Part shown: piece by piece, positions 1 to 64,000 of the stretch
Position numbering within the stretch: position 1 is the first letter of the stretch
Layout: each line of letters begins with the position of its first letter
IMG/VR virus record: IMGVR_UViG_3300008116_000011
Coordinates: 62,001-126,000 of that record
Source: a virus
Direction: 5' to 3' (one strand)
DNA: 64,000 nt
Translations under genes and position numbers: made by a program
The notes under the pieces: generated by a model
The model's database searches: none
What the model was told of the DNA's origin: nothing
What the model saw: only the letters and a program-made list of their open reading frames with translations

Positions 1-192
1 AGAAATATAATTTCCGCTTGAATTTAATTCTATTATAGTTGCTTCTGCTTGATTGCGTTCAGAAGCTTCTTTAATTGCTGATACGAGACTGTTAAATACC
101 ACATTTTGGACCTGTGGGTTAATTTGAATTGCGTTAAAATCTACTCCATCTTGGAGAGTAATGTACAAATTTGGGATTTGTCTTCTACGCAT
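1..192 (-). CDS. Partial unknown phage protein, cut by the window edge
   Basis: An open frame begins at an ATG at 192 (MRRRQIPNLYITLQDG) and runs off the left edge after 64 codons without a stop. It starts 9 bases after the stop of the neighbouring gene, which fits the tight same-strand packing seen throughout. No recognised motif is visible in this part. The N-terminus is basic and the rest is mixed. The true length and function cannot be told from this window. Confidence 0.7.
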   Translation of the reverse strand, partial: MRRRQIPNLYITLQDGVDFNAIQINPQVQNVVFNSLVSAIKEASERNQAEATIIELNSSGNYIS

Positions 193-201
193 ATTTAAAA
201 T

Positions 202-585
202 TTAAGCAGGTTCAACGACAGGTTCAGAATTTCCTCCTTCAAGTGCAGATTTAACAAGCATTTTAATGTTACTCAATCTAATTAAGAATCCAATAACATT
301 TTCATAAGGTACATCTAAATCAACATCTACACTTAGCATATGTGGTGCTAAGCCAGCATTCAATTTAGTTTTTAACTTTTGTGTTAATTCTTCTTTTTGG
401 TTTGTAGTATATCCCTTAGGTAATATGAATTGTACCTTAACACCCTTTTTAGTTGGATTAGGATTAACGTCTAATTTTAAACGAGGTGAAGAAGGTACTT
501 CTACTTCAGCATCAATATTTGCTTCAACTTCTTCTTCGGCTTCAAGAAATAATTTTAATTCCTCTAATATGCTTATTGGTTCCAT
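202..585 (-). CDS. Unknown acidic phage protein
   Basis: A 127-aa protein of no family I recognise. The first 30 residues are strongly acidic and probably helical (SILEELKLFLEAEEEVEANI). Residues 45-60 look like beta strands, followed by a Lys/Glu-rich helix. A promoter-like TATTTATA box lies 14 bases before the ATG (600-607), so the gene may start a new transcript at the end of the glycan module. It sits beside the partial gene at the window edge. No enzymatic motif is visible. Confidence 0.75.
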   Translation of the reverse strand: MEPISILEELKLFLEAEEEVEANIDAEVEVPSSPRLKLDVNPNPTKKGVKVQFILPKGYTTNQKEELTQKLKTKLNAGLAPHMLSVDVDLDVPYENVIGFLIRLSNIKMLVKSALEGGNSEPVVEPA

Positions 586-588
586 GTA

Positions 589-1521
589 TTATTTTTGTAT
601 AAATATTAAATCTTGTTCAAATGATTCTAATGATTTTACTGTAACTTTGGTATTTCCTAGCTCAAATGTACCTATTTCATTATTTTCAGCAACAATGTCA
701 TTTAATTGGGTTAAGAATGTATAATCTTGTTGAGTAAAGGTACTAACATCTATTTCAACAACCACATTTGCTTTTTCAGGAGTAGATGTAAAGAATAAAT
801 CTAAAGCATTAGTCAGGTCAGGGGTTGATATTCCTTTAATAGTATATGCTTTTTTATACACTTTGTTATATCTAGATATTCTAAAACCCCATTTTTTAAT
901 GAATGCTAGGTTAGACAACATTTCTATTTCTTGATAATTGTCGGATCTTGATGTTTTGCTTACAAAGTGATAGACCATAGCTCCTGTAGTTACTTTGCAG
1001 CTATAACCTGCTAGTTTATATCTTAAATGTACATCATCATCTTCACAGAATTTTTTAAATGTGTATCCATCTATATCCAAATAATCTTCTTTGTAAACAG
1101 CAAAGAACAATTGTGAACCACCCTCTAATACCATATCATCACTATTGTATGAAAAGAATTTATCTTTATCGTATGTTTCAATATCTCTTCCACAATCAAA
1201 TATAGATTTACCTGGATAGGTATCTGTGTATATTGGCGGTTCTACTCGATGATAAACAAGTACCATTTTGCGCTCTATATACTTTAATATTGTCTCCACA
1301 AATCCAGGATGTGGAACCATGTCATTGTGCATTAATACTACTACTTCACCTTTTGCTTTAGCAACAGCATTATTATAGTTAATTCCTAAAGTAACATTAT
1401 CATTTACTTCAACTACAATTTCAACTTCATTTTCATTAGGATATAATTCTCTAATTTGTTGAATTGCAAAGTCAGTATATTTTTGATTAGATGAAGTCGC
1501 TGGTATTATTAAAGATATCAT
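589..1521 (-). CDS. Family 2-like glycosyltransferase
   Basis: A 310-aa GT-A fold protein, probably transferring a sugar from a nucleotide-sugar donor. The N-terminus (MISLIIPATSS) is the usual first strand. A DxD-like metal-binding segment, HNDMVPHPG, lies near residue 65-73. An acidic segment, FCEDDDVHLRYKLAGY near residue 157, resembles the ED catalytic-base region of GT2 enzymes, and YHFVSKTSR follows. The C-terminal 100 residues are not recognised. The start overlaps the end of the upstream glycosyltransferase gene by 35 bases. It is the last gene of a long glycan module. Donor and acceptor are unknown. Confidence 0.8.
   Translation of the reverse strand: MISLIIPATSSNQKYTDFAIQQIRELYPNENEVEIVVEVNDNVTLGINYNNAVAKAKGEVVVLMHNDMVPHPGFVETILKYIERKMVLVYHRVEPPIYTDTYPGKSIFDCGRDIETYDKDKFFSYNSDDMVLEGGSQLFFAVYKEDYLDIDGYTFKKFCEDDDVHLRYKLAGYSCKVTTGAMVYHFVSKTSRSDNYQEIEMLSNLAFIKKWGFRISRYNKVYKKAYTIKGISTPDLTNALDLFFTSTPEKANVVVEIDVSTFTQQDYTFLTQLNDIVAENNEIGTFELGNTKVTVKSLESFEQDLIFIQK
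600..607 (-). promoter_or_regulatory. TATATTTA-type promoter box
   Basis: Sense reading is AATATTTATA, 14 bases before the start codon of the 202-585 gene. It is one of about 19 such boxes found in gaps upstream of minus-strand genes. No TTTTGG element is seen at the usual upstream spacing. Confidence 0.4.
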
Positions 1522-2377
1522 ATTTCATTTTGTTTTTGTTTGATGGGATTGGTTTTACAAATGAGTATTCATCAAATTTAGGCATTTGTCCCCATTTGTT
1601 TAAAAATTTTACAGCATTTCTGTGTTCTGTAATTCTTTGCCTTTCAGAGGATTGTCCATTATTTTCTTCTAGACGATGAGAACCTCTACCAGCGAAGTGC
1701 CAAATTACAGATTTTGTTGTTTGTACAAATCCAAATCCTTCATTTTGCATTCTAATAAACAAGTCCATATCTTCCCAAGATGTAGGGGCAAATAAAGCAT
1801 CATTACCTCCTATGTAATCCCAATCTTCTTTTCTAATTATATACCCACCTGCTCCTTCTCCTCTTCTAATTTGGATATCATTCATGCAACTAACTTCTCT
1901 TGAAAATTCTAAAAAAGCCTCTTCTTTAAAACCATCATGATATGCTCCAAAAGTATCTAATGGAGTAAATATTGTACCTGCTCTTTCATGATCATTAAAT
2001 ACATTTGGTTGTATTCTCCAAGATGATACAACATATTTTCCATTATGTTTTCTTATTTCATTTAATAAATCTAAATCAAAGTCTTCAGCAACGTAGAAAT
2101 CAGACTGCAGGAATATAATGTATTCTGTTTTTACTTTACTAGCACAGAAGTTCATTCCACCACCTATTCCTCTAGCTGGTTCAAAGTATGGTTCGATATA
2201 GATTTCTAAATTATATTTATCTTTAACTTCTTCAAGCCATTCATTAGTACCATCCGTACAATTTTCGGCATGTACTATAAATGGAGCATCTTTAAAGTAA
2301 GCATTTTGTCTTACAGATTTAATACACCATTTAAGATATTCTAAATTATTATATGTCGAAACTGTAAATGTTATCAT
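1487..2377 (-). CDS. Family 2 glycosyltransferase
   Basis: A 296-aa GT-A glycosyltransferase. It has the N-terminal signature TVSTYNNLEYLKWCIKSV, an ENCTDGT turn near residue 40, a DxD-like SDFYV segment near residue 93, and a WEDMDLFIRMQNEGF segment followed by WHFAGRGSHR near the end of the catalytic domain. This order is typical of GT2 enzymes. The ATG overlaps the stop of the next glycosyltransferase gene by 4 bases, so the two are probably translationally coupled. Specificity cannot be told from sequence. Confidence 0.85.
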   Translation of the reverse strand: MITFTVSTYNNLEYLKWCIKSVRQNAYFKDAPFIVHAENCTDGTNEWLEEVKDKYNLEIYIEPYFEPARGIGGGMNFCASKVKTEYIIFLQSDFYVAEDFDLDLLNEIRKHNGKYVVSSWRIQPNVFNDHERAGTIFTPLDTFGAYHDGFKEEAFLEFSREVSCMNDIQIRRGEGAGGYIIRKEDWDYIGGNDALFAPTSWEDMDLFIRMQNEGFGFVQTTKSVIWHFAGRGSHRLEENNGQSSERQRITEHRNAVKFLNKWGQMPKFDEYSFVKPIPSNKNKMKYDIFNNTSDFI

Positions 2378-3108
2378 GGCTTATAATTTTGAGCTAAACT
2401 CATCATTTTATATTTTTCACTGTCCAACCCATTAATTGAGAAGAAATGATCCATTCCACCTTGAGCCAGCTGGCAGTATTGTTCCAAGGTAATATCAGAT
2501 TTTCCTTCTTTTGTTGTTTTAGCTACTAAATGTACGGCTGTAAGGTAATCAACTATTCCTATTTTCCAACCTTTTCTTTCACATACTATTCCTGAGTAGA
2601 TGTCTAGTCCCCATCCATAGATCATGCTCATATCAAATTGTTTAATTTCTTCAATTAAACGTCTATGAATTAGAGGAGACATAAAATCAACCCATGGTAC
2701 TTGTCTTACATTTTGAGTACCATAGTTAAACATTTGTCGCCACATATCTGATTCTAATCTAACTTGAATAACGGAAGGAGATAATATAGTATAATTTTGT
2801 TCAAACATTTCTTTACGTAGTGTTTCTACAAAATTATGTCCGTGTAATAAAACGTCATTACTTAAAAATAATAATGAATCATATTCTTTATTTTCAAGAA
2901 TATACTCAAACATTAAATTCATTGCCCCTCCGAAATAACAGTTTTTCTCTGTTTCAAAATGTACTATACTAGGCTTACCTTCAGGACTACTTGCATTATC
3001 TAATACAACCACATCATATAAATTATTTTCATATGGTTTTAATGAATTGTATAAGAAATTAGTATACTCTGGTAGGTTATGGTTGAGTATTGTTACTAGA
3101 GTTTTCAT
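2374..3108 (-). CDS. Family 2-like glycosyltransferase (rhamnosyltransferase type)
   Basis: A 244-aa protein with the beginning of a GT-A fold: TLVTILNHNLPEYTNFLYNSL, then VVLDNASSPEG near residue 35 and a metal-binding-like FLSNDVLLHG near residue 80. The NAS and SND segments are those of the WbbL/rhamnosyltransferase branch of family 2. The C-terminal half (DIYSGIVCERKGWK, then TAVHLV) fits the acceptor region. It is coupled by a 4-base overlap to the following glycosyltransferase and sits directly downstream of deoxysugar genes, which suggests use of a deoxysugar donor. That link is inference. Confidence 0.8.
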   Translation of the reverse strand: MKTLVTILNHNLPEYTNFLYNSLKPYENNLYDVVVLDNASSPEGKPSIVHFETEKNCYFGGAMNLMFEYILENKEYDSLLFLSNDVLLHGHNFVETLRKEMFEQNYTILSPSVIQVRLESDMWRQMFNYGTQNVRQVPWVDFMSPLIHRRLIEEIKQFDMSMIYGWGLDIYSGIVCERKGWKIGIVDYLTAVHLVAKTTKEGKSDITLEQYCQLAQGGMDHFFSINGLDSEKYKMMSLAQNYKP

Positions 3109-3131
3109 ATATAACCTTTTTAATTGTCATT

Positions 3132-4124
3132 TTAATTAGTCCAATCCGGGTATAACCCGTTCATTGTTTCATAAGGGGGATGAGAAGATAAAGATCGAGT
3201 TGGTTGTTGTTGTACCCAATTCCACATTTGAGTTAATCCAACATTCAAAGACGTTTCATTAGTTGCCCCAAATAATTGTATTGATTTTGCTATATCAGGA
3301 TATGAATCTTCTATTTCATACCTTGGAGCATCATATACCTTTTGGCTAGTACCTACAACTTGATCAAATATATCACTAGCTTCATTAATAGTAGTAGGTA
3401 CAGATCCTCCTAAATTAATTATTTGTTTTGAACAATTAGATTGAACAGCACTTTTCCAAATATTTTCTAAATAATCATCTATAAAGCTAAAACGCCTTAT
3501 TTGGTTTCCATCTCCAAATATTGTTCTAGGTTGATTATTCAAATATTGGTACATCCAAATTCCAAATATATTTCTATATCTATCCCAAATATTTTGTTTA
3601 GTTCCATATAAGTTATATAAACGCAAAATACACCAGTCTAATCCTTGTTGTTCTCCTGCTATTTGAATATCTTCTTCACTAGTGTATTTTGCCACTCCAT
3701 AAGGATCAATAGGGTTACATGATTGTAATTCATCATAAGGATGTCCATATCCACGACCATAGACAGCAGTCGCAGATGAAAATATTAATTTTCCAACATT
3801 ATAGTTAAGACAATTATTTACTATTTTAGATGTAGCTAGTAGATTATTTTTATAGTTATATACTCTAACAAAAGGAGATAATGTTTCAGGAGCATATGCT
3901 GCAAAATGAAATACATAATCAAATTGATTAGAGGAAAAGCAATTTTCTATAGGGTCATCTACTATATTCATTTGAAATAATGTAACATTAGAATTTACAT
4001 TTTCAATGTATCCCCCACTTAAATCATCTATGCCCACAATTTCTGTAGTTGGGTAATTAGCTACTACCCAATCAGCAAATTTACTGCCTAAAAATCCTGC
4101 TACGCCAGTAATTAGTATTTTCAT
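3132..4124 (-). CDS. NAD-dependent epimerase/dehydratase (extended SDR)
   Basis: A 330-aa extended short-chain dehydrogenase of the UDP-glucose 4-epimerase type, acting on nucleotide sugars. The Rossmann motif GVAGFLG is at residues 7-13, the acidic NAD-ribose-binding pair DD at 33-34, SSATAVYG at 117-123, and the catalytic Tyr-x3-Lys is Y142 and K146. FGDGNQIRRFSFIDD near residue 205 is the usual substrate-binding segment. The ATG overlaps the stop of the RmlD-like gene by 4 bases. With the RfbH-like enzyme two genes upstream, it probably makes an unusual deoxyhexose. The exact reaction is unknown. Confidence 0.88.
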   Translation of the reverse strand: MKILITGVAGFLGSKFADWVVANYPTTEIVGIDDLSGGYIENVNSNVTLFQMNIVDDPIENCFSSNQFDYVFHFAAYAPETLSPFVRVYNYKNNLLATSKIVNNCLNYNVGKLIFSSATAVYGRGYGHPYDELQSCNPIDPYGVAKYTSEEDIQIAGEQQGLDWCILRLYNLYGTKQNIWDRYRNIFGIWMYQYLNNQPRTIFGDGNQIRRFSFIDDYLENIWKSAVQSNCSKQIINLGGSVPTTINEASDIFDQVVGTSQKVYDAPRYEIEDSYPDIAKSIQLFGATNETSLNVGLTQMWNWVQQQPTRSLSSHPPYETMNGLYPDWTN

Positions 4125-4831
4125 TTTAATATTGTTTTTAATTTATCTAAATTCATTGATATGTTGCCAGGAACATGTTCTGGTTTTTGTGCTGGTTGTG
4201 TTTCTGGTTTTGTTTGTTTTGCTAGGTCAAGCATTGTTTTTAATTCAGTACCTACATTATAAATACCAGTTGCTTTTTTATTTATTAGTTTAATAATTAA
4301 ATCCGCAATTGTATCTATGTAGTCAAAATTGCCTATTTGGTTATACCATGCATATTTAAATTCAAAAGGTCTTGCTTTAAATGAACATCTACAAATTAAA
4401 TGATTATTATTAGTTAATGAAACATATTCATCAGCTAATAATTTATAGTACGTGTACCAATTATTTGAAGGAATAGGCATATCTTCTTCTGTAGCATTGT
4501 TTGTTGATCCGGCATAAATATAGTCTGTTGAAATATGAATTAATTTTATACTATAGGCATTGCAGATATCCGATAAAATAGAAACAGCTTCATAATTTAC
4601 TTTATACATTGCTTCTTTATCTGTTGAATATGTGTCTGTATTTGCAATGCAATTTACTACTGCATCGTACTTTGTTGTAGCTCTATTTCCTGACACATTG
4701 AGTACATAATTAGCTATTTTATTAGAGTCTGTTATTTCAAATCCATCTTTTTTTCTTGAAACATAATCCCAGCCTGTTTGTTTTACAATTTCAGACCCTA
4801 GCATTCCATCTCCTAATACTAATACTTTCAT
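4121..4831 (-). CDS. RmlD-like dTDP-4-dehydrorhamnose reductase family protein
   Basis: A 236-aa SDR of the RmlD family, which reduces 4-keto sugars bound to a nucleotide. It has GDGMLG at residues 7-12, the characteristic STDYIYAG at 101-108, and a Tyr-x3-Lys at Y126 and K130. It is shorter than bacterial RmlD (about 290 aa), with a reduced C-terminal substrate domain. Four-base overlaps join it to both neighbours, the SDR downstream and the RfbH-like gene upstream, so the three are probably made together. A role as the last reductase of a deoxysugar route is likely but not proven. Confidence 0.85.
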   Translation of the reverse strand: MKVLVLGDGMLGSEIVKQTGWDYVSRKKDGFEITDSNKIANYVLNVSGNRATTKYDAVVNCIANTDTYSTDKEAMYKVNYEAVSILSDICNAYSIKLIHISTDYIYAGSTNNATEEDMPIPSNNWYTYYKLLADEYVSLTNNNHLICRCSFKARPFEFKYAWYNQIGNFDYIDTIADLIIKLINKKATGIYNVGTELKTMLDLAKQTKPETQPAQKPEHVPGNISMNLDKLKTILK

Positions 4832-6111
4832 TTAAATTTTGTTAAAACATCATTAATGTAATCGAATACTGGTTCACGATAATGAGGAGCAGCTCCTATA
4901 AAGAATACTTTATCTAATACTTTATTTGCTTCAGGATAATCTTTATAGTCATCTAAGTGACTAAATCCAGGATGTAATAATATGTTTCCTGCAAAGTAAT
5001 TTCGAGTTTGTATTTTATTATCTTCTAGATATTGAACTAATCTATGCTTTAGTCCAGGTTCGTCACATATAAATGGCGTTCCAAACCAACATGGTTCTGC
5101 TTTACTTAATCTAGACGGTGCTCTTAATCCAGGGATGTTATCAACAAATATTTGTGTAATTGTTTCTTTACTTCTTTTTCTATTTTTTTCTATTTCTTCA
5201 AATTTATCTAATTGAGCTAATCCAATTGCTCCTTGTAAATCTAACGGTTTTAAGTTATACCCCATCTCAGCAAACACATATTTGTGATCGATTATACCAT
5301 CATAATTTTCAAGCCATTTGTCAAATCTATTTCCACAAGTACCACAAGATAATAAATTAGCTGAGCCTACACAGTAACAATCTCTGCCCCACCAACTTAG
5401 ACTAGTAAATAGTTTTTTAAGTGCTTCATCATTAGTACAAATCATTCCCCCTTCACCTGTTGAAATATGGTGTGCTGGGTAAAATGAATTTGAGTGAGCT
5501 ACATAATAATCAGTAAGTAGTTTTCCATTCCATTTACTTCCTAAGCTATCACAGTTATCACCTATCAATTTAAGATTATACTTATTTGCTAATTCTACCA
5601 ATTTATCGAAATCAGGAGGATTACCTAATACAGGTGAAACAAATATACCTTTAGTTTTTGGTGTAATTTTTTCTTCTATTTTAGCTATATCAAAATTTAA
5701 AGTATCCCATTCAATATCTACAAACACTGGTTTTAGTCTGTTTTGATAAATTACAGATACTGTTGTTGCAAATCCAACAGGTGATACAATTATTTCATCT
5801 TCATCTTGCCAATTAAATCGTTTTTTAAGAGCAGTAATCAATACTAAGTTTGCGGATGAGCCTGAGTTCACCATGTGGGCGTACTTTTGATTAAATTTCT
5901 TTGCAAACCTACTTTCAAATTTATGTACTTTTTCTCCTGCTACAATCCATTTCCCATTTAGGAAAGCATCCATAGCAGCTACTATTTCATTACTATCCCA
6001 GTATGGACCTGAATAATATACTGGAGTTATCCCGGGTTCAAAATGATCATTGTAGATATATTTTGGAACGTGATTTCCAGCTAGTGCTTGTATGTTGGAT
6101 AGTTCTATCAT
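4828..6111 (-). CDS. rfbH: RfbH-like 4-keto-6-deoxysugar 3-dehydratase (PMP and Fe-S dependent)
   Basis: A 427-aa DegT/DnrJ/EryC1-fold protein. In place of the PLP-binding lysine it has histidine (PAHHISTGEGG, H214/H215), the hallmark of the RfbH/E1 dehydratases that remove the 3-OH of CDP-4-keto-6-deoxyglucose. It also has the cysteine pattern of those enzymes: C187, then C245 and C247 (57 and 1 residues between), then C256 and C259, expected to hold a 2Fe-2S cluster. Family members make precursors of 3,6-dideoxysugars such as abequose, paratose, tyvelose and ascarylose. The reductase partner (E3/RfbI) is not in the window. Residue numbers are by hand count. Confidence 0.88.
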   Translation of the reverse strand: MIELSNIQALAGNHVPKYIYNDHFEPGITPVYYSGPYWDSNEIVAAMDAFLNGKWIVAGEKVHKFESRFAKKFNQKYAHMVNSGSSANLVLITALKKRFNWQDEDEIIVSPVGFATTVSVIYQNRLKPVFVDIEWDTLNFDIAKIEEKITPKTKGIFVSPVLGNPPDFDKLVELANKYNLKLIGDNCDSLGSKWNGKLLTDYYVAHSNSFYPAHHISTGEGGMICTNDEALKKLFTSLSWWGRDCYCVGSANLLSCGTCGNRFDKWLENYDGIIDHKYVFAEMGYNLKPLDLQGAIGLAQLDKFEEIEKNRKRSKETITQIFVDNIPGLRAPSRLSKAEPCWFGTPFICDEPGLKHRLVQYLEDNKIQTRNYFAGNILLHPGFSHLDDYKDYPEANKVLDKVFFIGAAPHYREPVFDYINDVLTKFK

Positions 6112-6788
6112 GTTGTATAATTTATAATTTGTTCCCAGTTAATTATTGGAGCTAACCATTCTACTTCACAATGCGTTGCTAAGCTAGGAATAGGAGATAA
6201 AATGGTTCTATTTCTATTTTCTCTTAAAAATTCATATCTATTAAAATCACTACAGTTTGTTGAGTGAGTATCAAAATCTTCTTCTAATATTCTTTTTCCA
6301 AATATTACACTTCCTGTTGTATTAGGAACCCATCTCCAATGATGTGTTTTAGTTAAAAACATATATGTAACTAAATCAGGATACATTGTTGAGTTATATT
6401 TGTCATTATGATCATATAAACTAACATAATCTAAACCATTATATGATTCAAATAACTCTAATACTTTATAAGCCCATCCAGGAACATGAACATAGTCATT
6501 TTCTGCTATATATATTAAGTCTTTATCCCCAATATTTAATTTTTTAGCATAATTCCAAGCATAAAAGTATGAGTTACAATCAGAACCAGCAGTGAATATT
6601 TGAGTATGATGGATTCTTGGATCTACAGGAGCATAATCTCCATCAAGTAAAAGATGAAATTTTACAAAATCTAATCCTTCTATTGTAGTAAGAATATTAT
6701 TTAAACTTTTATCATAAGAAAACCAATAAGGTCTATTTTTACCTAATCCACTAGCATTACTTGTATGTCTATAAAGTATATGTATCAT
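6108..6788 (-). CDS. Probable GT-A fold glycosyltransferase-like protein
   Basis: A 226-aa protein of no named family that I recognise. It begins with a strand-like MIHILYRHT and has AENDYVHVPGWAYKV near residue 93, which resembles the metal-binding region of GT-A enzymes. VPNTTGSVIFGKR near residue 150 resembles an acceptor loop. It overlaps the RfbH-like gene by 4 bases and the acetyltransferase gene by 4 bases, so it belongs to the same coupled sugar operon. The glycosyltransferase call rests on context and these weak motifs. Confidence 0.55.
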   Translation of the reverse strand: MIHILYRHTSNASGLGKNRPYWFSYDKSLNNILTTIEGLDFVKFHLLLDGDYAPVDPRIHHTQIFTAGSDCNSYFYAWNYAKKLNIGDKDLIYIAENDYVHVPGWAYKVLELFESYNGLDYVSLYDHNDKYNSTMYPDLVTYMFLTKTHHWRWVPNTTGSVIFGKRILEEDFDTHSTNCSDFNRYEFLRENRNRTILSPIPSLATHCEVEWLAPIINWEQIINYTT

Positions 6789-7381
6789 TTTATTTTTTTA
6801 GCAGGTGTCCCAATATATACTCCCGGTTCAATAATATCAGTTAGTACTCCTGAATTTAATCCAATTGTTACATCATTGCATATTTTGGTTTTTTGTTTGT
6901 TACATGATCTAGTTCCAAAATATACTCTATCTCCTATAGTACACGTTCCTGAAATTTGAACTCCAGGAGCGGTTGTAAAATAATTTCCAATTATATTATC
7001 ATGTCCTATAGTTGTTATTAAATTCAAATGAGCATGTTTACCTATTTTACAGTTTGTTGTAATAATAGTACCAGCACATATTATACTTCCTTCACCAATT
7101 TCAACATCAGGTCCGTGTATTTGAGCGGACGGGTGAATATACGTAAAAAATTTAGTGTTTCCAGGTAAAGAATTTACTATTCTTTCTCTTACAACAGGAT
7201 CAGCAATAGCTACTATTACCTGATATTCTGTAGGGTCAAATTTAGATAGGGGTAAAGTTTTGTCTTTTCCTTGGTAGTAATTATCATCTATAAAAAATAC
7301 ACATTCATCTTGTTCTTTAAGGGATAAAGTCCAAAATATTTCTGTTCCAAAACCACCAGCACCTATAATTGCTTTTTTCAT
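6785..7381 (-). CDS. Sialic acid/bacillosamine-type O/N-acetyltransferase (NeuD/PglD family)
   Basis: A 198-aa protein with the two-part layout of NeuD/PglD enzymes: an N-terminal nucleotide-sugar-binding domain (AIIGAGGFGTEIFW) and a C-terminal left-handed beta-helix of hexapeptide repeats (IGEGSI, IGKHAHL, IGDRVYFG). LITTIGHDNIIGNY contains the family's catalytic histidine. It would acetylate an amino or hydroxyl group of a nucleotide sugar using acetyl-CoA. It lies in the deoxysugar operon, between the GT-like gene and a methyltransferase, and with the aminotransferase-like gene nearby it could make an N-acetylated sugar. Confidence 0.87.
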   Translation of the reverse strand: MKKAIIGAGGFGTEIFWTLSLKEQDECVFFIDDNYYQGKDKTLPLSKFDPTEYQVIVAIADPVVRERIVNSLPGNTKFFTYIHPSAQIHGPDVEIGEGSIICAGTIITTNCKIGKHAHLNLITTIGHDNIIGNYFTTAPGVQISGTCTIGDRVYFGTRSCNKQKTKICNDVTIGLNSGVLTDIIEPGVYIGTPAKKIK

Positions 7382-7382
7382 A

Positions 7383-8003
7383 TTATTTATTTTTATAATA
7401 CCAACAATTACCTACTATAATTACTTCTAAATTGTTTTCATTAGCAAATTCATGAGCAGCTTGTCTTACTCCAGGCCATGTGTAATCATCTCCTACTATA
7501 GTAGCATTAGGCCAAAATTTATAAGAAACAGTAATATCATGTAATACACTTTCATAATCATGATGTGCATCAATATAAATTACATCAAAAGGTATATTTA
7601 GTTTTCCTAATATTTGTAAACCATCTACTGTTTTAGCTTTAAGAGGTGTCAAACGATCTTTATATTCCCAAGTATTTACTAAAAATGTTTCAAATAATGA
7701 TTTAATATGATGCCATATTTTTCTTACTTCATAGATATTAAACTCCTTTTGAACATAATCATTTTCATCATTACTCCAATGATCAACACATACAATATAA
7801 GCTTCAGGAGCCGCCCTTAATATAAACTTTGTTGAACCAGATCCATTCCAACTTCCCATTTCTAAAATGTATTTTGGCTGTCTTTCCTTTATTACTTGAC
7901 CTAACACAGATGCATTATCTCCACCAAACCAATTATATCCATTTTCTGAGATATTTGGTTTTTCAGTAGGCCATTGGAATAATGTTTCTAATTTTTCTTT
8001 CAT
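7383..8003 (-). CDS. Class I SAM-dependent methyltransferase
   Basis: A 206-aa methyltransferase-like protein. Motif I is ILEMGSWNGSGSTKF near residue 48, followed by an acidic ribose-binding VDHWSND, then DVIYIDAHHDYESV near residue 138 and VGDDYTWPGVRQAA near residue 170. These are typical of the Methyltransf_24/CmcI group, whose members often methylate sugars or small molecules. The ATG overlaps the stop of the aminotransferase-like gene by 4 bases. In this operon a sugar O-methylation is the likely role, by inference. Confidence 0.8.
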   Translation of the reverse strand: MKEKLETLFQWPTEKPNISENGYNWFGGDNASVLGQVIKERQPKYILEMGSWNGSGSTKFILRAAPEAYIVCVDHWSNDENDYVQKEFNIYEVRKIWHHIKSLFETFLVNTWEYKDRLTPLKAKTVDGLQILGKLNIPFDVIYIDAHHDYESVLHDITVSYKFWPNATIVGDDYTWPGVRQAAHEFANENNLEVIIVGNCWYYKNK

Positions 8004-8629
8004 TGTTTATATATTTCAAATTTTGATAGATCTGGGTATGGTAATTCCAAGTCAGCATTGTGTTTTTTGGTTCCATCTAGGTTGTAAAATTGGTTCATTA
8101 ATAGTAATCCTCTAGCTGCTAGTTCAGGCATCATATAGAAATTCCATCCTAGCATATCAAAGTTATCATCATGATATGAGCATTCTCTTCTTCCACTATA
8201 TCTTGCTCTTTTAAACCAATGATATGCTTCTAAACTATCTGTTAATATAGCTCCACCTTTACTTAATTTAAAATGCTTATAAGGACCTGTAAATGAAAGA
8301 CACATATGAGTTCCTGGTTTGTACATATCTGCTGTGAAGCATAAAGCACTATCCCAAACATTAGTAGGTGCTAATTGATAAGCTCCTTTTAATGTTTTAC
8401 CTTTTACAGATTTAAACTTTACTTTAGCCCCAGCATGAATAATTTCACAAGGTACAGAAGGATAAGTACGAGCAGGAATTGTTACCTCTTTTCCTTTAAC
8501 ATTTTCAAACATTAAAGCTAAGAACAAAGCATTACTTTGATTATCTACAGTTACTGCATAAGGAGCACCTGTATAATCAGCTAATTTTTGTTCAAACTCT
8601 TCTGTTATTTTGTAAATACCATTTGCCAT
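8000..8629 (-). CDS. Miniature DegT/DnrJ-type aminotransferase homologue
   Basis: A 209-aa protein resembling the large PLP domain of DegT/DnrJ/EryC1 sugar aminotransferases, which are normally about 370-400 aa. It has the N-terminal EEFEQKLADYTGAPYAVTVDNQSNAL, then TIPARTYPSVPCEI, and the PLP-lysine region FTGPYKHFKLSKGGAI near residue 125, so the lysine is retained. The C-terminal small domain is almost wholly absent. The frame is intact and coupled to its neighbours, which argues against a decaying pseudogene. It could be a minimal enzyme or a non-catalytic sugar-binding partner. Confidence 0.75.
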   Translation of the reverse strand: MANGIYKITEEFEQKLADYTGAPYAVTVDNQSNALFLALMFENVKGKEVTIPARTYPSVPCEIIHAGAKVKFKSVKGKTLKGAYQLAPTNVWDSALCFTADMYKPGTHMCLSFTGPYKHFKLSKGGAILTDSLEAYHWFKRARYSGRRECSYHDDNFDMLGWNFYMMPELAARGLLLMNQFYNLDGTKKHNADLELPYPDLSKFEIYKQ

Positions 8630-8632
8630 AAC

Positions 8633-9232
8633 TTATAATTTAGAATAAAATTCGTTTTGTCGCTCTTGCCTCTTAATATCTTTAGGATGAAATAAACAAT
8701 ATTCTTCTATTTGTGGTAGTACTGAGTAGGTTTCAAATCCATCTAGGCGTTCATGTACTTTATTTATCCATTTAATTTTCTTATTATTTTTCCAAACACG
8801 CCATTGGTAATCAGGAAAATTAACCCATCCTTTTTCATTTACATTCCATCCCCACTTTCCAATGTGTTGTACAGTTAGTCCTTCAACAGTATTAATTCTA
8901 GGAACTAAAATTACATCTATTGGGTTGTATTCTAATATCTGGGGAAGTGATTGAATTAGAAATGGATGGGGGTATTCATCCGCATCTATCTGGAAGATAT
9001 AATCTTTAGTACAGAATTTAGTTAGGTGATTTTTGAATGTTGCAAAGTCTCCATTTAATGGATGAGCAGTATATTTGTTTGCTACTTCTCTTACTTCTTT
9101 AGTTGCATTGTCTATATCTAGTTGAATTACTATTTCATCCTCGGGACGTATATGCTTACTTAGTAAATCTAAAAGGAACGATAGTTCTTTATGCTCATTA
9201 CAAGCAGTGATAGCATAACTAATTGAAGGCAT
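8633..9232 (-). CDS. Family 2 glycosyltransferase
   Basis: A 199-aa GT2-like protein of the WaaE/KdtX type. It has the N-terminal SYAITACNEHKELSFLLDLL, a DIDNATKE segment, and a clear metal-binding IFQIDADEYPHP near residue 76. PDYQWRVWKNNKKIKWINKVHERL near residue 145 resembles the acceptor segment of the WaaE branch. It ends short of typical 250-aa members. It lies between the aminotransferase-like gene and two unknown genes. Confidence 0.82.
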   Translation of the reverse strand: MPSISYAITACNEHKELSFLLDLLSKHIRPEDEIVIQLDIDNATKEVREVANKYTAHPLNGDFATFKNHLTKFCTKDYIFQIDADEYPHPFLIQSLPQILEYNPIDVILVPRINTVEGLTVQHIGKWGWNVNEKGWVNFPDYQWRVWKNNKKIKWINKVHERLDGFETYSVLPQIEEYCLFHPKDIKRQERQNEFYSKL

Positions 9233-9235
9233 AAC

Positions 9236-9484
9236 TTAATCGTTAAGTTGTTGTTTAGAGGTTGTATATGTTATATCTGTTCCAGAAGGCAAATTAGTTA
9301 AATTATGTCTAGTAGTACCTGTATTTATAAATCCGGTTCCACCTATTCCTATAGACACACCCTTATTATCAGATACCTTCCCCAATTCTTCTTTAATACT
9401 ATCCCATTGTTTAGGTGTAGGAGCAAATTCATTACAAGCTTCTACAAATCCTTTTAACCATATTACAAATTCGCTTGATGTCAT
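9236..9484 (-). CDS. Unknown small phage protein
   Basis: An 82-aa protein I do not recognise. The first 40 residues are helical in character with aromatic positions (FVIWLKGFVEACNEF, then WDSIKEELGKV). The rest is Gly/Thr-rich and probably unstructured (GIGGTGFINTGTT). It overlaps the upstream zinc-ribbon-like gene by 4 bases, which supports real translation. Confidence 0.65.
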   Translation of the reverse strand: MTSSEFVIWLKGFVEACNEFAPTPKQWDSIKEELGKVSDNKGVSIGIGGTGFINTGTTRHNLTNLPSGTDITYTTSKQQLND

Positions 9485-9912
9485 AGTGAATTTAATTTTA
9501 TAACTGCAGATGCAAATGTTTCTTTAGGAAAATGTTCCATTTGATTCATATCAATTTTATGAGTTTGATTCTTTGGGAAGCGTGCTTTTTCTTCTTCCTT
9601 AATTGGTACTAAAGGAGCTACTGTCCATCCCCAAGAGTCTTTACCTCCACCATTTGGAAATAATATACCCTTTTCAGGGATGTTGATAGTACTTGGGTAC
9701 CATACGAATCCATCTTCATCTATGATCTCTAAATCCTTAATTAATTCAGGAAGTGATTCCTTAGCATTTTTTACAAAGTCACTATCTTGAACCATATGTG
9801 AAGTACTACCATAACCACAATTAAAACACATCCATTGTATAAATTGTGAATGATGATATTCGTAGCACATTTCCGCACCACAACAGTGGCATGTAACTAA
9901 ATTGTCAGTCAT
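9481..9912 (-). CDS. Zinc-ribbon-like unknown phage protein
   Basis: A 143-aa protein with two Cys pairs near the N-terminus (TCHCCGAEMC and WMCFNCGYGS), spaced as in a zinc ribbon. A Trp/Pro-rich segment follows (DGFVWYPSTINIPEKGILFP). The combination suggests a small metal-binding adaptor; no catalytic motif is seen. It is coupled to the following 82-aa gene. Function unknown. Confidence 0.7.
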   Translation of the reverse strand: MTDNLVTCHCCGAEMCYEYHHSQFIQWMCFNCGYGSTSHMVQDSDFVKNAKESLPELIKDLEIIDEDGFVWYPSTINIPEKGILFPNGGGKDSWGWTVAPLVPIKEEEKARFPKNQTHKIDMNQMEHFPKETFASAVIKLNSL

Positions 9913-9935
9913 ATTATAAATTTACGAACAGTAAA

Positions 9936-10139
9936 TTAGAGTCCCAAAAACTTCTTAACTTTATCTAAAAACGATACTTTTGATTCTGATTTGTTATCAT
10001 CGTGGTAAGCTACATATGGTGTTGCTTCCGGAGCGAGGATCGGAGCTTCTTCTAATTTTACTTTTTTAACAATTTTTTTCTTTGGAGCAGCTGTTTTTTT
10101 CTTTGAAGCTGGAGCTTTTTTTAGTTGTTTCTTTTCCAT
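9936..10139 (-). CDS. Lys/Ala-rich basic small protein
   Basis: A 67-aa protein whose first 30 residues are almost all Lys, Ala and Pro (KKAPASKKKTAAPKKKIVKK), a composition seen in nucleic-acid-binding tails. The C-terminus ends in a short amphipathic helix (VSFLDKVKKFLGL). It could be a packaged DNA-binding peptide or a membrane-associating peptide. A promoter-like TATATTTATA box lies 19 bases before the start (10159-10166). Function unknown. Confidence 0.65.
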   Translation of the reverse strand: MEKKQLKKAPASKKKTAAPKKKIVKKVKLEEAPILAPEATPYVAYHDDNKSESKVSFLDKVKKFLGL

Positions 10140-10158
10140 TTGGTTTATGTTTTGTATA

Positions 10159-10166
10159 TAAATATA
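10159..10166 (-). promoter_or_regulatory. TATATTTA promoter box
   Basis: Sense reading is ATATATTTATATAC, 19 bases before the ATG at 10139 and in the only gap between this gene and the upstream glycosyltransferase. No upstream TTTTGG element is seen. Confidence 0.45.
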
Positions 10167-10168
10167 TG

Positions 10169-11467
10169 TTACTCTATTTTTTTAAGTTTAGGTAATTTTA
10201 ATTCAACATGTTTAGGAAATTCAGGAACATATTGCTTAAGTAATTCATCTAGTTTTTCAGTCATTTTATCTAATGAAAAATTCTGTTTGTTTTTATAAGC
10301 AAGGCGTTTTGCTTTTTCTTGATATTCCTTGTAACGATTAAATACATCCATAAATGCATGTCCTGTTTGATTATCATCTGGTTTAAACCACATTGATTCT
10401 GGGATGATAGTATTTGCTACTACAGCACTAGGGTGTATTTTAGATAATGTTCCTCCAACTATACCACAAAATTCGGGTGTTAAAAAATCCATATGCCCAC
10501 TCCATCCACTAGCAATGATTGGTTTTCCAACTACACTAAATTCAAGTAATGGACGCCCAAATCCTTCACCTTTTGTAAGTGAAATCATTGCTTTTACTTT
10601 TGGATGATTATAGATACAGTTTATTTCTTCATCATTTAAATCACCATGAATTAAATATATGTTAGGTAAATCTTTTGAAGATACTGTTTTTCTAACATTT
10701 TCTATTCTTTTTAATATATCATCTCTATCCATGATAGATGGAGCACCTTGTGATGTTTTTAATATTAATGCAGGTTTATTCTTTTTATCTTTAAACACTT
10801 CTAAAAATGCTTTAACTAAATATCCAACATTTTTTCTATCTTCTCCAAAATCACCTTGTAACCAGTGGCCTACAAATAAATAACAGAATGATTCTTTAAT
10901 TGTATTCAAATCATTATAAACATCAAAACCAGTAAGAACATCAGATTTAAAATATTTAGTTAAATCTGCTCCTTCAAACAATATTTCAATTGGTTTTTTT
11001 AATTCAATTGATCCAACAGTTTGACCCATTTGGTTTCTTTGTTCAAATTTACTACTTTGAAATACTTTTTGAGAGTGTTCTGAAGAGATTAATGTGAGGT
11101 CAATTCTGTTACATCCTTCAATCCAACTAGCATCACATATTGTAGTTTCAATACCTGCTGTAACTCCAATGTTATATTTTCCTAGAGGTTGAAATTCATT
11201 TGGTACTGTAATTTGTATCCAAATATCTGGTTTAAAGGAAAGATTCATTGTTAATGAGCCAATTATTCTATTTTTTAAATCAGCTTCTTCTTTAATATTT
11301 TCATCTAATGCTCCAAAAGGTGTTTGACCCCATCTTTGGGATAATATTTTAATATCCCATTCTTCTCCTTTTGCTTTAATAAGAGACTTTACAAAATCAC
11401 GAGATCTAGCTCCATACCCACTAGAAGTATCAATAGGGCAACTTACTATACAGATTGGTTTATTCAT
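10169..11467 (-). CDS. GT-B fold glycosyltransferase (family 4-like)
   Basis: A 432-aa GT-B protein. The C-terminal nucleotide-sugar domain has SLTKGEGFGRPLLEFSVVGK near residue 297, the E-x7-E-type signature of GT4 enzymes, followed by PIIASGWSGHMDFL. The middle has FVGHWLQGDFGEDRKN, a phosphate-binding-like loop. The N-terminal half (SCPIDTSSGYGARSRDF) has the glycine-rich acceptor-domain turn. It overlaps the adjacent GT-B gene by 4 bases; the two may act in sequence or as partners. Sugar and acceptor are unknown. Confidence 0.85.
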   Translation of the reverse strand: MNKPICIVSCPIDTSSGYGARSRDFVKSLIKAKGEEWDIKILSQRWGQTPFGALDENIKEEADLKNRIIGSLTMNLSFKPDIWIQITVPNEFQPLGKYNIGVTAGIETTICDASWIEGCNRIDLTLISSEHSQKVFQSSKFEQRNQMGQTVGSIELKKPIEILFEGADLTKYFKSDVLTGFDVYNDLNTIKESFCYLFVGHWLQGDFGEDRKNVGYLVKAFLEVFKDKKNKPALILKTSQGAPSIMDRDDILKRIENVRKTVSSKDLPNIYLIHGDLNDEEINCIYNHPKVKAMISLTKGEGFGRPLLEFSVVGKPIIASGWSGHMDFLTPEFCGIVGGTLSKIHPSAVVANTIIPESMWFKPDDNQTGHAFMDVFNRYKEYQEKAKRLAYKNKQNFSLDKMTEKLDELLKQYVPEFPKHVELKLPKLKKIE

Positions 11468-12906
11468 AACGAAACTATGTGTTTGTTTTGTTTTGCAGGT
11501 AATTCTTCAATTTTTATAAAATCATAGGATACTCTTGGCTCCCAAGTATCAAAAGTTTTATCTATATACTTAATAGCATTTTTAGCCATATTTTCAGCTG
11601 TCATCATAGCCTCATCAGATGTAACCCATTTACGAGCAGCCTCTCCTTTATGTTTACGTTCCTCAGAACTTAATTCATACATTGCTTTTATTTGAGCAGC
11701 TGCATCTCTAAAATCAACTCTATCATCAAATATATAAGGTGTTGGGATAGATCCTATTACAGACATATTAGAAGGAAATACGGGGAATGCCCATTTACCA
11801 CATTTTTTATATTTTCCAAAATGATTTGATCCAAATTCTTCTGTAAACTTAACCCAATTACCATTTTCATCTTCAAAACGCATTTGATCTTGCATACCAC
11901 CAGTAACATTAGCAATAATAGGTTTACTACACATCATTGCTTCTGTTAATGATAATCCCCAACCTTCATTTGATGAAAGTAAAATAACTCCATCTGAGCA
12001 GTTATATAGAAGATTCATTTGTTCTGGAGTGAATCTGTTTAGTCCTGTAATGAAGACATTTGGTGGGTTTTTACCCCAAATCATTTCCATTACTGCATAA
12101 AGATCGGTTCCATTTTCATCTACAGGTTGGGTATGAGCTATAAAGGCAACTTTATCTTTTTTATCTTCAGGAAGTTGATCTACAAATAATTTCCAAGCTA
12201 ATAGAGTATCGGGAAATGATTTACGTCTAATGTTTCTAGAATTAAACATTAAAATAAATTCATATTCTTTATCTTTAAATAATTGTTTTTTAAATGTTTG
12301 AAGCTCATCCCATTTATCTGTTCCTTCTTGAATAGGAAAAAATACATTTTTATTTATACCATGAGGTACATATCCTATTACTTTATCTTTAGCTTTATCT
12401 CCTAATACAACATGGTTAATATTTTCTGTTTGTTTAGAAATAGCTAGTAGAGCATCACATGATTCATAATAAGCTCTATTATATAAAGGATAAGGTAATG
12501 AATCCCAAATATTAAGATAAATAATAGGAACTTGAGCACGTATTTCTCTCTCATGCATCCACAACCAAGTCCAATAACGCGGGTCTGTAAATAGCATTAT
12601 TGCGTCTGGTTTTTCTATGGCTAGTAAATCTCTAATTCTTTCAATAGTGCCATATCCAGAGCTAGGATACAGGAATACACTAGAATCTGTTAGTTCATTA
12701 ATTCTGTTTGAGTCTTCGCTTAGATCTAATTTTTTACCTTCATCAGGATGTTTAATTGTGCTTCCTAAATTCACCCAGTTATAATGATGACAAGTTCCTA
12801 CAACTATTTCTCTAGCCATAGTAGCAATACCAGATGTAGTTCTAATGTCATCTGATAATAATAGAATTTTCTTTCGTTGTTCTTTGGGGATATAACCTTC
12901 TTTCAT
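11464..12906 (-). CDS. GT-B fold glycosyltransferase (family 4-like)
   Basis: A 480-aa GT4-like protein with LLLSDDIRTTSGIATMAREI at the N-terminus and LLSSNEGWGLSLTEAMMCSK near residue 305, an E-x7-E signature. MFNSRNIRRKSFPDTLLAW near residue 218 supplies the usual Arg/Lys donor-phosphate contacts. It is coupled by 4 bases to the following GT-B gene. Together they are the largest transferases of the left-hand glycan module. Confidence 0.87.
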   Translation of the reverse strand: MKEGYIPKEQRKKILLLSDDIRTTSGIATMAREIVVGTCHHYNWVNLGSTIKHPDEGKKLDLSEDSNRINELTDSSVFLYPSSGYGTIERIRDLLAIEKPDAIMLFTDPRYWTWLWMHEREIRAQVPIIYLNIWDSLPYPLYNRAYYESCDALLAISKQTENINHVVLGDKAKDKVIGYVPHGINKNVFFPIQEGTDKWDELQTFKKQLFKDKEYEFILMFNSRNIRRKSFPDTLLAWKLFVDQLPEDKKDKVAFIAHTQPVDENGTDLYAVMEMIWGKNPPNVFITGLNRFTPEQMNLLYNCSDGVILLSSNEGWGLSLTEAMMCSKPIIANVTGGMQDQMRFEDENGNWVKFTEEFGSNHFGKYKKCGKWAFPVFPSNMSVIGSIPTPYIFDDRVDFRDAAAQIKAMYELSSEERKHKGEAARKWVTSDEAMMTAENMAKNAIKYIDKTFDTWEPRVSYDFIKIEELPAKQNKHIVSL

Positions 12907-12923
12907 AACAAATTTTAGAATTA

Positions 12924-13127
12924 TTAAAGACTACCACTCATAACTAAATCAGTATGATTGTGTAATTGCTTGCGAAATTCTTCATCGCTTAAATACAAAT
13001 GAATTGCTCTATTAGTTAATTTTTGCAAATTGAATTTATTTTTAATACTTGCAACTTTAAACTCTTCAAACAAGTCTTGATGTACTTTTACACTTGTAAG
13101 TGTTAATTTTTCATTTTTACCTGCCAT
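12924..13127 (-). CDS. Ribbon-helix-helix-like small protein, possible regulator
   Basis: A 67-aa protein with a short strand-like N-terminus (KLTLTSVKVHQDLFEEFK) followed by two helices (NLQKLTNRAIHLYL, then DEEFRKQL). This is the length and order of ribbon-helix-helix DNA-binding proteins. It lies immediately after the nuclease gene and has its own TATATTTA box 17 bases upstream. A regulatory role is inference. Confidence 0.65.
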   Translation of the reverse strand: MAGKNEKLTLTSVKVHQDLFEEFKVASIKNKFNLQKLTNRAIHLYLSDEEFRKQLHNHTDLVMSGSL

Positions 13128-13144
13128 AAACTATATATTTTATA

Positions 13145-13152
13145 TAAATATA
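13145..13152 (-). promoter_or_regulatory. TATATTTA promoter box
   Basis: Sense reading is GTATATATTTATATAAAA, 17 bases before the ATG at 13127, in the gap after the PD-(D/E)XK nuclease gene. No TTTTGG element is found at the N19 position. Confidence 0.45.
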
Positions 13153-13157
13153 TACAG

Positions 13158-14102
13158 CTATATAGAAGAGTTCATCTTGTTGCAAAGAGAAGGATTGTTA
13201 TTAAATTGGCACCAATTACATAAAGGACCTACTTGTTTTAAGTGTTCTTTAACTAATGGTTTTCCATCCTTATCAAAGCAATCTTCTATAAATGTACGAA
13301 AACTTTCTAAGGTAGCCGAACGTTTTCTTGAACCTGATGCAGGAATAAATGATTGAATTCTAGGAATTGGGTATTCACTTTCTTCCCATATTTTGCGTTT
13401 TACAATGAAGAATTCAACTTCTATTTTATCTACATCCCAATTAAATAATTTACTAAAGTATTCCTTGTAAAGTATAATTTGTGATATTTTAGTTTCATTT
13501 CGTTTATCCTCATCTCTCCATCCGCGTTTTGAAGTCTTGATATCGTATATTTGAATTTTATCTACTGCTTCATTATATAAAATAAAGTCAATATATCCTC
13601 TAAATTTAACATTAGGGTATTTCTCGTGTGGAGTAAAGGATAAAGGAAATTCAATTCCTATAAGATGTGTTTTACGAGTTGAAAAATATTCGCCTCGTTT
13701 TTTAAGGAAGAATTCAATTATTGATCTTCCATCTTCAAAATATTCAGCCATTTCATCGGCTGAAGAGAAATGTACTTTATTATTTTGTTCAAATCCTTTT
13801 TTATATTCTTCTCTAAAGGTATTTTCAAATAAAGTAAGAATATCTTCTCTGTCAGCGGCGACACCACTTTGTTCATACATTACTTTTAAATAATGTTGAA
13901 TAGCAGTGTGCATTGCTGTTCCAAAAGCAAATTCAATACTTGGAGGGCTTTTATGTTTGTCTACATTTTGAAGTTTCCATTTATGAGGACATTGCCTCCA
14001 AGTAGAATATTGCGAATAAGAAACTATCTTTTCTTTACTCCAATCAATTTCCGTTTCTTTATGCTCAAGTAGAGGCTTTAGATGCTTTGGTAGTTTTTTC
14101 AT
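13158..14102 (-). CDS. RecB/Cas4-type PD-(D/E)XK nuclease with probable Fe-S cluster
   Basis: A 314-aa nuclease of the RecB/AddB/Cas4 type. It has FGTAMHTAIQHYL with H65, the active-site FRGYIDFIL with D172, and YDIKTSK with D187 and K189. Cysteines at 38 (RQCPHKW), 295, 298 and 307 have the one-plus-three arrangement that holds a 4Fe-4S cluster in AddB and Cas4. It would cut or resect DNA in replication, recombination or host-DNA breakdown. The ATG overlaps the gp62-like gene by 38 bases, so it belongs to the replisome operon. No Cas genes are present. Confidence 0.85.
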   Translation of the reverse strand: MKKLPKHLKPLLEHKETEIDWSKEKIVSYSQYSTWRQCPHKWKLQNVDKHKSPPSIEFAFGTAMHTAIQHYLKVMYEQSGVAADREDILTLFENTFREEYKKGFEQNNKVHFSSADEMAEYFEDGRSIIEFFLKKRGEYFSTRKTHLIGIEFPLSFTPHEKYPNVKFRGYIDFILYNEAVDKIQIYDIKTSKRGWRDEDKRNETKISQIILYKEYFSKLFNWDVDKIEVEFFIVKRKIWEESEYPIPRIQSFIPASGSRKRSATLESFRTFIEDCFDKDGKPLVKEHLKQVGPLCNWCQFNNNPSLCNKMNSSI

Positions 14103-14511
14103 CCTTCAATAACTTTTTAATTTCATCGTCGTTTATTCCTCTACTACTTAAGATATCTTTTATTTGATCTTTACTTAGTATGTAAAGATATTCTTTTATT
14201 TCTCTAGTTGATACTTGGAAATGATTTGCTAAAACTTCAAGTAATTCACTATTTGCTTTAGACTTAGTTGACTTAATATATTTTGCAAATACCTTATTTT
14301 CAGGTAAATAATTACAATATATTAAATATATTTGATCCGGTTTTAATTGCCAAAACTGTTGTAAGTAATTAGCTAACTCAATATATGGTTCATACATTGA
14401 TACTAGTCGATGCATCATATAGGGATTAAATGTCGCTTTATCTTCATCGCTAAATGAAGACCAAGGATCCCTAACGTATGTAACTTGTTTAAACCAATCA
14501 AATATTGTCAT
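14065..14511 (-). CDS. 62: Clamp loader small subunit (T4 gp62-like)
   Basis: A 148-aa protein resembling the small clamp-loader subunit of T4-like phages. It has FNPYMMHRLVSMYEPYIELANYL near residue 28, the family's helical core, then a Lys-rich segment and a helical C-terminus (VSTREIKEYLYILSKDQIKDIL). It lacks ATPase motifs, as gp62 does, and lies two genes downstream of the gp44-like ATPase, close to the T4 arrangement. The call rests on motif resemblance and gene order. Confidence 0.7.
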   Translation of the reverse strand: MTIFDWFKQVTYVRDPWSSFSDEDKATFNPYMMHRLVSMYEPYIELANYLQQFWQLKPDQIYLIYCNYLPENKVFAKYIKSTKSKANSELLEVLANHFQVSTREIKEYLYILSKDQIKDILSSRGINDDEIKKLLKDEKTTKASKAST

Positions 14512-14735
14512 TACGCTTTGTCTTTAGGCATAAAATCAGCATTTACGTGTCCGCATTTAGAACAAGTAAATACTTGAATAGGCATAAGTGCATCTTGTGA
14601 AGTACCAGCTACAAAACGTGAAATTTTACGTAGCATTACTCCTTCGATAAACACTTCATTTTCACATTCTTCACATTTAATAGGTGTAGTATCTTTTAAT
14701 GCTACATTCATGTTAATTTGTTGTTGTTGACTCAT
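14511..14735 (-). CDS. Small zinc-ribbon protein
   Basis: A 74-aa protein with two Cys-x2-Cys pairs (IKCEECENEV near residue 18 and FTCSKCGHVN near residue 56), forming a classic zinc ribbon. It shares its end base with the start of the gp62-like gene and lies directly after the clamp loader ATPase gene, so it probably acts with the replisome or transcription machinery. Function not known. Confidence 0.72.
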   Translation of the reverse strand: MSQQQQINMNVALKDTTPIKCEECENEVFIEGVMLRKISRFVAGTSQDALMPIQVFTCSKCGHVNADFMPKDKA

Positions 14736-14736
14736 T

Positions 14737-15648
14737 TTATTTGATTTTTAAGATTTGAGATATAAACGCCATAAAGTTAATTTCTTTATCAGCGATAGTA
14801 TTATTTTGCCATAGATATTGAGCTGAATGTATTGCTACGTCTGCAGGTTGGGTTGTGTATTCGCTTACACGTTCATATAAGCCTGTAAATAAAGGTACGT
14901 AATCATTTACATCTGCATCTGCTACTGTTTGTCTAATATCAGTCCAAGCTGTTTTACTCTTTAATTTTAAATGTTTTATAACATCATTTAAAACGCCCTC
15001 AACATTAGCTACTAATGCTCCTGGATTTAGAGTATTATTGTCATCTATTGATTGTTGAGATGCATTAATAATTTTTCTAATGTCAGGGTAGTATGTTTTA
15101 ACTATAGCAGCAATATTAGGTAATTCATATTTAACACCCTCTTGATCTAATATCCAGGCTAAATGTTTTGCAACATCACCTTTAGCAGGTGGTTCAATAT
15201 GAAATGTTTGACATCTACTTTTAAGCGGATCAATTATACGTTCAGCATAGTTAGCTGTAAGTATAAATCGTGTTTTTGCAGAATAAGTTTCCATTACATT
15301 ACGTAATGCTGCTTGTGCTTGAGCAGTAATATAATCGGCTTCATCAAGTATTACTACTTTAAGTGGATTAAAACTACTCACAGAGGCAAAATCTACAATT
15401 TTATCTCTAATAGTATCAATTCCTCTTTCATCAGAAGCGTTAATGTACATTATATCACACTTGATATTTTTTGTAATTAACTTAGCTAATGTTGTTTTAC
15501 CTGTACCCGGCTTTCCAAATAGTAATAGATGAGGAATATCATTTGTAGTGATACATTTAGAAATGAAGGCTTTTACACCCTCATTTCCAACGTATGTATC
15601 TAGATTTTGACTACGATATTTCTCAACCCATAGCGAGTTGTTCGTCAT
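14737..15648 (-). CDS. 44: Clamp loader large subunit, AAA+ ATPase (T4 gp44/RFC-like)
   Basis: A 303-aa RFC/gp44-type AAA+ ATPase that opens the sliding clamp and loads it on primer-template DNA. Walker A is LLFGKPGTGKTTLAKL near residue 42. Walker B is VVILDEADYIT near residue 98, with DEAD as in eukaryotic and phage RFC. The SRC arginine-finger motif is in LKSRCQTFHI near residue 167. The length matches gp44. Its start lies inside the last 26 bases of groEL, an unusually long overlap that implies translational coupling. Confidence 0.93.
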   Translation of the reverse strand: MTNNSLWVEKYRSQNLDTYVGNEGVKAFISKCITTNDIPHLLLFGKPGTGKTTLAKLITKNIKCDIMYINASDERGIDTIRDKIVDFASVSSFNPLKVVILDEADYITAQAQAALRNVMETYSAKTRFILTANYAERIIDPLKSRCQTFHIEPPAKGDVAKHLAWILDQEGVKYELPNIAAIVKTYYPDIRKIINASQQSIDDNNTLNPGALVANVEGVLNDVIKHLKLKSKTAWTDIRQTVADADVNDYVPLFTGLYERVSEYTTQPADVAIHSAQYLWQNNTIADKEINFMAFISQILKIK

Positions 15649-17254
15649 TTTTATCTTTTTTAGGTTCGTTATAGATTACACATTCAGTTAACAATACAGT
15701 ACCTGCTACTGAAACGGCATTTTCAAGTGCTGTACGAGCTACTTTCATAGGATCGATAATACCTGCTTCAAACATATCTTTTATTGTTTCTGCTTTAATG
15801 TCGTATCCAAATGTACGGCCATTAGTTGGGTTTTCCTCTCTAGACTTCCTAAGAGCAAAGATAATTTCCTCTTTATTTTCAACACCCGCATTATCAAGAA
15901 TCTTAAGGAATGGAGCAGCACAAGCAATATATGCTATTCTCTTTCCTAAATTAAAATCTTCTCCATCTTCTTTCTTAAGTACGATATTTTCTCTTGCTTC
16001 TAGTAAAGCAATACCACCACCTGGGAGTAATCCTTCTTCAAGTGCTGCTTTAGTTGCTTGTAGAGCATCATCAATACGATCTTTCTTTTCTTTAATTTCA
16101 GTTTCTGTAGCTCCACCAATATTAATTACAGCAACTCCACCTACTAATTTTCCAAGACGCTCTTGTAAATGTTCTTTTTCGAACGCTGATTGTGCTTTTG
16201 CAATTTGTTCTTTTAGATCAGCAACACGATTTTGAATATCACCTTCTGCTCCACCACCATCTACAATTGTAGTTGTATCTTTAGTTACTGTTACTACTCT
16301 TGCTTTACCGAACCAATCTGAGTTGAAGCGCTCTAATTTCATTCCTTTCTCAGGTGAAATTACAGTACCACCAGTTACAGTTGCAATATCTTCAAGTACT
16401 GCTAAACGACGATCTCCAAAATCAGGTGCTTTAACAGCAACTGCTTTTAACATACCTCTCATTTTATTTACAATGAGTGTAGATAGTGCTTCACCATCAA
16501 TATCTTCAGCAATGATTAAAAGTGAACTATCTGTTTGTGAAGTACCCTCAAGTACTGGAAGTAGTTCTTTAACTGATGTTAATCGTCCGTTATAGATTAA
16601 AATCAATGGGTCTTTTAGAGCAGCAGACATTGTACTATTATCTGTTGTAAAATACATTGATTTATATCCCCTATCAAATTGAATACCTTCTACTGTTTCA
16701 AGTGATGTTTCACCTGTTTTACTTTCTTCAACAGTAACTACACCATCCATTCCTACCATATTCATGGCTTCAGCTACTAATGCTCCAATTTCTTCGTCAT
16801 TGTTAGCTGAGATAGTAGCTACTTGCTTAATTTGGTCTTCAGAATTAATTTCACGTTTAATTTCTTCTAAACCTTTAACTACTTCTTTAGCAGCCGCTTC
16901 AATACCTTTCTTTACTAATACTACGTTAGTATTAGGATTGATACTATGAAATGCTTTTTGAATTAATGAATTAGAAAGTACAGTTGATGTTGTTGTACCA
17001 TCACCTGCTTTATCTGCTGTTTTAATAGATGCTTGCTTAATCATTTGTGCACCTATATTTTCAATTGGATCTTCAAAATCCTTAAGTGTTTTTGCTACTG
17101 TAACACCATCTTTAGTACTGCGTACAGTTCCGTAGTCATCAATGAATACTACGTTGCGACCATAAGGTCCGAGTGTTGAGCTAACAGCATCAGCAACTTG
17201 CTTGATACCACTAGCTAATTTTTCTTTTGCTTCTTGATTGAATGCTGTCTTCAT
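15623..17254 (-). CDS. groL: Chaperonin GroEL
   Basis: A 543-aa, full-length GroEL. It has [11 protein letters not shown] near residue 28, the ATP-binding [13 protein letters not shown] near residue 84 (catalytic Asp in GDGTTT), [15 protein letters not shown] with the second ATPase Asp, and [10 protein letters not shown]. It lacks the Gly-Gly-Met tail of bacterial GroEL and ends DEQLAMG. T4 encodes only a cochaperonin, so a complete phage GroEL is notable. It follows GroES after a 43-aa gene and overlaps the clamp-loader gene. It probably folds phage capsid or replication proteins. Confidence 0.95.
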
Positions 17255-17273
17255 ATTTTTGTTTTATATATTC

Positions 17274-17405
17274 TTAAAATACAGGAGCAAATCCCCTTTT
17301 TGTTTTATCACATTTTTCACATTTCCATAAAGCAAATGTACCATAAATGTGAACACAAGTCCATTTATGTTTACAAAATAAGGATTTGATATACTGTTTT
17401 ATCAT
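17274..17405 (-). CDS. 43-aa Cys-rich small protein between groES and groEL
   Basis: An intact 43-codon frame starts at an ATG at 17405 whose A is the last base of the GroES stop (TAATG), a coupled junction, and ends 20 bases before groEL. It has four cysteines in two groups (FCKHKWTCVH and WKCEKCDK), a zinc-finger spacing, and a basic C-terminus. It fills the otherwise empty 150 bases between the chaperonin genes. Function unknown; a metal-binding peptide is likely. Confidence 0.7.
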   Translation of the reverse strand: MIKQYIKSLFCKHKWTCVHIYGTFALWKCEKCDKTKRGFAPVF

Positions 17406-17695
17406 TAGTCATTAATTAATGCTAATACGTTTGCTTCTGACACTGCAATATATTCTACTCCTTCCCATTCTAGTTTAGTAGGTCCTACTTGAGGTAATAC
17501 TACTTTATCTCCTACTTTAAATGACATAGGGATACGAGCATCTCCTGCGTTGTTCCACCTTCCAGGTCCAACATCAATAATTGTTCCTACAATTGCTTTT
17601 TCTTGTGACAAATCGGGAATAATAAATTTGCCGTGCATTTTTTCTGTTTTTTCATCCACCTTTACAATGATGGCATCCCATACTGCTTTAATCAT
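17405..17695 (-). CDS. groES: Cochaperonin GroES
   Basis: A 96-aa GroES-like protein that caps GroEL. It has IKAVWDAIIVKVDE at the N-terminus, a short mobile-loop region HGKFIIPDLSQEK in which FII replaces the usual IVL contact tripeptide, and GTIIDVGPGRW followed by FKVGDKVVLPQVGPTKL. It is closer to bacterial GroES than to T4 gp31. It overlaps the upstream 100-aa gene by 4 bases and leads to the 43-aa gene and groEL. Confidence 0.92.
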   Translation of the reverse strand: MIKAVWDAIIVKVDEKTEKMHGKFIIPDLSQEKAIVGTIIDVGPGRWNNAGDARIPMSFKVGDKVVLPQVGPTKLEWEGVEYIAVSEANVLALIND

Positions 17696-17994
17696 AAGTT
17701 TAATGCTTGTTTAAAATTTTCAAGTGTTTGTTTATGTTCGTTTACGTACTCTCTAAAAGTGTAAGTACCTTTTTTATTTACCATACAATTACGAACTAAT
17801 GTATGTAATACGTTTTCAAGTGAATTATAATAACCAACTGCAGTCATATTATCATTATACCCGGGTTCCATTAGAGTATAACATGATTTGTCTTCATGTA
17901 TTTCATAAGGGGCAAAGATAGGGTCTTTAATAATAACAATGTCTTTAGTTTGGCCTTTTTGGCGTCCGCGACGCCCCTTAAATGGATCACTCAT
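17692..17994 (-). CDS. Unknown phage protein
   Basis: A 100-aa protein with a basic N-terminus (FKGRRGRQKGQ) and a folded-looking remainder (GYYNSLENVLHTLVRNCMV, then YTFREYVNEHKQTLENF). I do not recognise the family. A TACATTTATA box lies 22 bases before its ATG, so it may be the first gene of the groES-groEL-clamp-loader transcript. Confidence 0.68.
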   Translation of the reverse strand: MSDPFKGRRGRQKGQTKDIVIIKDPIFAPYEIHEDKSCYTLMEPGYNDNMTAVGYYNSLENVLHTLVRNCMVNKKGTYTFREYVNEHKQTLENFKQALNL

Positions 17995-18016
17995 AACTTT
18001 TATTTTTGTTTATATA

Positions 18017-18024
18017 TAAATGTA
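18017..18024 (-). promoter_or_regulatory. TACATTTA promoter box
   Basis: Sense reading is TACATTTATATATAAAC, 22 bases before the ATG at 17994. It would drive the 100-aa gene, groES and groEL. The upstream element is weak (ATGTGG at the N19 position). Confidence 0.42.
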
Positions 18025-18026
18025 TG

Positions 18027-18233
18027 TTATTCAATTGTGTTCTCCACATTTTCTTCGATAATCTCAACATCCATTATTTGTTCACAGAAGAATACTTTAC
18101 CATCCTTTTTAAATGTTTTATGTGATGGTGATAAAGCGTTCCAATCCGGCCCTAAAGGCTCATACTTTTCATCTAATATTGTTTTTACGATGAATAATTC
18201 ATCATTTACTCGTATCATTCCTTTACTAATCAT
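18027..18233 (-). CDS. Unknown small phage protein
   Basis: A 68-aa protein I do not recognise. It reads as a small beta-rich fold (MIRVNDELFIVKTIL) with an acidic tail (VEIIEENVENTIE). The start overlaps the sliding-clamp stop by 4 bases, so it is probably translated with the clamp. An alternative start at Met6 cannot be excluded. Confidence 0.65.
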   Translation of the reverse strand: MISKGMIRVNDELFIVKTILDEKYEPLGPDWNALSPSHKTFKKDGKVFFCEQIMDVEIIEENVENTIE

Positions 18234-18970
18234 CCTACTTGAACTTCAGGTAAATAATAAACAGCGTTTCCTGTTTCTGTTTTGATATCTAATTTTAAAA
18301 GTCCTTGAGTGCTAATATATCCTTTTGCTTCTATCAAATCATCTTTACTAGCATTAAGTATTTCTTTTACATATGCTGAATTAAATGATAGGAATCCAAT
18401 ATGCATTTCATTAAATGAAGCCTCAGCTGTAAATTCAACTTTATTGGAGTGAGATGTGGGTTCGCCTAGTATTAGTTTAACTTGTTTATTTTGATCTTCA
18501 TTTACATTAGTAGATATTCTAAATACTTCTCTAATATTTGACCCTAGAGCTCCTTTTGCCTTAGCAAAACGCATAATAAACTCAGAATCAATACTAAATG
18601 TTATTTCGTATTCAGGTTCACTTATTGATGGGGTATTTTGAATAATAAATGGATCTGCTAATGAATATTGTAGTGAGAAATTAGAATCTTCAATTAACAA
18701 CTTAGTAGGTACTTTATGTTGTTTATCAACATTAACTAAAATATCCATATCTAGAATAGATAACATTTTAAGTAATCCACTTGTATTAAATATACCTAGT
18801 GTTCCATCTTCTAATTCAACATCACATTCAACATGTCCTACTAGATCCTGATTCGGAGATACAAAGTCAATATTTAATTTATTGTTTGCAACATTCCATT
18901 TAACACTTTCAACAGTGCCATTTAAGTAGTATCGCTCAATGTTTGCTACTAGGTCTAGTTTATTAATCAT
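18230..18970 (-). CDS. 45: Sliding clamp (T4 gp45-like)
   Basis: A 246-aa protein resembling the gp45 processivity clamp. The length is close to gp45 (228 aa). It has two repeated alpha-beta halves (VESVKWNVANNKLNIDFV near residue 19, and EYEITFSIDSEFIMRFAKA near residue 118). Its position, between the polymerase and the clamp-loader genes, supports the call. Clamps have no catalytic motif, so the call uses fold-like pattern and gene order. It overlaps the upstream 66-aa gene by 4 bases. Confidence 0.85.
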   Translation of the reverse strand: MINKLDLVANIERYYLNGTVESVKWNVANNKLNIDFVSPNQDLVGHVECDVELEDGTLGIFNTSGLLKMLSILDMDILVNVDKQHKVPTKLLIEDSNFSLQYSLADPFIIQNTPSISEPEYEITFSIDSEFIMRFAKAKGALGSNIREVFRISTNVNEDQNKQVKLILGEPTSHSNKVEFTAEASFNEMHIGFLSFNSAYVKEILNASKDDLIEAKGYISTQGLLKLDIKTETGNAVYYLPEVQVG

Positions 18971-19167
18971 AATTTTTCAATTTCTTGTTTTACTTCTATC
19001 CAATATGGGAATCTATTTGCGAAGTCTGTTACTATTAATTCTTCAATTATCTCATCTACTGCTATTAATGCACATTTTTTAGCATAATATACATCAGCAT
19101 CGGTATGAAAGTTAAGATAATCAAACATTTTGTTTAGTAATTCTGCTGCTTTTTCTTGTGGTGTCAT
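18967..19167 (-). CDS. Unknown small helical phage protein
   Basis: A 66-aa helical protein (QEKAAELLNKMFDYL, then YYAKKCALIAVDEIIEELI). Short proteins of this pattern are common in large phages, with no known function. It lies between the polymerase and the clamp and overlaps the clamp start by 4 bases. Confidence 0.68.
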   Translation of the reverse strand: MTPQEKAAELLNKMFDYLNFHTDADVYYAKKCALIAVDEIIEELIVTDFANRFPYWIEVKQEIEKL

Positions 19168-19194
19168 ATTATAAAGGTAATAAGATTTATTAGT

Positions 19195-21777
19195 TTATCC
19201 AAATTTAAAGAATTTATTTATGGTATTGTTGAATATTGGTTTTCCCCATTTCAAATCCTCATATAGTGTTTCTAGTTTATTCTTTAACATTGAATCAAAT
19301 AATTGCACTTTGTCTAGGTATTTTTCAATGAATTCAGTAATAAATGGAGGATCATCATAACCGTTAAATCCAATTACGTCAATTCGATATGGATTATCTT
19401 TTAAATATGCTATAAACATTTTATCTCCAATCTGAAATGTATTGTGTTTTTTATCTAGTTTTTTAAATCGAAGTAAATCATTATAGTAAATAGCTGCTTT
19501 AGTATTGATAGGACATTTTAATTCCAATTTAGAGAATATTTCACCTGGTTGAGGTTTTGAAGCAATATATTCGCCTATGTTTTTTAATCCAGTAGGTTTA
19601 AGCAATAAACGCCAATCTACTGTGTTGATACTTTCTCTAAATGTAATAATCTGTTTGTCTATTTCTGGTTTAGGTTTACCAAACATAATGTCTTGAATTA
19701 GACCCTTTGCAAATTTTCTAAAGTAAGGAGCAAAGTTAGATTTCATCAAATCTAATCCTTTAATATCTAATTCCTCTACAGGCACACCTTCTTTATTTAC
19801 AATAAATTGAGCGTAACGTCTTTTACCTGCAAAGTATCCTCGTTCAAGTACAACCTCTTGCTTTAATTCAAAGTAATGAGGACGATCATGTAAATTAAAT
19901 AATTCTACTACTAATGTATTTAGATTTTCGTTTGCTACTTTTTGTATTTCAGTAGCAATTTCTAAAACATACTTTACAGCTTCTTCTCTATTATTAAGAT
20001 TTACATCAGGATATCTTTTTCGGATTAGATCCTTTACTTGGATAAATAACGAATCAGTATCTGATGTTACAATATAATCAATACCCTCAGTTTCCATTTG
20101 TTCATTCATCCATCTATTTACATATTTAATAGATTCCTGAGTTAAACGTTGCCCTGTAAGTGTAATTGCTTTTGAAACGAATTTATGTCCATCTGTATAG
20201 CGCCATCCATTAATAGCATAGCAACCATAAACGTCATTCAATTTAATTTTATATGCGTGTTGTCTACGATTATAGAATTCACCTTTAACAGCATCACCTG
20301 ACTTATATGCTTTTTTCATCAGGTTTTTATATTCAACACGTTTATTAAACCAGTCAGTTAATACATCACATACTATACTTGATCTGTCTTTTCGAAATAT
20401 AACACCAGGAGCAGATATAATCCAATTTTCCTGTTCAATTAATTTAATTATTTTTTCTACAGTTACAATTGAGCGTGAAATACTTTTATTTGGATTTATT
20501 CGCTCAATAGTAATTTCAGTATTTGGGTTTAATAATTTTAATTCTTTTAAAGACCATTGATTATCATATTTGTCTTTATTTACTATTCGTCCTATTAAAG
20601 TTTCAATCCCCATATTTAAGGAACGAATAATAGACGGATATAATGATGTAAAATCTAAATCAATAACCCACTCATATAATCCTGGTACTGGGTCTTTTAG
20701 GTATCCGCCAGCATATTCCTCTTTAATGTCTTTTAAATTAGGATTATAAGTTGTTGGTTTATTAGGTGAAATTACATTTTTACGTTTTAGATAAGTTAAA
20801 ATAGCGCCTTCATTTAATGTTGTAGACATATAAATTTGCTCATAAGGCACATGACACAGGTGGCAAATAATTACTGTTAGATCAATAAATTTAAGTTTAT
20901 CTTCAAGTGCAACTATAATTTCAACGTCTCTAATATTGTAATCAATAAACTTATTTATATCTTCTTTAAATAATTTATCTAATGAACCTAAATAATCTAC
21001 TTTGCCTAAATCAACATATTTTTCTCCAATATTACCTAAGGCATAAGATGGTTCTTGAGCTGTGATGTATTTTTTAAACAGCAACATATAGTCAAGGTGG
21101 TTTACACCTGCTATAGTAGTATATTTTTCTCCAGCAAATTCACCTTCATCTACTTGTTTTAATGGAGATAAACGTACAGCTTGGCTTTCACCTATTACTT
21201 TAGCAATACGATGATATAAGTAAGGAATATCAAAGAACTCACTATTCCACCCAGTTATAATTGTTGGATCTAATTCTTCCCATTTATCAAGGAACTTATA
21301 CATTAATTCCTTTTCTGTAAGGCAAGGTATTACTGTTTTATTTTCACTTGTAGATTCACTCATTGCCTTTGCTTCATCTAGAATGTAACAATAATACATT
21401 TTAGTACTATTGTCGTATAAAGCAATTGCTGTTAATTTACCTGCAGGGTCACGAACACTATCTTGGGTAAGCGCTCCTGCAATTTCACACTCAATATCTA
21501 GATAGACAATGTTTTGATATTCAGGTGTGTCGTCTTGTTCATAATAGGCATCTACTAATACACGAGTAAATTTATCAACATCACTTTCATAAGCATTAGA
21601 ATCTTTCCAATCATATTGTTTAGTTGGAGATACTTTAACGCCCTCTAATGTTTCATATTCACCTTTTTCATTTGCAACGTAGCAGGTAGCTCGATATGGA
21701 AATTCGAGCCACCCCTTTTTATCGTCACGTAGATGATATGTCTTTGTACTTCTGTTGTAATAAATTGCTTGATACAT
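19195..21777 (-). CDS. 43: Family B DNA polymerase (T4 gp43-like)
   Basis: An 860-aa replicative polymerase with proofreading. The exonuclease motifs are intact: YLDIECE near residue 100 (Exo I), ITGWNSEFFDIPYL near residue 175 (Exo II) and YNIRDVEII near residue 278 (Exo III). The polymerase motifs are DLDFTSLYPSIIR near residue 365 (A), KLNDVYGCYAINGW near residue 500 (B) and VTSDTDSLFI near residue 567 (C, DTD). The C-terminal tail FNNTINKFFKFG may be the clamp-binding peptide. It heads the replisome genes, with a TATATTTA box only 7 bases before its ATG. Confidence 0.97.
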   Translation of the reverse strand: MYQAIYYNRSTKTYHLRDDKKGWLEFPYRATCYVANEKGEYETLEGVKVSPTKQYDWKDSNAYESDVDKFTRVLVDAYYEQDDTPEYQNIVYLDIECEIAGALTQDSVRDPAGKLTAIALYDNSTKMYYCYILDEAKAMSESTSENKTVIPCLTEKELMYKFLDKWEELDPTIITGWNSEFFDIPYLYHRIAKVIGESQAVRLSPLKQVDEGEFAGEKYTTIAGVNHLDYMLLFKKYITAQEPSYALGNIGEKYVDLGKVDYLGSLDKLFKEDINKFIDYNIRDVEIIVALEDKLKFIDLTVIICHLCHVPYEQIYMSTTLNEGAILTYLKRKNVISPNKPTTYNPNLKDIKEEYAGGYLKDPVPGLYEWVIDLDFTSLYPSIIRSLNMGIETLIGRIVNKDKYDNQWSLKELKLLNPNTEITIERINPNKSISRSIVTVEKIIKLIEQENWIISAPGVIFRKDRSSIVCDVLTDWFNKRVEYKNLMKKAYKSGDAVKGEFYNRRQHAYKIKLNDVYGCYAINGWRYTDGHKFVSKAITLTGQRLTQESIKYVNRWMNEQMETEGIDYIVTSDTDSLFIQVKDLIRKRYPDVNLNNREEAVKYVLEIATEIQKVANENLNTLVVELFNLHDRPHYFELKQEVVLERGYFAGKRRYAQFIVNKEGVPVEELDIKGLDLMKSNFAPYFRKFAKGLIQDIMFGKPKPEIDKQIITFRESINTVDWRLLLKPTGLKNIGEYIASKPQPGEIFSKLELKCPINTKAAIYYNDLLRFKKLDKKHNTFQIGDKMFIAYLKDNPYRIDVIGFNGYDDPPFITEFIEKYLDKVQLFDSMLKNKLETLYEDLKWGKPIFNNTINKFFKFG

Positions 21778-21784
21778 AACCTTT

Positions 21785-21792
21785 TAAATATA
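21785..21792 (-). promoter_or_regulatory. TATATTTA promoter box, close to the start codon
   Basis: Sense reading is AGTATATTTAAAAGG, ending 7 bases before the polymerase ATG. If it is a -7 box, the message would be leaderless or nearly so. No upstream TTTTGG element. Confidence 0.38.
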
Positions 21793-21803
21793 CTAGGGTT
21801 TCT

Positions 21804-24218
21804 TTAATTTTCACGCCTTTCTTCTGGTTTATAGTAAATAATTCTATTATGCCAAACAGGTGCTGCTAATAATATAGCTGGTTTGATATGACCTCTCATT
21901 GTTTCTTGAAATATATAGGACATCCAGGTTTGTTCAAATGGATTTGCCCATTCTGTTTCTAGGAACATTTTATAATTACCTTTTTTATTTGCAATCATAG
22001 GCCAGTTAGCATAATAAATGTCACCAGTAGCATAAGATACTTCATTATGAACTTCAATTCTATCAAATTTAGTTCTGGGAGCATATGGGTCTAATCCTGA
22101 TACTGGTAATTGGTCATAGTCAGGCCATATATAACTTCTAACAGCTTGAGGAACATTATACCAAGATACTTGAATATTATTATCCATGTATACTTCTGTA
22201 TATGATAATTTAAGGAAATCAAATTCTTCCTTAGCCATTATTTCATGAACTTTGTCATATAGGTTAGGAACATATTTTCTAAATCCATTTCTACAGAAAC
22301 CAGTTTCAGTTGAAGGATATAACCCCATATCATCTTCAAAGAAGAAATAATAATCACTATCTGATTCATTGAAATGTTTTGCAGCAAATAGTCTTCCACC
22401 ATTAATTCCTTTGTTTTCATTCATAATGATGTGTTCAAAACCGTATTTGTCTGCTACTTCTTTATTAGTAATTCTAGCTTGTTCGTCTGTTGAGTTATCA
22501 ATTAGAATTTTTTTATGCGGTCTACTTAACCAATCAGGTGAATTTGCTTGCCATGTAGCTAAAGTATGTTCAATTTGTTGAGGAAAATTAAACGTTAACA
22601 TATATAGAGATGTTTTATCTGTATCTCTATTGTATAATCCTTTAGGCAAAACATGAGAGCGAGTACCATTATTTTCTAATTGTACTTGATCATCTAATAA
22701 TGCTTGTACAAATTTAACTACTAAACCATTATCATCTAAAGCATAACGTCTATAGATGTGAGGTTCTAAATGAGCCATAATACTAAAGATACTCTCTTCA
22801 GTGCCCATATATCCTGAATTTAGTGTATCTTGAAGTAAATTATAGTAGGTACCATTTGCTTGACTTAAAAAGTCTTTATGTCCACCAAATAATCCACCTC
22901 TACAAACATAAGTTACTTTTTCACGAGCATATCTGTTAATTGCTTTAAAGTCAAATCCATGAATTTCATCTGCGGCTTCATAGGGGTAACTTAGGAATAG
23001 GAATGTTTTTAGATACGGAATTATTTTATCTAGGCATCTATGCTCAGTAAAATATTTTTCATATACAGTATTTGTAATACCAGCATCAAGCCATAAGAAA
23101 TAATTAGTATCAAATACATTCATTACTTTAGCATCATGCAACATAAACATTTTTGATTGCACAATTGGGTTATACCACTCAAGTGATGCTTGAGGACTAC
23201 CAGGAAGCCATCCATGAGGACCTGTTTGATTCAACCAGTCAGGATTAGTTCTTATTTCTTGAGTTTTATCCCAAAATGGTTGATAGAAATTATTTTTAAT
23301 ACTTTCTAGTTCAAATGTTCTAACATAAGTGTTTTCAGGTTTACGTTTTTTCCATACTAGATATTCATATTCTTTAGGAATATAAATAAACATTTTAACT
23401 GGTATGTCTAGGAATTTATCAAAATTTTCAATGTAGTGGCTAAAATCTCTACCTGGGCGTCCTATGTTCCATAGCCCTGTTACTAGAGTTAAATCTTCAG
23501 TTAAATGTACTTCGGGAGTATTTTCAGATATTTTTACTTGTTCTCTTAGTTTATCTAGTTCATAAAATGCTAATCCTTTTCTAGTTCCTCCTTCATAATT
23601 GTCTACAATTGATTTTTCTTCAATATAAAGTTCAGGTTTAGGAAAATTAAAAGGTTCTGAATGTAGGCAGACAGGATAAAAAGCAGCTGCTCCTCTTTCC
23701 CAGTTTGCATCTACAGTTACAGTATTATCAGCATTAATATGTTTTTGAGAATAATTTTCATCGTTTAAATCATACCAAGTAGTAGTTAGAAGATATTTAC
23801 ATTTTGATTTTAAAATGTTATTTATTGCTTTACGTCCATCTTCTAAACTAAGATGTCCTAACACATCTCTTACAATCAATAAGTCAGCTTCAGGAATTTC
23901 AATATTGTCTTGAGTTAAATCAATTTCTTGAAATTTAATTATTGAATTAGCATACTTTTGGTTGTCTTGGATTAATTCAGGGACAATATCACATCCTGTG
24001 TAGCTTTCAAAACTATACACTATATCTTTCATCCAGTTAAAGTCACCACAAGGAATATCAACTACGGATTTAATCTCTTTGTCTTTAACTAATTGCTTAA
24101 TTTGTTGTCTAATAACTTCAGTTTCATCCATTGTGCTTCCAGGGCCACTTTTACTTTCAGGCCAACCTCCAAATCTCCAGTTTGTGTAAACATCTTGAAA
24201 AACCTCTTTTAAACTCAT
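21804..24218 (-). CDS. Three-domain methyltransferase / HtrL-type / glycosyltransferase fusion
   Basis: An 804-aa fusion. Residues about 1-200 are a class I SAM methyltransferase (VVDIPCGDFNWMKDIV near 53, LLIVRDVLGHLSLEDG near 110). Residues about 240-530 match the WlaTC/HtrL/YibB family of putative glycosyltransferases (LVTGLWNIGRPGRDFSHYIE, FLWLDAGITNT, YVCRGGLFGGHKDF). Residues about 545-800 are a GT-A domain (KILIDNSTDEQ, NENKGINGGRLFA, FFFEDDMGLYP). It probably methylates and extends one glycan. The start overlaps the carbamoyltransferase stop by 4 bases. The order of reactions is unknown. Confidence 0.85.
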   Translation of the reverse strand: MSLKEVFQDVYTNWRFGGWPESKSGPGSTMDETEVIRQQIKQLVKDKEIKSVVDIPCGDFNWMKDIVYSFESYTGCDIVPELIQDNQKYANSIIKFQEIDLTQDNIEIPEADLLIVRDVLGHLSLEDGRKAINNILKSKCKYLLTTTWYDLNDENYSQKHINADNTVTVDANWERGAAAFYPVCLHSEPFNFPKPELYIEEKSIVDNYEGGTRKGLAFYELDKLREQVKISENTPEVHLTEDLTLVTGLWNIGRPGRDFSHYIENFDKFLDIPVKMFIYIPKEYEYLVWKKRKPENTYVRTFELESIKNNFYQPFWDKTQEIRTNPDWLNQTGPHGWLPGSPQASLEWYNPIVQSKMFMLHDAKVMNVFDTNYFLWLDAGITNTVYEKYFTEHRCLDKIIPYLKTFLFLSYPYEAADEIHGFDFKAINRYAREKVTYVCRGGLFGGHKDFLSQANGTYYNLLQDTLNSGYMGTEESIFSIMAHLEPHIYRRYALDDNGLVVKFVQALLDDQVQLENNGTRSHVLPKGLYNRDTDKTSLYMLTFNFPQQIEHTLATWQANSPDWLSRPHKKILIDNSTDEQARITNKEVADKYGFEHIIMNENKGINGGRLFAAKHFNESDSDYYFFFEDDMGLYPSTETGFCRNGFRKYVPNLYDKVHEIMAKEEFDFLKLSYTEVYMDNNIQVSWYNVPQAVRSYIWPDYDQLPVSGLDPYAPRTKFDRIEVHNEVSYATGDIYYANWPMIANKKGNYKMFLETEWANPFEQTWMSYIFQETMRGHIKPAILLAAPVWHNRIIYYKPEERREN

Positions 24219-25846
24219 AAATTTATGTTTTTTCTAATATAATATTTTTCTGTTATTAATCCATCCATTTGGGAATTTTCAAATACATATAAAGCATCTT
24301 TTAACGTTGTAAGAATAGGCATTCCATTAACATTAAATGATGTATTTAGTATAACACCAATTCCTGTCTTTTCTTCAAATTTAGTTATAAGATCATATAA
24401 CCATTTATTTTGTTCTCTTGTTACTGTTTGAACACGAGCGGTATTATCAACGTGTGTAATAGCTGCTAATTTTTCTCTCCATTCTTCACGTACAACGGGA
24501 GCATAAGACATCCACCTTGCATCTCGATCCCACTCAAAGTATTTATTTACATCTTCTAAACGCACAACAGGAGCAAATGGTCTATACCATTCTCTATGTT
24601 TAACTTTTTGGTTTAAAATATCTTTCATTTCTGGAAATGATGGGTTGCAGATAATACTTCTGTTTCCTAGTGCTCTAGGTCCGTGCTCAGAATTTCCTCT
24701 TACTATTCCTATAATTTTACCTTCAGCTAGTTCATCAATAACCAAATTCATATCTAGATCATCTTTCCACCATGATTGATTATTAAAATAATAATGAAGC
24801 ATATCTTTGTCTAATACAGGCAAACCAGCATATGTTACATCTATTGGTTCTTCTGGTTTGATAAAAGCAGCTAATAAGCCTACAGCTATACCACAGTCAT
24901 TAGGGTTAGGTCCTACGAATACTTCTTTATTAAATTCATTTACTAATCTAGTATTTAACAGAATGTTCAAACCACATCCTCCAGTTATACAAATTGGAAG
25001 ATCAGGAAATAATTCAAAATATGGTAATGCTATTTCTAAAAAGCATTCTTCAAATGCTCTTTGTGAAGTAGTAGCTATATCCCATGCTACTTGTCCTTCC
25101 AATCTGTTATTAAAATCAAATGTAACTCCTATTTTTTCACCTAACACATCTATTTTGGCTTGATAGTTAGTTCCATTAGGATCACTTTTGTAAAAATCTA
25201 TAAAATCATTTAACCATTCCTCTCTTACATTACCATAAGAAACAAGTCCCATTATCTTACCAGAGTAAACTAAATTTCCTTCACTTAAAGGTTCAAACTT
25301 TATATCATTAAGATAATGTCCAAACAACATATAGGGAAATCCTAAATCATATTCTATCCAATGTTGCCCCATAGTAGGATTTGCTAGTCTTTCTAGCAAT
25401 GCAGGTTCTTTACCTCGCACACAATGATAAATGTTAAATTTACCATCATCTCCTCCTCCATCAAATGAAAATACTATTGCTTCCTTGTACGGTGATTGAT
25501 AAAAAGTACCAGCAGCATGAGCTTGATGGTGATGATAATCATAGTAATTATCAGCTTTTATAGCATGTGGGGTGTGTAATAACTGGTTATCTATTACTAG
25601 ATCAGTATTGATGGCAATGCAATTTTCAAATTTATCAATATTATATTCTTTTTTGATAAGATCAACTGCATCTCTAATTAGTCCTTTAAGGTCATTATAT
25701 CCCTTATGTTTAGGTACTTTATATTGAGCTACACCTGCATTTTTATACCCTATATATCTTTCAATTTCAACAACACATACTATTTTGCCGTCTTTTTCAA
25801 CAGCTAAAGCTGCATTGTGTGATCCATAATATCCTATATTAGCCAT
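24215..25846 (-). CDS. NodU/TobZ-family O-carbamoyltransferase
   Basis: A 543-aa carbamoyltransferase, expected to move a carbamoyl group from carbamoyl phosphate, via carbamoyl-AMP, to a sugar hydroxyl. It has NIGYYGSHNAALAVEKDGK at the N-terminus, the metal-binding YHHHQAHAAGTFY near residue 105, FSFDGGGDDG near 127, GGCGLNILLNTRL near 288, RGNSEHGPRALGNRSI near 383 and ILNTSFNVNGMP near 510. All family landmarks are present, including the C-terminal TobZ-like domain. It is coupled to the methyltransferase-glycosyltransferase fusion, so both probably act on the same glycan. Confidence 0.93.
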   Translation of the reverse strand: MANIGYYGSHNAALAVEKDGKIVCVVEIERYIGYKNAGVAQYKVPKHKGYNDLKGLIRDAVDLIKKEYNIDKFENCIAINTDLVIDNQLLHTPHAIKADNYYDYHHHQAHAAGTFYQSPYKEAIVFSFDGGGDDGKFNIYHCVRGKEPALLERLANPTMGQHWIEYDLGFPYMLFGHYLNDIKFEPLSEGNLVYSGKIMGLVSYGNVREEWLNDFIDFYKSDPNGTNYQAKIDVLGEKIGVTFDFNNRLEGQVAWDIATTSQRAFEECFLEIALPYFELFPDLPICITGGCGLNILLNTRLVNEFNKEVFVGPNPNDCGIAVGLLAAFIKPEEPIDVTYAGLPVLDKDMLHYYFNNQSWWKDDLDMNLVIDELAEGKIIGIVRGNSEHGPRALGNRSIICNPSFPEMKDILNQKVKHREWYRPFAPVVRLEDVNKYFEWDRDARWMSYAPVVREEWREKLAAITHVDNTARVQTVTREQNKWLYDLITKFEEKTGIGVILNTSFNVNGMPILTTLKDALYVFENSQMDGLITEKYYIRKNINL

Positions 25847-25855
25847 TATATTTAA

Positions 25856-26911
25856 TTAATAGGGTTCAGTATGAGGCCAAGCATTATGTTGATCCATCAT
25901 ATCTTTTATTTCTTTATTTTTCTCCATAAAATCCTCTAAACTAGTCCCTACAGCAAAATTTCCACCAAATCCAGGAATAGAAGGAGGCATAAAATATCTA
26001 TCTTCGAAATGTATTTGTCTGTTATATACAGTGTTAGGGAAATTTAATACTTCTATTTTATGAAAAATATTAGTAGTTGCTACTGGCATATAGTCACATA
26101 ACATATAGCCACCGCATTGTTGGCATGCTTTTAAGAAATGTTCTCCATAAAATATGTTAATACATTCATTCCATATATCAAAGTAATCTTTAACCTTTTC
26201 CGGACTTTCAAAATGATAGTATCTGAATGGTCCCTCAGTTATAGGAAGTTGAGTTATAAATGGATCACCAAATATATTTTTTTGTTTAAATAATTTATTA
26301 AGAACTATTGAGCATGCTTGTAAACCTACTAAAGAACCTGTTGATCCCATAGCCATAGACCATCTTAATCTGTATGAACCTGTTGGAGAATCAAAAGAAA
26401 GAGGATCAATTCCTAAAGTTTCTTTAACACATCCCTTCATTGAATTAATAGGAGTATTAAATTCCTCCCAAAATTCTTCTTCAGTCATAGTTCCATCTAC
26501 TATTTTATCGTATCTGATTTTTACATCACCATCCATAAACACAATTTTCTTATATCCTAATTGTGATATAGTTGGAAATGAAAATCTATGAGCCGAATAA
26601 GAGAAAAAATGACCTCTGCTCATAGCTTCTTTATATTCATTCCCATAAGCATCAGGGTCAATAGCATTTGATGGAATAAATTCTAAATCTTCAGACCATG
26701 GATATGGTTTTCTAGCTTCATGAACATTTATAATGGCTTTAACTTTCCCAGTCTGTTCAGCAAATTCTAAAAAATCTTCAGGATAATCCGTTAAAATAAC
26801 ATAATCCATCATGTTATCATAACCCATAGACATTGCATCTAAAATATTAAGTTTAACGCGTCTACGGTAAGAAGGACCAAATCCCCAAAGTGAAATAATC
26901 GGTTTTTCCAT
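25856..26911 (-). CDS. Probable GT-A glycosyltransferase
   Basis: A 351-aa protein with a DxD-like metal site in KKIVFMDGDVKIRYD near residue 128. This is preceded by a strand-helix N-terminal domain and followed by TGSTGSLVGLQACSIVLNKL near residue 185, which resembles the acceptor side of GT8/GT32-like enzymes. I cannot place it in a named family. It lies between a GT-B gene and the carbamoyltransferase. The context supports a glycan role. Confidence 0.6.
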   Translation of the reverse strand: MEKPIISLWGFGPSYRRRVKLNILDAMSMGYDNMMDYVILTDYPEDFLEFAEQTGKVKAIINVHEARKPYPWSEDLEFIPSNAIDPDAYGNEYKEAMSRGHFFSYSAHRFSFPTISQLGYKKIVFMDGDVKIRYDKIVDGTMTEEEFWEEFNTPINSMKGCVKETLGIDPLSFDSPTGSYRLRWSMAMGSTGSLVGLQACSIVLNKLFKQKNIFGDPFITQLPITEGPFRYYHFESPEKVKDYFDIWNECINIFYGEHFLKACQQCGGYMLCDYMPVATTNIFHKIEVLNFPNTVYNRQIHFEDRYFMPPSIPGFGGNFAVGTSLEDFMEKNKEIKDMMDQHNAWPHTEPY

Positions 26912-26914
26912 AAC

Positions 26915-27859
26915 TTATTTTAAAAGTTCTAAATCAAAAACATCAAAAAACGACTCTACAATTTTATCCAATAATAAATATTGTTGATAATATTCTACGT
27001 TATTTCTAGATATAGAAGTTAATAATTCTTCGTTATTAATAGCATCTTCAACTGCTTTTATATAATTAGCAGCTGACTGTTCAAAAGGTATTCCTGGAAA
27101 TACTAGACTGGCATTTATAGAGGCTTCATTTCCTTTTATGTAATTTGTCCCAGGAATTAGTTCTTTATAAAAAGGAGTTTTTAATTCTGCTCTTACAAGA
27201 GGAATTCCTAACCCCATTGCTTCTACATCTCTTAAACACCATTCTCCATTACCATTAAGTGAAAGAGCAAGAGCATATTGACTTAATACTTCATAATATT
27301 TTTCTCCTCGAATGTTGTGTTCATGTCCAAATACATCAAATAAAGGGTGTTGTTCTAGTATATCTGTTATTTGTTTTCTTGAATCATATATCCATCCTAT
27401 AAAACATGCCTTTTTAATTTTTTCATTGTAATTATAAGGTATTCTATATTTTTCTATAAGATCATAGGAACGTAAAAATTCTAAAGCATATAAGAACGGA
27501 CTAAACTTAATTCCTGTTCTTTGTAATATTGCTTCAGGGGATTCATAAATACCTAACCCACCTATAAGGTGAACAATATTAAGTGAATCCCATTCAAGAT
27601 GGCCTGTTGTTATATCCATTGCTCTATCCCAAAAACTAAGAACAGTTGCCTTTTTATTATCCGGGTTAATAATTTTTAAACTAGCTATTCCACATCTACC
27701 CCCTGGTGATTGGCAACCAGGGTAAACATCATACACACTTATTTTAGATTTTGTTACTTCAGGATAATGTTTGTCAATATTATTATACACACTATTAAAT
27801 ACATATCCAAATCCTTGATTTCCACCTCCATCAAAAGAGTACTCAAATATTAAATTCAT
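26915..27859 (-). CDS. GT-B-like glycosyltransferase
   Basis: A 314-aa protein whose C-terminal half resembles the donor domain of GT-B enzymes: KACFIGWIYDSRKQITDIL near residue 150, then ALSLNGNGEWCLRDVEAMGLG near residue 197 and IPLVRAEL, with the E-x-MGLG arrangement of family 1/4 enzymes. The N-terminal domain (FEYSFDGGGNQGFGYVFN) has the glycine-rich turn. It is short for a full GT-B. It overlaps the upstream GT60-like gene by 4 bases. Confidence 0.68.
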   Translation of the reverse strand: MNLIFEYSFDGGGNQGFGYVFNSVYNNIDKHYPEVTKSKISVYDVYPGCQSPGGRCGIASLKIINPDNKKATVLSFWDRAMDITTGHLEWDSLNIVHLIGGLGIYESPEAILQRTGIKFSPFLYALEFLRSYDLIEKYRIPYNYNEKIKKACFIGWIYDSRKQITDILEQHPLFDVFGHEHNIRGEKYYEVLSQYALALSLNGNGEWCLRDVEAMGLGIPLVRAELKTPFYKELIPGTNYIKGNEASINASLVFPGIPFEQSAANYIKAVEDAINNEELLTSISRNNVEYYQQYLLLDKIVESFFDVFDLELLK

Positions 27860-29154
27860 CTAATTATTTTATAATTATAATCAATGTTACCTTCAATTCG
27901 CTCAGCCCAATCTTTAGATCTGCTGTGTGCCCAAATTACCCAACGTGATGGTACTTTGTCTGTAAGGAAGAATTTTTCTTCCCTATACCAATCTCCAGGT
28001 GATGATAGTATATTTCTTATTTGGTATTCATTATAATCTTCTCTCCACATTTCTTTTCCATCTTCATCATCAAAGGCACAAACCCAAAAATCATAATCAT
28101 TTTCTTTAAAATTAGATTTATTAAATTCAACTAAATGGTAGAAAGAAAACATAAATGAATCTTCCCATTCTTGTTCATTTTCAATTATAGGATTTGGAGG
28201 ATAATTATTTTCATAAGTATAACGCTGTACTGAGCGTTTTTTAAAATGAATACCAGCATATTTTTCATAGTCACGGAGTGTACGTTCAGTTCCTAAATCA
28301 TATCCTGTAAGATCAAATCCATTGTCTTCAGTACGTAATAATTGTCTAATTTTAGAGCGAGCAATATTTTGTTGTGTCCACCAATCTTCACCACGTTTGT
28401 GTTGGTCATCCCAAACTAAAATACCATCACGTTCAGTTCTCATAGTAGCATGCCAAATTACAAGTTTATGAGGATGAAACATATCATATCCATGAGTATA
28501 AGAACGTACTGTTAAATTAAGTTCTTCACCACTAAAGTAAATATCTTGGTCATGTAGTATTGTTTTAGCCCAATGCCCATCAGCAAAGCAGAAATGACCT
28601 GATAAAAATCTTGATGGTGGTGGTTCAGTCATATCTTGCCATCCATGTAACAGTGAAGGACGAATAAAGATAGTACCATGTGGATAAAAACAAGCAAATG
28701 TTTGTTGCCAAGGTTCCATTGTCCTGTCAGCAGGATCATTAAACGGATTATAATAGGGTAGATAAGCGGCTAATATTGGTTTTTTAATACCTTTATCTTT
28801 AAGTTGATCATGCATCTCAATTAATGTAACATCCCAACCCTCAGCAAATCTATGATGTGAATCAAGTTGACAAATATACTCTTCATCTCTTAACATTGTG
28901 TTAATTTGATAACGAGCATAAGGTAAACCTTTAGCTTCAGTGTGCGGAATATCCATTATTCTAAAACGAGGATCATCTCTAAATTCATCTACGTTATCAA
29001 ATCCATCTTCAGGATTAAATTGCCTACAAATACCAAATACTAATCTATCAGGATAAGTAGCATTTTCTAATGCCGATTTAATTGTAGGGACTAATTCTGG
29101 TTCTCTATAGGCAGGTAGATGGATAAAGATTTTTCTTAAATGTGCTTTTTTCAT
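27856..29154 (-). CDS. GlcNAc-transferase-family (GT60-like) glycosyltransferase, copy 2
   Basis: A 432-aa member of the Pfam GlcNAc family (PF11397), whose known members include the Skp1 GlcNAc-transferase of Dictyostelium. It has IFIHLPAYREPELVPTIKSAL near residue 10, YICQLDSHHRFAEGWD near residue 93 (DSH as the metal-binding DxD variant), and YFSGEELNLTVRSYTHGYD near 230. The C-terminal 130 residues are a domain shared with the adjacent copy. It overlaps the adjacent copy by 1 base. The two are tandem paralogues. Confidence 0.85.
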   Translation of the reverse strand: MKKAHLRKIFIHLPAYREPELVPTIKSALENATYPDRLVFGICRQFNPEDGFDNVDEFRDDPRFRIMDIPHTEAKGLPYARYQINTMLRDEEYICQLDSHHRFAEGWDVTLIEMHDQLKDKGIKKPILAAYLPYYNPFNDPADRTMEPWQQTFACFYPHGTIFIRPSLLHGWQDMTEPPPSRFLSGHFCFADGHWAKTILHDQDIYFSGEELNLTVRSYTHGYDMFHPHKLVIWHATMRTERDGILVWDDQHKRGEDWWTQQNIARSKIRQLLRTEDNGFDLTGYDLGTERTLRDYEKYAGIHFKKRSVQRYTYENNYPPNPIIENEQEWEDSFMFSFYHLVEFNKSNFKENDYDFWVCAFDDEDGKEMWREDYNEYQIRNILSSPGDWYREEKFFLTDKVPSRWVIWAHSRSKDWAERIEGNIDYNYKIIR

Positions 29155-30434
29155 TATCTAGGTATTTCTTGTTCAATAATTTTGTGATTCCATTCTTTTG
29201 ATTTACTATGTGGCCATAATAACCAACTTACAGGTGCTTCTTCACATTCAAACTCTCTCCAAATATGGTAAAATTGATCTGTTGAATCAGACATTTTAAA
29301 ATTTCTAATTTCATTTTCATTAACATCTGCTCTAATCATTTCATTACCATTTTTATCTTTAAAAGCAACTACCCAACAATCATAATCATCATCAGTTAAC
29401 GCTCCTTTCCATACATCTATACAATATTTAAATTTCTTTACAAAATTTTTATTCCATTGTTCTTCACTTTCAAATGGTACTGGGAGTAATTTTTGGTCTA
29501 AAGTATGTCTTTGTATTCGTTTTCCTTTAAAATCAACTCCAATATAACGCTCAAATTCAGCTAATGAACGTTCTTTACCTAAATCAAACCCAACAAAATC
29601 AAGTCCTTCTCTACTTTCATCATCTATTCCAAATAATGCTCTATATTTTCTAAATGAAAATTTATCTAAAGGAGAAAATTGATGATCATCCCAATGACGT
29701 GTTTTTCCATTTCTAGTATATTCATGCCATATTACTGGAAAATGGGGATGGAATAGGTCATATCCATGAGTGTATGCTCTAGCAGATATTGATGTTTCTT
29801 CTCCATGAAAATAAAGATCAGGATCATGTGGAACATCATGTACAAATGATCCTAAAGTAAATCCAAAATGTCCTGAATAAAATCTTGCAGGGATAGGTTC
29901 GGTATATTTTTGCCAGTTATCAACATGAGAAGGAACAATAAATATAGGACCTTCAGGCATAAATCTATCATAATTAGTATGCCATACCTCTATATTACGC
30001 CCAGCAGGGTCATTATTTGGAAAGTATCCAGGTAAATATGCAGTTAATAGTGGTTTTTTATAGCCTTTCTTTTGAAGATTTTTTAGCATGTTAATTAAAC
30101 TTTCATCCCAATCTTTAGTAAATCGATGATGAGAGTCTAATTGTAATGTGTATGTTTCTCCATTATAATATCTTTGTAATCTATTTCTAGCCCAACAAAC
30201 ACCTTTAGCATCTTTGTAATGAATATCTATAATTTTAAAACGAGGATCACCCAAATATTCATCTAAATGATCCCATTTATCTTCCTCAGCATGTTGCCAG
30301 GCAATGCATATCCTTAAATTTTCAGGCCACTTTGCATTATCAAGCATGTCCTTAATTGTAGGACGTAATTCAGGATCGCGATAAGAAGCAATTTGTACGA
30401 ATATTGTTTCTTCTAGTTGTTTCTTTTTTGGCAT
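29154..30434 (-). CDS. GlcNAc-transferase-family (GT60-like) glycosyltransferase, copy 1
   Basis: A 426-aa paralogue of the next gene. It has FVQIASYRDPELRPTIKDML near residue 11, YTLQLDSHHRFTKDWD near residue 94, and LYFHGEETSISARAYTHGYD near 228, followed by the same C-terminal domain. The two copies line up end to end with conserved motifs but diverged sequence, so the duplication is old and both are probably active with different acceptors or donors. No start-proximal SD is seen. Confidence 0.85.
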   Translation of the reverse strand: MPKKKQLEETIFVQIASYRDPELRPTIKDMLDNAKWPENLRICIAWQHAEEDKWDHLDEYLGDPRFKIIDIHYKDAKGVCWARNRLQRYYNGETYTLQLDSHHRFTKDWDESLINMLKNLQKKGYKKPLLTAYLPGYFPNNDPAGRNIEVWHTNYDRFMPEGPIFIVPSHVDNWQKYTEPIPARFYSGHFGFTLGSFVHDVPHDPDLYFHGEETSISARAYTHGYDLFHPHFPVIWHEYTRNGKTRHWDDHQFSPLDKFSFRKYRALFGIDDESREGLDFVGFDLGKERSLAEFERYIGVDFKGKRIQRHTLDQKLLPVPFESEEQWNKNFVKKFKYCIDVWKGALTDDDYDCWVVAFKDKNGNEMIRADVNENEIRNFKMSDSTDQFYHIWREFECEEAPVSWLLWPHSKSKEWNHKIIEQEIPR

Positions 30435-30472
30435 AACAGATTATATAACAATTTATTTGCTATACATATATA

Positions 30473-31012
30473 TTAGAGTGAATTTCTTTGCTTATCATTT
30501 TGCCACTGTCCATTATACATTACATCAGTATTGTTTGATGGGTGGAAATAAATTTGTGCTACACGAGCATCTTTTTCAATGAATATTGTTTCATGAACAT
30601 AAAGCAAAGTACCCATATTATCTGTTTCAAATCCAGGATCAAATACAGGGCTATTGATTATAGCTCCATTTCTGTACAGAGATGAACGTTGCTTAATGAA
30701 TGCAGTACGATTTGATGGAATTTTACATCCCTCCCAAAACGTAATATCATATACACCTTTATAAAGTAACCATCCTTCAGCACCATCTAAATTGATAGTA
30801 TCAACAGGAGTATAAGTAGTTAATTCAGTTTTGTCCTTAAGTACTTTACCTATTTTACCATCTTTAGTTACGTTGTAAGGGTTATTTGCTATGCTAGTAC
30901 CTACTTTCTGTACGGCTTTAAGTGATAAATCATAACCAACTTGTGCTGGTTTTCCTTTAGTGTGCTCTAATTTGAGCAATCCTTCGTCTATAATTTGTTG
31001 TGAATTTAACAT
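30473..31012 (-). CDS. dcd: dCTP deaminase/dUTPase-family protein
   Basis: A 179-aa trimeric dUTPase-fold protein. It has MLNSQQIIDEGLLKL at the N-terminus, the Dcd-type RSSLYRNG near residue 115, and VFDPGFETDNMGTLLYV near residue 128, the nucleotide-binding beta segment. It would convert dCTP to dUTP, or directly to dUMP, and so feed dTMP synthesis. It lies between GT60 genes and nucleotide-metabolism genes. Choice between deaminase and dUTPase activity is uncertain without alignment. Confidence 0.83.
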   Translation of the reverse strand: MLNSQQIIDEGLLKLEHTKGKPAQVGYDLSLKAVQKVGTSIANNPYNVTKDGKIGKVLKDKTELTTYTPVDTINLDGAEGWLLYKGVYDITFWEGCKIPSNRTAFIKQRSSLYRNGAIINSPVFDPGFETDNMGTLLYVHETIFIEKDARVAQIYFHPSNNTDVMYNGQWQNDKQRNSL

Positions 31013-31024
31013 AATATAAAGTTA

Positions 31025-31186
31025 TTAAAGTTCTTCTAATATTCCAAGTATTTCTGCTAGTACAAATCCTAATCCTGCGAATTCAAAATCTTGATACATA
31101 ATACCAACACCAGCTATAATTCTAATAACTGATTTGGCTATACTAAACCAGAAATGACTTTTTGATTTACTTTCCTTTGGTTGCAT
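31025..31186 (-). CDS. 53-aa small membrane-like protein
   Basis: An intact 53-codon frame. It starts at 31186, overlaps the end of the phosphoribosyltransferase gene by 20 bases, and ends 12 bases before the dCTP deaminase-like gene. The protein has a Lys/Ser-rich N-terminus and two hydrophobic stretches (FWFSIAKSVIRIIAGVGIMY and FAGLGFVLAEILGIL). It probably inserts in the membrane. No family recognised. It fills an otherwise unexplained gap. Confidence 0.62.
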   Translation of the reverse strand: MQPKESKSKSHFWFSIAKSVIRIIAGVGIMYQDFEFAGLGFVLAEILGILEEL

Positions 31187-31580
31187 AGTCTGCTATTGTT
31201 TGTGAATCTTTTTGTTCCCATGGATAAACTATCCATTCATTTTCAGAAGCTAACTTCCACCAAAAATGAGGTTCATATTCTGATGCTGTTTTATAATGAA
31301 GAGTAGCTGTGTAGACATTATCTTCAAATTTAAAACGTTTTAATGTTTTACCTGAGTCGCAAATGTCATCTACAATTAGGATGTTGCTTGTTATTCCTTT
31401 AATGTTAGCTTGAGACACAAAAGGGATATTTAACTTATGAGACAATATAACTGCTGGAATTAATCCTCCACGAGGTAAACCTCCAATAGCTGCTATCTCA
31501 TATTTGCTGTTGGTGATGTTAATGGCTAGTCTTTCAACAGCATCATCAATATCACTCCATGATATAAAACGTTTATCCAT
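31167..31580 (-). CDS. Phosphoribosyltransferase
   Basis: A 137-aa type I phosphoribosyltransferase. The PRPP-binding motif is ILIVDDICDSGKTL near residue 69, preceded by IAAIGGLPRGGLIPAVIL near residue 30, which resembles xanthine/hypoxanthine PRTases such as Gpt. It probably salvages a purine base to its nucleotide. It shares its last base with the folE stop, so it is coupled to folE. Whether it works with the deazaguanine bases made by the Que enzymes is an open question. Confidence 0.85.
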   Translation of the reverse strand: MDKRFISWSDIDDAVERLAINITNSKYEIAAIGGLPRGGLIPAVILSHKLNIPFVSQANIKGITSNILIVDDICDSGKTLKRFKFEDNVYTATLHYKTASEYEPHFWWKLASENEWIVYPWEQKDSQTIADYATKGK

Positions 31581-32308
31581 TATCTATAACCTTCCATTCC
31601 TAATTTAAGCATTTCAAGTACCTCAGCTTTAGCTGTTCTAGTATGATCAGCAAATACACCTGATACCTCACTTGTAACCATTGATGCTCCAAAATGTTTT
31701 ACTCCTCTACAACTAACACAGTTGTGGAATGAATGTACTACTACCATTACACCAATGTTATCTTCACAAATAGTATCTACAGCATTGTGTATTGCAACTG
31801 TAAGTTGTTCTTGAATAGCACCTCTACGAGCAAAATGCTCTACAATACGATTTAATTTACTTAAACCTACTACTTTACCATCTTTACCAGGTACATAAGC
31901 AACGTGTGCTTTACCTAAAATTGCTTGGTGGTGGTGAGAACACATTGATACAATTGGAATATCTCTTTCAAGTACAATACCTGTGTAACCATCAGAAGGG
32001 AATGCTGTGATGTCTGTAGGTAACTCATAACGACCTTTCCATAGGTCATTAACGTATGCTTTAGCTACACGGCGAGGTGTTTCCATACTATTTGGATCAT
32101 TTCTCCAATCAACACCCAATGCATCTAAAAATTCACCGTATGCTTTTTCAGCTTGATCAATTATTGCTGTTTTCTCATCTGAATTCAGTGAACGATGATT
32201 ACCAGCATCAATTAATGATTTTAATTGAAGTGACATTCCGTTTGCAAAGCCGGGTTGTGCTGTTTCTAAAGATTCAACTTGTGTAACTTTTCGTCTTTTA
32301 TTTTCCAT
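31580..32308 (-). CDS. folE: GTP cyclohydrolase I
   Basis: A 242-aa GTP cyclohydrolase I, which opens GTP to dihydroneopterin triphosphate, the first precursor of queuosine-type deazaguanines. It has ETPRRVAKAYVNDLWKG near residue 77, the zinc-binding MCSHHHQAILGKAHVAYVP near residue 122, SKLNRIVEHFARR near residue 148, and NCVSCRGVKHFGASM near residue 203 with the third zinc ligand. All catalytic landmarks are present. It has a promoter with both elements (32328-32360). Confidence 0.95.
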   Translation of the reverse strand: MENKRRKVTQVESLETAQPGFANGMSLQLKSLIDAGNHRSLNSDEKTAIIDQAEKAYGEFLDALGVDWRNDPNSMETPRRVAKAYVNDLWKGRYELPTDITAFPSDGYTGIVLERDIPIVSMCSHHHQAILGKAHVAYVPGKDGKVVGLSKLNRIVEHFARRGAIQEQLTVAIHNAVDTICEDNIGVMVVVHSFHNCVSCRGVKHFGASMVTSEVSGVFADHTRTAKAEVLEMLKLGMEGYR

Positions 32309-32327
32309 TTACATAACTATTTTATAA

Positions 32328-32360
32328 TTAAATATACGACCAAATATTTGGTTTTCAAAA
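32328..32360 (-). promoter_or_regulatory. Bacteroidota-like promoter upstream of folE
   Basis: Sense TTTTGA (32360-32355), 19 bases, then TATATTTA (32335-32328), 19 bases before the folE ATG. The spacer holds a 12-bp perfect palindrome (CCAAATATTTGG, 32340-32351) that could be an operator. Confidence 0.6.
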
Positions 32361-33248
32361 TTAAATACTAAATTTTTCAAGTAATATTCTAATTTCATTA
32401 GGTATAAGTTCTAATCCTCTCTGTTTTTCTAAAATCCATCCTTTAAAACTATCATAGTCCTCCCAATCTTTTCTATGATCTTCTGGTGAGAATGGGTATA
32501 GTTGTTTAGTGTAGTTATTTTCTTCATACAGAGAATCAAAACAAACATCTCTTAAATGTAATAACTTTATATTAGGTTCCACGGGTATTTTATTATCCTT
32601 ATGTAAATGAAGATGTCTACCGGGCCCCCAATTTATGTTTTTTTGTACTATAATAGGTTTATCGCAAAAGAATGAATTACGTACCCAATAAGAACGTTGC
32701 ATGTATATAGGAGCATTCCATCCTAGTTTTTCCTCATATATGTTTTGGACAATATCATACCCTTCAGGAATAATGTATTCAAAGTCTGTTTCTAATATTT
32801 GGTGAATATTTTCTCCCACTAACAATTCATCTGAATCTAGAAATATAAATTTATATTTTTTATGTATTAATTGAGATTTAATTCTATTAATTACATAAGG
32901 AGTTTCAGATATAAGTAATTTATATATGTTTAAATTTTCTCTGTAAGGGATAAGACATTCATACGGGCAATGAAATATAATAGGAACATTTAAATCAACC
33001 ATGTGCTCTAACAACCCATTAATTTCTTTATTAAACTCATTCTTATTTACTATTTTATTTTTTGTAATAGTTAATACAAATAAATTAGTAAATCCTTGAC
33101 TAATTAAATATTCTTTTAATTCCTCATTGTCTTTTGAGAAATTTATAAATATAAATTGGTTTTTATTAAATACCTGAGTATGGTATTCTACCCATTTTTT
33201 AAAATAATTACTAGGACGTCTGTCTAGAAGCGTTGATATTCGAAACAT
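32361..33248 (-). CDS. Glycosyltransferase-like protein (GT2_4 type)
   Basis: A 295-aa protein with KFIFLDSDELLVGENIHQIL near residue 133, the DSDE metal site of the GT2_4/DUF23-like glycosyltransferases. It has an N-terminal MFRISTLLDRRPSNYFKKWVEYH, which in that family reads as acceptor-positioning. GRHLHLHKD near residue 210 resembles the catalytic histidine loop. It abuts a membrane-protein gene and may be an outlier of the glycan module. Donor unknown. Confidence 0.72.
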   Translation of the reverse strand: MFRISTLLDRRPSNYFKKWVEYHTQVFNKNQFIFINFSKDNEELKEYLISQGFTNLFVLTITKNKIVNKNEFNKEINGLLEHMVDLNVPIIFHCPYECLIPYRENLNIYKLLISETPYVINRIKSQLIHKKYKFIFLDSDELLVGENIHQILETDFEYIIPEGYDIVQNIYEEKLGWNAPIYMQRSYWVRNSFFCDKPIIVQKNINWGPGRHLHLHKDNKIPVEPNIKLLHLRDVCFDSLYEENNYTKQLYPFSPEDHRKDWEDYDSFKGWILEKQRGLELIPNEIRILLEKFSI

Positions 33249-33554
33249 TTATTTATCATCCTTATTTTTTTCTTTAGTTCCAAAATAATAACTAAAGATC
33301 ATTAGTACTAGTGTTTTAATTAGATCAAATAATTCTTCATTTTGTTCTGGAGATATTAAGTTAATTTTCCAAGCTATAGTTTTATCAACGATAAATAAAG
33401 CAACTAAGGCTGTAAATATCATTAATATGAATCTAACTAATATTTCTTGGGTTCCTTGTGCAAATAATTTATATACAAAATAAACAGATCCCATTATAAA
33501 TCCTAAGGCCATAATTATCCCTAGGACCATTGTTAGCCCACCTTCTGAAAACAT
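33249..33554 (-). CDS. Small membrane protein, possible holin
   Basis: A 101-aa protein with three hydrophobic segments, about residues 9-30, 38-57 and 76-94. The last is LVLMIFSYYFGTKEKNKD, a YYFG-basic ending seen in several small phage holins. The charged C-terminal tail is on the cytoplasmic side by the positive-inside rule. It lies directly after the endolysin gene, so a lysis role is plausible. The start could also be Met9. Confidence 0.55.
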   Translation of the reverse strand: MFSEGGLTMVLGIIMALGFIMGSVYFVYKLFAQGTQEILVRFILMIFTALVALFIVDKTIAWKINLISPEQNEELFDLIKTLVLMIFSYYFGTKEKNKDDK

Positions 33555-33560
33555 ATGGTA

Positions 33561-34160
33561 TTATTTTAGTAAGTCGTAATATTCCTTAAAATGTTTCTTA
33601 CGATCTTCTAAACCAATAGTTCCACCGTTTACAAGTTTTGTAACTTTAGTTACTGTATCGTCTCCGGCTCCTAAATCTGCGGTTGCATTAATTTTTCTGC
33701 TGTTCCAATACCAAGCAGCTGATAGTAATGGATATTTAGTTGCAACTAAATCAGGATTTTCAAGAATATTTTCTGTTACTACAGCATCAAATGCTTTATA
33801 ATTATCTTTTCCAGTTAATTGAATATAACCACGTCCTCTAAATTTCCAACCCTCTTTTGTAGCTTCAACACCATTACCCATTCTACCACCATATACTTTA
33901 GAAGCAATTAATTCCGGTTTTCTTTCATATTGTTTTGCTAGTGCTTCAGTTGGGAAATATTTTTTAAAAGTAGTCATCAATCCTTTTGCTCCGTAATTTA
34001 GATTCTCATTTACAAGCTTAAAGCCACCTGATTCGTGACCACATTGAGATAAGAAATGAGAAAGGCGAAGTGGAGTGTTAATTTGAAATTTTTCCATTAC
34101 TCCAGGAATTTGTCCTATTACTGTGTCAGGGATGTGTCCTTTTAATTTATTTAAGTCCAT
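33561..34160 (-). CDS. GH19 chitinase-like endolysin
   Basis: A 199-aa glycoside hydrolase family 19 protein that would cut peptidoglycan at lysis. The catalytic-acid region is LSHFLSQCGHESGGFKLV near residue 33. KFRGRGYIQLTGKDNY near residue 127 is the family signature, with KYPLLSAAWYWNSRK following. No signal peptide is visible, so it needs a holin. It has a TAATATTTATA box 14 bases upstream and lies between spanin-like and holin-like genes. Confidence 0.9.
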   Translation of the reverse strand: MDLNKLKGHIPDTVIGQIPGVMEKFQINTPLRLSHFLSQCGHESGGFKLVNENLNYGAKGLMTTFKKYFPTEALAKQYERKPELIASKVYGGRMGNGVEATKEGWKFRGRGYIQLTGKDNYKAFDAVVTENILENPDLVATKYPLLSAAWYWNSRKINATADLGAGDDTVTKVTKLVNGGTIGLEDRKKHFKEYYDLLK

Positions 34161-34174
34161 AGCTTATTTTGTTA

Positions 34175-34182
34175 TAAATATT
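34175..34182 (-). promoter_or_regulatory. TATTTATA-type promoter box upstream of the endolysin
   Basis: Sense reading is TTAATATTTATAAC, 14 bases before the ATG at 34160. No upstream TTTTGG element. Confidence 0.4.
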
Positions 34183-34573
34183 AATTTCCAGTAGTATCTG
34201 TTTTTTCAGTAATTATACTATCGGATTTAATAGTTGTGTTTGTTTTTTCTTTGCCCCAGAAGTTCTTTTTAGTTTCAATATAAACAGTATCTATTTTATA
34301 TACAATCTTTTCAGTGGCTATTGTTTGTTTACTTAATACTTCTTTATATTTTTCAACTTCAGTATTCAAATAGCTAATTTCTTTAACTATTTTAACTACT
34401 TGTTCTTTAGCAGCTGAATCTGATTGATTGTATACTATAACTGCTGTGTCGAAATGTTTTTGGCTGTTTTCAAGTATATTATCTGCTTCTGTTATTTTTT
34501 CATCTACAACTTCATATCCTTCATCTTTGCAACTGAATAGAAACAAAGCAGATAACAATAACAATTTTTTCAT
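34181..34573 (-). CDS. Lipoprotein, possible outer-membrane spanin
   Basis: A 130-aa protein with a lipoprotein signal peptide (KKLLLLSALFLFSC, lipid-modified C15) followed by a long helical segment that is probably a coiled coil (residues 25-95) and a Lys/Thr-rich end. A lipoprotein next to a one-membrane-helix coiled-coil protein and an endolysin is the usual spanin arrangement. It is long for an o-spanin. The spanin call is inference from context. Confidence 0.6.
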   Translation of the reverse strand: MKKLLLLSALFLFSCKDEGYEVVDEKITEADNILENSQKHFDTAVIVYNQSDSAAKEQVVKIVKEISYLNTEVEKYKEVLSKQTIATEKIVYKIDTVYIETKKNFWGKEKTNTTIKSDSIITEKTDTTGN

Positions 34574-34575
34574 AA

Positions 34576-34842
34576 TTATTTAATTTTACCCAGTTCTTGT
34601 AATAATGTAATCTTAGAAACAGCAGCAGCTAAAGCACTGTCTGATTTACGAAGTTGATTTGTTAACATATCAACTTTAGTTTCTAATACTACAATTTTAG
34701 CATCTTGTTTAGCCACAATAGAGCTATTTGACATTTTAATATCAACATAAAGATATCCAATTGCAACTAATACAATGAATAATAATCCTTTAACTGGGTC
34801 TTTGGAAAATTCCTTAAATGTAATAGGGGTTTTTACAGGCAT
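34576..34842 (-). CDS. Single-pass coiled-coil membrane protein, possible inner-membrane spanin
   Basis: An 88-aa protein with one membrane helix (GLLFIVLVAIGYLYVDI, about residues 19-36) near the N-terminus, followed by a heptad-like coiled coil (VVLETKVDMLTNQL). This is the layout of Rz-type inner-membrane spanins, and it sits directly before a lipoprotein gene. No sequence family recognised. Confidence 0.58.
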   Translation of the reverse strand: MPVKTPITFKEFSKDPVKGLLFIVLVAIGYLYVDIKMSNSSIVAKQDAKIVVLETKVDMLTNQLRKSDSALAAAVSKITLLQELGKIK

Positions 34843-34862
34843 TTTATTTTGGTTTTTATAAG

Positions 34863-35132
34863 TTAATGAACAGCTATACTATCCACAACCTCAATAGGTA
34901 AAGTATCTACAGGAGAAATAATGCTATCTACAGGAACGGATACGCTATCAACAAAAGCATTACTAATATAATCGATTACTACATCTAATTTAACAGCATC
35001 TTCGGCTATATATCCTTTTTGAACAGCAAATACATAAGCAGCAATTGCTACTACTGATAGGATAATTACAATTTTCTTTTTACCTTTTAATTTGTCTACT
35101 AATGGGAATAATTTACTTAATATGTTTTTCAT
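34863..35132 (-). CDS. Unknown single-pass membrane protein
   Basis: An 89-aa protein with a basic N-terminus (LSKLFPLVDKLKGKKK), one membrane helix (IVIILSVVAIAAYVFAV) and an extended Val/Asp/Ser/Pro-rich tail (VPVDSIISPVDTLP), which would be periplasmic. It lies in the lysis-type module. No family recognised. Confidence 0.6.
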   Translation of the reverse strand: MKNILSKLFPLVDKLKGKKKIVIILSVVAIAAYVFAVQKGYIAEDAVKLDVVIDYISNAFVDSVSVPVDSIISPVDTLPIEVVDSIAVH

Positions 35133-35238
35133 TTTCTAATTTTTTGATTACTTTAATATTTTGATCAATTAACTTACGATCTTTAATACCGTTTTTTCTT
35201 GATTTTCTTGGTTTAAAATTATTGTGTGACCTTGCCAT
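35113..35238 (-). CDS. 41-aa highly basic peptide
   Basis: An intact 41-codon frame begins at an ATG at 35238 whose A is the last base of the upstream stop (TAATG), and overlaps the next gene by 20 bases. It is strongly basic (FKPRKSRKNGIKDRK). The coupled junctions at both ends support it. It could bind nucleic acid or membrane lipid. No family recognised. Confidence 0.62.
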   Translation of the reverse strand: MARSHNNFKPRKSRKNGIKDRKLIDQNIKVIKKLENEKHIK

Positions 35239-35495
35239 TATAATGTTTCCTCCTCAGATCCTTGATCCTTTTTATTAATATATTTGTCAATAGATGCAAT
35301 ACCAAAGCATCCTAATGTTAACCATAAGAAGGCGTTGAATATAAAATCTTGTACTAGTAGTTCTTTACCCATTGAGCCGGTAATAATATCGGCAATCGCA
35401 AAGCCTACCATCATTAAAAAAGCTAAAAAACCAATGAAAGATTTTTCATTGATGTTGTTGTTATCACTAAATAGTGACTTGAAGAATTTTTTCAT
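35238..35495 (-). CDS. Two-helix small membrane protein, possible holin
   Basis: An 85-aa protein with two hydrophobic segments (IGFLAFLMMVGFAIADIITG and FIFNAFLWLTLGCFGIASI), a basic amphipathic N-terminus (MKKFFKSLF) and a charged tail. Size, charge and position at the head of the endolysin module fit a class II holin. A strong hairpin lies 17 bases before its start. A structural membrane role is the alternative. Confidence 0.6.
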   Translation of the reverse strand: MKKFFKSLFSDNNNINEKSFIGFLAFLMMVGFAIADIITGSMGKELLVQDFIFNAFLWLTLGCFGIASIDKYINKKDQGSEEETL

Positions 35496-35512
35496 ATATA
35501 TATGATAATTAA

Positions 35513-35551
35513 GGGGTTATCGGCGATAAATAGGACACGCGCGATAACCCC
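35513..35551 (-). promoter_or_regulatory. Strong hairpin in the leader of the holin-like gene
   Basis: GGGGTTATCG (35513-35522) pairs perfectly with CGATAACCCC (35542-35551) across a 19-base loop. It lies between the 353-codon membrane-protein frame and the holin-like gene. It has no T-run in the sense direction, so it may be a processing or translation-control element rather than a terminator. Confidence 0.6.
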
Positions 35552-35573
35552 CTGCGGTATATATGTAGTAATT

Positions 35574-36593
35574 TTAATCTATAAACGCCTGCTGTATTAA
35601 TTTTTTAGCTGTTTCGTAATCTGTATTATAAATTTTGCGGCGGCGTGTTTCTGCTTTAGTAATTTCTAATTCATCTAATAGATTATAAAAATCTTTTAGT
35701 GATTTTTGTGTTACGTTTAGTTTCTGAGTAGATACTGCTGATTTAAGTTTTGTAGCATTCATTAAAGTATCATTCTTTTTCTTTTTACCCTTAACAAATA
35801 TAATACTGAGTAGTGTTAAGGATTCTTCAAGTTGCTTGTATTTTGGAGTACCAAATAAATCTTTTGTTTCAGTATATGCTCCTAATGTATAATATCCTCT
35901 AAATCCAACGCCTACTAATACTACAATTTCTAGAAAAAATGTTAAAAATACAAGTAACTTATTGTTTTCTTTATTTTTATTAACTTGTGTTTGTACAGTT
36001 AATCCCGTCTTATTTTCAACACTTGCTAGTTTTTGGTCTTTAGTTGTTTGTAGTACAGCTACAATTGAATCTCTATATTTTCTATCTGCTCTAGTACGTG
36101 CAGGTTGGTTACGATAAAAGTCAATTTCCTTATCATAATATTTTGCAATTGAATCAGCCTTAGTAGATACTGTTTGGTCTACTGTGGTAGCAATTTGTGT
36201 ACTTCTATCTATCCAACGATGGGATCCATTTAAAGATAAATAAAATGAACCTACTGTTAGCATAACTACGGCTAAAGCACCACCAATTAATCCAGGTGTT
36301 GCTTTTTTCTGTTTAAATAATCCAGTAATAAACTGTTCAAATGCGAATCGTTTAAATAATTCGTATCCGGTCATGATTAAAACAGCAAATATAAGGAATA
36401 TTGTTGCTTTAATACCAGCTAGATCAGGAATCGAGTTAACTACATCGGCAAAGAAGTAGTATGAAAAATAAATAATCGCTATGTTACCAAGGAATGAAAA
36501 CCAATACAAGGTTTTATCCAAGGTACCGAAATTCAATTCAAAACTGTTTGTTTCTAGCTGCTTTTCGAGTTTTTTATATTTAGAAAAATCCAT
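35574..36593 (-). CDS. Multi-pass membrane protein with a long periplasmic or cytoplasmic helical domain
   Basis: A 339-aa protein from the ATG at 36593 (MDFSKYKKLEKQ). An in-frame ATG exists at 36635, but the extra 14 codons would overlap the upstream gene and cover the TATATTTA box at 36606-36613, so I chose the shorter form. It has hydrophobic segments near residues 30-50, 63-82, 109-128 and 215-240, and a charged helical region between the third and fourth. Its C-terminus is basic. No family recognised. Confidence 0.66.
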   Translation of the reverse strand: MDFSKYKKLEKQLETNSFELNFGTLDKTLYWFSFLGNIAIIYFSYYFFADVVNSIPDLAGIKATIFLIFAVLIMTGYELFKRFAFEQFITGLFKQKKATPGLIGGALAVVMLTVGSFYLSLNGSHRWIDRSTQIATTVDQTVSTKADSIAKYYDKEIDFYRNQPARTRADRKYRDSIVAVLQTTKDQKLASVENKTGLTVQTQVNKNKENNKLLVFLTFFLEIVVLVGVGFRGYYTLGAYTETKDLFGTPKYKQLEESLTLLSIIFVKGKKKKNDTLMNATKLKSAVSTQKLNVTQKSLKDFYNLLDELEITKAETRRRKIYNTDYETAKKLIQQAFID

Positions 36594-36605
36594 TCGTTTT
36601 ATATA

Positions 36606-36613
36606 TAAATATA
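36606..36613 (-). promoter_or_regulatory. TATATTTA promoter box
   Basis: Sense reading is AGTATATTTATATATAAAACG, 12 bases before the ATG at 36593. It decides the start of the membrane-protein gene. A partial TATTGG lies upstream at N18. Confidence 0.48.
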
Positions 36614-36904
36614 CTACATTCCTAAGCTTTCCCAATATTTTCGCCTAACCAACTCTCCTAAATCAGCGTCATTAGGAGTATTGAATATTTCTTCATGGGA
36701 TACAGTTATTAATGTTGTTCTGCGTTTCATAATATTAGAAACAGAATATTGATCCTCATATTGATCCTCTATAGTTTCTACCCCTGTATAACATGAATAG
36801 CATAATTGTCCTGCGCCTTCAACATAGCCTATTCTGTAATCAATATGTGTTTCAAAATCATAAGCGGTTTCTTTACCGCACATAATACAAGTGTCTTTTG
36901 CCAT
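36614..36904 (-). CDS. Unknown protein with two Cys pairs
   Basis: A 96-aa protein with DTCIMCGKETAYDF near residue 4 and GQLCYSCYTGVE near residue 33. The two Cys-x2-Cys pairs suggest a zinc-binding fold. The C-terminal half is charged and helical (DADLGELVRRKYWESLGM). No family recognised. It follows a small four-helix membrane protein. Confidence 0.68.
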   Translation of the reverse strand: MAKDTCIMCGKETAYDFETHIDYRIGYVEGAGQLCYSCYTGVETIEDQYEDQYSVSNIMKRRTTLITVSHEEIFNTPNDADLGELVRRKYWESLGM

Positions 36905-36915
36905 AACTTATTTTT

Positions 36916-37257
36916 TTATTTCCAAAATATTTGTACTAAAATTATCAGGGTTCCTAAACCTAAACAAACAAGTGTTTTAAGAGTTATAGGTTCTTTAAAT
37001 AAAAAGTAAGACATTAATGCAAATGTAATTATACCAACAGCAAATCCAATCAATCGACTAGGCCATATTTCACCATTATACGCAATGACAAAATGTTTTA
37101 CAGATGCCATAAATAAAAGTGATATAGGAGCACCTCCAATAACTGCTACTAATATAGGATGGTTTTTTACCCAATCATATTTCATTTGTCCTTGCAATTG
37201 GATAAATGTAATTACTTGAGCTATAAAACCATATATAATTCCTTTAAGTATGTCCAC
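36916..37257 (-). CDS. Small four-helix membrane protein
   Basis: A 113-aa protein with four hydrophobic segments (residues about 3-20, 34-52, 62-84 and 95-112), similar in size and pattern to small multidrug-resistance or half-EamA proteins, although I see no diagnostic motif. It lies beside a sugar methyltransferase gene. A transporter or flippase role for glycan parts is a guess. Confidence 0.62.
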   Translation of the reverse strand: MDILKGIIYGFIAQVITFIQLQGQMKYDWVKNHPILVAVIGGAPISLLFMASVKHFVIAYNGEIWPSRLIGFAVGIITFALMSYFLFKEPITLKTLVCLGLGTLIILVQIFWK

Positions 37258-37260
37258 AAC

Positions 37261-37956
37261 TTATTTTTTAATATATGCTGTAGGGCACATATAATTTAGT
37301 GTTTTTATTTCTAGATTTTTTTCTTGAATAAATTTATCTACACCTTTAGATTCACTCCAACTGTGATATCCATACTCATCAAACACTATTATTCCTCCTT
37401 TTGTAACATTATCCCACATATTACTTAAAGCATCATAAGTAGGCTCAGCAATATCTAAATCCATATACAATAGAGATATTTTAAATCCAGGATATTCAGA
37501 TACAAACTTTTTACTTGTAAGTGAAATATCTCCTTCTACTAAAAGAAAATCTGAGGTACTGAATCCATCTTGTAAGAGTTTATTTTGGAATTGTTCTTTA
37601 AAGGATGAATCATGGTTAAAACTTCTTCCTTCAAATAAAGTATTCATTGTTTCTTTATCTGTTGAATTTTGAATAGAAGAAAGTAAACCATCAGTATTAA
37701 AGAAATCAAACCCAATAACTTTTTTAGCTGAATTAGGGTTGTATATATTTTTTAGTTTAAGAAATGTATACATTCCTGTTCCTTTAAATACTCCACACTC
37801 TACTATATCTCCAGGAATATCTTTAACCTCATTATATAGTAATGTTCTAGCAACTAATTTATTAAAAACCCTTCTATCATTACTTAAAATAAAATTATTA
37901 AAGTTATCAAATAGACTTTGAGGATTTTGTGTTAATTCTATCTTATTTAAATCCAT
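37261..37956 (-). CDS. TylF/MycF-type O-methyltransferase
   Basis: A 231-aa protein with IPGDIVECGVFKGTGMYTFLKL near residue 49, the TylF-family version of motif I, then VIGFDFFNTDGLL, LVEGDISLTS near residue 138, and YMDLDIAEPTYDALSNMW near residue 164 with metal-binding aspartates. TylF enzymes methylate sugar hydroxyls with SAM and Mg2+. Its ATG shares a base with the upstream stop. It probably modifies a deoxysugar in the glycan pathway. Confidence 0.85.
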   Translation of the reverse strand: MDLNKIELTQNPQSLFDNFNNFILSNDRRVFNKLVARTLLYNEVKDIPGDIVECGVFKGTGMYTFLKLKNIYNPNSAKKVIGFDFFNTDGLLSSIQNSTDKETMNTLFEGRSFNHDSSFKEQFQNKLLQDGFSTSDFLLVEGDISLTSKKFVSEYPGFKISLLYMDLDIAEPTYDALSNMWDNVTKGGIIVFDEYGYHSWSESKGVDKFIQEKNLEIKTLNYMCPTAYIKK

Positions 37957-39326
37957 TATTTTTTATTTTCAATAAAGTAACGAAGATCTTCTGGGGTTCC
38001 CAAACCCCACATTTTGTCTATATGGAATATTTTTATATGCTTTCCATTAGCTATTGCTTCGTTAAATGTAGGACATATATAAAATTCATTATTTGTCCTA
38101 ATATTTTTAGATATCATCTGTTCAGCAGAATTAACATAATCAGAACCCTTAGCCCAATAATATATACCAACAGTTGCTATATCAGATATAGGATTTTTTT
38201 CTGCTACTTCAATTACATGACCATATTCATCAACCTTAGCAAATGACCATTTAGGGTGTGTAGCGGTAAATGTAAGTATACCTCCATCAGCTCCTGTTTC
38301 TTGCATCTTGTACATAAATTCATTCGAATCCCATTCTACAAATTGATCAGAATTTGCCATTAATAAAGGAGAATCATTGTTGATATATTCTTTAGCTAAC
38401 AATGTAGTAACAGCTGATCCTTCCGTAACACCATTTACTTCTACTATTTTACATCCTGGTGTTATTAGGTTAAGTAATGTATCTAGGTTATATTTTTCGC
38501 GGTGTGATTTTTGTACAAGGTAAATATAATTAGCATCTATATTTAGATTTTCAATTACTACTTGGATCATTGGTTTTCCTTTAACCTCAATAAGTGGTTT
38601 TGGGAATGTGTATCCTGCTTGTTCAAATCTAGAACCAGCACCAGCCATTGGAATTAAAACATTTAATTTTTCATCTTTCCATTTTGGTATTGCCATATCT
38701 TTACCATTTTCTATTTCCATTAATTTTAAAATAATTCTAGTGTAAGTAACATCTTGAGGATTTTTTACTCGCATTACATTAGCACAACTTCTATGTGCTG
38801 CAAGCAAGCCATAAGGGCTATCTTCAATAATTAATGTTTCTTCAGGTAGTACTCCTAAACCACTCATTGCTTTCCAATACATCTCAGGATGTGGTTTACT
38901 ATTTTTTACGTCTTCATTCGATAAAATCAAATCAACAAATTCAGTAAGACCTAGTTTAGATAATACTGTTAATACTGTTTTACGAACACTATTAGAACAT
39001 ACAGCTATTTTATATCCATCTTCAGACAAAGCACTAAATACCGATTGTAATGTTAAATTTGGTTTTAATTGCTTTAAAGCCTCAATAGTTAAATATTGTT
39101 TTTTATGCCAAATATCATCATAAAATTTAGGATGTAATCCTTTATTTTTAGTAAGTAACTCTAACTTTTGAGTTGTTTTTAAACCATCATATATTGAAAG
39201 ATGTTCTGCTTCTGTAATTATATATTGCTCTCCAATTTCTTTAAGAGCTTGATTTAATGTATCAAAGTGTATCTGTTTGGCCTCAACCAAAACACCATCC
39301 ATATCAAATATGATTAATTTTACCAT
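37956..39326 (-). CDS. HAD phosphatase - sugar nucleotidyltransferase fusion
   Basis: A 456-aa two-domain enzyme. Residues about 1-212 are a HAD hydrolase (IIFDMDGVLVEAKQIHF with DxD, VCSNSVRKTVL near 110, IIEDSPYGLLAAHRS near 168). Residues about 222-456 are a nucleotidyltransferase (LIPMAGAGSRFEQAGYTFPKP near 226, MANSDQFVEWD near 333). The nearest reactions in other systems are D-glycero-D-manno-heptose-type or phosphocholine-type activation. It would dephosphorylate and then activate a sugar as NDP-sugar. Substrate unknown. Confidence 0.88.
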   Translation of the reverse strand: MVKLIIFDMDGVLVEAKQIHFDTLNQALKEIGEQYIITEAEHLSIYDGLKTTQKLELLTKNKGLHPKFYDDIWHKKQYLTIEALKQLKPNLTLQSVFSALSEDGYKIAVCSNSVRKTVLTVLSKLGLTEFVDLILSNEDVKNSKPHPEMYWKAMSGLGVLPEETLIIEDSPYGLLAAHRSCANVMRVKNPQDVTYTRIILKLMEIENGKDMAIPKWKDEKLNVLIPMAGAGSRFEQAGYTFPKPLIEVKGKPMIQVVIENLNIDANYIYLVQKSHREKYNLDTLLNLITPGCKIVEVNGVTEGSAVTTLLAKEYINNDSPLLMANSDQFVEWDSNEFMYKMQETGADGGILTFTATHPKWSFAKVDEYGHVIEVAEKNPISDIATVGIYYWAKGSDYVNSAEQMISKNIRTNNEFYICPTFNEAIANGKHIKIFHIDKMWGLGTPEDLRYFIENKK

Positions 39327-40147
39327 ATAAAAAGACTTTTATCAAACCCAATATACTTATTATATTCGGGATTATTAAGTAAATTATTTTCTTTAATAAG
39401 TTGTTTTACAAATGTATCCCCATGAGTTCCTGTTAGAGTTTCATGGCCATTCAAATCCATTAAAAATGCACCATGGCGTATTATTTCTTTATACCCTATA
39501 ATAAAATATTCTGCAGGGTATGCTAAATCATAGATATAGTATTTAGTGCATATTATTTTATAGTGATTCTTATTAGCTATTTCTGAGCAATCTAGTTCAT
39601 GAGGATTTATATCAGGGTTGTCTTGTAATAATTGTGTTAGTGATGATTTTTTCCATATACATGGTTGGATACTAAAAGCATGCCTGTAATTAGGATCCAT
39701 GTGGTGGAATATATTATTTTCAAATCCGTATTTGCTATAATCGATATTAAATAAAGGTCTATTATATTGATTAGCGTATGATGAAGCAAATGAGAATAAA
39801 TCTATGTTTTCATCATTCATTAATTTAACAAGATTATTTAGCCCTGTTATATCTATAGGATCTGTTAGAATATAGTCTTCGCAAAAATAGAATATATAAT
39901 CTTCTTTAATTTGAGGAAGTACATTGTTTAATGTTTTTGAGAAATGACCCCCAATAGAATCAAATTCTACATCCCCTGCTAAGTATTTTACTCTATCTAA
40001 ATATGGTAGATCGAATATTGTAAATTTGTTAGCTACAACATATATTGGTAAATTAAAATTTGGATTATGTTTAAAAAAATAATCTAAAAATAATCGTAGT
40101 ATGGGCAAATTAGTTTCATTAGTATAAACTACTATAGCTAAATTCAT
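39320..40147 (-). CDS. Probable GT-A glycosyltransferase-like protein
   Basis: A 275-aa protein with the N-terminal strand NLAIVVYTNETNLPILRLFLDYFF and a metal-site-like FYFCEDYILTDPIDI near residue 88. HGAFLMDLNGHETLTGTHGD near residue 230 may close the active site. It overlaps the HAD-nucleotidyltransferase gene by 7 bases. The family is unclear; context and the ED/DP segment suggest a glycosyltransferase. Confidence 0.6.
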   Translation of the reverse strand: MNLAIVVYTNETNLPILRLFLDYFFKHNPNFNLPIYVVANKFTIFDLPYLDRVKYLAGDVEFDSIGGHFSKTLNNVLPQIKEDYIFYFCEDYILTDPIDITGLNNLVKLMNDENIDLFSFASSYANQYNRPLFNIDYSKYGFENNIFHHMDPNYRHAFSIQPCIWKKSSLTQLLQDNPDINPHELDCSEIANKNHYKIICTKYYIYDLAYPAEYFIIGYKEIIRHGAFLMDLNGHETLTGTHGDTFVKQLIKENNLLNNPEYNKYIGFDKSLFIW

Positions 40148-40371
40148 AAAACATCTTTATCAAATATAACTATTATTTCTCCTGGGTTATGTGCAGGGAT
40201 ATTATATTCAAAGTTATATTTAGTCAAAACTTCACTTACTATTTTCTTCATAAATTCAGAATATCCAGTAATTATTCTTAAAGGTAGTTGTTTTGAATTA
40301 AGTAATACAAAATTTTCTACCACACCCCATACTTGATGATGATATAAACCATGTAAATCTAATTCTTTCAT
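40144..40371 (-). CDS. Stand-alone Smr domain protein
   Basis: A 75-aa Smr domain, the MutS2-type nicking/endonuclease domain. It has KELDLHGLYHHQVWGVVENF near residue 2 (DLHG motif) and LRIITGYSEFMKKIVSEVL near residue 31 (ITGxG-like motif, with the second glycine changed to Glu). Such domains cut branched DNA or act on RNA. It overlaps the next gene by 4 bases and lies between queE and the glycan genes. Activity is uncertain. Confidence 0.75.
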   Translation of the reverse strand: MKELDLHGLYHHQVWGVVENFVLLNSKQLPLRIITGYSEFMKKIVSEVLTKYNFEYNIPAHNPGEIIVIFDKDVL

Positions 40372-41261
40372 TATACATTTAATGTTTTATTCCAAGCTGC
40401 AATATGCAAACGAGTCAATCCTCTAAATTTATACTTTTTAGCCATTTCAAGAACAAATTGAGTACGCTCTTCAAAATTAGCTACATCATCTAGTCCTGGC
40501 ATACAAACCACGTTGGAAAGAGGTATATTAAGTGGTACGATAAAGTCGCTAAAAATCTCGTGTACATCTTCTTCATTGGATATAACAAATTTAAATTGAT
40601 AGTTTCTATGTTCCATAATACGTTTAAGAGCAGCTTCGTTAAAGCGTTGACTCTTACTCATTCCTGAGTTTGCTAACTTAGGTGAACAGTTGATTTGGTC
40701 TAAATAATCGAATAATAGTTCATCAATTACTACAGTACCATTTGTTTCAATTTCATTAAAAGCTGTTACTTTTCTAACTTTAGATGATTCACCTGTTTCT
40801 AAGTTATATTTTGTAAAAATATTTTTTACGCTAGGATCCTGGTTAATCCAATATTCAAAGAAGTTACAAATTGCTTGTTGGTGTCCTTTAATTGTAGGTT
40901 CACCACCAGTCCAAATAATATGAATAGTACCGTTTTTAATATCATCATAGATACCTTCTTCTTTCCACCTATCAATTAGATATTGGAATTCTTTATCTTC
41001 ACCTCTCCACAACCATTGGCTTGTAGAATCACAAGTCCAAGTTGCTTTACCTTCTTTAACTAAATCACCTTCGAATATTTCTCCGTCCTCTAAATTTTGA
41101 TCTTTCATTAATTGATTTGCAAATTGACGGCTCATACCGCAAGTCAAGTTACAAATACCTAAACGAACAAAGTAAGAGGGCACACCTGAGGAGATACCCT
41201 CGCCTTGGACAGAGTAGAAGTCGGAACTTATTAATAGCTTATTCGGATCAATTTTACTCAT
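40371..41261 (-). CDS. queE: QueE, 7-carboxy-7-deazaguanine synthase (radical SAM)
   Basis: A 296-aa QueE-type protein that would turn 6-carboxytetrahydropterin into 7-carboxy-7-deazaguanine. It has SSDFYSVQGEGISSGVPSYFV near residue 12, LGICNLTCGMS with C37 and C41, and TWTCDS with C77. So the third cluster cysteine is displaced by an insertion of about 33 residues relative to a normal C-x3-C-x2-C site. IHIIWTGGEPTIKGHQQ near residue 113 is the SAM-binding glycine motif. The ATG overlaps the stop of a 41-codon gene by 4 bases. Confidence 0.9.
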   Translation of the reverse strand: MSKIDPNKLLISSDFYSVQGEGISSGVPSYFVRLGICNLTCGMSRQFANQLMKDQNLEDGEIFEGDLVKEGKATWTCDSTSQWLWRGEDKEFQYLIDRWKEEGIYDDIKNGTIHIIWTGGEPTIKGHQQAICNFFEYWINQDPSVKNIFTKYNLETGESSKVRKVTAFNEIETNGTVVIDELLFDYLDQINCSPKLANSGMSKSQRFNEAALKRIMEHRNYQFKFVISNEEDVHEIFSDFIVPLNIPLSNVVCMPGLDDVANFEERTQFVLEMAKKYKFRGLTRLHIAAWNKTLNV

Positions 41262-41383
41262 TTAAATAATGTTTTTATATAACTAAATATAGGACTAAAG
41301 TTTTGCCAATCCAAAATTACTGATAGTATGTTGAAATGTTTTTCTCCACATAGTCCTAATATATGTTGTATTTCGTGAATCAT
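41258..41383 (-). CDS. 41-aa small protein coupled to queE
   Basis: An intact 41-codon frame (MIHEIQHILGLCGEKHFN at the N-terminus) ends with an ATGA overlap onto the queE start. It begins right after the terminator at 41396-41430. The peptide has His and Cys residues that could bind metal and a hydrophobic C-terminal half. The 4-base overlap is the same junction type used by known genes here, so I think it is translated. No family recognised. Confidence 0.6.
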   Translation of the reverse strand: MIHEIQHILGLCGEKHFNILSVILDWQNFSPIFSYIKTLFK

Positions 41384-41395
41384 AATTAATTAATT

Positions 41396-41430
41396 AAAGA
41401 AGGTCCCAACAATTAAGTTGGGACCTTAGT
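41396..41430 (-). terminator. Intrinsic terminator after the HTH-like gene
   Basis: AGGTCCCAAC (41401-41410) and GTTGGGACCT (41417-41426) form a perfect 10-bp stem with a 6-base loop, followed in the sense direction by TCTTTAATTAATT. It lies just after the small regulator gene and before the queE leader peptide gene. Confidence 0.8.
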
Positions 41431-41434
41431 TAAA

Positions 41435-41647
41435 TTAGGCAGTTGGCAACTGGCTGTTTTTTACGCGGCGGCGTGAAATAGAATACATTGCATTTGCAAG
41501 TACTTCATTTACTGTTCTTTCTCCTGCTTTAACATAATTGATAAAACGGGTTGTGAAACCAGTAGTTTCAGCAAGGCGAGTAGTGTCACCTTTGCGTTCG
41601 CGAGCCATGTAAAATGCTAATTTCGCTGTGCGATTCAATTTACTCAT
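41435..41647 (-). CDS. Small helix-turn-helix-like protein, possible regulator
   Basis: A 70-aa basic protein with KGDTTRLAETTGFTTRFINYVKAGER near residue 18, which reads as a helix-turn-helix of the XRE type (the pattern LAETTGFTTRFINYV). It has its own two-part promoter upstream and its own terminator downstream, so it is a single-gene unit between the RNA island and queE. A transcription regulator is likely. Confidence 0.66.
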   Translation of the reverse strand: MSKLNRTAKLAFYMARERKGDTTRLAETTGFTTRFINYVKAGERTVNEVLANAMYSISRRRVKNSQLPTA

Positions 41648-41683
41648 AACAATTTTTGTTTGTTTAACAATTTATTTACAATG

Positions 41684-41716
41684 TAAATATATAGACAGTA
41701 AATTGGGTTTCCAAAA
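41684..41716 (-). promoter_or_regulatory. Two-part Bacteroidota-like promoter upstream of the HTH gene
   Basis: Sense TTTTGG (41716-41711), 19 bases, then TATATTTA (41691-41684), 36 bases before the ATG at 41647. The -33 segment TTTTGGAAACCCAAT matches those of the gp32 and 58-aa genes. Confidence 0.68.
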
Positions 41717-41719
41717 GAG

Positions 41720-41791
41720 TTGTTGTACCAAGATTCGAACTTAGTCTTTATGTTCCGGAAACATACGTGCTATCCCTTACACTATACAACA
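41720..41791 (-). tRNA. tRNA-Arg (anticodon CCG)
   Basis: Folds as a full cloverleaf of 72 bases: acceptor TGTTGTA/TACAACA, D stem GTGT/GCAC with A20 (an arginine identity base), anticodon arm TATGT-TTCCGGA-ACATA giving anticodon CCG with U33, and T arm CTAAG-TTCGAAT-CTTGG. Discriminator A; CCA is not encoded. A CGG-reading tRNA is odd in so AT-rich a genome. It lies directly after a terminator. Confidence 0.88.
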
Positions 41792-41798
41792 AAGGAAT

Positions 41799-41828
41799 AA
41801 AAAAAGGGACTGATTAGGTCCCTTTTTA
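41799..41828 (-). terminator. Strong intrinsic terminator inside the RNA island
   Basis: AAAAAGGGAC (41801-41810) pairs with GTCCCTTTTT (41818-41827) across a 7-base loop. The sense strand continues with TTTTTTT. It is symmetric and could stop both strands. The tRNA-Arg lies immediately after it. Confidence 0.85.
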
Positions 41829-41830
41829 TT

Positions 41831-41924
41831 GAGTACACCTTTCGGTGGTTTGAACAACTCGCAAAGGGTTCTTTGTATAAGCTCAAACCAGGTTCTTTGT
41901 ATAAGCTCAAACCACGGAGTACTT
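41831..41924 (-). ncRNA. Structured RNA with a tandem 24-bp repeat
   Basis: In the sense RNA, GUGGUUUGA (41915-41907) pairs perfectly with UCAAACCAC (41853-41845), AGUAC pairs with GUACU outside it, and CACCGAAAGGUG forms a GNRA-capped hairpin that competes with part of the stem. A perfect 24-bp tandem repeat (41867-41890 and 41891-41914) lies inside, and either copy can form the main stem. No ORF and no cloverleaf fit. A phage-specific stable RNA is likely. Confidence 0.55.
41867..41914. repeat. Perfect tandem duplication, 2 x 24 bp
   Basis: The unit GGTTCTTTGTATAAGCTCAA plus ACCA occurs twice with no gap and no mismatch (41867-41890, 41891-41914). It forms the core of the structured RNA between the aberrant tRNA and the terminator. 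Confidence 0.95.
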
Positions 41925-41938
41925 AAGTTTCCGAAGCT

Positions 41939-42013
41939 TGGAGCCACCAGTCAGGCTTGATCTGACACCTCTCCCGGTCGGAGTGGGAGGCTTCTACATT
42001 GAACTATGGCGGC
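41939..42013 (-). tRNA. Aberrant tRNA, Gly-like body with an enlarged anticodon loop
   Basis: Acceptor GCCGCCA/TGGTGGC, discriminator T, encoded CCA, the Gly-like TAGTTCAATG D-arm start, and T arm GTCAG-ATCAAGC-CTGAC mark a tRNA. The anticodon arm is unusual: CTCCC/GGGAG closes a 9-base loop (ACTCCGACC). Read as a 9-base loop it centres on TCC (Gly). If an A-C pair is allowed, a 7-base loop has U33 and anticodon CCG (Arg). The D loop is also short. Confidence 0.65.
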
Positions 42014-42035
42014 GAGTATCTTTTAAAGGATACTC
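42014..42035 (-). other. RNA-processing-type hairpin between RNA genes
   Basis: GAGTATC (42014-42020) and GATACTC (42029-42035) form a 7-bp stem with an 8-base loop, directly at the 5' side of the aberrant tRNA. It is placed as a spacer or RNase target between two RNA species. Confidence 0.6.
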
Positions 42036-42121
42036 AAACCTGCCTTGCGACAGTTTATTCGAGTTGTCTGCTCTAGATAGCTATAAAAACCGATTTGGTC
42101 GGTAAGGATTGATCTATCTAG
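42036..42121 (-). ncRNA. Structured non-tRNA RNA
   Basis: Two elements in one transcript. CTAGATAG (42073-42080) pairs with CTATCTAG (42114-42121), enclosing ACCGA/TCGGT (42089-42103). Further on, AAACTGTC-GCAA-GGCAGGTTT forms a bulged stem with a GNRA tetraloop (42036-42055). The 5' end lies about 30 bases after a TATATTTA box. It does not fold as a tRNA. It resembles the small stable RNAs of T4-type tRNA regions in position only. Confidence 0.5.
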
Positions 42122-42149
42122 TCCCTTTGTTGTTTGCTTAGTGCGTATA

Positions 42150-42157
42150 TAAATATA
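42150..42157 (-). promoter_or_regulatory. TATATTTA box upstream of the RNA island
   Basis: Sense reading is TATATATTTATATACGC, 28 bases before the first structured RNA. A TTTTGG lies only 9 bases upstream (42172-42167) rather than 19; it falls in the coding end of the membrane-protein gene and may be chance. Confidence 0.45.
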
Positions 42158-42162
42158 TAATA

Positions 42163-42522
42163 TTATCCAAAAACAGCTACTCCTACTACAGTTCCTATAG
42201 AAGCACAAATTACAAATACTATTTGGTCTACTCTAGTTCCGTAAGTTACCCTTTGCACATTTAATGCAAATGAAATCCAGAAAAAGAAAGCTACAAAAAA
42301 TAGACCAATATCTGCTTGCATTGTTTCATTAGCCCATCTAGCACTAATATTACTTCTCATAAATGCATGAATAAATGCTGACATAAATGCTACTACAAAT
42401 GTAATAGGATTATAACTATTTACTTTAAGATACTCAGTAAATAATGATTTATTACCTTGTGTTAGTATCTTTTTTGCTTTTGGCTTTTTTCGAGGTTGTA
42501 ATTGATTATTTTCCATATTCAT
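42163..42522 (-). CDS. Small membrane protein
   Basis: A 119-aa protein with a basic N-terminus (QPRKKPKAKKILTQ) and hydrophobic segments near residues 40-56, 72-90 and 101-119 (FVVAFMSAFIHAF, then IGLFFVAFFFWISFAL and FVICASIGTVVGVAVFG). It overlaps the queC stop by 17 bases. No family recognised. Confidence 0.65.
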   Translation of the reverse strand: MNMENNQLQPRKKPKAKKILTQGNKSLFTEYLKVNSYNPITFVVAFMSAFIHAFMRSNISARWANETMQADIGLFFVAFFFWISFALNVQRVTYGTRVDQIVFVICASIGTVVGVAVFG

Positions 42523-43333
42523 TTAAAACTTTTTCTACGTGTGCTTTAGCTACTTCCCAAGATACAGGACCTGTTTCATCAGCATACTCTACAGAATCCG
42601 GACGACCCAATTTGATAAATGCTTCAATACGTTCTACTGATGCTGCTGATTTGTAGTCAGAATACCATTTACCTTCAAAATCAGACCATGGATGTTTAAT
42701 AAAGATTGGTTTATAAGATGTATTAGTACGTTTATACACTTCATTAAAATCTAAACCTAATATTTCACAAGCTTTTAAACCATCTTCTAAAATATCAAAT
42801 TTATTCATTTCAAGATATGGAGTATAATGTGATATTCTTTCAGCATCCCAATTACCAATCATAAACGCTTCAAAATCAGCATCACGGAATTCTTGTCTAC
42901 AATCAGGATAAATTGCATGGTCACCAGCATGAATACCCATTGCAATAGCACATTCAGTACTATGTTTAGTTGCTATAGATAATGCTACTGCTTGTATAAG
43001 TGAAGCAAAAATTTTATTACGATTAGGAACAACAGTATCTTTCATGTTGTCTTGTTCGTAATGTCCTTCAGGTACATCCCACCCACCTTCAACTAATGCT
43101 GAGTTGAGTAGTTGAGATAGGCCATCAATTTTGATTATTTGGTGTTTTACTTTGTAAACTAGTCTAGTGTTTACATATTCAACTAATGAAGTTGCTCGTT
43201 CAAGTTCTACTCTATGTTTTTGACCATAATCAAAAGATAGAGCTGTTACTTGATAACCATTTGCTAATAGGTGGAGGAGTAAAGTTGATGAATCCATTCC
43301 ACCTGACAGTGATAATACTGCTTGTTTTTTCAT
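42506..43333 (-). CDS. queC: QueC, 7-cyano-7-deazaguanine (preQ0) synthase
   Basis: A 275-aa QueC that would turn 7-carboxy-7-deazaguanine into preQ0 with ATP and ammonia. It has the PP-loop SLSGGMDSSTLLLHLL with SGGMDS at 10-15, ALSFDYGQKHRVELERA near residue 32, VVPNRNKIFASLIQAVALS near residue 96 and IYPDCRQEFRDADF near residue 133. The C-terminal zinc cysteines of bacterial QueC are all replaced: there is no cysteine after residue about 190, and TSY stands where TCY is usual. It is otherwise complete. Confidence 0.9.
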   Translation of the reverse strand: MKKQAVLSLSGGMDSSTLLLHLLANGYQVTALSFDYGQKHRVELERATSLVEYVNTRLVYKVKHQIIKIDGLSQLLNSALVEGGWDVPEGHYEQDNMKDTVVPNRNKIFASLIQAVALSIATKHSTECAIAMGIHAGDHAIYPDCRQEFRDADFEAFMIGNWDAERISHYTPYLEMNKFDILEDGLKACEILGLDFNEVYKRTNTSYKPIFIKHPWSDFEGKWYSDYKSAASVERIEAFIKLGRPDSVEYADETGPVSWEVAKAHVEKVLNEYGK

Positions 43334-43376
43334 TTAAAATAATTGTTAAAATTTAGGCGGTATTTTAACGTTTAGC

Positions 43377-44168
43377 CTATTTAATAAACGATTTAAACTT
43401 TTGTACGTTGAATTTAATATCATCTAATTGGGTATCCAAATTCTTTTCAAAATAATGTTCGAGCTTATCTTTAGGTTTAAAGGTAATTCCACTATTAGAA
43501 TATCTTACTCCTTCAGCTCCAACTAGAATTGGATTTGATGTATCACATGAATTAACAAATTTCCAATCACTATAAGCCATAAATTCTTGAGGCAAAGAGC
43601 AACCAAGCAAATGGTGATAGCAGCTTGTATCTATAATATTTTTTTCTACTAATCGCCTAATAAATTCCATTCTACCATACATTTGGGCTTTTAGTATAGG
43701 CATTTCACCTGGATATTCTTTTTGGTATGCTGCACTGGAGTGGTTGAGTGCAATGTATTTGTATCCTAAATCAATTAATGTTTGATATGTAATTATTAAT
43801 TCACCCATATCTTTACCTTGGCATACAGCCATTAATTCAACATCTAATTCTCTCAGTTTTTCTCCATAGTTATTCATCCAATGTTTAGCATTTCTAAGAG
43901 TAGTAATGCTATCATTCCAAGCATCAGGAACAATGAATATATTTGGTTGTAGTAATTCGATTTTTGAAAGTAAATCTTCTGTTGTATGTGTTACTCCTTC
44001 AAATAATCCATTATCCATAATAATGAATCGTTTATCTTTTTTAGATTTTTGAAAGAATAAATTATACTGTTGTGATTGATCTAACAAATGAGGGAGGCAG
44101 TAATCATAGTCATTCCACTCATAAGCATATTGTAGTAGACTAAGAGGTAATTCGTGTGATACTTTCAT
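43377..44168 (-). CDS. dpdA: DpdA-like DNA 7-deazaguanine transglycosylase (TGT superfamily)
   Basis: A 263-aa TGT-fold protein. IIMDNGLFEGV near residue 50 matches the TGT segment TDSGGFQ (first catalytic Asp), LMAVCQGKDMGELI near residue 122 the beta-strand core, LGCSLPQEF near residue 192 the MGVGTPED segment, and NSCDTSNPILVG near residue 211 the nucleophile region FDCVMPTR. It is shorter than tRNA TGTs and lacks their C-terminal zinc site. Next to queC, this fits phage DpdA, which swaps guanine in DNA for preQ0. I infer the role from motifs and context. Confidence 0.78.
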   Translation of the reverse strand: MKVSHELPLSLLQYAYEWNDYDYCLPHLLDQSQQYNLFFQKSKKDKRFIIMDNGLFEGVTHTTEDLLSKIELLQPNIFIVPDAWNDSITTLRNAKHWMNNYGEKLRELDVELMAVCQGKDMGELIITYQTLIDLGYKYIALNHSSAAYQKEYPGEMPILKAQMYGRMEFIRRLVEKNIIDTSCYHHLLGCSLPQEFMAYSDWKFVNSCDTSNPILVGAEGVRYSNSGITFKPKDKLEHYFEKNLDTQLDDIKFNVQKFKSFIK

Positions 44169-44175
44169 ATAGCTA

Positions 44176-44454
44176 TTAAAATATTTTATTATTATTTTCC
44201 TCCTCAGCCATTCTAAAACTATCTTCCATTAATTGAGTATTAATATCGGTAAAATCAGTATCAATGAATATTTTTTCAGCTTCGAAATATTCATTCAAAA
44301 ATTCTTCAGGATATAAAAGTACTTCCCCTGTATATTTTGGGTTTGAAACAAAACGTTTTTCTGGGGTAATGTTTTTTAACTTAGCATAGCCTGCTACTCG
44401 TTTACCCAATGCAGGGCCAGCAGCATATCCTAAATAATCATAAAGCGAAACCAT
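44176..44454 (-). CDS. Unknown phage protein
   Basis: A 92-aa protein (LYDYLGYAAGPALGKRVAGY at the N-terminus, acidic C-terminus EDSFRMAEEENNNKIF). I do not recognise it. It lies between thioredoxin and the DpdA-like gene and may belong to the modification operon. Confidence 0.66.
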   Translation of the reverse strand: MVSLYDYLGYAAGPALGKRVAGYAKLKNITPEKRFVSNPKYTGEVLLYPEEFLNEYFEAEKIFIDTDFTDINTQLMEDSFRMAEEENNNKIF

Positions 44455-44466
44455 AATTATATGTTT

Positions 44467-44709
44467 TTAACTTAGTAATTGAATATAATAACTTTTTGGT
44501 TGGGGACCTACCTTTCTTTCAGTTTCCTTTCCATTAACTAATAAAATAGTTGTTGGAATAGAAGTAATTCCATATTCACGAGCAATTTCAGGTTGATTGT
44601 CTATATTAATTTTTTTAATAGGATATTGTGTTGATAATTCATCTAAAATAGGACCTAGTGCTCTACAAGGACCACACCAGGGTGCAGAAAAGTAAAGTAA
44701 TTGTTTCAT
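44467..44709 (-). CDS. Thioredoxin-like protein
   Basis: An 80-aa thioredoxin with the redox motif FSAPWCGPCRALGPIL near residue 7 and the cis-Pro loop YGITSIPTTILLVNGKE near residue 47. It is shorter than host thioredoxins (about 105 aa), like T4 NrdC. It would reduce the class II ribonucleotide reductase encoded 1.5 kb upstream. It overlaps the upstream gene by 4 bases. Confidence 0.9.
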   Translation of the reverse strand: MKQLLYFSAPWCGPCRALGPILDELSTQYPIKKINIDNQPEIAREYGITSIPTTILLVNGKETERKVGPQPKSYYIQLLS

Positions 44710-44918
44710 TGGTATCGTTTTAGTTTTCTTTTTAATTTATCAATTTGTATTTGGCAGTACCATTTTCCCATATTACTAGAGGCTTCATCATACTTTTTCT
44801 GCCATTTATCAATTTTTTTATAAATAGAAGCGTTTGCATTATTAAGAATGTCTATATCATAATAGCTATTATTTTCCAACATAGCTTCTTCCCATTCTTC
44901 TTTTTTAGTTTTACTCAT
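44706..44918 (-). CDS. Unknown small helical protein
   Basis: A 70-aa charged helical protein from the ATG at 44918 (MSKTKKEEWEEAML). A longer form beginning at 44957 overlaps queD by 47 bases; I prefer the 44918 start, which overlaps by 8. The C-terminus is basic (LKRKLKRYQ). It overlaps the thioredoxin start by 4 bases. No family recognised. Confidence 0.6.
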   Translation of the reverse strand: MSKTKKEEWEEAMLENNSYYDIDILNNANASIYKKIDKWQKKYDEASSNMGKWYCQIQIDKLKRKLKRYQ

Positions 44919-45372
44919 ATATAGCAGTATTTTTGTTATGCTCCATAAATTCAACACGTGCTACCTTAACTCGTCCATTTGTTTCCTCCTGGATAAATGT
45001 ATTTAGTTTTTCAAATATATATTTTGCAAATTGTTCAGCACCAACAGCAGGAATAACTCTAATTTGAGCAGCGCCTACTTTATCCATTTCAAGGAATGCA
45101 GGTAAAAACGGATCATCTTCGGCTATAATAGTAGTGTGATCAAACATGTAATCCATCCATGCTTTAGGATTCTTACCATCAATAGTACCTTTAGCACGTT
45201 TCATACCTCCAAAATCCCAAACCCAATTACGTTCATCAAGTTCACCTTCGAACCATACTCTAAACGATACTCCATAACCATGGATATATTTGCAGTGTGT
45301 ACCTTCGGCTCTCCATTGTCTAAAAACACAACTAAAACCGTCAAATAACTTTGTTGATTGAAACTTTGGCAT
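44911..45372 (-). CDS. queD: QueD-like 6-carboxytetrahydropterin synthase
   Basis: A 153-aa QueD/PTPS-type protein that would convert dihydroneopterin triphosphate to 6-carboxytetrahydropterin. It has GTHCKYIHGYGVSFRVWFEGEL near residue 24, NWVWDFGGMKRAK near residue 48, FDHTTIIAEDDP near residue 73 with the catalytic Asp-His, and VEFMEHNKNTAIYE at the C-terminus. HGY replaces the usual HGH and the first zinc histidine (AAH) is absent, so the metal site differs from cellular QueD. The family call is clear, the chemistry less so. Confidence 0.85.
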   Translation of the reverse strand: MPKFQSTKLFDGFSCVFRQWRAEGTHCKYIHGYGVSFRVWFEGELDERNWVWDFGGMKRAKGTIDGKNPKAWMDYMFDHTTIIAEDDPFLPAFLEMDKVGAAQIRVIPAVGAEQFAKYIFEKLNTFIQEETNGRVKVARVEFMEHNKNTAIYE

Positions 45373-45377
45373 AACGT

Positions 45378-45554
45378 TTAATTTTCTTTATTATCTAAAT
45401 TTATTATTTTAGTATCTATATTGTTAAGTATATCAAGTAAATAATCTATATCTTTTTGTTCTAATTGTCCTCCATTAGATTTTTCGTATAATTTTTTAAC
45501 CTCATCTTCCATATTGGACATAAATGAAGATAAATCTAAAAGTTCGTTTTCCAT
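45378..45554 (-). CDS. 58-aa acidic small protein
   Basis: An intact 58-codon frame from the ATG at 45554 (MENELLDLSSFMSNMEDEVK) to a TAA at 45378. It has a complete two-part promoter directly upstream, whose -7 box ends only 5 bases before the ATG. The protein is acidic and helical. No family recognised. Without it, the 200 bases between queD and the Cys-rich gene would be empty. Confidence 0.68.
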   Translation of the reverse strand: MENELLDLSSFMSNMEDEVKKLYEKSNGGQLEQKDIDYLLDILNNIDTKIINLDNKEN

Positions 45555-45559
45555 ATATA

Positions 45560-45758
<199 letters not shown>

Positions 45759-46184
45759 TTATTTTAATTTGTAAATATCACGTATTTTATCTTTTAAATG
45801 ATTTTTCATAAAGTCTTCTACTTCTTCAAATGTATCAAATTGATAATAGTAGGTTCTATGACCTAAAGGATCCCAATCTCCATCATCTTCATATTTTTCA
45901 AGAGGATCTTTTGTCCATAAACCGGCTCCCAACCAATCTACATATTCTTCTAAATCTCCAGAAGCTACATATTTTTTAGGGGTTGGATAATTTCCAATGT
46001 CTATGTATTCTTCTTTTTTTGGGTCAAAATAAAGTAATTGAACAAATACTCCATTTATATAATCTTCATCATCTTCTATTATTTCTCCATCTTCTATTGT
46101 TACTTGAAAATCATATAAATCTTCTAGTTTATTATTGCTAAGAACGTATGTTGTTTCGTTTAATATGTCTATTAGCTTTATCAT
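45759..46184 (-). CDS. Unknown acidic protein with a possible capsid-targeting N-terminus
   Basis: A 141-aa very acidic protein. The first ten residues, MIKLIDILNE, form a short amphipathic segment ending in L-N-E, which fits the (L/I)-x-E cleavage rule of T4-type prohead proteases. The rest has clusters of Asp/Glu/Tyr (DDGDWDPLGHRTYYY). It could be an internal head protein. A TATTTATA box lies 5 bases before its ATG. Function unknown. Confidence 0.6.
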   Translation of the reverse strand: MIKLIDILNETTYVLSNNKLEDLYDFQVTIEDGEIIEDDEDYINGVFVQLLYFDPKKEEYIDIGNYPTPKKYVASGDLEEYVDWLGAGLWTKDPLEKYEDDGDWDPLGHRTYYYQFDTFEEVEDFMKNHLKDKIRDIYKLK

Positions 46185-46189
46185 ATATA

Positions 46190-46197
46190 TAAATACT
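46190..46197 (-). promoter_or_regulatory. AGTATTTATA promoter box, close to the start codon
   Basis: Sense reading is TAGTATTTATATATAT, with the box ending 5 bases before the ATG at 46184. No TTTTGG element is seen upstream, where the ribonucleotide reductase gene ends. Confidence 0.38.
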
Positions 46198-48067
46198 AAA
46201 CTATTTCACAGGCACCACCAGCACACGCTGCTTGATCCATCAAGGCAGTTTCATCGCTAAATTCTACTACTTTAGATAAATCAATTGAGTGAAGGTGTTG
46301 AGCCATTTCTTCAAATTGTTCTTTAGTAATATCTTCGAATGGTGCTTGAATGTAGCTACCTCCAAAATAAGGTAATACTGATAAGCCATTAAATGTTTCT
46401 TTGTATTTCCACATCCATTCACCTACTTCTTTCCATTCATTTTCTTTAATTGAAATAGTAGCGGATACGTTATTTGTATTTGCTCCTCTTCTATGGCCTT
46501 TTCTAACCCATTCTACATTGAATTTACGAACACGTTCTAACAAGTCAATAGCTGATTCTGTTCTTAAAATAGCGCCTTCTGGTGCTTTTTGAGGTACTGA
46601 AATTACAGCTTGGATTGTTGGTTTAAAGTATTCATCTTCTACTAGTTCAGGATGATGAACAGCCAAGTGAGTATATAGTGCTTCATTTTTACCTACTCTC
46701 ATTCGGCGAACATAATAATCGTTATGCCATGCATGAATACCACTTGAAGTACCTAATACTAATGATGAAGTACCAGATGGTTTAATTGTAGTAACACGAG
46801 CTGCTGTGTTAATATTTAAAATTTCAGCTACACGAGCATTTTCTACTTTAGCAATTTCAGCTGCTTCTTTTAAGTTATACTTTAATACAGCACCAGAACC
46901 AATACCTGTTTGACCAACACCAATTAAAGCGTCTTTTTCAGTTGTTTTACGCCATACATCTCTCAAGTAATGGAAATCAGTGTATGATGCTTGTAATGTA
47001 CCAATAAAGGCAGCAGCACGAGCTCTTTCATTTAGATCTTCTTGTGATTCAACATCTGAAACGTTTAATTCACATAAGTTACAGAATTGGTAAGGGCGAA
47101 GAGCAATTTCGCAACATGGGTTTGTACCCCAATCCTTATCGTTTGAAAAATAAATACCGGGTTCACCACTGCCGCTCATTTCAATTTTTTTCCACAGCTT
47201 AAAGAATTCTTCTTCTGTGATTTTGTGGCGTAACACAACGGCAGAATTGTTAGCGCGACCACGTTGAGGATTTTCTTCCCACCAATTTCCAAATTTACAC
47301 GTCAACATATCTTCATCGTTTAAATTAAACAATGAAATCAATGCTGCTCTTCTAATACCACCTGATAATACTGCATCTGCAATATGACAAATAATATCAT
47401 GTGCTTCAAGTGAAGTTACTTTATCGCCATTTTGCTTGCGATCAAATATCTTCTGAATTTGGAATAGACATTCTTTTAATGGCTCAGGACCAGGTGCTTT
47501 GCCACCTGCAGTAATTAAACGAGCCCCTTTAGGACGAATATCTCTAAAGTCAAATAATGGAAGTGGAGATCCAGTAAAATATGCTTTAACTAGTATTTTA
47601 ACTGAGTCAGCCCATCCTTCAATGCTATCACTTACTAGATAGCGTTTATGTTTGGTAGGAATTTTAATTTCAGGAAGTTGTTCAATGTGGTGTTGTTGTA
47701 CACTAAATCCTACTCCACAACCACTTAACAATAAAAACATTGTTTCGCTAAATGAACGATAATCATCTACAGGTAAATAAGCACAATTGTAAATACGTGC
47801 ATTATTAATTTCAATTGGTTTACCAGCAAATTGTAATGAACGCATTGATGGTAAAATCTTTTTTGCATATACTAATTCATATGCTTTTTCAATTTCATCT
47901 TTTAAATTTGGAAACTTAGATATATGCATATCCTTATTTCTCGTAACTATTTCGTCCCATGTTTCTCTCCTTTCTAATTCAGGAATATACTTTGCGTACT
48001 TGTTATAAACTGTAATGTCAGAGAGAATGCTCACCGAAGGATGAACGTCATGTTTTCCTTTGTCCAT
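46196..48067 (-). CDS. nrdJ: Class II (adenosylcobalamin-dependent) ribonucleotide reductase
   Basis: A 623-aa monomeric class II RNR that makes deoxynucleotides using coenzyme B12. It has ARIYNCAYLPVDDYRSF near residue 90 (first active Cys), LLLSGCGVGFSVQQHHIEQL near residue 112, NPCCEIALRPYQFCNLCELN near residue 318 (radical-bearing Cys region) and IKPSGTSSLVLGTSSGIHAW near residue 425. The C-terminal redox pair is in ACAGGACEIV. It needs thioredoxin, encoded nearby. It is somewhat shorter than bacterial enzymes of this class. B12 must come from the host. Confidence 0.92.
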   Translation of the reverse strand: MDKGKHDVHPSVSILSDITVYNKYAKYIPELERRETWDEIVTRNKDMHISKFPNLKDEIEKAYELVYAKKILPSMRSLQFAGKPIEINNARIYNCAYLPVDDYRSFSETMFLLLSGCGVGFSVQQHHIEQLPEIKIPTKHKRYLVSDSIEGWADSVKILVKAYFTGSPLPLFDFRDIRPKGARLITAGGKAPGPEPLKECLFQIQKIFDRKQNGDKVTSLEAHDIICHIADAVLSGGIRRAALISLFNLNDEDMLTCKFGNWWEENPQRGRANNSAVVLRHKITEEEFFKLWKKIEMSGSGEPGIYFSNDKDWGTNPCCEIALRPYQFCNLCELNVSDVESQEDLNERARAAAFIGTLQASYTDFHYLRDVWRKTTEKDALIGVGQTGIGSGAVLKYNLKEAAEIAKVENARVAEILNINTAARVTTIKPSGTSSLVLGTSSGIHAWHNDYYVRRMRVGKNEALYTHLAVHHPELVEDEYFKPTIQAVISVPQKAPEGAILRTESAIDLLERVRKFNVEWVRKGHRRGANTNNVSATISIKENEWKEVGEWMWKYKETFNGLSVLPYFGGSYIQAPFEDITKEQFEEMAQHLHSIDLSKVVEFSDETALMDQAACAGGACEIV

Positions 48068-48111
48068 AGCTGGTTCAGATTTTATGTTTTGTAATTCTTA
48101 AAGTGTGCCAA

Positions 48112-48119
48112 TAAATACA
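48112..48119 (-). promoter_or_regulatory. TGTATTTA promoter box upstream of the ribonucleotide reductase
   Basis: Sense reading is TATTGTATTTATTGG, 44 bases before the ATG at 48067. No upstream element at the standard spacing. It lies in the 64-base gap after the helicase gene. Confidence 0.38.
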
Positions 48120-48131
48120 ATATATACAACA

Positions 48132-49499
48132 TTAGGATGAACTAAGAATAAAGTTTTTCAGGAAATCCTTCTCATCTCTATCTAAAGTATTGTAATCAGT
48201 AGGTTTTTTAGATACTCCATTAGTCGGTTCTTCTATATCTAGAAAATCCTCGTATATATCTATATGTCCTGTTGAAGTATCTATTTTAGAGGCAAATGTC
48301 ATACCATCGGCACCTAATCTGTTCTTCATAATATGCCAACGTCCCGTACCTTCTAATTTGTCTTTTCTATTACGTGCTAATGATACCACTATATCCCCAA
48401 TCATCAATTTAGAATAAGAACCTGCTATATTATCTCCTTCAATAATATCACTTTTAGCACCTGTTCTATTTGCTTGTGAAGGTGTTACAATAGGTAATCC
48501 TAATTCACGAGCTAATCCTCGAACACTAGTGTATATATCTTCTGTTCCTTCTAATCTATCACGAGCTGTGTTTTTAAGCAAGTCGATATAATCAATAAAG
48601 ATGATATCTGGTATAAATTCATATTGAGTTTTAAGTTGTTCAATATGTTGTTCAATATTGTCTAGTGTAGTTTTTCCTGATGCAAATTCTTTAATTTTAA
48701 TTTTACCAGGTAAATTTTCTACTATTTGTTCAATTTCAGCTCTATGTTTTGTAATTTGATCTACAGGTACATTTAGAATGTTTGCGTCAATACGTCTTGC
48801 AACATATGTTTCACTTAATTCAAGTGTATAATACAATACATTATATCCTAATTTAGCAGCATGAGCAGCCATTGCAATAATAGCCCACGATTTACCTCCA
48901 CCAGGATTACCAAATACAATACCTAATTCACCTTTACCAATACCTCCTTGTGTAATATTATTAAATGTATCCCAAGGAAATGGAATAGGTCCTCTATTAT
49001 CTTCACGATAACGAGTTTCAACATCTTTTTCATATTCATGTCCTATTGATCTTACTTCACCTATTTTAAGTGCGTTAAGAATAATTTGACGAATAGAATC
49101 AAAATCATTTGTAACAAGCAAATCTGCTGATGTTACAATTGCTTTTTTCATTTGTTGGTTTTTACAAAAACCTAAAAATTCATCTTTAATGTATTGGATA
49201 TCTGTTTGTTCTGATTCACGATATGCTTGTACTAGCTGTTCTTTAATAGCAATTTTAAGTACATCGTTATCTATTTTTTGCACTTCAACTTTAATAGCAT
49301 CCATTGACGGAACAGTGTGATACTTATTAAAATATTTAAGTATTTCTTTGATAATCCATTGATGAGACGTGTTTTCAAAGTATTCATCGCTTAATGATTC
49401 AGAAATAGTAATTAAAAAATCTCGATCTGTCAGCAAGGCACCCATTACTTTTGTTTGGAAAGTAGGTCCGTACTGAGATAATTTACTCAGAGTTGTCAT
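48132..49499 (-). CDS. DnaB-type replicative helicase
   Basis: A 455-aa SF4 hexameric helicase that would unwind DNA ahead of the polymerase, filling the role of T4 gp41. Walker A is VFGNPGGGKSWAIIAMAA near residue 194, Walker B is IIFIDYIDLLKN near residue 284, and VTPSQANRTGAKSDIIEGDN near residue 340 is the DnaB arginine/sensor region. The N-terminal domain is DnaB-like. It follows the exonuclease gene and has a full two-part promoter. Confidence 0.93.
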   Translation of the reverse strand: MTTLSKLSQYGPTFQTKVMGALLTDRDFLITISESLSDEYFENTSHQWIIKEILKYFNKYHTVPSMDAIKVEVQKIDNDVLKIAIKEQLVQAYRESEQTDIQYIKDEFLGFCKNQQMKKAIVTSADLLVTNDFDSIRQIILNALKIGEVRSIGHEYEKDVETRYREDNRGPIPFPWDTFNNITQGGIGKGELGIVFGNPGGGKSWAIIAMAAHAAKLGYNVLYYTLELSETYVARRIDANILNVPVDQITKHRAEIEQIVENLPGKIKIKEFASGKTTLDNIEQHIEQLKTQYEFIPDIIFIDYIDLLKNTARDRLEGTEDIYTSVRGLARELGLPIVTPSQANRTGAKSDIIEGDNIAGSYSKLMIGDIVVSLARNRKDKLEGTGRWHIMKNRLGADGMTFASKIDTSTGHIDIYEDFLDIEEPTNGVSKKPTDYNTLDRDEKDFLKNFILSSS

Positions 49500-49517
49500 A
49501 CGTAACTTTTATTTTTG

Positions 49518-49550
49518 TAAATATACTATTTTAAAATAAGGGATCCAAAA
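49518..49550 (-). promoter_or_regulatory. Two-part Bacteroidota-like promoter upstream of the helicase
   Basis: Sense TTTTGG (49550-49545), 19 bases, then TATATTTA (49525-49518), 18 bases before the ATG at 49499. The -33 half lies in the last codons of the exonuclease gene. Confidence 0.68.
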
Positions 49551-50551
49551 GTTTCTACTAACCATCCTTGGGTGTTACCAATAGAATTTTTTAGACCATC
49601 AGTCTCATAAAGCATTAAAAAACCACCTATATTTAAATTATTTATATCCTCATTTAGTGATTCAAATATAACCTGTTGATCAGGTTGAGAAATATTAGGT
49701 GATCTAAGATTCATCAATTGATAATTAATATCTAGTTGATGTTTAAAATCTAAAACACTACCATATAAAGCATTAACGTCAATATTATCTTGACATACTT
49801 CATATATTTCTCTTAAAGTATATTCAATATCATCACTTAGAGCAAATAATTTTACTGCTTTTTTAGGTCCTATTCCTTTTACTCCTGGAAGATTATCTGA
49901 TTGATCTCCCATTAGTGTTTTGTAAAGTAAAAAATTATTAGGATGCACTCCAAATTCTTCAAGTACATCTTTAGTTTTATATGTTTTACGTTTAGTAGGA
50001 GAGTAAACTGATGTTTTGTCACTAATTAATTGGTAGAAGTCTTTATCAGCAGACATAATAGTAATTTCTTTACATTCTTTATCATTTTCAAAATGATTAA
50101 CAATGTATCCTATACTATCATCTGCTTCTATTTTATCAATTGAAACTAAAGTGACAGGAAGCTGTTTTAAATATTGGATAAGGCGAGTCATTTGCCCAAC
50201 CATCGCTTCGCTTTCATCGTCCTTATTTTCAAATACATCCCAATTAGTAACGCGAGTAACATTTCTATTTCCTTTGTATTGTGGATATAGGTTTTTCTTA
50301 TTATTAGTACTACCTAAACCATCAAATACTAGTACTACTCGGGTAGGACGGAAAGTTTTAATAGCGTATCCAACACTTCTTAGATATCCCACAAGACCAC
50401 CAATATGGTGGCCTGCAGGATTCATAAGGTTAACAGTAGAGAAACTACGAATAAAAGTATTCATTGAATCTACTATAAGTATTCTACTGTTACGTGTTGG
50501 TTTTTCTCCTAAGGAATTAATAATTTGGTTTAAAAACTTTTTGTCAAACAT
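49526..50551 (-). CDS. 5'-3' exonuclease / flap endonuclease (T4 RNase H-like)
   Basis: A 341-aa FEN-family nuclease for removing RNA primers and flaps. It has RILIVDSMNTFIRSFSTV near residue 23, VVLVFDGLGSTNNKKNLYP near residue 78, the metal-binding IEADDSIGYIVNHF near residue 140 and TIMSADKDFYQLIS near residue 163. The helix-hairpin-helix is GDQSDNLPGVKGIGPKKAVKL near residue 214, broken into two shorter runs here: GDQSDNLPG and IGPKKAVKLF. It shares its first base with the end of uvsX. Confidence 0.92.
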   Translation of the reverse strand: MFDKKFLNQIINSLGEKPTRNSRILIVDSMNTFIRSFSTVNLMNPAGHHIGGLVGYLRSVGYAIKTFRPTRVVLVFDGLGSTNNKKNLYPQYKGNRNVTRVTNWDVFENKDDESEAMVGQMTRLIQYLKQLPVTLVSIDKIEADDSIGYIVNHFENDKECKEITIMSADKDFYQLISDKTSVYSPTKRKTYKTKDVLEEFGVHPNNFLLYKTLMGDQSDNLPGVKGIGPKKAVKLFALSDDIEYTLREIYEVCQDNIDVNALYGSVLDFKHQLDINYQLMNLRSPNISQPDQQVIFESLNEDINNLNIGGFLMLYETDGLKNSIGNTQGWLVETFGSLILK

Positions 50552-51633
50552 TATTCTGGTTCTTGTTCAAATCCCACATCATGAATAAGATCATCTCTTT
50601 CCTCAACAATATCAAAATCGTTTGTACCAAGTTTTTCAAGCCACTCTGCTGAGTGTAGCTTTTTGTATTCATCAATTGCTTTTTTATCATCATCAATAAA
50701 ACCATGAGTAGTCATGATGATAGTTCCTTTTGATGAAATACCATTTACGTGGTTCTTTTCAACTTGAATTTTAGTACGTTTAGCAAATTCAACGTCTTTA
50801 CCGTTTTTGGTTGCTTTAATTTTGTTTGTACCAGCATTTGATACATTACCAAATGTAATGATAAATGTTGCATCATACCACATTGCCATTCCACCTTTAT
50901 TCATCATTTTAGGTTGAGACATTGGTGTTTCTGCCTTTGCTGTCCAAACTTTATTAACACATACTAATGTATTTGTATAGGGGTAAGATTCCTTACGTGA
51001 TAATAGGATCTTTTGGTTTACACCGTTAGAAAATTGAGTTGACATTGCACCTGCAATCCACTCATTATTATTTTTTCCTGAGTTGAGTGACATTTGGCAC
51101 GTAATACTTCCAATTGAATCCCAAAAGAATGCTAAGTCATGAGGCAGATTACCTTTCTTTTGTTCATCTAATAAATCAGAAATAAAAGATGCTACGTCTT
51201 CAACTGTATTTAGGTTGCTTCTATCAGCAAATATAAAGAAACCATTATAATCCGCTACGGCACCATTTTCATCAGGTATTTCCTCAAATTGCAGACCCAT
51301 TTCACGAGCATGCTCCCAATTCCATTTCATCTCTGTGATTAGGAATACAGGTAATACACCCATTTTTTGAGCTGCTACTGCTGCTTCTAACATTGCTGTT
51401 GTTTTGCCTGTATCCGAGTGACCACGTAACAAAGTTATGTGGCCCATCGGAATACCAGGTACAGAAGTAACATCTTGAAAAGCTTGTGATAGTGGAATCC
51501 ACTTTTGTTCTTTAAATTTAACAGCTGTAGTTAGATATTTTGCCTGTTTAAAAGCATCTAAATCAAATGACTTGCCAGGAGAACTTTTAATGGCAGAAGA
51601 TGCTGCCTCATTTAAACTTTTACCACGAGCCAT
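50551..51633 (-). CDS. uvsX: RecA/UvsX-type recombinase
   Basis: A 360-aa RecA-fold ATPase for strand exchange and recombination-dependent replication. Walker A is LLRGHSDTGKTTAMLEAA at residues 69-86 (P-loop 71-78). Walker B-like ALAFFWDSIGSI is near residue 165. It has a basic C-terminal half and an acidic C-terminal tail (EERDDLIHDVGFEQEPE), as in UvsX. It lies between the gp32-like and exonuclease genes. Confidence 0.9.
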   Translation of the reverse strand: MARGKSLNEAASSAIKSSPGKSFDLDAFKQAKYLTTAVKFKEQKWIPLSQAFQDVTSVPGIPMGHITLLRGHSDTGKTTAMLEAAVAAQKMGVLPVFLITEMKWNWEHAREMGLQFEEIPDENGAVADYNGFFIFADRSNLNTVEDVASFISDLLDEQKKGNLPHDLAFFWDSIGSITCQMSLNSGKNNNEWIAGAMSTQFSNGVNQKILLSRKESYPYTNTLVCVNKVWTAKAETPMSQPKMMNKGGMAMWYDATFIITFGNVSNAGTNKIKATKNGKDVEFAKRTKIQVEKNHVNGISSKGTIIMTTHGFIDDDKKAIDEYKKLHSAEWLEKLGTNDFDIVEERDDLIHDVGFEQEPE

Positions 51634-51635
51634 AA

Positions 51636-52442
51636 TTATTCGTTAAATAGGTCATTAAATTTGTCTGCTTTAGATTGCTTAGCCTGCAAGTTAAAATTTT
51701 GGTCTTGCTTTTTTTCCCAAGGTAAATCACCCTCTTCCTCTTCGTCCTTAGCAACAATTGGCTCTTCAGTATCTTCTTCAGGATTAGCCCATTTTTGGAA
51801 GATTTCGTTCAAGCTCTCATAAGTGTGATGCTTATTAATTGCTAAAATGTCAGGTTGCTCTTCAAGCCAACCATTAATGGCATCAGCATCATCAGAAAGT
51901 GGAGTTGTTTTTACACGTGGGGTAAGGTTACATTTAATACCTTTACGACCTGCAATGTCTGCTTCAACAGCTTCAATGACAAAATCACGACCATCTTGAA
52001 TATCGGTATAATCACCGTAATCTTCATTCATGGCAATGTTCATAAGTTGTGTGTAAAGTTCTTTACCAAATTCCCACAAACGAACACCCATTTGCTCTTC
52101 ACCACGTACAATAACAGGAGCAAATACTCTCATTTTAGGAGTAATTTTCTTTGCCATCTGCCAATGATCAGGATTGTCTGATTTGCGAAGCTTTTGAGCT
52201 GCTTCTACAATTGGATCAGCTTCACCCCAGTTGGTTAGTGCAAGGATAGGTCCTTTTGTGTAGCCATAGTGAAAATAAATTTCACGGAATGGAGTCGATT
52301 TGTTAAACTTAGAAGGAACAATACGAATCTGGTATTTACCAGCTTTTGGTTTCCAGAAAATCTTTGTGTAGTCGATTTTCTCTCTTTTTTCTCCTTTACT
52401 CTGGAAGGAGTCCAGTTTGTTTTTAATTAATGATAAATCCAT
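51636..52442 (-). CDS. 32: ssDNA-binding protein (T4 gp32-like)
   Basis: A 268-aa single-strand binding protein that coats replication intermediates and recruits other replication proteins. It has an N-terminal basic cooperativity region (DSFQSKGEKREKIDYTKIFW), an OB-like core (GKYQIRIVPSKFNKSTPFRE near residue 36) and a strongly acidic tail (DEEEEGDLPWEKK) ending in KADKFNDLFNE. The zinc-binding residues of T4 gp32 are not evident. It has a full two-part promoter. Confidence 0.88.
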   Translation of the reverse strand: MDLSLIKNKLDSFQSKGEKREKIDYTKIFWKPKAGKYQIRIVPSKFNKSTPFREIYFHYGYTKGPILALTNWGEADPIVEAAQKLRKSDNPDHWQMAKKITPKMRVFAPVIVRGEEQMGVRLWEFGKELYTQLMNIAMNEDYGDYTDIQDGRDFVIEAVEADIAGRKGIKCNLTPRVKTTPLSDDADAINGWLEEQPDILAINKHHTYESLNEIFQKWANPEEDTEEPIVAKDEEEEGDLPWEKKQDQNFNLQAKQSKADKFNDLFNE

Positions 52443-52464
52443 AACATTTTTTATTTTGTGACAA

Positions 52465-52497
52465 TAAATATAAGAAATTAGGATTGGGTATCCAAAA
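52465..52497 (-). promoter_or_regulatory. Two-part Bacteroidota-like promoter upstream of gp32
   Basis: Sense TTTTGG (52497-52492), 19 bases, then TATATTTA (52472-52465), 22 bases before the ATG at 52442. The -33 segment reads TTTTTGGATACCCAAT. Confidence 0.7.
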
Positions 52498-52520
52498 ACG
52501 GTACTGGTTTTATTTTATTA

Positions 52521-52841
52521 TTACATAAGATCCCTTAACCATTGCAATACTTCCCTTAATTCATCATCTTTTAAATGATATATATCTTCAGAAGTAATAT
52601 AACCTTTTTCATCAAAAGCATCAATAAAACCATATTCTAATCCTATACGCTCTAATTCCTCGCGTAAAACATTATAATACCCCACATATGGATCACCATC
52701 CCACTGATGTTCAGCTTTACGAGCTAAATTATTAAATAAATCAACTATACCTAGGAATTGTGGTTGTACAGGTACAACTTTAGCCTCATTAATTCCTGCT
52801 AGTTTTTGCAGGCGTTGAGCTTCTGTGATGTACTGTTTCAT
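52521..52841 (-). CDS. Unknown protein with an EAQRLQKLAGI N-terminal motif
   Basis: A 106-aa protein that begins YITEAQRLQKLAGINE, an amphipathic helix ending in I-N-E. This fits the (L/I)-x-E rule of T4-type prohead proteases, and could be a capsid-targeting peptide. The rest is a helical acidic fold (YYNVLREELERIGLEYGFID). It lies upstream of gp32. Function unknown. Confidence 0.62.
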   Translation of the reverse strand: MKQYITEAQRLQKLAGINEAKVVPVQPQFLGIVDLFNNLARKAEHQWDGDPYVGYYNVLREELERIGLEYGFIDAFDEKGYITSEDIYHLKDDELREVLQWLRDLM

Positions 52842-52846
52842 GGATA

Positions 52847-52854
52847 TAAATACT
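52847..52854 (-). promoter_or_regulatory. AGTATTTATA promoter box, close to the start codon
   Basis: Sense reading is CTAGTATTTATATCC, ending 5 bases before the ATG at 52841, as with the other putative capsid-targeted gene at 46184. No TTTTGG element upstream. Confidence 0.4.
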
Positions 52855-53314
52855 AGATCTCTACTATCTTGTAGATCTTAGTGTGTACTTTCCTTAAACC
52901 ACCGTCTTGAGTAAGCAATATAGTATTGCGGTGATCCAACCAATTAACTCTATAATTAGTATCTAATATACCTCCGTTTAATTCACGAATTAATGCATTA
53001 AGAGCATTAATTGTATATAATGTATTACTTTCTTTTTTGCGATGCAGCAATATTGTATTGGAAAGAGCATTTTGTGAATTGTTATTCACAATATCAATGT
53101 TGTAAGTAAGAATTAATTCATCTGTATCTGGTGATTCCAATACAAATATTTTATTATATAAAATAGCATAACGCGTAGTTAAGCTATTTAATGTCTCATC
53201 TAATCTGTTGTGCTCAATAAAGGTGCAAAATAATTTATTTCCCGCCATTTCATCAATAAGAATGTTCTCAAATTCATAACTGGTCATAAATATGGGGTGT
53301 TCTAGTGTAGACAT
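52853..53314 (-). CDS. Unknown phage protein
   Basis: A 153-aa protein I do not recognise. It has beta-strand-rich segments (RYAILYNKIFVLESPDTDEL, then ILTYNIDIV) and a C-terminal NWLDHRNTILLTQDGGLRKV. It lies downstream of the family A polymerase homologue and may act with it. Confidence 0.66.
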   Translation of the reverse strand: MSTLEHPIFMTSYEFENILIDEMAGNKLFCTFIEHNRLDETLNSLTTRYAILYNKIFVLESPDTDELILTYNIDIVNNNSQNALSNTILLHRKKESNTLYTINALNALIRELNGGILDTNYRVNWLDHRNTILLTQDGGLRKVHTKIYKIVEI

Positions 53315-53320
53315 TATGTT

Positions 53321-54598
53321 TTAGTTTAATCCGTTATAGTTAGTTCCTGTTTTTACTCGTACAGGGTATTGGAGTTTAGCGATAAGTTCATTGATTTTTT
53401 GCGTTTCTTCACGCGATACATCAATAAGCACAGAATCGTATGTGTATAGTATTATACGTGATTTTAATGGTCTAAATTCATTAAATAATGAATAAAATTG
53501 TGTGACATTCTGCGAAGTCTCATAATTCTGAATGTAGTAGTTTAATATTTTTTGTGGGTTAGGGTTGTCAATATCTTTTAGTCTAAAGCGTTTACCAGAT
53601 AGCATTTCAATAAACCCACTATAGTTAATAGTGTCCCATAGATCTTCGGTAAATGCTTGTATATTTTTAAAAAATGGTTTACTTTGCAATTCAGGTCTAA
53701 TACCTCCATACAAATTTTGGAATGTTATTTCTTTAACTTTAGATGTATCGGGGTTGTTTAGTATTTTTCCTATTTGACTATATACACTTGTTTCTTTATC
53801 AAACTTGTAGTCTACAATTGTACCAAGAAGACGCGGATGGTACCCGTTAAAGTCAATTTCAATAAATAAATCGTTGTGTGGTATAAAACATTCACGTTCA
53901 CCATTTTCTTTATTTAAGGCAGCAAAGTTTATACCATTGAAGCTATTAGAAGGGCGCCCAGTGAGAGTAAATAAATTATAAGAAGTGTAAATAACTCCTT
54001 GTTTGACTGAAAAATGCGGTGTAAGGTGGTTTTCATGATACTTAATAAAACATGTTTTATCTAATTTAATACCTTCTTTTTCTATCTTAAAAAACACCTC
54101 GATTGCTTTATTCATAGCATCAGTGTTTTTAAGTAGGTAAGGTTTTACTACATCATAAATATTCTCACAATACTCATAATGTTTAGAGATAGGTATAAGC
54201 TCATTAACATTTTTTAAAGAACCATGCTCACGATAAAAATTAGAGATAATTATTGGTTCGCATTTATCAAAATCAAACCTACTATTTTCTGTTAAAGCAT
54301 AATGAAATGAGGCATCATTAATTTTACCACTAAGAAAATATTTAGTATACTTTGCATCAACAGCATACAATTCCTTTTCGGATAGATATTTTTTAATTGT
54401 TTGCCATTTTAAACTAAGCGATTCACTATGCTTAATACAAAATATATAACCTTTACTATTAAATGGCTTTACATACACAAGTGAAACTTCGGCAATAGCA
54501 GGATGATAATTGTTGTTATTTGTAATTATATGAACAAAACATTTATCAAAGGGAGGTATGTGTTGTAACTGTTCTTCTTTCTCAATAATATAAAACAT
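53321..54598 (-). CDS. Family A DNA polymerase homologue (second polymerase)
   Basis: A 425-aa protein whose residues about 200-425 match the family A polymerase fold: TLTGRPSNSFNGINFAALN at 211-229 (PolA motif 1), motif A EIDFNGYHPRL with D249, motif B KEITFQNLYGG with K289 and Y297, N353/Q357 in NYYIQNYE, and motif C TYDSVLID with D388. Both metal Asp residues and the motif B Lys/Tyr are present; Glu in motif A is His and HDE is YDS. The N-terminal 150 residues look like a decayed exonuclease domain. The genome also has a family B replicase. Confidence 0.8.
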   Translation of the reverse strand: MFYIIEKEEQLQHIPPFDKCFVHIITNNNNYHPAIAEVSLVYVKPFNSKGYIFCIKHSESLSLKWQTIKKYLSEKELYAVDAKYTKYFLSGKINDASFHYALTENSRFDFDKCEPIIISNFYREHGSLKNVNELIPISKHYEYCENIYDVVKPYLLKNTDAMNKAIEVFFKIEKEGIKLDKTCFIKYHENHLTPHFSVKQGVIYTSYNLFTLTGRPSNSFNGINFAALNKENGERECFIPHNDLFIEIDFNGYHPRLLGTIVDYKFDKETSVYSQIGKILNNPDTSKVKEITFQNLYGGIRPELQSKPFFKNIQAFTEDLWDTINYSGFIEMLSGKRFRLKDIDNPNPQKILNYYIQNYETSQNVTQFYSLFNEFRPLKSRIILYTYDSVLIDVSREETQKINELIAKLQYPVRVKTGTNYNGLN

Positions 54599-54617
54599 AA
54601 CCTTTATCTTTATACAT

Positions 54618-54650
54618 TAAATGTATGTATAAAACTTTAGGTTACCAAAA
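54618..54650 (-). promoter_or_regulatory. Two-part Bacteroidota-like promoter upstream of the family A polymerase homologue
   Basis: Sense TTTTGG (54650-54645), 19 bases, then TACATTTA (54625-54618), 19 bases before the ATG at 54598. The -33 half lies in the end of the upstream structural gene. Confidence 0.66.
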
Positions 54651-55110
54651 ATTCTCTTAACCCTGGCATTTGTTGATTGGCTTCATCTAACGTTGTTGTA
54701 TTAGGATTGTATTGTATTACCTGATAATCTGAAGCTGATTTATTTGTTAATTCATTGTATGCTTTTTGATCTATTTCTTTTATAAGGATGTTTGGATTAG
54801 TTAAGTCTTTATAGAAATATCTTATCTCACTTCCTTTTGTATTAAAAACAGAACCTGCTTTTGTAGGTAAAGTACCAGCAGCTAATGCACCGGCAGCAGC
54901 TGCAGCAGCTCCTAAAAGATTATATTTTTCTAATGGTTTAGAATTTTCAGTATATGTTTTGCCACTAAAATATTTGTTACCATTTATTATACTGTAGAAC
55001 CCAATGTATGGAAGTTTTGATCGTACAAAACGTAAAGAAATATTTTTTCCAATACCAGTACCATTGGTATATTGATTTTCTACAATTTTATTTTTTGGCA
55101 CTTGAATCAT
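54637..55110 (-). CDS. Unknown structural-type protein
   Basis: A 157-aa protein directly after the tail-lysozyme baseplate gene, sharing its first base with that gene's stop. It has a poly-Ala segment (LLGAAAAAAGALAAGTLP, about residues 66-83) between two beta-like parts. The position suggests a baseplate or tail protein. No family recognised. Confidence 0.62.
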   Translation of the reverse strand: MIQVPKNKIVENQYTNGTGIGKNISLRFVRSKLPYIGFYSIINGNKYFSGKTYTENSKPLEKYNLLGAAAAAAGALAAGTLPTKAGSVFNTKGSEIRYFYKDLTNPNILIKEIDQKAYNELTNKSASDYQVIQYNPNTTTLDEANQQMPGLREFLVT

Positions 55111-58100
55111 TAGAATACAATTTTAATATCTTTAACACCCAGTACAGATTTTTTTCCTACTCCCGTACGAGTATAAGTTAATGTTACTCCTATTTGTGCT
55201 AGTTTTGCTTTTATAGAATCAGTTGTTATTAAATCTTCGTCTCCAAGTTCACTGTTTAATATATTTTCTATATTTACAAGTTTATTTATTTGAGCAAATG
55301 TTTCTTTATCTTTTATTCTACCTATTGCATTAACTAAACCTTTTTCATCCGTTCCAGCTCCTCCAATTCCAGGAGAGGCAGCTTTGTTAATGTCACTAAT
55401 AATAGAATTTATCTCAGCGTTAGGATCAGTAGGTGATGTATAATTACCAAATTCACCAGCTCTTATACGTGCTAATATGTCTTGAGTATATTCTATTCTT
55501 TTACCTGTTTCTGGTGCCCTTAATACTTCATCATATGTTACTCCATCTAGTATAGTTATGCCAGCGTATCTTTCATAAAAAGCAGCAGCTACAATTGCTT
55601 CTTCTAATGTTTTGGATCTTTTTAATCTATCTCCTGCATTTTTTTCATCCTCGCTAAATTCTTCAATAACAAAATTTAATTGAGTTATTAAACTAGTAGG
55701 TTCTGCTTTAGATAATAATTTTGTTTTTCTATAACTTAACCATTGAGCTATTCCTATTGCTCCTATACTGTTTACTATTTCAGGATTTACTCTAGATTCT
55801 TGAACAAATCCTCCTACTAAAGCAGCTACCTGGATGTCAGTAAATCCTTTATCTAAGAAGAAACGAACTGCCTTTCTTAAATTATTTTGATTTATAGTTT
55901 TAGTACTTAATCGTGCAATAGGTACTCCTCCAGCAGATATAGTAATAATTCGTTCTCCAGGTTTAGGTCCAGGATATTCTTGTTGTTTCCAATCTTTAAG
56001 AACATTTGTTCCTTGTTTAAGCTCATATATAATAGGATATGCTTTTAATGTTGTAGTCCAATCATTATCTTGAATAGTATGTTCTATTCTAGTTACTATG
56101 TATGCTACTCGTCTGTCAGATGTTGATTTATAGCCTTTAGGGATAATATCTTGATTTATAGTGAAAATATTACCTATTACAATTCCTCCAATGCCATCTA
56201 AAGTAACAGATAATTCTGTTGGTATAATTGCTTTAAAATTATTTCTTTCATCAATTCTAGCTAGGTATGCTAAAAAATCTCTATAAGCAAAATTTAACCC
56301 TCCATAAGCAAAGCTAAGATTATCTTTAGCACGTCCTTGAGTAGCTTGAAAATAATCGTACATTTTAGTTAAAAAAGGATATATAAAAGTAACAGGATTA
56401 TCTTCTTTATCTAATTTAATTAAAGAGGTAAAATCACGTTTTGGTATTAATCTATCAACTATCCCATTATTCCATGCTACTAATGTAGCGTTATCATATC
56501 CCAATTTACCAATACCCGTAACATCTTGAGCACTAATCGCTATAATTGACCCCATTTCTGGGAATATTTTAGATTGGAAACTATAGCTACGTACTATGGA
56601 ATTTAGATTATGTATTTGTAGTAGAAAGAGATCTTCTGTTGGTTCTTCTGTATAATTAATATCTATAATTCTTCCAATTGCATTTCTATTATCTACTTGT
56701 AGATCAAAATTATTTATGTTTCCTAAACTATTTTGTATTTCTCTTAAAATACCTTGTAAATATTCTCTAATAGATATTACGCTTTTATTTTGGGTGTCAT
56801 TAGAAGCAACATTTCTAGAAATAGCTTGTGAATATAAGAAATTTATATTTACATAAATATTTGCAATATTACCTATAGATTTTGTTTGTTCTGAAGTAAT
56901 AGGGAGTAAAAATTCATTTATATCTGAGCTTACTCCGGGAGCTTTGGATGCTTCATTAGCTAATGCATCTACTACCTCAGGTATTTCTTTAGTTAGTTGT
57001 TCTTGAATAAGGGTATTTATTGGTACTCGTGTAAGAGCAGATTCCAATAAAGCTTTTATATCTTCACGTTTCCATGTTCTATTTTGATCTCTAAGAATAT
57101 TTCTTCCACCCGCTGGGTCTTCATCAAATCCCCATATTCTATTTCCATCATAATCTTCTATAAATAAATCTTTATATGCTTGGTTTATTTTTTCTTCAAA
57201 AGTAAGAGAAGTAATTTCGGCTCCTTTTTTACCTGTTCTATCAGCTTCTGTTTGGCTTTGATAAAAATAATCAAAAAAGTTTATTGTTTTTGCATTCTCA
57301 GCAAATGTAGAAGAAATAAATGATCTTGCTCCATTTGGTGCAAACAAGAAAGTAGGAACTTGTTTACCGTTAACGTTCCTTACATCTACTTTTAAAATAG
57401 CATTTAATAAATCAGAAGCTAATGCTTCAACATCTGCTGCTAAGTCTCCTGCATACACGTAATTATTGTCATCTGCAGGATTGGTTATTTTATTTTGAAA
57501 TCTGTTAGCTACATTTCCTGGGTTTTCAAATGATCCTTTACTAATAGCTATTAAAATATCATTTTTTACAGATTTAGCTGGGAGTGTTGTGGTTTGGTTT
57601 GATTCTTCATCTTTAGCTGCATTTTCTGCTTGTATTACTAGTGATTGCCAGTTATCATTTCTTACTAGGCAAACTCCTAAGTTGGTAGATATAGAAAGAG
57701 GATTAGCTATACATTTTAAAGAAGAAGGAACTTCAATTGAATTTGAAGGTATAGGAATTTGTGGTATTTTACTTGAATTTAAAAACTCATTAGGCTTATA
57801 TAATGGAAGTTTAGTAAAATCCTTTACTACTTGTTTCTTCTCAGTTAATACTCGACCACTAGCATCCATTTCATATGCTGTTACTTGAGATAAAGGATTA
57901 TTATTTACGCCTTTAAGTAAAACATAGTTATTTAATAAGTCACAAAAACTACCTAAAGTTATATAGGCTTCAGCTAATATATCTTTTCCTAATGGTTTAG
58001 GATATCCGTTTCTATCATTTTGTGTAATAGCTGTATTGTTTGGATTTTTGTATAAGTCATATTTAGTTTTAAAAGTAGGATCAATAAATTGCTCACTAGC

Positions 58101-59018
58101 AGCACTACTAACAGTTTTAGACTCTAAATAAATCCATAATTCATGAAGTAATCCAGGAATTATACCTTGTTCATATGATGTAGCTATTTCTTGATATTTT
58201 CCTAATGATCCTTGACCAAGTAATCCGGAGCCATTTGTATCAAAAGCATATGTGTTAATTGGTACCCAGTTTACTTTTAATGATTCTAATACTTCACCTA
58301 ATGATATAATTGTAGTAGTGCAATCATAACCCCCATCATCACGAGCAGACCAATTATAGTTTGTTACGTACCCTAATAAAGCATCATAATTACCTTTACT
58401 ATCTGTAATTTTTTGGTATATTTCAACAAATGCTTCAGTTAATTCAATATCTTTTTTATTTAAAATATCATATTCAGGTATTATAGGTTTGGCAAAATCC
58501 CAACCAAATTCTAAAAGTACAGTATACCCTGGGCGCATGAATAGTAGTTCTAATTCTTCTAGTTGTCTAACATCCCAAGCAACAAATGATACTGTTGCTT
58601 CTTGTAATGAGCCATAAGCACCTTTATTTTTTACAGATACCCCAGTAATACCGGCCATTGGTCTTATACCTAATCGATATTTTTCACCAGAGGCATTAGC
58701 AGTACCGTATGCATTAGTAGAAAATGCACCTCCTAAACCTGCTTTTAAAGCATATGCATTAGAAATTTCTCCTGTTTTCTCATCAACAACTGAACCTTTA
58801 TATGTTAGTGTACCTGCTTGAAGAACATATTTTTTAGCTAAATCATTACTTACAATCCCGTCTTTGTTCGCAGTATTTACTCCTGAGGTCATTCTAACCC
58901 AGGCACTTCTGGTGTTAAGTTCATGAACAAATCTAGGAGTACGTGTAAATATTCCATTTTGTCTTCTATCTAACTCTTCTTGTATAAATTCAGGAAATGT
59001 TTCGCGAAATATTGACAT
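55110..59018 (-). CDS. Baseplate/tail protein with C-terminal phage tail lysozyme domain
   Basis: A 1302-aa virion protein. Residues about 1050-1170 are a phage tail lysozyme domain (DIQVAALVGGFVQESRVNPE, then IGAIGIAQWLSYRKTKLL and AAAFYERYAGI), which would cut peptidoglycan during entry. The rest is beta-rich and Asn/Thr-rich, as in baseplate hub or wedge proteins (RPGYTVLLEFGWDFAKP near residue 157). It replaces or complements T4 gp5. It follows the gp53/LysM-like gene by 5 bases. Confidence 0.82.
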   Translation of the reverse strand: MSIFRETFPEFIQEELDRRQNGIFTRTPRFVHELNTRSAWVRMTSGVNTANKDGIVSNDLAKKYVLQAGTLTYKGSVVDEKTGEISNAYALKAGLGGAFSTNAYGTANASGEKYRLGIRPMAGITGVSVKNKGAYGSLQEATVSFVAWDVRQLEELELLFMRPGYTVLLEFGWDFAKPIIPEYDILNKKDIELTEAFVEIYQKITDSKGNYDALLGYVTNYNWSARDDGGYDCTTTIISLGEVLESLKVNWVPINTYAFDTNGSGLLGQGSLGKYQEIATSYEQGIIPGLLHELWIYLESKTVSSAASEQFIDPTFKTKYDLYKNPNNTAITQNDRNGYPKPLGKDILAEAYITLGSFCDLLNNYVLLKGVNNNPLSQVTAYEMDASGRVLTEKKQVVKDFTKLPLYKPNEFLNSSKIPQIPIPSNSIEVPSSLKCIANPLSISTNLGVCLVRNDNWQSLVIQAENAAKDEESNQTTTLPAKSVKNDILIAISKGSFENPGNVANRFQNKITNPADDNNYVYAGDLAADVEALASDLLNAILKVDVRNVNGKQVPTFLFAPNGARSFISSTFAENAKTINFFDYFYQSQTEADRTGKKGAEITSLTFEEKINQAYKDLFIEDYDGNRIWGFDEDPAGGRNILRDQNRTWKREDIKALLESALTRVPINTLIQEQLTKEIPEVVDALANEASKAPGVSSDINEFLLPITSEQTKSIGNIANIYVNINFLYSQAISRNVASNDTQNKSVISIREYLQGILREIQNSLGNINNFDLQVDNRNAIGRIIDINYTEEPTEDLFLLQIHNLNSIVRSYSFQSKIFPEMGSIIAISAQDVTGIGKLGYDNATLVAWNNGIVDRLIPKRDFTSLIKLDKEDNPVTFIYPFLTKMYDYFQATQGRAKDNLSFAYGGLNFAYRDFLAYLARIDERNNFKAIIPTELSVTLDGIGGIVIGNIFTINQDIIPKGYKSTSDRRVAYIVTRIEHTIQDNDWTTTLKAYPIIYELKQGTNVLKDWKQQEYPGPKPGERIITISAGGVPIARLSTKTINQNNLRKAVRFFLDKGFTDIQVAALVGGFVQESRVNPEIVNSIGAIGIAQWLSYRKTKLLSKAEPTSLITQLNFVIEEFSEDEKNAGDRLKRSKTLEEAIVAAAFYERYAGITILDGVTYDEVLRAPETGKRIEYTQDILARIRAGEFGNYTSPTDPNAEINSIISDINKAASPGIGGAGTDEKGLVNAIGRIKDKETFAQINKLVNIENILNSELGDEDLITTDSIKAKLAQIGVTLTYTRTGVGKKSVLGVKDIKIVF

Positions 59019-59023
59019 AACAT

Positions 59024-59323
59024 TTATTGTTGATTTTCAGCATTAAATAATTCTATAACATTATTTAGATTGATTGGTATTCTTAATTGAGTACCAGGTT
59101 CAGGAAACATAGATCCAAATGTAATATTACTATTAGCAACAGATATTACCCACCATAATGTTGGATCTTTATAATATTGATATGATAACAAATCTAATCT
59201 GTCACCTTGAACAGTAACTACATATACGTCACTTTCTTGTGGTGGAATAGGTGGATATTTTTTAGCCTTATAATATTTTACACCTCTAGAAGTTGTTAAT
59301 ATATCAGTTGCATTGTATATCAT
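59024..59323 (-). CDS. gp53-like baseplate wedge protein with LysM-type fold
   Basis: A 99-aa protein with a LysM-like segment: YVVTVQGDRLDLLSYQYYKD near residue 31, then PTLWWVISVANSNITFG and EPGTQLRIP near residue 74. T4 gp53 carries a LysM fold and short phage tail proteins share this pattern. It lies between a large tail protein and the baseplate lysozyme gene, so a baseplate role is likely. Confidence 0.78.
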   Translation of the reverse strand: MIYNATDILTTSRGVKYYKAKKYPPIPPQESDVYVVTVQGDRLDLLSYQYYKDPTLWWVISVANSNITFGSMFPEPGTQLRIPINLNNVIELFNAENQQ

Positions 59324-59326
59324 AAG

Positions 59327-61303
59327 TTATGGTACTATTTTTCCTTCAGGAATTTCTTTATTTCCATTTGCCGTAAATATATCAGTAAGCCATTTATTTT
59401 CCTTCTCTACTCTATCAACAGTAAATGCGGGGAGATTAGCCCAATCCCCTGGAATATTGCTAAATTTATTTGGAAATTTGCGAGGTAAGAAATCATGCAC
59501 AGGAGTAAATGTCATTTGCACAGTCATTACATGAGGTAATTCATACATATTAACACCAGCACCTCCTTCAGGATCATCTATTGCTATTTCCCAAGGTGAC
59601 TTATCATCTATAGTATAAGTTAAATTTTTAATAATTCCTGGTTGGCGATACATGTAATTACCCATAGTGAGTTTCATATATGGTCCTCTCATATTTATGC
59701 CATCATAATCGGGCATTGTGTTTGAGTATAAATAATTTAACTTTTGCCACATCGGTTTCATTTCAGCTTCAGACATTGCTGCTACTTGAAATGTAAATGA
59801 AACATTTCTTTCAAATCCTTTATAGATATAAAAGGGTTCTCCTCTACCTACATAATTCACAGTATTCCAAGTTGGATTAGGATTATCAGATATACTTGTT
59901 AAATAAGATCTAAATATCATCCATGTACTAAGTCCTGGATTAGTTCCATCAACAGCCTCTATTCTAAATTTAATAAGGTCTCTTACGGTAAAGCTCTTTC
60001 CATTTACATTTATTTTGGTATTTGGAGGAGCACCACTTATATATAAAGGGGTAAGGTTAATTTGATCTTGTCTAGGATATTCTGAGTCTGTAGGATTATA
60101 TCCTAATCGTCTTTCAATATTGAATTGTTCTAATGGTAAACCCTTATCAGCATATGACCCTGTTGTAGGTTTATATTTTGAAAATCCTTTAAATGTAAAT
60201 GTTATAGGCCTATCTAAATAGCCTTGGCGGCTTATAGTGCCAGGACCTACTATATCATTATTTGCTTTAACTATATTAGCTGTTCCTATAGCAAAACTTC
60301 CGGTTTGTTGGTTAATTGCATTTATTAAATTATTATAAAGTTTACCTGCCTCTGGGTAATTTATAGCATTTTGATCAATCTGGGAGGGTTTATGTGTGAG
60401 AGAACCAGTAGTTATATTATTATACTCTAAAATTTGATCTCGATTCCAATCAAAATACTCTTCAGAAACACCTTGTGCTAAAAAATAATCAATATCAGGA
60501 ATAGGACGTCTAAATTTAGAAGCCATATTAGAAAGTGATACAACACGAGCTGTACCTGTGTCTACAAGATTAGCAGTAAACCCAGGAAGGGAAGCATCAA
60601 TAGGTAAAACTCTACGTCCACCACCATATTGATTATATTGTTGATTTCCTAATGTATTATAATATCTTGGTATAGTAGTTCGTCCTATACCATCAATAGA
60701 TCCAGGACCGCTAACATATTGATTAATATTAACAGTAGTATTATTACCTGCTGCTACTAATTTATCTTTTAATAATACTAATCTATTATTAGCTCCATTA
60801 GAACCACGAGCATCATTAGCAACTACTACATTTTTATATAATTGACCTTCATTTAATACCGGTAATAAACCATGTCTAGTAATGTGACCACCAAACGCTG
60901 TAATTGGTACTTGAGCTAATGTATTGATACCTAAATTATAGATACGAGTAGGACCTATTTTACCTAATAGTTGTCCTAAAGCATCTGTTCTAGTTTCAAG
61001 TTGAGGATTTGATAATTGTAATCCTACTTGTTTTGCTATAAATAAAGGTCCACGAGGTGGATCAACAAGAAATTTTCCAATACGGAGAGTATCACGAGCA
61101 GAAGCTAGTGTAGCACCAGCAAAACCACCTCTGATTAAACCATTATCTGAGTTCCATATAGTTGTAGATGGAACTTGTTGTTGGTATGGTGGTGGTATTT
61201 TTGTAGTAATATATGGCTCACCACTACTACCTCCTCCTGGTTGATCATTTCCGTATTTAAGACCTCTTAATGCAGTTAATCCAGCTTGTGTAATTATTGG
61301 CAT
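59327..61303 (-). CDS. Large unknown tail/baseplate protein
   Basis: A 658-aa protein with no family I recognise. It is rich in Gly, Asn, Pro and Thr, with extended beta-like segments. The last 250 residues look folded (FRSYLTSISDNPNPTWNTVN, then MAAMSEAEMKPMWQKLNYLY-like helix and LTMGNYMYRQPGIIKNLTYT), and resemble a tail-tube-initiator or wedge domain. Context, between tape measure and baseplate genes, supports a structural call. It is adjacent by one base to a small Pro/Gly-rich gene. Confidence 0.68.
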   Translation of the reverse strand: MPIITQAGLTALRGLKYGNDQPGGGSSGEPYITTKIPPPYQQQVPSTTIWNSDNGLIRGGFAGATLASARDTLRIGKFLVDPPRGPLFIAKQVGLQLSNPQLETRTDALGQLLGKIGPTRIYNLGINTLAQVPITAFGGHITRHGLLPVLNEGQLYKNVVVANDARGSNGANNRLVLLKDKLVAAGNNTTVNINQYVSGPGSIDGIGRTTIPRYYNTLGNQQYNQYGGGRRVLPIDASLPGFTANLVDTGTARVVSLSNMASKFRRPIPDIDYFLAQGVSEEYFDWNRDQILEYNNITTGSLTHKPSQIDQNAINYPEAGKLYNNLINAINQQTGSFAIGTANIVKANNDIVGPGTISRQGYLDRPITFTFKGFSKYKPTTGSYADKGLPLEQFNIERRLGYNPTDSEYPRQDQINLTPLYISGAPPNTKINVNGKSFTVRDLIKFRIEAVDGTNPGLSTWMIFRSYLTSISDNPNPTWNTVNYVGRGEPFYIYKGFERNVSFTFQVAAMSEAEMKPMWQKLNYLYSNTMPDYDGINMRGPYMKLTMGNYMYRQPGIIKNLTYTIDDKSPWEIAIDDPEGGAGVNMYELPHVMTVQMTFTPVHDFLPRKFPNKFSNIPGDWANLPAFTVDRVEKENKWLTDIFTANGNKEIPEGKIVP

Positions 61304-61578
61304 TATCTAGGTAGATTGTCTGTGTATTTTTTTCCAGCTTGGTTTCTATAAGTACTTGTATTCAAAGCATCTTCAGAATCGAGTGCTGTTGGGGCAGGCT
61401 TTGGTGGAACAAACCCAGCACCAACACCATTAATGTTAGGATTTCCGTCAAGAGAGTAAGTATCATGACGTGATCCTGGAGGATTTGGGTTAACCTTAGA
61501 CATCCTATTAGATGGTACAGGACCACCTCCCCAGCCTAATTTGCTTACGCCGCCAAATAATAAATTAAGTAATCCCAT
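61303..61578 (-). CDS. Small Pro/Gly/Asn-rich unknown protein
   Basis: A 91-aa low-complexity-like protein (MSKVNPNPPGSRHDTYSLDG, then GAGFVPPKPAPTALDSE). It probably lacks a stable fold by itself and may be a virion linker or decoration. It has a two-part promoter upstream and shares one base with the next gene. Confidence 0.62.
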   Translation of the reverse strand: MGLLNLLFGGVSKLGWGGGPVPSNRMSKVNPNPPGSRHDTYSLDGNPNINGVGAGFVPPKPAPTALDSEDALNTSTYRNQAGKKYTDNLPR

Positions 61579-61602
61579 ATTTGTTGTATTTTATATTTGA
61601 TA

Positions 61603-61635
61603 TAAATATTAAATTATGGTAAATTGGTACCAAAC
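61603..61635 (-). promoter_or_regulatory. Two-part promoter upstream of the tail operon
   Basis: Sense GTTTGG (61635-61630), 19 bases, then AATATTTA (61610-61603), 24 bases before the ATG at 61578. It would drive the small gene and the 59-61 kb tail genes. Confidence 0.55.
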
Positions 61636-63944
61636 ATCATTTGAGCTGTGCCTACTTGTTGAATATCAACACCAGCTACAAGTTTCTTATTGACAAATTT
61701 ACCAGTATTTTCTCTAGTAGCACGCAGTTCATTACGCATATCTGTAAATAGTTTTATCATTTCTGAATTGTCTTGGGCAGCGGCCGTTTGTCTATTAGAA
61801 TTACTAATAATATCTTGTAGATCACTTAATGGAGCAATAACTTCAGGATTGTTTGCAGCACCAGAATATTCACCAACAATAGCGTTTGTTTTCCCATATA
61901 CTAAACCACCATTTGCAAATTCAGTAGCATCTTCAGCATTATTCATAGCAGAAGCAATTACACCTACAGCAGTTGCTAAAGCAGCTACTCCTAAAATTAA
62001 GTTTACTGGGTTTAAAAAAGCACTAGTGGCTGCTCCTGCTATTGCTGCTACTCTTAATTGGGCACTCATTAGAGCAATACTACTAACAGTTCTAGCTAGT
62101 GAAAGACCAGCTATTGCTGTTAATACTCCATATAAAACCCCAGTATTACTAGCTATAGAAGCTATAATATCAGCCATTGTTCCTAAAGGACCACCAACAA
62201 GTCTAGCAACAATATCTTGCATTTTTTCCATTGCAAGATTAAATCTATCTTGTGCATTTATTGCTTCTAATCTTTTAGCTACCTCATCACCAGCCAATGC
62301 CCTAACTTCTTCTGTTGATTTATTTAAGTATTGTTGTTTTAATAATTGATCAGATAGTGTATCTGATGTTGTTCCTAAAGCAGCTGCTATTTTATCTTGA
62401 GCAATAACATTCATGTTAGAAAACTTATTAAAATCAATATTTTGATTATTAAGTTCTTTCATTACTGTTGTCATATCACCCATTAAAGCTGCTGTTCTAG
62501 CTCTTTCTAGGTTTAATTGTTGACCAGTTAATAACTCAGCTTGTAATTCATTTTCAATTGATGTTTCAAAATCAAGTAAAGCAGATGCTTGTTTTCTTGT
62601 ATTATCAAGAGTAGTACCTAATAATTTAGCTTGTGCTACCGCTTGTGTTAAGGCAGGAACACTACCTTTAAACATTGCTAAGGTTTGCCCAGATATTTTA
62701 CCTACTTCTTCAAGTACTTCTTTTTGATTTAACTGAATACCATATTGTGAAGATAAATTTTGTGTTGTTTCAAAAGCAATGTTTTTAGATTCTTTTAATG
62801 TTTTACCAGATGCAATAGAAAGTTTTGCTAAACCACCAGCTGCTTCTTCACTTAATCCAATTTGTTTAGTTAATAGAACAAATTGAGAATTTAAGTCATC
62901 TGTAAATTTAGAAGAAAATCCTAATTGTTCACCTAATTTAGCATTAGCTTCTACTAAACGATTAGTATTAAGAGCAACATTTCCTGATTCAACAGCCATT
63001 CTATTGAATTCCTGTCTTACAGTATATGCTTCTTCTCTACTTAATACTAAATTCTTTTGTAATCTAGTTACTTGATCTGAAACTTCTAATGCTACTTTTT
63101 TTAGGTAAGTAAAAATAGTAGTTAAAGATAATGTATTGTGGATATTATCTTTTATTCTTTTTCCTATACCCTCAATTTCATCTTTAAACTTTTTAGCACT
63201 ACTATTTTGTTCTTTTAAAGCTCCAGATAAAGCTTCATTTTTTAAAATTTGTTCCTCTATTAGTTTTAATAATTCTCTATAAAAATCAACTATTTTATCT
63301 GTTTCTTCTTTTTCTTTCTTTTTTTGAATTAAATTCTTTTCATTTAAAGATTGAGTTTTTTCTATAGTATTTATAGAAATATTATTATCTTTTATTCTTT
63401 CTCTAAGTGATTCTTGTTGTGCTTTAGCAAAATCTTTTTGTGTTGTGTTATTAGCATTGTTATAAGCTTCAGTTGCTCTTTCTAACTGTTGTGTTAAATC
63501 AAGTTGATCTTCTAATCGCTCAGTATAACGTGCTCTTATAGCTATTCCTTCGTCTTCTAATTTTTTTACATCCTCTTGTAATTTACTTTGAAGAGATTTA
63601 GCTTGGTTTATTTTGCTATTTTCGTTTTGTTCTTCTTTAGCATATTCGTTTTTTAAACGAGCAAGTGTCTCTAATTGTTTATCAATGTCTATTTGCTTTA
63701 ATTTTCCTGCATATAGCTTATCTGATAGTTTAAGAGTATTAGTAAGTGCTCTGCCTATTTCTTTAGTGCCATCTATTAATTTTCTATCTTCTACATTAAC
63801 TCCTCCTAATCTTTTAGCAAAAGTTTGAATATTATCAGAAAGTACCCTAGATAAACTAATGGATTCTCTAAGAGAATCATTGTACTCAGCTAATCGTTCT
63901 TGAGCACTTCTTATATCTTTTTCATTAGGTGTATTATCAGCCAT
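61614..63944 (-). CDS. Tape-measure-like tail protein
   Basis: A 776-aa protein with a long coiled-coil N-terminal half (LNEKNLIQKKKEKEETDKIV and others), a middle Gln/Leu-rich helical part, and a hydrophobic region near residues 590-665 (VLYGVLTAIAGLSLA, AFLNPVNLILGVAALATAV). This is the layout of phage tape measure proteins, which set tail length and cross the host membrane. It is shorter than many. It starts after a terminator and promoter at 63963-63997. Confidence 0.75.
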   Translation of the reverse strand: MADNTPNEKDIRSAQERLAEYNDSLRESISLSRVLSDNIQTFAKRLGGVNVEDRKLIDGTKEIGRALTNTLKLSDKLYAGKLKQIDIDKQLETLARLKNEYAKEEQNENSKINQAKSLQSKLQEDVKKLEDEGIAIRARYTERLEDQLDLTQQLERATEAYNNANNTTQKDFAKAQQESLRERIKDNNISINTIEKTQSLNEKNLIQKKKEKEETDKIVDFYRELLKLIEEQILKNEALSGALKEQNSSAKKFKDEIEGIGKRIKDNIHNTLSLTTIFTYLKKVALEVSDQVTRLQKNLVLSREEAYTVRQEFNRMAVESGNVALNTNRLVEANAKLGEQLGFSSKFTDDLNSQFVLLTKQIGLSEEAAGGLAKLSIASGKTLKESKNIAFETTQNLSSQYGIQLNQKEVLEEVGKISGQTLAMFKGSVPALTQAVAQAKLLGTTLDNTRKQASALLDFETSIENELQAELLTGQQLNLERARTAALMGDMTTVMKELNNQNIDFNKFSNMNVIAQDKIAAALGTTSDTLSDQLLKQQYLNKSTEEVRALAGDEVAKRLEAINAQDRFNLAMEKMQDIVARLVGGPLGTMADIIASIASNTGVLYGVLTAIAGLSLARTVSSIALMSAQLRVAAIAGAATSAFLNPVNLILGVAALATAVGVIASAMNNAEDATEFANGGLVYGKTNAIVGEYSGAANNPEVIAPLSDLQDIISNSNRQTAAAQDNSEMIKLFTDMRNELRATRENTGKFVNKKLVAGVDIQQVGTAQMMFGTNLP

Positions 63945-63962
63945 AGTAAAATATTACCAATA

Positions 63963-63970
63963 TAAATATA
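63963..63970 (-). promoter_or_regulatory. TATATTTA promoter box after a terminator
   Basis: Sense reading is TTTTATATTTATATTGG, 18 bases before the tape-measure ATG. It overlaps the T-run of the hairpin at 63970-63997, so a terminator for the upstream unit and a start for the tail unit are fused. No TTTTGG element at N19. Confidence 0.5.
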
Positions 63971-63997
63971 AAAGCGCCTTATTTTTTAGGCGCTTTT
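63970..63997 (-). terminator. Intrinsic terminator upstream of the tape measure gene
   Basis: AAAAGCGCC (63970-63978) and GGCGCTTTT (63989-63997) form a 9-bp stem with a 10-base loop. It should end transcription from genes beyond the right edge, and is symmetric. Confidence 0.75.
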
Positions 63998-64000
63998 GCT

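Follow-up and report, generated by a model that had tools for sequence, protein, structure and literature searches.

We analysed a 64,000-nucleotide stretch of viral DNA (the window), which lies within an environmental record of 174,437 bp. The following features, all on the minus strand, are relevant here:

30473..31012, minus strand, dCTP deaminase/dUTPase-like nucleotide enzyme, a conserved neighbour (Pfam DCD, E=6e-12)
31167..31580, minus strand, phosphoribosyltransferase-domain protein adjoining FolE (Pfam Pribosyltran, E=2.7e-13)
31580..32308, minus strand, FolE, GTP cyclohydrolase I (Pfam GTP_cyclohydroI, E=5e-44; PDB match, E=6e-32)
40371..41261, minus strand, QueE, radical SAM 7-carboxy-7-deazaguanine synthase (phrog_2076, E=3.3e-37)
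41720..41791, minus strand, tRNA-Arg(CCG); lacking a GUN anticodon, it is no substrate for TGT
41942..42013, minus strand, second tRNA-like gene (Rfam, 35 bits; anticodon CCG by eye)
42506..43333, minus strand, QueC-like protein of 275 aa, CDG to ADG/preQ0 (Pfam QueC, E=2.6e-39)
43377..44168, minus strand, candidate TGT/DpdA-fold base-exchange enzyme of 263 aa (AF2, Foldseek and conservation)
44176..44454, minus strand, 92-aa protein of unknown function, conserved beside the transglycosylase candidate in 59 of 85 loci
44467..44709, minus strand, thioredoxin (Pfam, E=2e-18)
44911..45372, minus strand, QueD-like 6-carboxytetrahydropterin synthase of 153 aa (Pfam PTPS, E=9e-16; phrog_2389, E=1e-40)
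46196..48067, minus strand, B12-type ribonucleotide reductase, a conserved upstream neighbour (Pfam)

The first-pass annotation had read a full route from GTP to preQ0 in this DNA, and we observed that FolE, QueD, QueE and QueC, the set that makes up the preQ0 pathway, were all present where it had placed them, as judged from Pfam and PHROG matches. Its description of these genes as interleaved with thioredoxin and RNAs was equally accurate. Its claim that QueF, ArcS and Gat-type amidotransferases are lacking could be extended to the whole 174,437-bp record, where the profiles for QueF (PF14489), the ArcS C-domain (PF17884), GATase_6 (PF13522) and TGT (PF01702) gave no match, the controls being matched. 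The Pfam DpdA profile (PF23859) also found nothing in the whole record; its control was silent too, so this result is uninformative by itself.

QueE carried a long insertion separating the cluster cysteines, and its nearest relative was the QueE of halovirus HVTV-1 (33%). As seen from alignments, QueC retained the P-loop SGGMDSS, its C-terminal part was remodelled, and the zinc motif C(x)8CxxCxxC was missing along with the C-terminal zinc cysteines. QueD retained Cys27, D78-H79 and E144, and only one residue of its zinc His triad was kept (HGH had become HGY and the first zinc His was absent). There was no further copy of QueC or QueD elsewhere in the record. We counted both the QueC without its cysteine motif and the QueD without two zinc histidines against the explanation that we favour below.

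The AF2 model of the 43377..44168 protein was of high quality (pLDDT 94.3, pTM 0.91), and in a Foldseek search of the PDB all of the 50 matches listed were TGT or DpdA (E 5e-9 to 3e-7), with a TGT as the best match (5e-9) and DpdA 7ui4 at rank 13 (7e-8). The matches in BFVD included the DpdA2 of nt-1 and phage proteins named 'queuine tRNA-ribosyltransferases'. The TM-scores of 0.59-0.68 are at the level of remote homologues. The invariant motifs were D52-N53, D82, Q117-G118, H186-x-L-G189 and D209-T-S-N-P; D52, N53, D82, Q117 and D209 were identical in 132 of 132 aligned family members, and D52, N53, D82 and D209 were kept even in the most distant ones. Mapped onto TGT by motif order rather than by superposed coordinates, these residues give two catalytic aspartates and a base-recognition Asp/Gln in the TGT order, with positional counterparts of D89-S90, D143, Q188 and D264 of the E. 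coli enzyme. The TGT fold with two aspartate segments that had been proposed for this protein was thus upheld. The gene is under purifying selection (dN/dS about 0.1-0.2).

By sequence, the proposed comparison of this protein with the DpdA and TGT families came out negative, and the kinship appeared in structure only. Pfam and NCBIfam gave nothing at 1e-3; the best hit to PF01702 in a Pfam scan was a weak one (E 0.035), in 2 of 54 family members; and the protein belonged neither to the phage DpdA sequence families (phrog_887/7068, PF23859) nor to DpdA2 (phrog_10773), its own PHROG being phrog_19058, 'unknown function'. Searches for a TGT/DpdA link with phmmer and hmmsearch against the PDB, with hmmsearch against individual TGT/DpdA proteins, and with hhalign against small DpdA and DpdA2 alignments were marginal at best, and no match to a TGT, DpdA or DpdA2 profile was significant. 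Several local, sub-significant sequence matches of the family coincided with expected TGT/DpdA motifs. We also considered the isoelectric point as a test of DNA binding and rejected it, as known DpdA and TGT are equally acidic; it likewise does not discriminate between a mononucleotide and a DNA substrate.

One could therefore suppose, from the silence of the sequence profiles, that the protein is some other TIM-barrel enzyme and that the Que genes feed host queuosine only. The model of its relative in Campylobacter phage CP220 does match other, generic TIM barrels (E about 1e-4), only slightly less well than its first two matches, T. maritima TGT at rank 1 and DpdA at rank 2, and is thus weaker than the window model, though consistent with it. 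We consider this supposition quite improbable, given the exclusively TGT/DpdA matches listed for the window model, the conserved TGT motif order, and the tight Que-gene linkage across many phage lineages.

When compared with known enzymes, the candidate shared the fold of bacterial TGT (PF01702), but was about 110 aa shorter and escaped its Pfam profile. The C-terminal zinc site of TGT (CxCxxC...H) was absent, there being no Cys after D209. Phage DpdA (9g, CAjan and Iggy; phrog_887/7068) resembled the candidate in its TGT fold, in its FolE/QueC/D/E partners and in the order of its DSGAF-like, second-Asp, GG and SCDSS motifs; however, full-length sequence similarity was undetectable and the PHROG families differ. 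At the place of the conserved DpdA histidine (H196), and of His132 in CAjan DpdA, the candidate had Gln117, a His being found in the Youna2 and BSP7 members only. The DpdA2 of Vibrio phage nt-1 (phrog_10773) also combines the TGT fold with the lack of this histidine, but it is a 464-aa protein with a C-terminal extension and no sequence match. The TGT fold and the nearby phage tRNAs could also suggest that the pathway serves tRNA, the phage boosting queuosine precursors and the enzyme modifying tRNA. This is very improbable, since the anticodons of the phage tRNAs are CCG and not GUN, the enzyme lacks the C-terminal zinc/tRNA subdomain, and it is the DNA that is modified in the Firehammerviruses that carry a relative.

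Relatives of the candidate were found at hundreds of IMG/VR loci, and those examined adjoin the same Que genes. Of the 32 window-clade loci that span 18 kb or more, 29 had all of FolE, QueD, QueE and QueC beside the homologue, which argues that this is not a chance grouping. In large records with this type of enzyme, QueC was present in 20/20 and Pfam TGT in 0/20. Further relatives, mostly labelled 'hypothetical protein', occur in Cellulophaga phiST, Chryseobacterium MA9V-3, Bacillus BSP7, Weizmannia Youna2, Aeromonas Ahp1 and the Campylobacter Firehammerviruses. The gene accompanies FolE/QueD/QueE(/QueC) in phiST, MA9V-3, Youna2 and BSP7, and FolE in Ahp1; no QueC was annotated within the stretch of phiST viewed. 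Among the searched phage records, the dI-type Fletchervirus NCTC12673 had no relative. HVTV-1 was tried as an additional member, and its 20-kb region gave no significant match. A cellular or plasmid origin of the family was also considered, and no relative was confirmed in genome contigs or plasmids at the sensitivity used. The host of the large virus is probably a Flavobacterium-like bacterium.

The genes, the predicted fold, the invariant catalytic-site positions, the conserved linkage and the lack of reductase or amidotransferase matches together suggest that a 7-deazaguanine is made from GTP and then inserted into phage DNA by a divergent TGT-superfamily enzyme (probability roughly 0.78). 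FolE, QueD, QueE and QueC would convert GTP into the 7-deazaguanine base, and the candidate would exchange guanine already in phage DNA for it, presumably by way of a covalent aspartate intermediate like that of TGT/DpdA. Judging by position, the nucleophile would be D209 and the general acid/base D52, while D82 and Q117 may recognize the base. The modification would shield the DNA from host nucleases. The family is best read as a divergent DpdA-like subfamily, the third of its kind, which would place preQ0 (or ADG) in DNA; it may have been named earlier, notably in Cui 2023.

In the absence of QueF, ArcS and Gat, preQ0 or its amide ADG (7-amido-7-deazaguanine) is the expected end base. The first-pass annotation had named preQ0 itself, a firmer choice than we would make. 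Phage Iggy, which has the same QueC/QueD variants as the window, is reported to contain dPreQ0 (PMC11008142), but an altered QueC C(x)8CxxCxxC is said to predict lost preQ0 synthesis (PMC13329287), and QueC and QueD both lack canonical metal ligands. The same machinery might insert ADG, either because QueC goes no further than the amide or because the enzyme selects this base, and possibly with most or all G replaced as in CP220. In CP220 and CPt10, whose homologous enzymes are the closest to the candidate among phages with measured DNA, dADG takes the place of 100% of the G (PMC8306585); QueF is found in neither the window nor the CP220 group, and the window QueC has the remodelled C-terminus. 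The CP220 QueC, however, retains its zinc cysteines, so we rejected their loss as a predictor of ADG, and the Iggy report also speaks against it. ADG thus stays a tentative alternative, with preQ0 somewhat ahead.

The Flavobacterium phage immuto offers a related case. Its gp206, annotated as DpdA in GenBank, belongs to the same family (33% identity), and immuto shares the QueC/QueD variants and the linked FolE/QueD/QueE. The two clades differ in that a QueF-like protein showing two matches to QueF was present in 8/8 large records of the immuto clade and none exceeded the cut-off in the window clade. Since this protein is encoded, dPreQ1 or dG+ is expected in the immuto clade. The phosphoribosyltransferase-domain neighbour was detected by BLAST at 61/81 immuto-clade and 32/85 window-clade loci.

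Hutinet 2019 placed phages with preQ0 genes but without DpdA in a separate group and pointed to Campylobacter phages as a case in which insertion may not depend on DpdA (PMC6884629). We observed in the searched phage records that the Firehammerviruses, whose dG is 100% dADG and which were classed as lacking DpdA, do carry a relative of the candidate: CP220 gp056, a hypothetical protein, is of the same family (37% identity to the window protein, E 5.5e-36; 44% to immuto). Like the window, CP220 has QueC and QueD and no QueF, although its QueC keeps the zinc motif. Going beyond the first-pass annotation, the enzyme is thus a candidate for a divergent family that fills the stated gap for Campylobacter phages.

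The TGT-like enzyme could instead act on mononucleotides, swapping the guanine of (d)GTP/(d)GMP before polymerisation with the help of nearby nucleotide enzymes. It is a small protein without the zinc subdomain; such enzymes do lie close by (phosphoribosyltransferase and DCD in the window, an HD-domain protein and an AAA_28 kinase-like protein adjoining the CP220 relative, a MazG-like protein near the phiST gene); and the complete replacement in CP220 would be explained. We nevertheless consider this improbable, as dADG phosphate was reportedly not seen in infected cells by Crippen 2019. DNA is also the substrate of known DpdA (PMC6884629).

The family is a concrete candidate inserter for the Campylobacter phages and several others, one that can be deleted and assayed. 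It is rather unlikely, though conceivable, that it is the missing inserter of the dG-free Campylobacter phages and achieves full replacement, perhaps by acting on the nucleotide pool and not on DNA, with lineages delivering ADG, preQ0, a QueF-derived base or CDG (phiST). 7-Deazaguanine DNA is predicted for MA9V-3, Youna2, BSP7 and Ahp1, phages without an annotated inserter, and the CP220-type enzyme would be a useful tool if it reaches 100% exchange.

We observed that the FolE, QueD, QueE and QueC genes claimed by the first-pass annotation are all securely identified. Their interleaving with thioredoxin, other genes and RNAs was also confirmed by the gene order on the minus strand of this T4-like phage (the window covers bases 62001-126000 of a 174,437-bp source record):

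44911-45372, minus: QueD (identity secure from profile matches)
between QueD and the candidate transglycosylase, minus: thioredoxin gene
between thioredoxin and the candidate transglycosylase, minus: 92-aa protein of no assigned function
43377-44168, minus: candidate transglycosylase (predicted fold)
42506-43333, minus: QueC (secure, profile matches)
41720-42013, minus: two tRNA-like genes, between QueC and QueE
40371-41261, minus: QueE (secure, profile matches)
31580-32308, minus: FolE (secure, profile matches)
31167-31580, minus: phosphoribosyltransferase-domain gene, adjoining FolE
beyond these last two, minus: dCTP-deaminase-like gene

About 8 kb with other genes separates QueE from FolE, which, unlike in the window, lie close together in most related loci. 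This gap and the region beyond (32361-40147; 27856-30434) hold glycosyltransferase-like genes and a HAD/nucleotidyltransferase fusion (37956-39326). Both tRNA-like genes seem to read anticodon CCG (Arg; G+C 38% versus 58%). In both clades (IMG/VR loci with transglycosylase relatives, near the window or near Flavobacterium phage immuto), many loci have the phosphoribosyltransferase-domain gene adjoining FolE, and its product could salvage a deazabase to the nucleotide. Elsewhere in the same phage record, a 1494-aa Thr/Pro/Ser-repeat protein was seen (L188:13255-17739), with long open frames also on the opposite strand.

The 43.4-kb protein was assigned by sequence to phrog_19058 ('unknown function'). 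An AlphaFold2 model (pLDDT 94.3, pTM 0.91), built from an alignment of 54 window and IMG/VR sequences, was compared with the PDB using Foldseek; the 50 matches listed (E 5e-9 to 3e-7) were all TGT except DpdA 7ui4 (rank 13). The invariant motifs run in TGT order, and on this order, rather than on superposed coordinates, we mapped D52-N53 (D-S in TDSGGF), D82 (FDECTP), Q117-G118 (GIIQG), I139-A140 (AVGGL), HLLG 186-189 (YLMGVG) and D209 (GIDMFD). D52, N53, D82, Q117 and D209 were identical in 132/132 aligned members, all but Q117 being retained even at about 20% identity, and the gene has a dN/dS of about 0.1-0.2. The TGT-fold protein with two aspartates is thus upheld, and both the gene set and the predicted fold are real. 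The TGT zinc subdomain is absent. Profile comparison with the DpdA and TGT families gave no curated match by sequence, the resemblance coming from the predicted structure; the candidate lies outside the DpdA, DpdA2 and TGT sequence families. By analogy, the window system would work like DpdA systems. Pfam DUF6610 weakly matched the family (E about 0.001, around residues 140-230, over the HLLG...SxDT motifs) and may be another TGT-like family. One environmental copy (L087:9980-10774) is broken by an in-frame stop, the surrounding Que genes still being detected.

IMG/VR loci with the gene number in the hundreds (one search confirmed 473 pattern-selected stretches, 80 of them kept); in bacterial genomes and plasmids it was not found at the sensitivity used. 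All four Que genes were present in 29/32 long window-clade loci; the arrangement that recurs is NrdJ, QueD, transglycosylase, QueC, QueE, FolE, phosphoribosyltransferase, DCD-like. Of 20 large records with the transglycosylase, all had QueC and none matched Pfam TGT. The DpdA label has already been reached for one member, in the GenBank note of immuto, and the family may have been recognised in further literature. Relatives labelled 'hypothetical protein' occur in 14 Campylobacter phage records and in Cellulophaga phiST (CGPG_00065), Chryseobacterium MA9V-3, Weizmannia Youna2, Bacillus BSP7 and Aeromonas Ahp1, directly upstream of a DNA polymerase gene in Youna2 and BSP7.

In Campylobacter phages CP220 and CPt10, dADG (ADG being the amide of preQ0) replaces 100% of dG (PMC8306585). 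Hutinet 2019 grouped such phages with carriers of preQ0 genes lacking DpdA, and raised the possibility of a route independent of DpdA (PMC6884629). We found that gp056 of CP220, a Firehammervirus per its record, belongs to the transglycosylase family; its model ranked TGT first and DpdA second, with generic TIM barrels close behind. No relative was detected, even at E up to 10, in Fletchervirus NCTC12673, a dI-modified phage that the searched collection includes. Together, these results indicate that a DpdA-like enzyme is probably present but unrecognised in dADG Campylobacter phages.

Window and immuto proteins are 60% identical for the large terminase, 62-63% for QueC and FolE and 73% for QueD, whereas identity falls to 33% for the transglycosylase and 24% for QueE; the immuto transglycosylase is nearer that of CP220 (44%). 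From these identities, the inserter may have been replaced or be diverging fast, possibly along with a change of end product.

The claimed absence of QueF, ArcS and a Gat-type amidotransferase held: QueF, ArcS, GATase_6 and TGT gave no matches in the whole record, with positive controls detected. A whole-record Pfam DpdA search was also empty, its control giving no signal. Window-clade and Firehammervirus records had no QueF match above the cut-off; the weak window-clade matches were 210-229-aa frames falling, where coordinates were comparable, on FolE, which has a related fold. In the immuto clade, 8/8 records encode a QueF-like protein matched twice by QueF, so one enzyme family seems to serve different bases. 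PreQ0, proposed as the inserted base, is still a candidate though not the sole one, as preQ0 and ADG both remain for the window. A 40-kb stretch of phiST (L199) holds the transglycosylase relative along with QueD, QueE, FolE and a MazG-like protein; QueC is not annotated there, which suggests carboxy-deazaguanine as its end base.

Two unusual features are relevant to the choice between preQ0 and ADG: the window QueC is without the C(x)8CxxCxxC zinc motif, and in QueD HGY replaces HGH and the first zinc histidine is absent, while Cys27, the Asp-His pair and the glutamate are retained. As judged from their conservation in the clade, these variants are not decay. Two phages with a classic DpdA, Pseudomonas phage Iggy and a Rhizobium phage, have both variants too. 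QueC lacking the defining zinc cysteines was seen in the window clade, immuto, Iggy and Rhizobium RHEph06 (window 42506-43333; L201:4671-5732 and L202:4165-5001 in other stretches examined), and the conserved HGY-type QueD subfamily, which retains one of the three zinc histidines, in phages infecting Flavobacterium, Cellulophaga, Pseudomonas and Rhizobium (window 44911-45372; L201:5992-6450). Iggy DNA is reported to carry dPreQ0 (PMC11008142), although precursors could come from its host. Altered QueC motifs are said in a 2026 survey (PMC13329287) to predict loss of preQ0 synthesis; the zinc-less phage QueCs offer a test of this proposal.

Follow-up and report, generated by a model that had tools for sequence, protein, structure and literature searches.

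Stable non-tRNA RNAs without an assigned role are a long-known feature of phage tRNA clusters, examples being RNAs C and D in the tRNA cluster of T4, a phage unrelated to the one studied here. The present locus is like these two in placing a putatively stable non-tRNA RNA within a phage tRNA cluster. ROOL and GOLLD are ornate phage-encoded RNAs of unknown function that lie near tRNA genes (PMC12286853), and in the non-coding RNA YrlA a tRNA-like module is held by other stems (PMC8394870). That phage tRNAs escape host anticodon nucleases is established (PARIS, T5; PMC11455837). Here we describe a phage locus that, in our assessment, is very likely to harbour a structured non-coding RNA gene with a tRNA-derived domain.

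The window, that is, the whole stretch of 64,000 bases analysed, comprises bases 62001–126000 of the viral record IMGVR_UViG_3300008116_000011, a 174,437-base entry of a viral-contig collection and possibly an incomplete genome. Its DNA is similar to that of Flavobacterium and Cellulophaga phages, and the virus probably infects Bacteroidetes-type bacteria. Genes show a minus-strand bias (209 of 217 ORFs) and about 6% of the genome is non-coding. The window encodes QueC, a PTPS-domain (QueD-like) protein, a DNA polymerase, a ribonucleotide reductase and a GroEL chaperonin (15623–17254, minus strand; phrog_5725, E = 1.3e-149), together with a QueE-like protein that was assigned by position and our own reading of the sequence, without a Pfam hit. 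A giant repetitive T/P/S-rich protein of at least 2,247 amino acids (TITPSVTVTPS... repeats) is encoded at L210:13255–19998 (minus strand), with its reading frame open at the locus end towards L211. The sole long ORF-free stretch well inside the window, 41648–42162, has a GC content of 0.38 versus 0.32 genome-wide.

On the minus strand, from 42157 to 41719, this stretch carries a promoter, a structured module A, a tRNA-like domain, a second structured module B, a terminator and a tRNA-Arg(CCG) (Table 1). A sequence-only reading of the window had listed a promoter box, a folded RNA with a GNRA loop, a hairpin next to a tRNA, an aberrant tRNA, a second folded RNA with a repeat, a strong terminator and a normal tRNA, and we found every one of these parts on that strand. 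The GNRA loop, C(GCAA)G, sits at 42048–42045 in the folded RNA 42121–42040. Module B starts with a CUUCGGAAAC linker ahead of its main hairpin, and both copies of the repeat (41867–41890 and 41891–41914) fall inside the fold 41831–41924. Against dinucleotide shuffles, fold z-scores were −3.1 for 42036–42121 and −3.8 for 41831–41924, reaching −4.3 for both longer spans, 42014–42130 (117 nt) and 41800–41941 (142 nt). Helices of at least 9 bp were likewise in excess, with 5 in the window RNA versus 0.6 in shuffles, and 3 versus 1.0 in the relative L002 described below.

Table 1. Parts of the RNA island in 5′ to 3′ order along the minus strand; positions are those of the window.
Feature	Position	Strand	Evidence and comparison with L002
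Promoter −10/−7-like box TATATTTATATAC	42145–42157	−	Motif copies in the record; one mismatch in L002
Module A hairpin H1, CUAGAUAG/CUAUCUAG (8 bp) with inner ACCGA/UCGGU (5 bp)	42073–42121	−	Folding; all pairs invariant in both phages
GACAACUCG, 5′ strand of a possible long-range helix with 41853–41861	42060–42068	−	9 bp, one G-U, invariant
Module A hairpin CUGUC(GCAA)GGCAG, GNRA loop	42040–42053	−	Folding; invariant in both phages
Hairpin H3, GAGUAUC/GAUACUC, flush with the 5′ end of the tRNA-like domain	42014–42035	−	7 bp invariant; loop differs
tRNA-like domain, 9-nt anticodon loop ACUCCGACC, U73	41942–42013	−	Rfam tRNA
Module B hairpin GUGGUUUG/CAAACCAC, apical CAAAG(AACC)CUUUG	41845–41915	−	Folding; two one-sided changes, pairing kept throughout
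Perfect tandem duplication (2 × 24 bp) of the 5′ arm of the module B hairpin	41867–41914	−	Single copy in L002
CGAGUUGUU, 3′ strand of the possible long-range helix	41853–41861	−	Folding, helix counts, two-phage alignment
Intrinsic terminator AAAAAGGGAC/GUCCCUUUUU with T run	41801–41827	−	AAAGGGGC/GCCCCUUU with T run in L002
Canonical tRNA-Arg(CCG), without encoded CCA	41719–41791	−	ARAGORN; Rfam 56.4 bits; also in L002

The only homologue found, L002 (IMG/VR contig 3300017917_002041), carries the complete island at the corresponding position, with the same genes flanking it. Identity between the two RNA cores is 93.4% over 257 aligned bases, with 96.5% in module A, 88.6% in the tRNA-like domain and 94.4% in module B outside the duplicated repeat. 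By comparison, the adjacent tRNA-Arg is 79.5% identical, and the six flanking genes are 70.6–79.8% identical at the nucleotide level and 37–60% at 4-fold degenerate sites. Thus, the non-tRNA parts are more constrained than either the real tRNA or the flanking proteins. All proposed pairs survive the 17 substitutions, whereas 4.7 broken pairs would be expected (P = 0.0015; under random placement of the same changes, 0.15% of trials left every pair intact). Eight of the substitutions fall in the tRNA-like domain, where two double compensatory pairs (anticodon stem C-G to U-A, T stem A-U to G-C) are accompanied by two one-sided changes in the acceptor stem and two changes in the T-loop. Module A has four, all outside the proposed helices, and module B has two one-sided consistent changes. 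The terminator stem is kept in L002 with a changed sequence; this is our own reading, as the automatic alignment misregisters the terminator. Compensatory changes in relatives are therefore present in the tRNA-like domain and, on that reading, in the terminator, but not in modules A and B, which are too invariant to covary; the comparison covers two sequences. The GAAA hairpin near 41848–41837 is not conserved in L002. Since the perfect repeat emphasized by the earlier reading is single there, it is an incidental, lineage-specific duplication of one hairpin arm.

Direct repeats and several inverted repeats within a 0.5-kb non-coding gap could also point to a function at the DNA level, for example as an iteron-bearing origin of replication or recombination site. 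We consider this highly improbable: the substitutions preserve RNA pairing, including that of the tRNA stems, the conserved part is bracketed by a promoter and a terminator, and the would-be iteron is single in L002.

The promoter box proves to be a motif that recurs before phage genes. The 174 kb record holds 16 copies of its 10-mer TATATTTATA, every one of them on the minus strand. Thirteen copies are intergenic, ten of them 12–29 nt upstream of ORFs; the remaining three head the island, the phage tmRNA and a third structured RNA. With the promoter at 42157–42145 and the terminator ending at 41801, the transcription unit would be about 335 nt long. Judged from the DNA itself, the gene architecture is clear, and on the strength of conservation, unbroken pairs, compensatory changes in the tRNA-like stems and the shared promoter motif, the island is very probably a dedicated ncRNA gene. 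The same strong purifying selection, compensatory changes, promoter motif and terminator bear out the earlier description of an RNA island outside known families.

Where that description placed a tRNA between two distinct stable RNAs, the tRNA-like domain and modules A and B instead look like one transcript. We infer that the island is transcribed and that it folds as a single RNA. Modules A and B may be joined by a long-range helix between GACAACUCG and CGAGUUGUU, predicted by folding as 9 bp with one G-U and identical in both phages. Its predicted probability per pair is 0.74–1.0 in the window RNA. In L002 it falls to about 0.07, as GUGGUUUG/CAAACCAC, the module B hairpin that crosses it, outcompetes it there. 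Because both the long-range helix and the hairpin are conserved, a pseudoknot or a switch is possible.

Mutually exclusive local and long-range helices of this kind would also suit a cis-acting leader or attenuator, in which the structured RNA would respond to a ligand or tRNA and thereby govern terminator read-through into tRNA-Arg. A terminator does separate the structured RNA from tRNA-Arg, the gap of about 10 nt before the latter holds no promoter for it, and in the window the 5′ end AAAGGGACU can form 9 bp with the 3′ arm of the terminator. In L002, however, the terminator has changed while the 5′ strand has not, and a mismatch breaks the antiterminator pairing; moreover, the 70-aa downstream gene comes with a promoter-like sequence of its own, TTTTGGAAACCC...TATATTTA. 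These two observations weaken the attenuator, and no T-box or riboswitch family matches the island, so we rate it as rather unlikely.

Searches for families and further homologues were largely negative. At gathering and relaxed Rfam thresholds, no family but tRNA reached its gathering score and the weak matches were at chance level; there was no covariance match in the island to ROOL, GOLLD, T-box or riboswitch families, nor to tmRNA (RF00023). Group I introns, self-cleaving ribozymes, CRISPR repeat mimics and type III antitoxin repeats were rejected, as Rfam gave no match and the repeat is single in L002. Covariance model R1 recovered only L002 among 48 related phage records (an 11.9-bit match in L125 was inspected and dismissed) and nothing, under stricter filters, in 400 bacterial genomes from the family to which a Flavobacteriaceae metagenome-assembled genome belongs. 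Searches with blastn of 50,697 phages and 72,556 plasmids returned nothing credible, and exact or degenerate DNA patterns found the L002 contig alone, or nothing, in viral contigs. Four more matches to a gapped hairpin pattern were chance-like, without tRNA or model support. The 119-aa neighbour gene has a match in L002 only, and the homologues of the 70-aa neighbour in other phages lie beside no such island.

The tRNA-like domain scores 35.0 bits in the window and 31.2 bits in L002 against the Rfam tRNA model (RF00005; gathering cut-off 29) and is called by ARAGORN in neither. It resembles a tRNA in its cloverleaf stems, its D-arm UAGUUCAAUG-UAGAA, its acceptor stem and U73, and it differs in having a 9-nt rather than a 7-nt anticodon loop, a D-loop (AAUGUA) that has lost G18G19, one of the two Gs being gone, and, in place of UUCRA, a variable, non-canonical T-loop (AUCAAGC in the window, CUCACGC in L002). 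It also differs in its 5′-flush hairpin, in its embedding between more conserved modules and in its CCA, which is encoded in the window, as had been noted for this aberrant tRNA, but reads CAG in L002; like the repeat, the CCA is thus lineage-specific and incidental. Among 60 tRNAs from related loci, the nearest is tRNA-Thr(UGU) of the phage itself, chiefly by its acceptor stem, and overall similarity is low.

An ordinary tRNA operon, with a working but divergent or decaying tRNA between processing or stabilizing leader and trailer sequences A and B, would account for the score above the cut-off in both phages, the encoded CCA in the window copy and the real tRNA next to it; elsewhere in this phage, tRNA genes lie in other structured contexts. 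Yet spacers are not expected to be more conserved (94–96%) than a genuine tRNA-Arg (79.5%), and the domain lacks the D-loop GG and the standard T-loop residues, has nine bases in its anticodon loop and, in L002, is not followed by CCA. The T-loop drifts while the T stem co-varies, and compensatory changes are hard to square with simple decay. We hold the operon to be rather unlikely as well, although the tRNA-like domain may still become charged or be put to use.

The general plan of a closing stem and a tRNA-like module recalls YrlA (PMC8394870), and the setting in a phage near tRNAs recalls ROOL and GOLLD (PMC12286853). A Y-RNA-like scaffold, with the tRNA-like module tethered to a ring protein or nuclease of the Ro60/PNPase type, or self-assembly as in GOLLD/ROOL, is nonetheless improbable. 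The phage record contains no Ro60/TROVE domain (PF05731), the search for which gave a match in a control genome, and hence no gene for a Ro60/Rsr partner, which a host might still supply; the only Rfam match is to tRNA. The canonical D- and T-loop residues, modified by DusA and TruB in YrlA, are absent from the island in both phages, and at about 335 nt its RNA exceeds YrlA (90–150 nt), is about half the size of GOLLD and is much shorter than ROOL/GOLLD RNAs, with no match to either Rfam family. The island RNA is like tmRNA in being a predicted stable RNA made of a tRNA-like part and hairpins, and the phage's true tmRNA stands behind the same promoter motif; the island's tRNA-like domain, by contrast, is complete, local and equipped with an anticodon arm, and the island does not match RF00023.

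Instead, we favour tRNA mimicry as the mode of action of the island RNA, a reading that, judged from sequence features, is credible while falling a little short of probable. The gene would specify a single compact RNA of about 335 nt in which hairpins lead into a domain derived from a real tRNA and on into more hairpins, with modules A and B possibly linked by a long-range helix or pseudoknot. The tRNA-like domain would retain the acceptor stem, the D-arm and an invariant anticodon loop centred on CCG, whereas the contacts between D-loop and T-loop have gone, as has the encoded CCA in one phage. Compensated stems, lost folding loops and a fixed anticodon loop together suggest recognition by a tRNA-binding factor rather than translation. 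Candidates for this factor would be aminoacyl-tRNA synthetases, tRNA-processing enzymes and a host nuclease that targets tRNA-Arg, and the adjoining tRNA-Arg(CCG) might supply or replace the genuine tRNA.

The nine-base loop ACUCCGACC is invariant and has at its centre CCG, which is also the anticodon of the tRNA-Arg beside it, provided that the loop is taken as 9 nt or as closed by a non-standard A.C pair. CGG is the rarest of the 61 sense codons in the phage (17 of 54,671), whereas the codons for the phage tRNA-Leu(UAA) and tRNA-Thr(UGU) rank 5 and 10. As these two tRNAs read common codons and CGG is the rarest, the pair of CCG triplets does not look like codon supply. Despite this rarity, tRNA-Arg(CCG) is retained in both phages (window 41719–41791, minus strand; L002:5693–5765), and its anticodon loop in L002, UCCCGGU, lacks U33.

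We infer a binding partner and a decoy role from these features. T5 tRNA-Lys, acting against PARIS, offers a likeness in the class of mechanism proposed, a tRNA-type phage RNA set against host attack on tRNA (PMC11455837), with the difference that it is a working tRNA whereas the island's tRNA-like domain is without decoding features. A decoy specific to a tRNA-Arg nuclease is quite unlikely in our estimation. We are equally doubtful of the fullest version, namely a new class of pseudoknotted phage RNA that would rigidly mimic the tRNA-Arg(CCG) anticodon arm and combine, in one locus, a decoy for a host anticodon nuclease directed at tRNA-Arg with a replacement tRNA-Arg(CCG).

Other structured RNAs occur in this phage and in others. 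The true tmRNA lies at L212:19337–19726 (minus strand; 59337–59726 of the phage's own genome; RF00023, 56.8 bits) behind the same promoter motif, and the tag predicted by ARAGORN, DEMSTMTFDDLMAFVGADEATFA, is without the usual ALAA-type end. At L212:17690–18065 (minus strand), a GC-rich structured RNA of about 350 nt has the promoter TATATTTATATAC and a terminator; it belongs to no Rfam family and has no blastn match in phages. A tRNA-like gene at L212:17306–17455 (minus strand) has the acceptor GUCAGG/CCUGAC, a canonical T-arm and a long insertion in the anticodon region, and at L212:18548–18650 (minus strand) an apparently structured leader with the hairpin ACGCAAGAGCGU lies directly 5′ of tRNA-Thr, in a setting that resembles module A. 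Upstream of the homologue of the 70-aa gene, L110, L111 and L112 carry tRNA-like genes with UUCUAUG anticodon loops and enlarged D-domains; these CUA-anticodon genes are possibly amber suppressors. L109 and L113 carry tRNA-Leu-like genes with inserts.

Besides the island, the phage carries a tmRNA and two or more further unusual structured RNAs. The island itself is clearly organized as a gene, its tRNA-like core is conserved, and the tRNA beside it shares the anticodon for the rarest codon; together, these features would make RNA mimicry of tRNA a concrete, testable idea in place of an 'unknown RNA'.

Follow-up and report, generated by a model that had tools for sequence, protein, structure and literature searches.

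We identified in a virus contig a 263-aa protein that is very probably a small phage DNA-guanine transglycosylase (DpdA), supplied with preQ0 by FolE, QueD, QueE and QueC. The DNA that was analysed (the window) is a stretch of 64,000 nucleotides, bases 62001-126000 of a 174,437-base IMG/VR virus contig. The enzyme would be of an already known kind, in a small form to which the common domain databases are blind. From the evidence below we infer its activity, its DNA target, any later conversion of the base (e.g. to dADG) and the extent of dG replacement. Because the protein is kin to the proteins of CP220 and immuto phages and lies in a preQ0 gene context, DNA is the suggested target; size does not enter into this argument. 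Together with the predicted fold and active-site conservation, kinship and context support the DpdA-like identity that a sequence-only reading of the same DNA had proposed, and the protein is almost certainly an enzyme.

The gene lies on the minus strand, and the plus strand over 43377-44168 is riddled with stops. Upstream of it is a 92-aa ORF and downstream, after a gap of 43 bases on the same strand, is queC, as the earlier reading had claimed. The gene and the codons of its catalytic site are:

43377..44168, minus strand, dpdA-like gene (small DpdA), 263 aa
44013-44015, minus strand, dpdA codon D52 (catalytic site)
43923-43925, minus strand, dpdA codon D82 (catalytic site)
43542-43544, minus strand, dpdA codon D209 (predicted nucleophile)

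Standard searches gave little for the window protein itself. A Pfam search with the 263 residues returned no match, including none to PF01702 (tRNA TGT), a model that 4 of 100 relatives matched weakly (best E 0.0052). The DpdA model of NCBIfam was only a weak hit (E 0.021), a single-sequence PDB search yielded nothing usable, and the PHROG search gave no match to PHROG 887 (9g-type DpdA, DpdA1). The full-length match was to phrog_19058 (3e-32), which, like PHROG 20335, is listed as 'unknown function'.

Searching phages by tblastn revealed 37% identity to Campylobacter CP220-like phages and 33% identity to a Flavobacterium immuto phage protein annotated as DNA guanine transglycosylase, with E values against the CP220 and immuto proteins of 2e-27 and 5e-34; further relatives were found in Campylobacter CC_R7 and in Bacillus phages. 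Scans of IMG/VR brought the confirmed relatives to at least hundreds. Identity within the protein's own clade is 64-78% across 32 phage loci, more distant phages also carry the protein, and its sequence is conserved far more than chance would allow. In a tree, the window protein falls into a separate, well-supported clade outside the CP220 and immuto groups. A genome scan with the family alignment found six contigs; most of them belong to MAGs, and a host could not be assigned from so small a number. DUF6610 (PF20314) was remotely matched by 18 of 100 family members (best 1.3e-5). Because the match in three annotated relatives, which spans the C-terminal part, includes the second Asp, DUF6610 may itself be transglycosylase-like.

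The small DpdAs of Campylobacter CP220/CPt10 and Flavobacterium immuto (PHROG 19058) share with the window protein its length, invariant residues, PHROG and preQ0 context, at 33-37% identity. Cui et al. 2023 (NAR) reportedly assigned such small proteins as DpdA3, and we take the window protein to be of the small type so named. As of 2019, CP220 and CPt10 were without a known DpdA (PMC6884629), and according to a passage in PMC8306585, citing Crippen 2019, their dG is 100% replaced by dADG. Judged by its sequence, the CP220 homologue of the window protein fits the missing DpdA of CP220. No enzyme turning dPreQ0 into dADG was identified.

Two further groups are more remote. The 259-aa protein of Cellulophaga phage phiST (PHROG 20335) is homologous over its full length (hhalign E 7.6e-24, TM-score 0.88) and its gene lies beside folE, queE and queD, but identity is ~20%; because queC is not annotated in the phiST stretches examined, phiST possibly inserts a different base. 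The DpdAs of Enterobacteria phage 9g and Arthrobacter phage Mufasa8 (PHROG 887) share DSGAF-like and SCDSS-like motifs, the His196 equivalent and a preQ0 operon, whereas the window protein resembles them only remotely, by profile.

We examined the active site in a family alignment of 119 rows, clustered at 80%. P81, D82 and G189 are invariant, and D52, N53, E57, R166, H186 and D209 are each kept in 118 of 119 rows, the sole row without D52 and D209 being a degenerate tandem copy (see below). The motifs around these residues, IIMDNGLFEG (D52), HHLLGCSLPQEF (G189) and NSCDTSNPILVG (D209), bear out the TGT-segment equivalents named in the sequence-only reading, which had cited the first as MDNGLFEG. 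In an hhalign comparison of the family with six TGTs (E 2.3e-6), D209 aligned with E. coli D264, Q117 with Q187 and LLGCSLPQE (the G189 motif) with LMGVGKPED. Asp280 of Zymomonas TGT is the FDCVMPTR Asp and the equivalent of E. coli D264. The nucleophile of the Zymomonas enzyme is Asp280 (PMC3660597).

When the family was compared with the 9g and Mufasa8 DpdAs (hhalign E 1.2e-5), D52 aligned with the Asp of DSGAF and H186 with DpdA His196. The 9g sequence was used without its first residue, so that its positions are one below those published, and near D209 the alignment runs out of register; there we relied on the motifs SCDSSSW and SCDTSNP instead to pair the residues. We rejected H186 as a strict marker of a DNA-acting enzyme because one of the six TGTs examined also carries His at this position, which is therefore not exclusive to DpdA. 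DpdA2 of Vibrio phage nt-1 lacks DpdA His196 (PMC6884629); the window family differs from it in keeping H186 in 118 of 119 rows, and hhalign to nt-1 DpdA2 gave a probability of 0.6%.

The sequence-only reading had named the absence of a TGT-like barrel as evidence against its proposal, and such a barrel is indeed predicted. An AlphaFold2 model built with 100 sequences was confident (pLDDT 97.1, pTM 0.93) and showed a complete eight-strand barrel, with DSSP strands at residues 2-5, 22-24, 49-51, 77-79, 111-116, 138-142, 184-188 and 205-210. D52 follows strand 3, D82 strand 4, Q117 strand 5 and G189 strand 7, and D209 lies within strand 8, so that the catalytic positions follow the TGT order. 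The best Foldseek matches in the PDB were TGTs (E from 7e-9), with DpdA 7ui4 at rank 9. VIA-align gave Z scores of 17.3-18.1 over ~230 residues across TGT and DpdA structures: 18.1 for archaeosine TGT (ArcTGT; rmsd 2.9, 229 aligned), 17.9 for the DNA preQ0 insertase DpdA 7ui4 (rmsd 3.2, 228 aligned) and 17.6 for Zymomonas TGT (rmsd 3.2, 232 aligned). The bacterial DpdA 7ui4 also shares an HLLG...ID motif by profile, at E 0.63, but is larger than the window protein.

With tRNA TGT (PF01702) the window protein shares the barrel, the catalytic Asp pair and the Gln and Gly motifs, but it is ~110 residues shorter (263 versus 375 aa for E. coli TGT) and is without the zinc subdomain, in which three Cys and one His follow the nucleophile. 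About 37 residues are saved before the first catalytic Asp (D52 versus E. coli D89) and about 57, the zinc subdomain included, after the second (D209 versus D264), the remainder being internal; no conserved CxCx2C...H occurs after D209 in the 119 family members. The sequence-only reading had put the difference at ~100 residues and noted the missing zinc site, and both observations hold. Its further step, that shortness and zinc loss are what one expects of a DNA-acting paralogue, does not: 7ui4 (413 resolved residues) and the DpdA2 of nt-1 (464 aa) are DNA-acting enzymes that exceed TGT in length, and phage DpdAs close to the window protein in size also exist (Mufasa8, 277 aa). Another phage DpdA has 317 aa. 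Size therefore fails to separate DNA from tRNA enzymes. Compactness was rejected as a pointer to a DNA target, DpdAs being both longer and shorter than TGT.

The window encodes all four preQ0-synthesis proteins and, directly downstream of folE, a purine phosphoribosyltransferase (PRT):

42506..43333, minus strand, queC, 275 aa, preQ0 synthase (PF06508, 2.6e-39)
44911..45372, minus strand, queD, 153 aa, 6-carboxytetrahydropterin synthase family (PF01242, 9.1e-16; phrog_2389, 1.1e-40)
40371..41261, minus strand, queE, 296 aa, radical SAM 7-carboxy-7-deazaguanine synthase (phrog_2076, 3.3e-37; NCBIfam QueE models, 5.9e-10 and weaker)
31580..32308, minus strand, folE, 242 aa, GTP cyclohydrolase I, step one of preQ0 synthesis (PF01227, E 2.2e-45, above cut-off)
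31167..31580, minus strand, PRT, 137 aa (PF00156, 2.7e-13)

The QueC protein is 62% identical to that of Flavobacterium immuto phages. Two Rfam tRNA matches lie between queC and queE (41719-42013), a tRNA-Arg (CCG) and a second at 41942-42013; ARAGORN calls only the first. Among the 58 family loci with full flanks (~6-8 kb each side), 57 have preQ0-synthesis genes near dpdA, and queC directly follows dpdA in 46 of 46 close relatives from the window clade.

Because the phage has folE, queD, queE and queC, and no queF, queA or TGT was detected in its possibly incomplete record (nor a formyltransferase), the base inserted by the window clade is likely to be preQ0. The immuto-like group differs in often having queF (55/94), a formyltransferase (59/94) and a kinase (57/94) all near dpdA, each of which was found in 0 of 58 window-clade loci, and because of this difference we infer preQ1-derived bases for that group as opposed to preQ0 for the window clade. 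In that group (locus L001 and immuto-like loci) the formyltransferase that, with queF, accompanies dpdA is PurN-like.

Phage DpdA puts preQ0 into DNA, and 7-deazaguanines guard against restriction (PMC6884629). In the mechanism that we propose, FolE, QueD, QueE and QueC of the phage would make preQ0 from GTP, and DpdA would bind guanine in phage DNA after replication. D209 would attack the deoxyribose C1' and guanine would be released; D52 would be the other catalytic Asp, and the base would be held by D82 and Q117, as happens in TGT. PreQ0 would then occupy the vacated position, and the product would be 7-deazaguanine-modified phage DNA, resistant to restriction.

Since tRNA TGTs share the fold and catalytic residues of the window protein, we weighed a minimal transglycosylase of tRNA (or other RNA) as an alternative; its effect would be more, or altered, 7-deazaguanine in the tRNA of the host or the phage. 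The preQ0 genes of phages without DpdA have been proposed to raise Q in host tRNA (PMC6884629). We regard this role as very improbable: the C-terminal zinc subdomain is missing, QueA, QueF and TGT were not found in the phage, and the homologues belong to phages with reported 7-deazaguanine DNA.

Alternatively, the modified base might enter as a dNTP, with the PRT making a preQ0 nucleotide, a kinase and ribonucleotide reductase converting it to the dNTP, a polymerase inserting it and the barrel protein playing a minor part. A modified-dGTP route has been proposed for Campylobacter phages (PMC6884629), and the window phage has both the PRT directly after folE and an AAA_28 kinase, a gene that adjoins dpdA in Campylobacter and Flavobacterium phages. 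We consider this route very unlikely, given that the family keeps its transglycosylase active site almost without exception, that dpdA stays linked to preQ0 genes, and that the PRT, near dpdA in only 14 of 58 window-clade loci (many without the needed flank), also fits plain salvage of displaced guanine. The kinase of the window phage lies far from dpdA (L287:16808-17335, contig ~162808-163335); in three other phage loci (L001, L002 and L003) an AAA_28 kinase annotated as thymidylate kinase is beside dpdA. The PRT matched a xanthine PRT model at 2.9e-13, below cut-off, and purine PRT structures at 3e-10. It could serve guanine salvage or the making of modified nucleotides, and salvage of the guanine displaced by a DpdA is possible. 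A PRT is also present in immuto and is annotated likewise in phiST.

A related phage, represented by two contigs of identical sequence, carries a tandem dpdA pair (L200:6001-7657 and L306:4211-5870). The second copy is 39% identical to the first and is changed at D52 (N), N53 (C), Q117 (H), H186 (D) and D209 (I), and its model is still a TGT barrel (pLDDT 90, Z 18.5). By analogy with the eukaryotic QTRT1/QTRT2 pair (PMC6165067), the degenerate copy is possibly a non-catalytic partner like QTRT2.

If the window protein is a small DpdA, its invariant residues would be a minimal set for a DNA-acting transglycosylase, and the residue map, combined with the gene-content split (queF and formyltransferase versus none), would predict the base of each clade. 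Because Pfam and PHROGs assign the family no function, many phages from the environment whose genomes are probably modified escape recognition. More speculatively, and in our view doubtfully, the clade may exchange a large part of its dG, or even the whole, for a preQ0-type base, using the minimal 263-aa enzyme and recycling the displaced guanine through the folE-linked PRT; if true, this would be a self-contained pathway for genome-wide base replacement.
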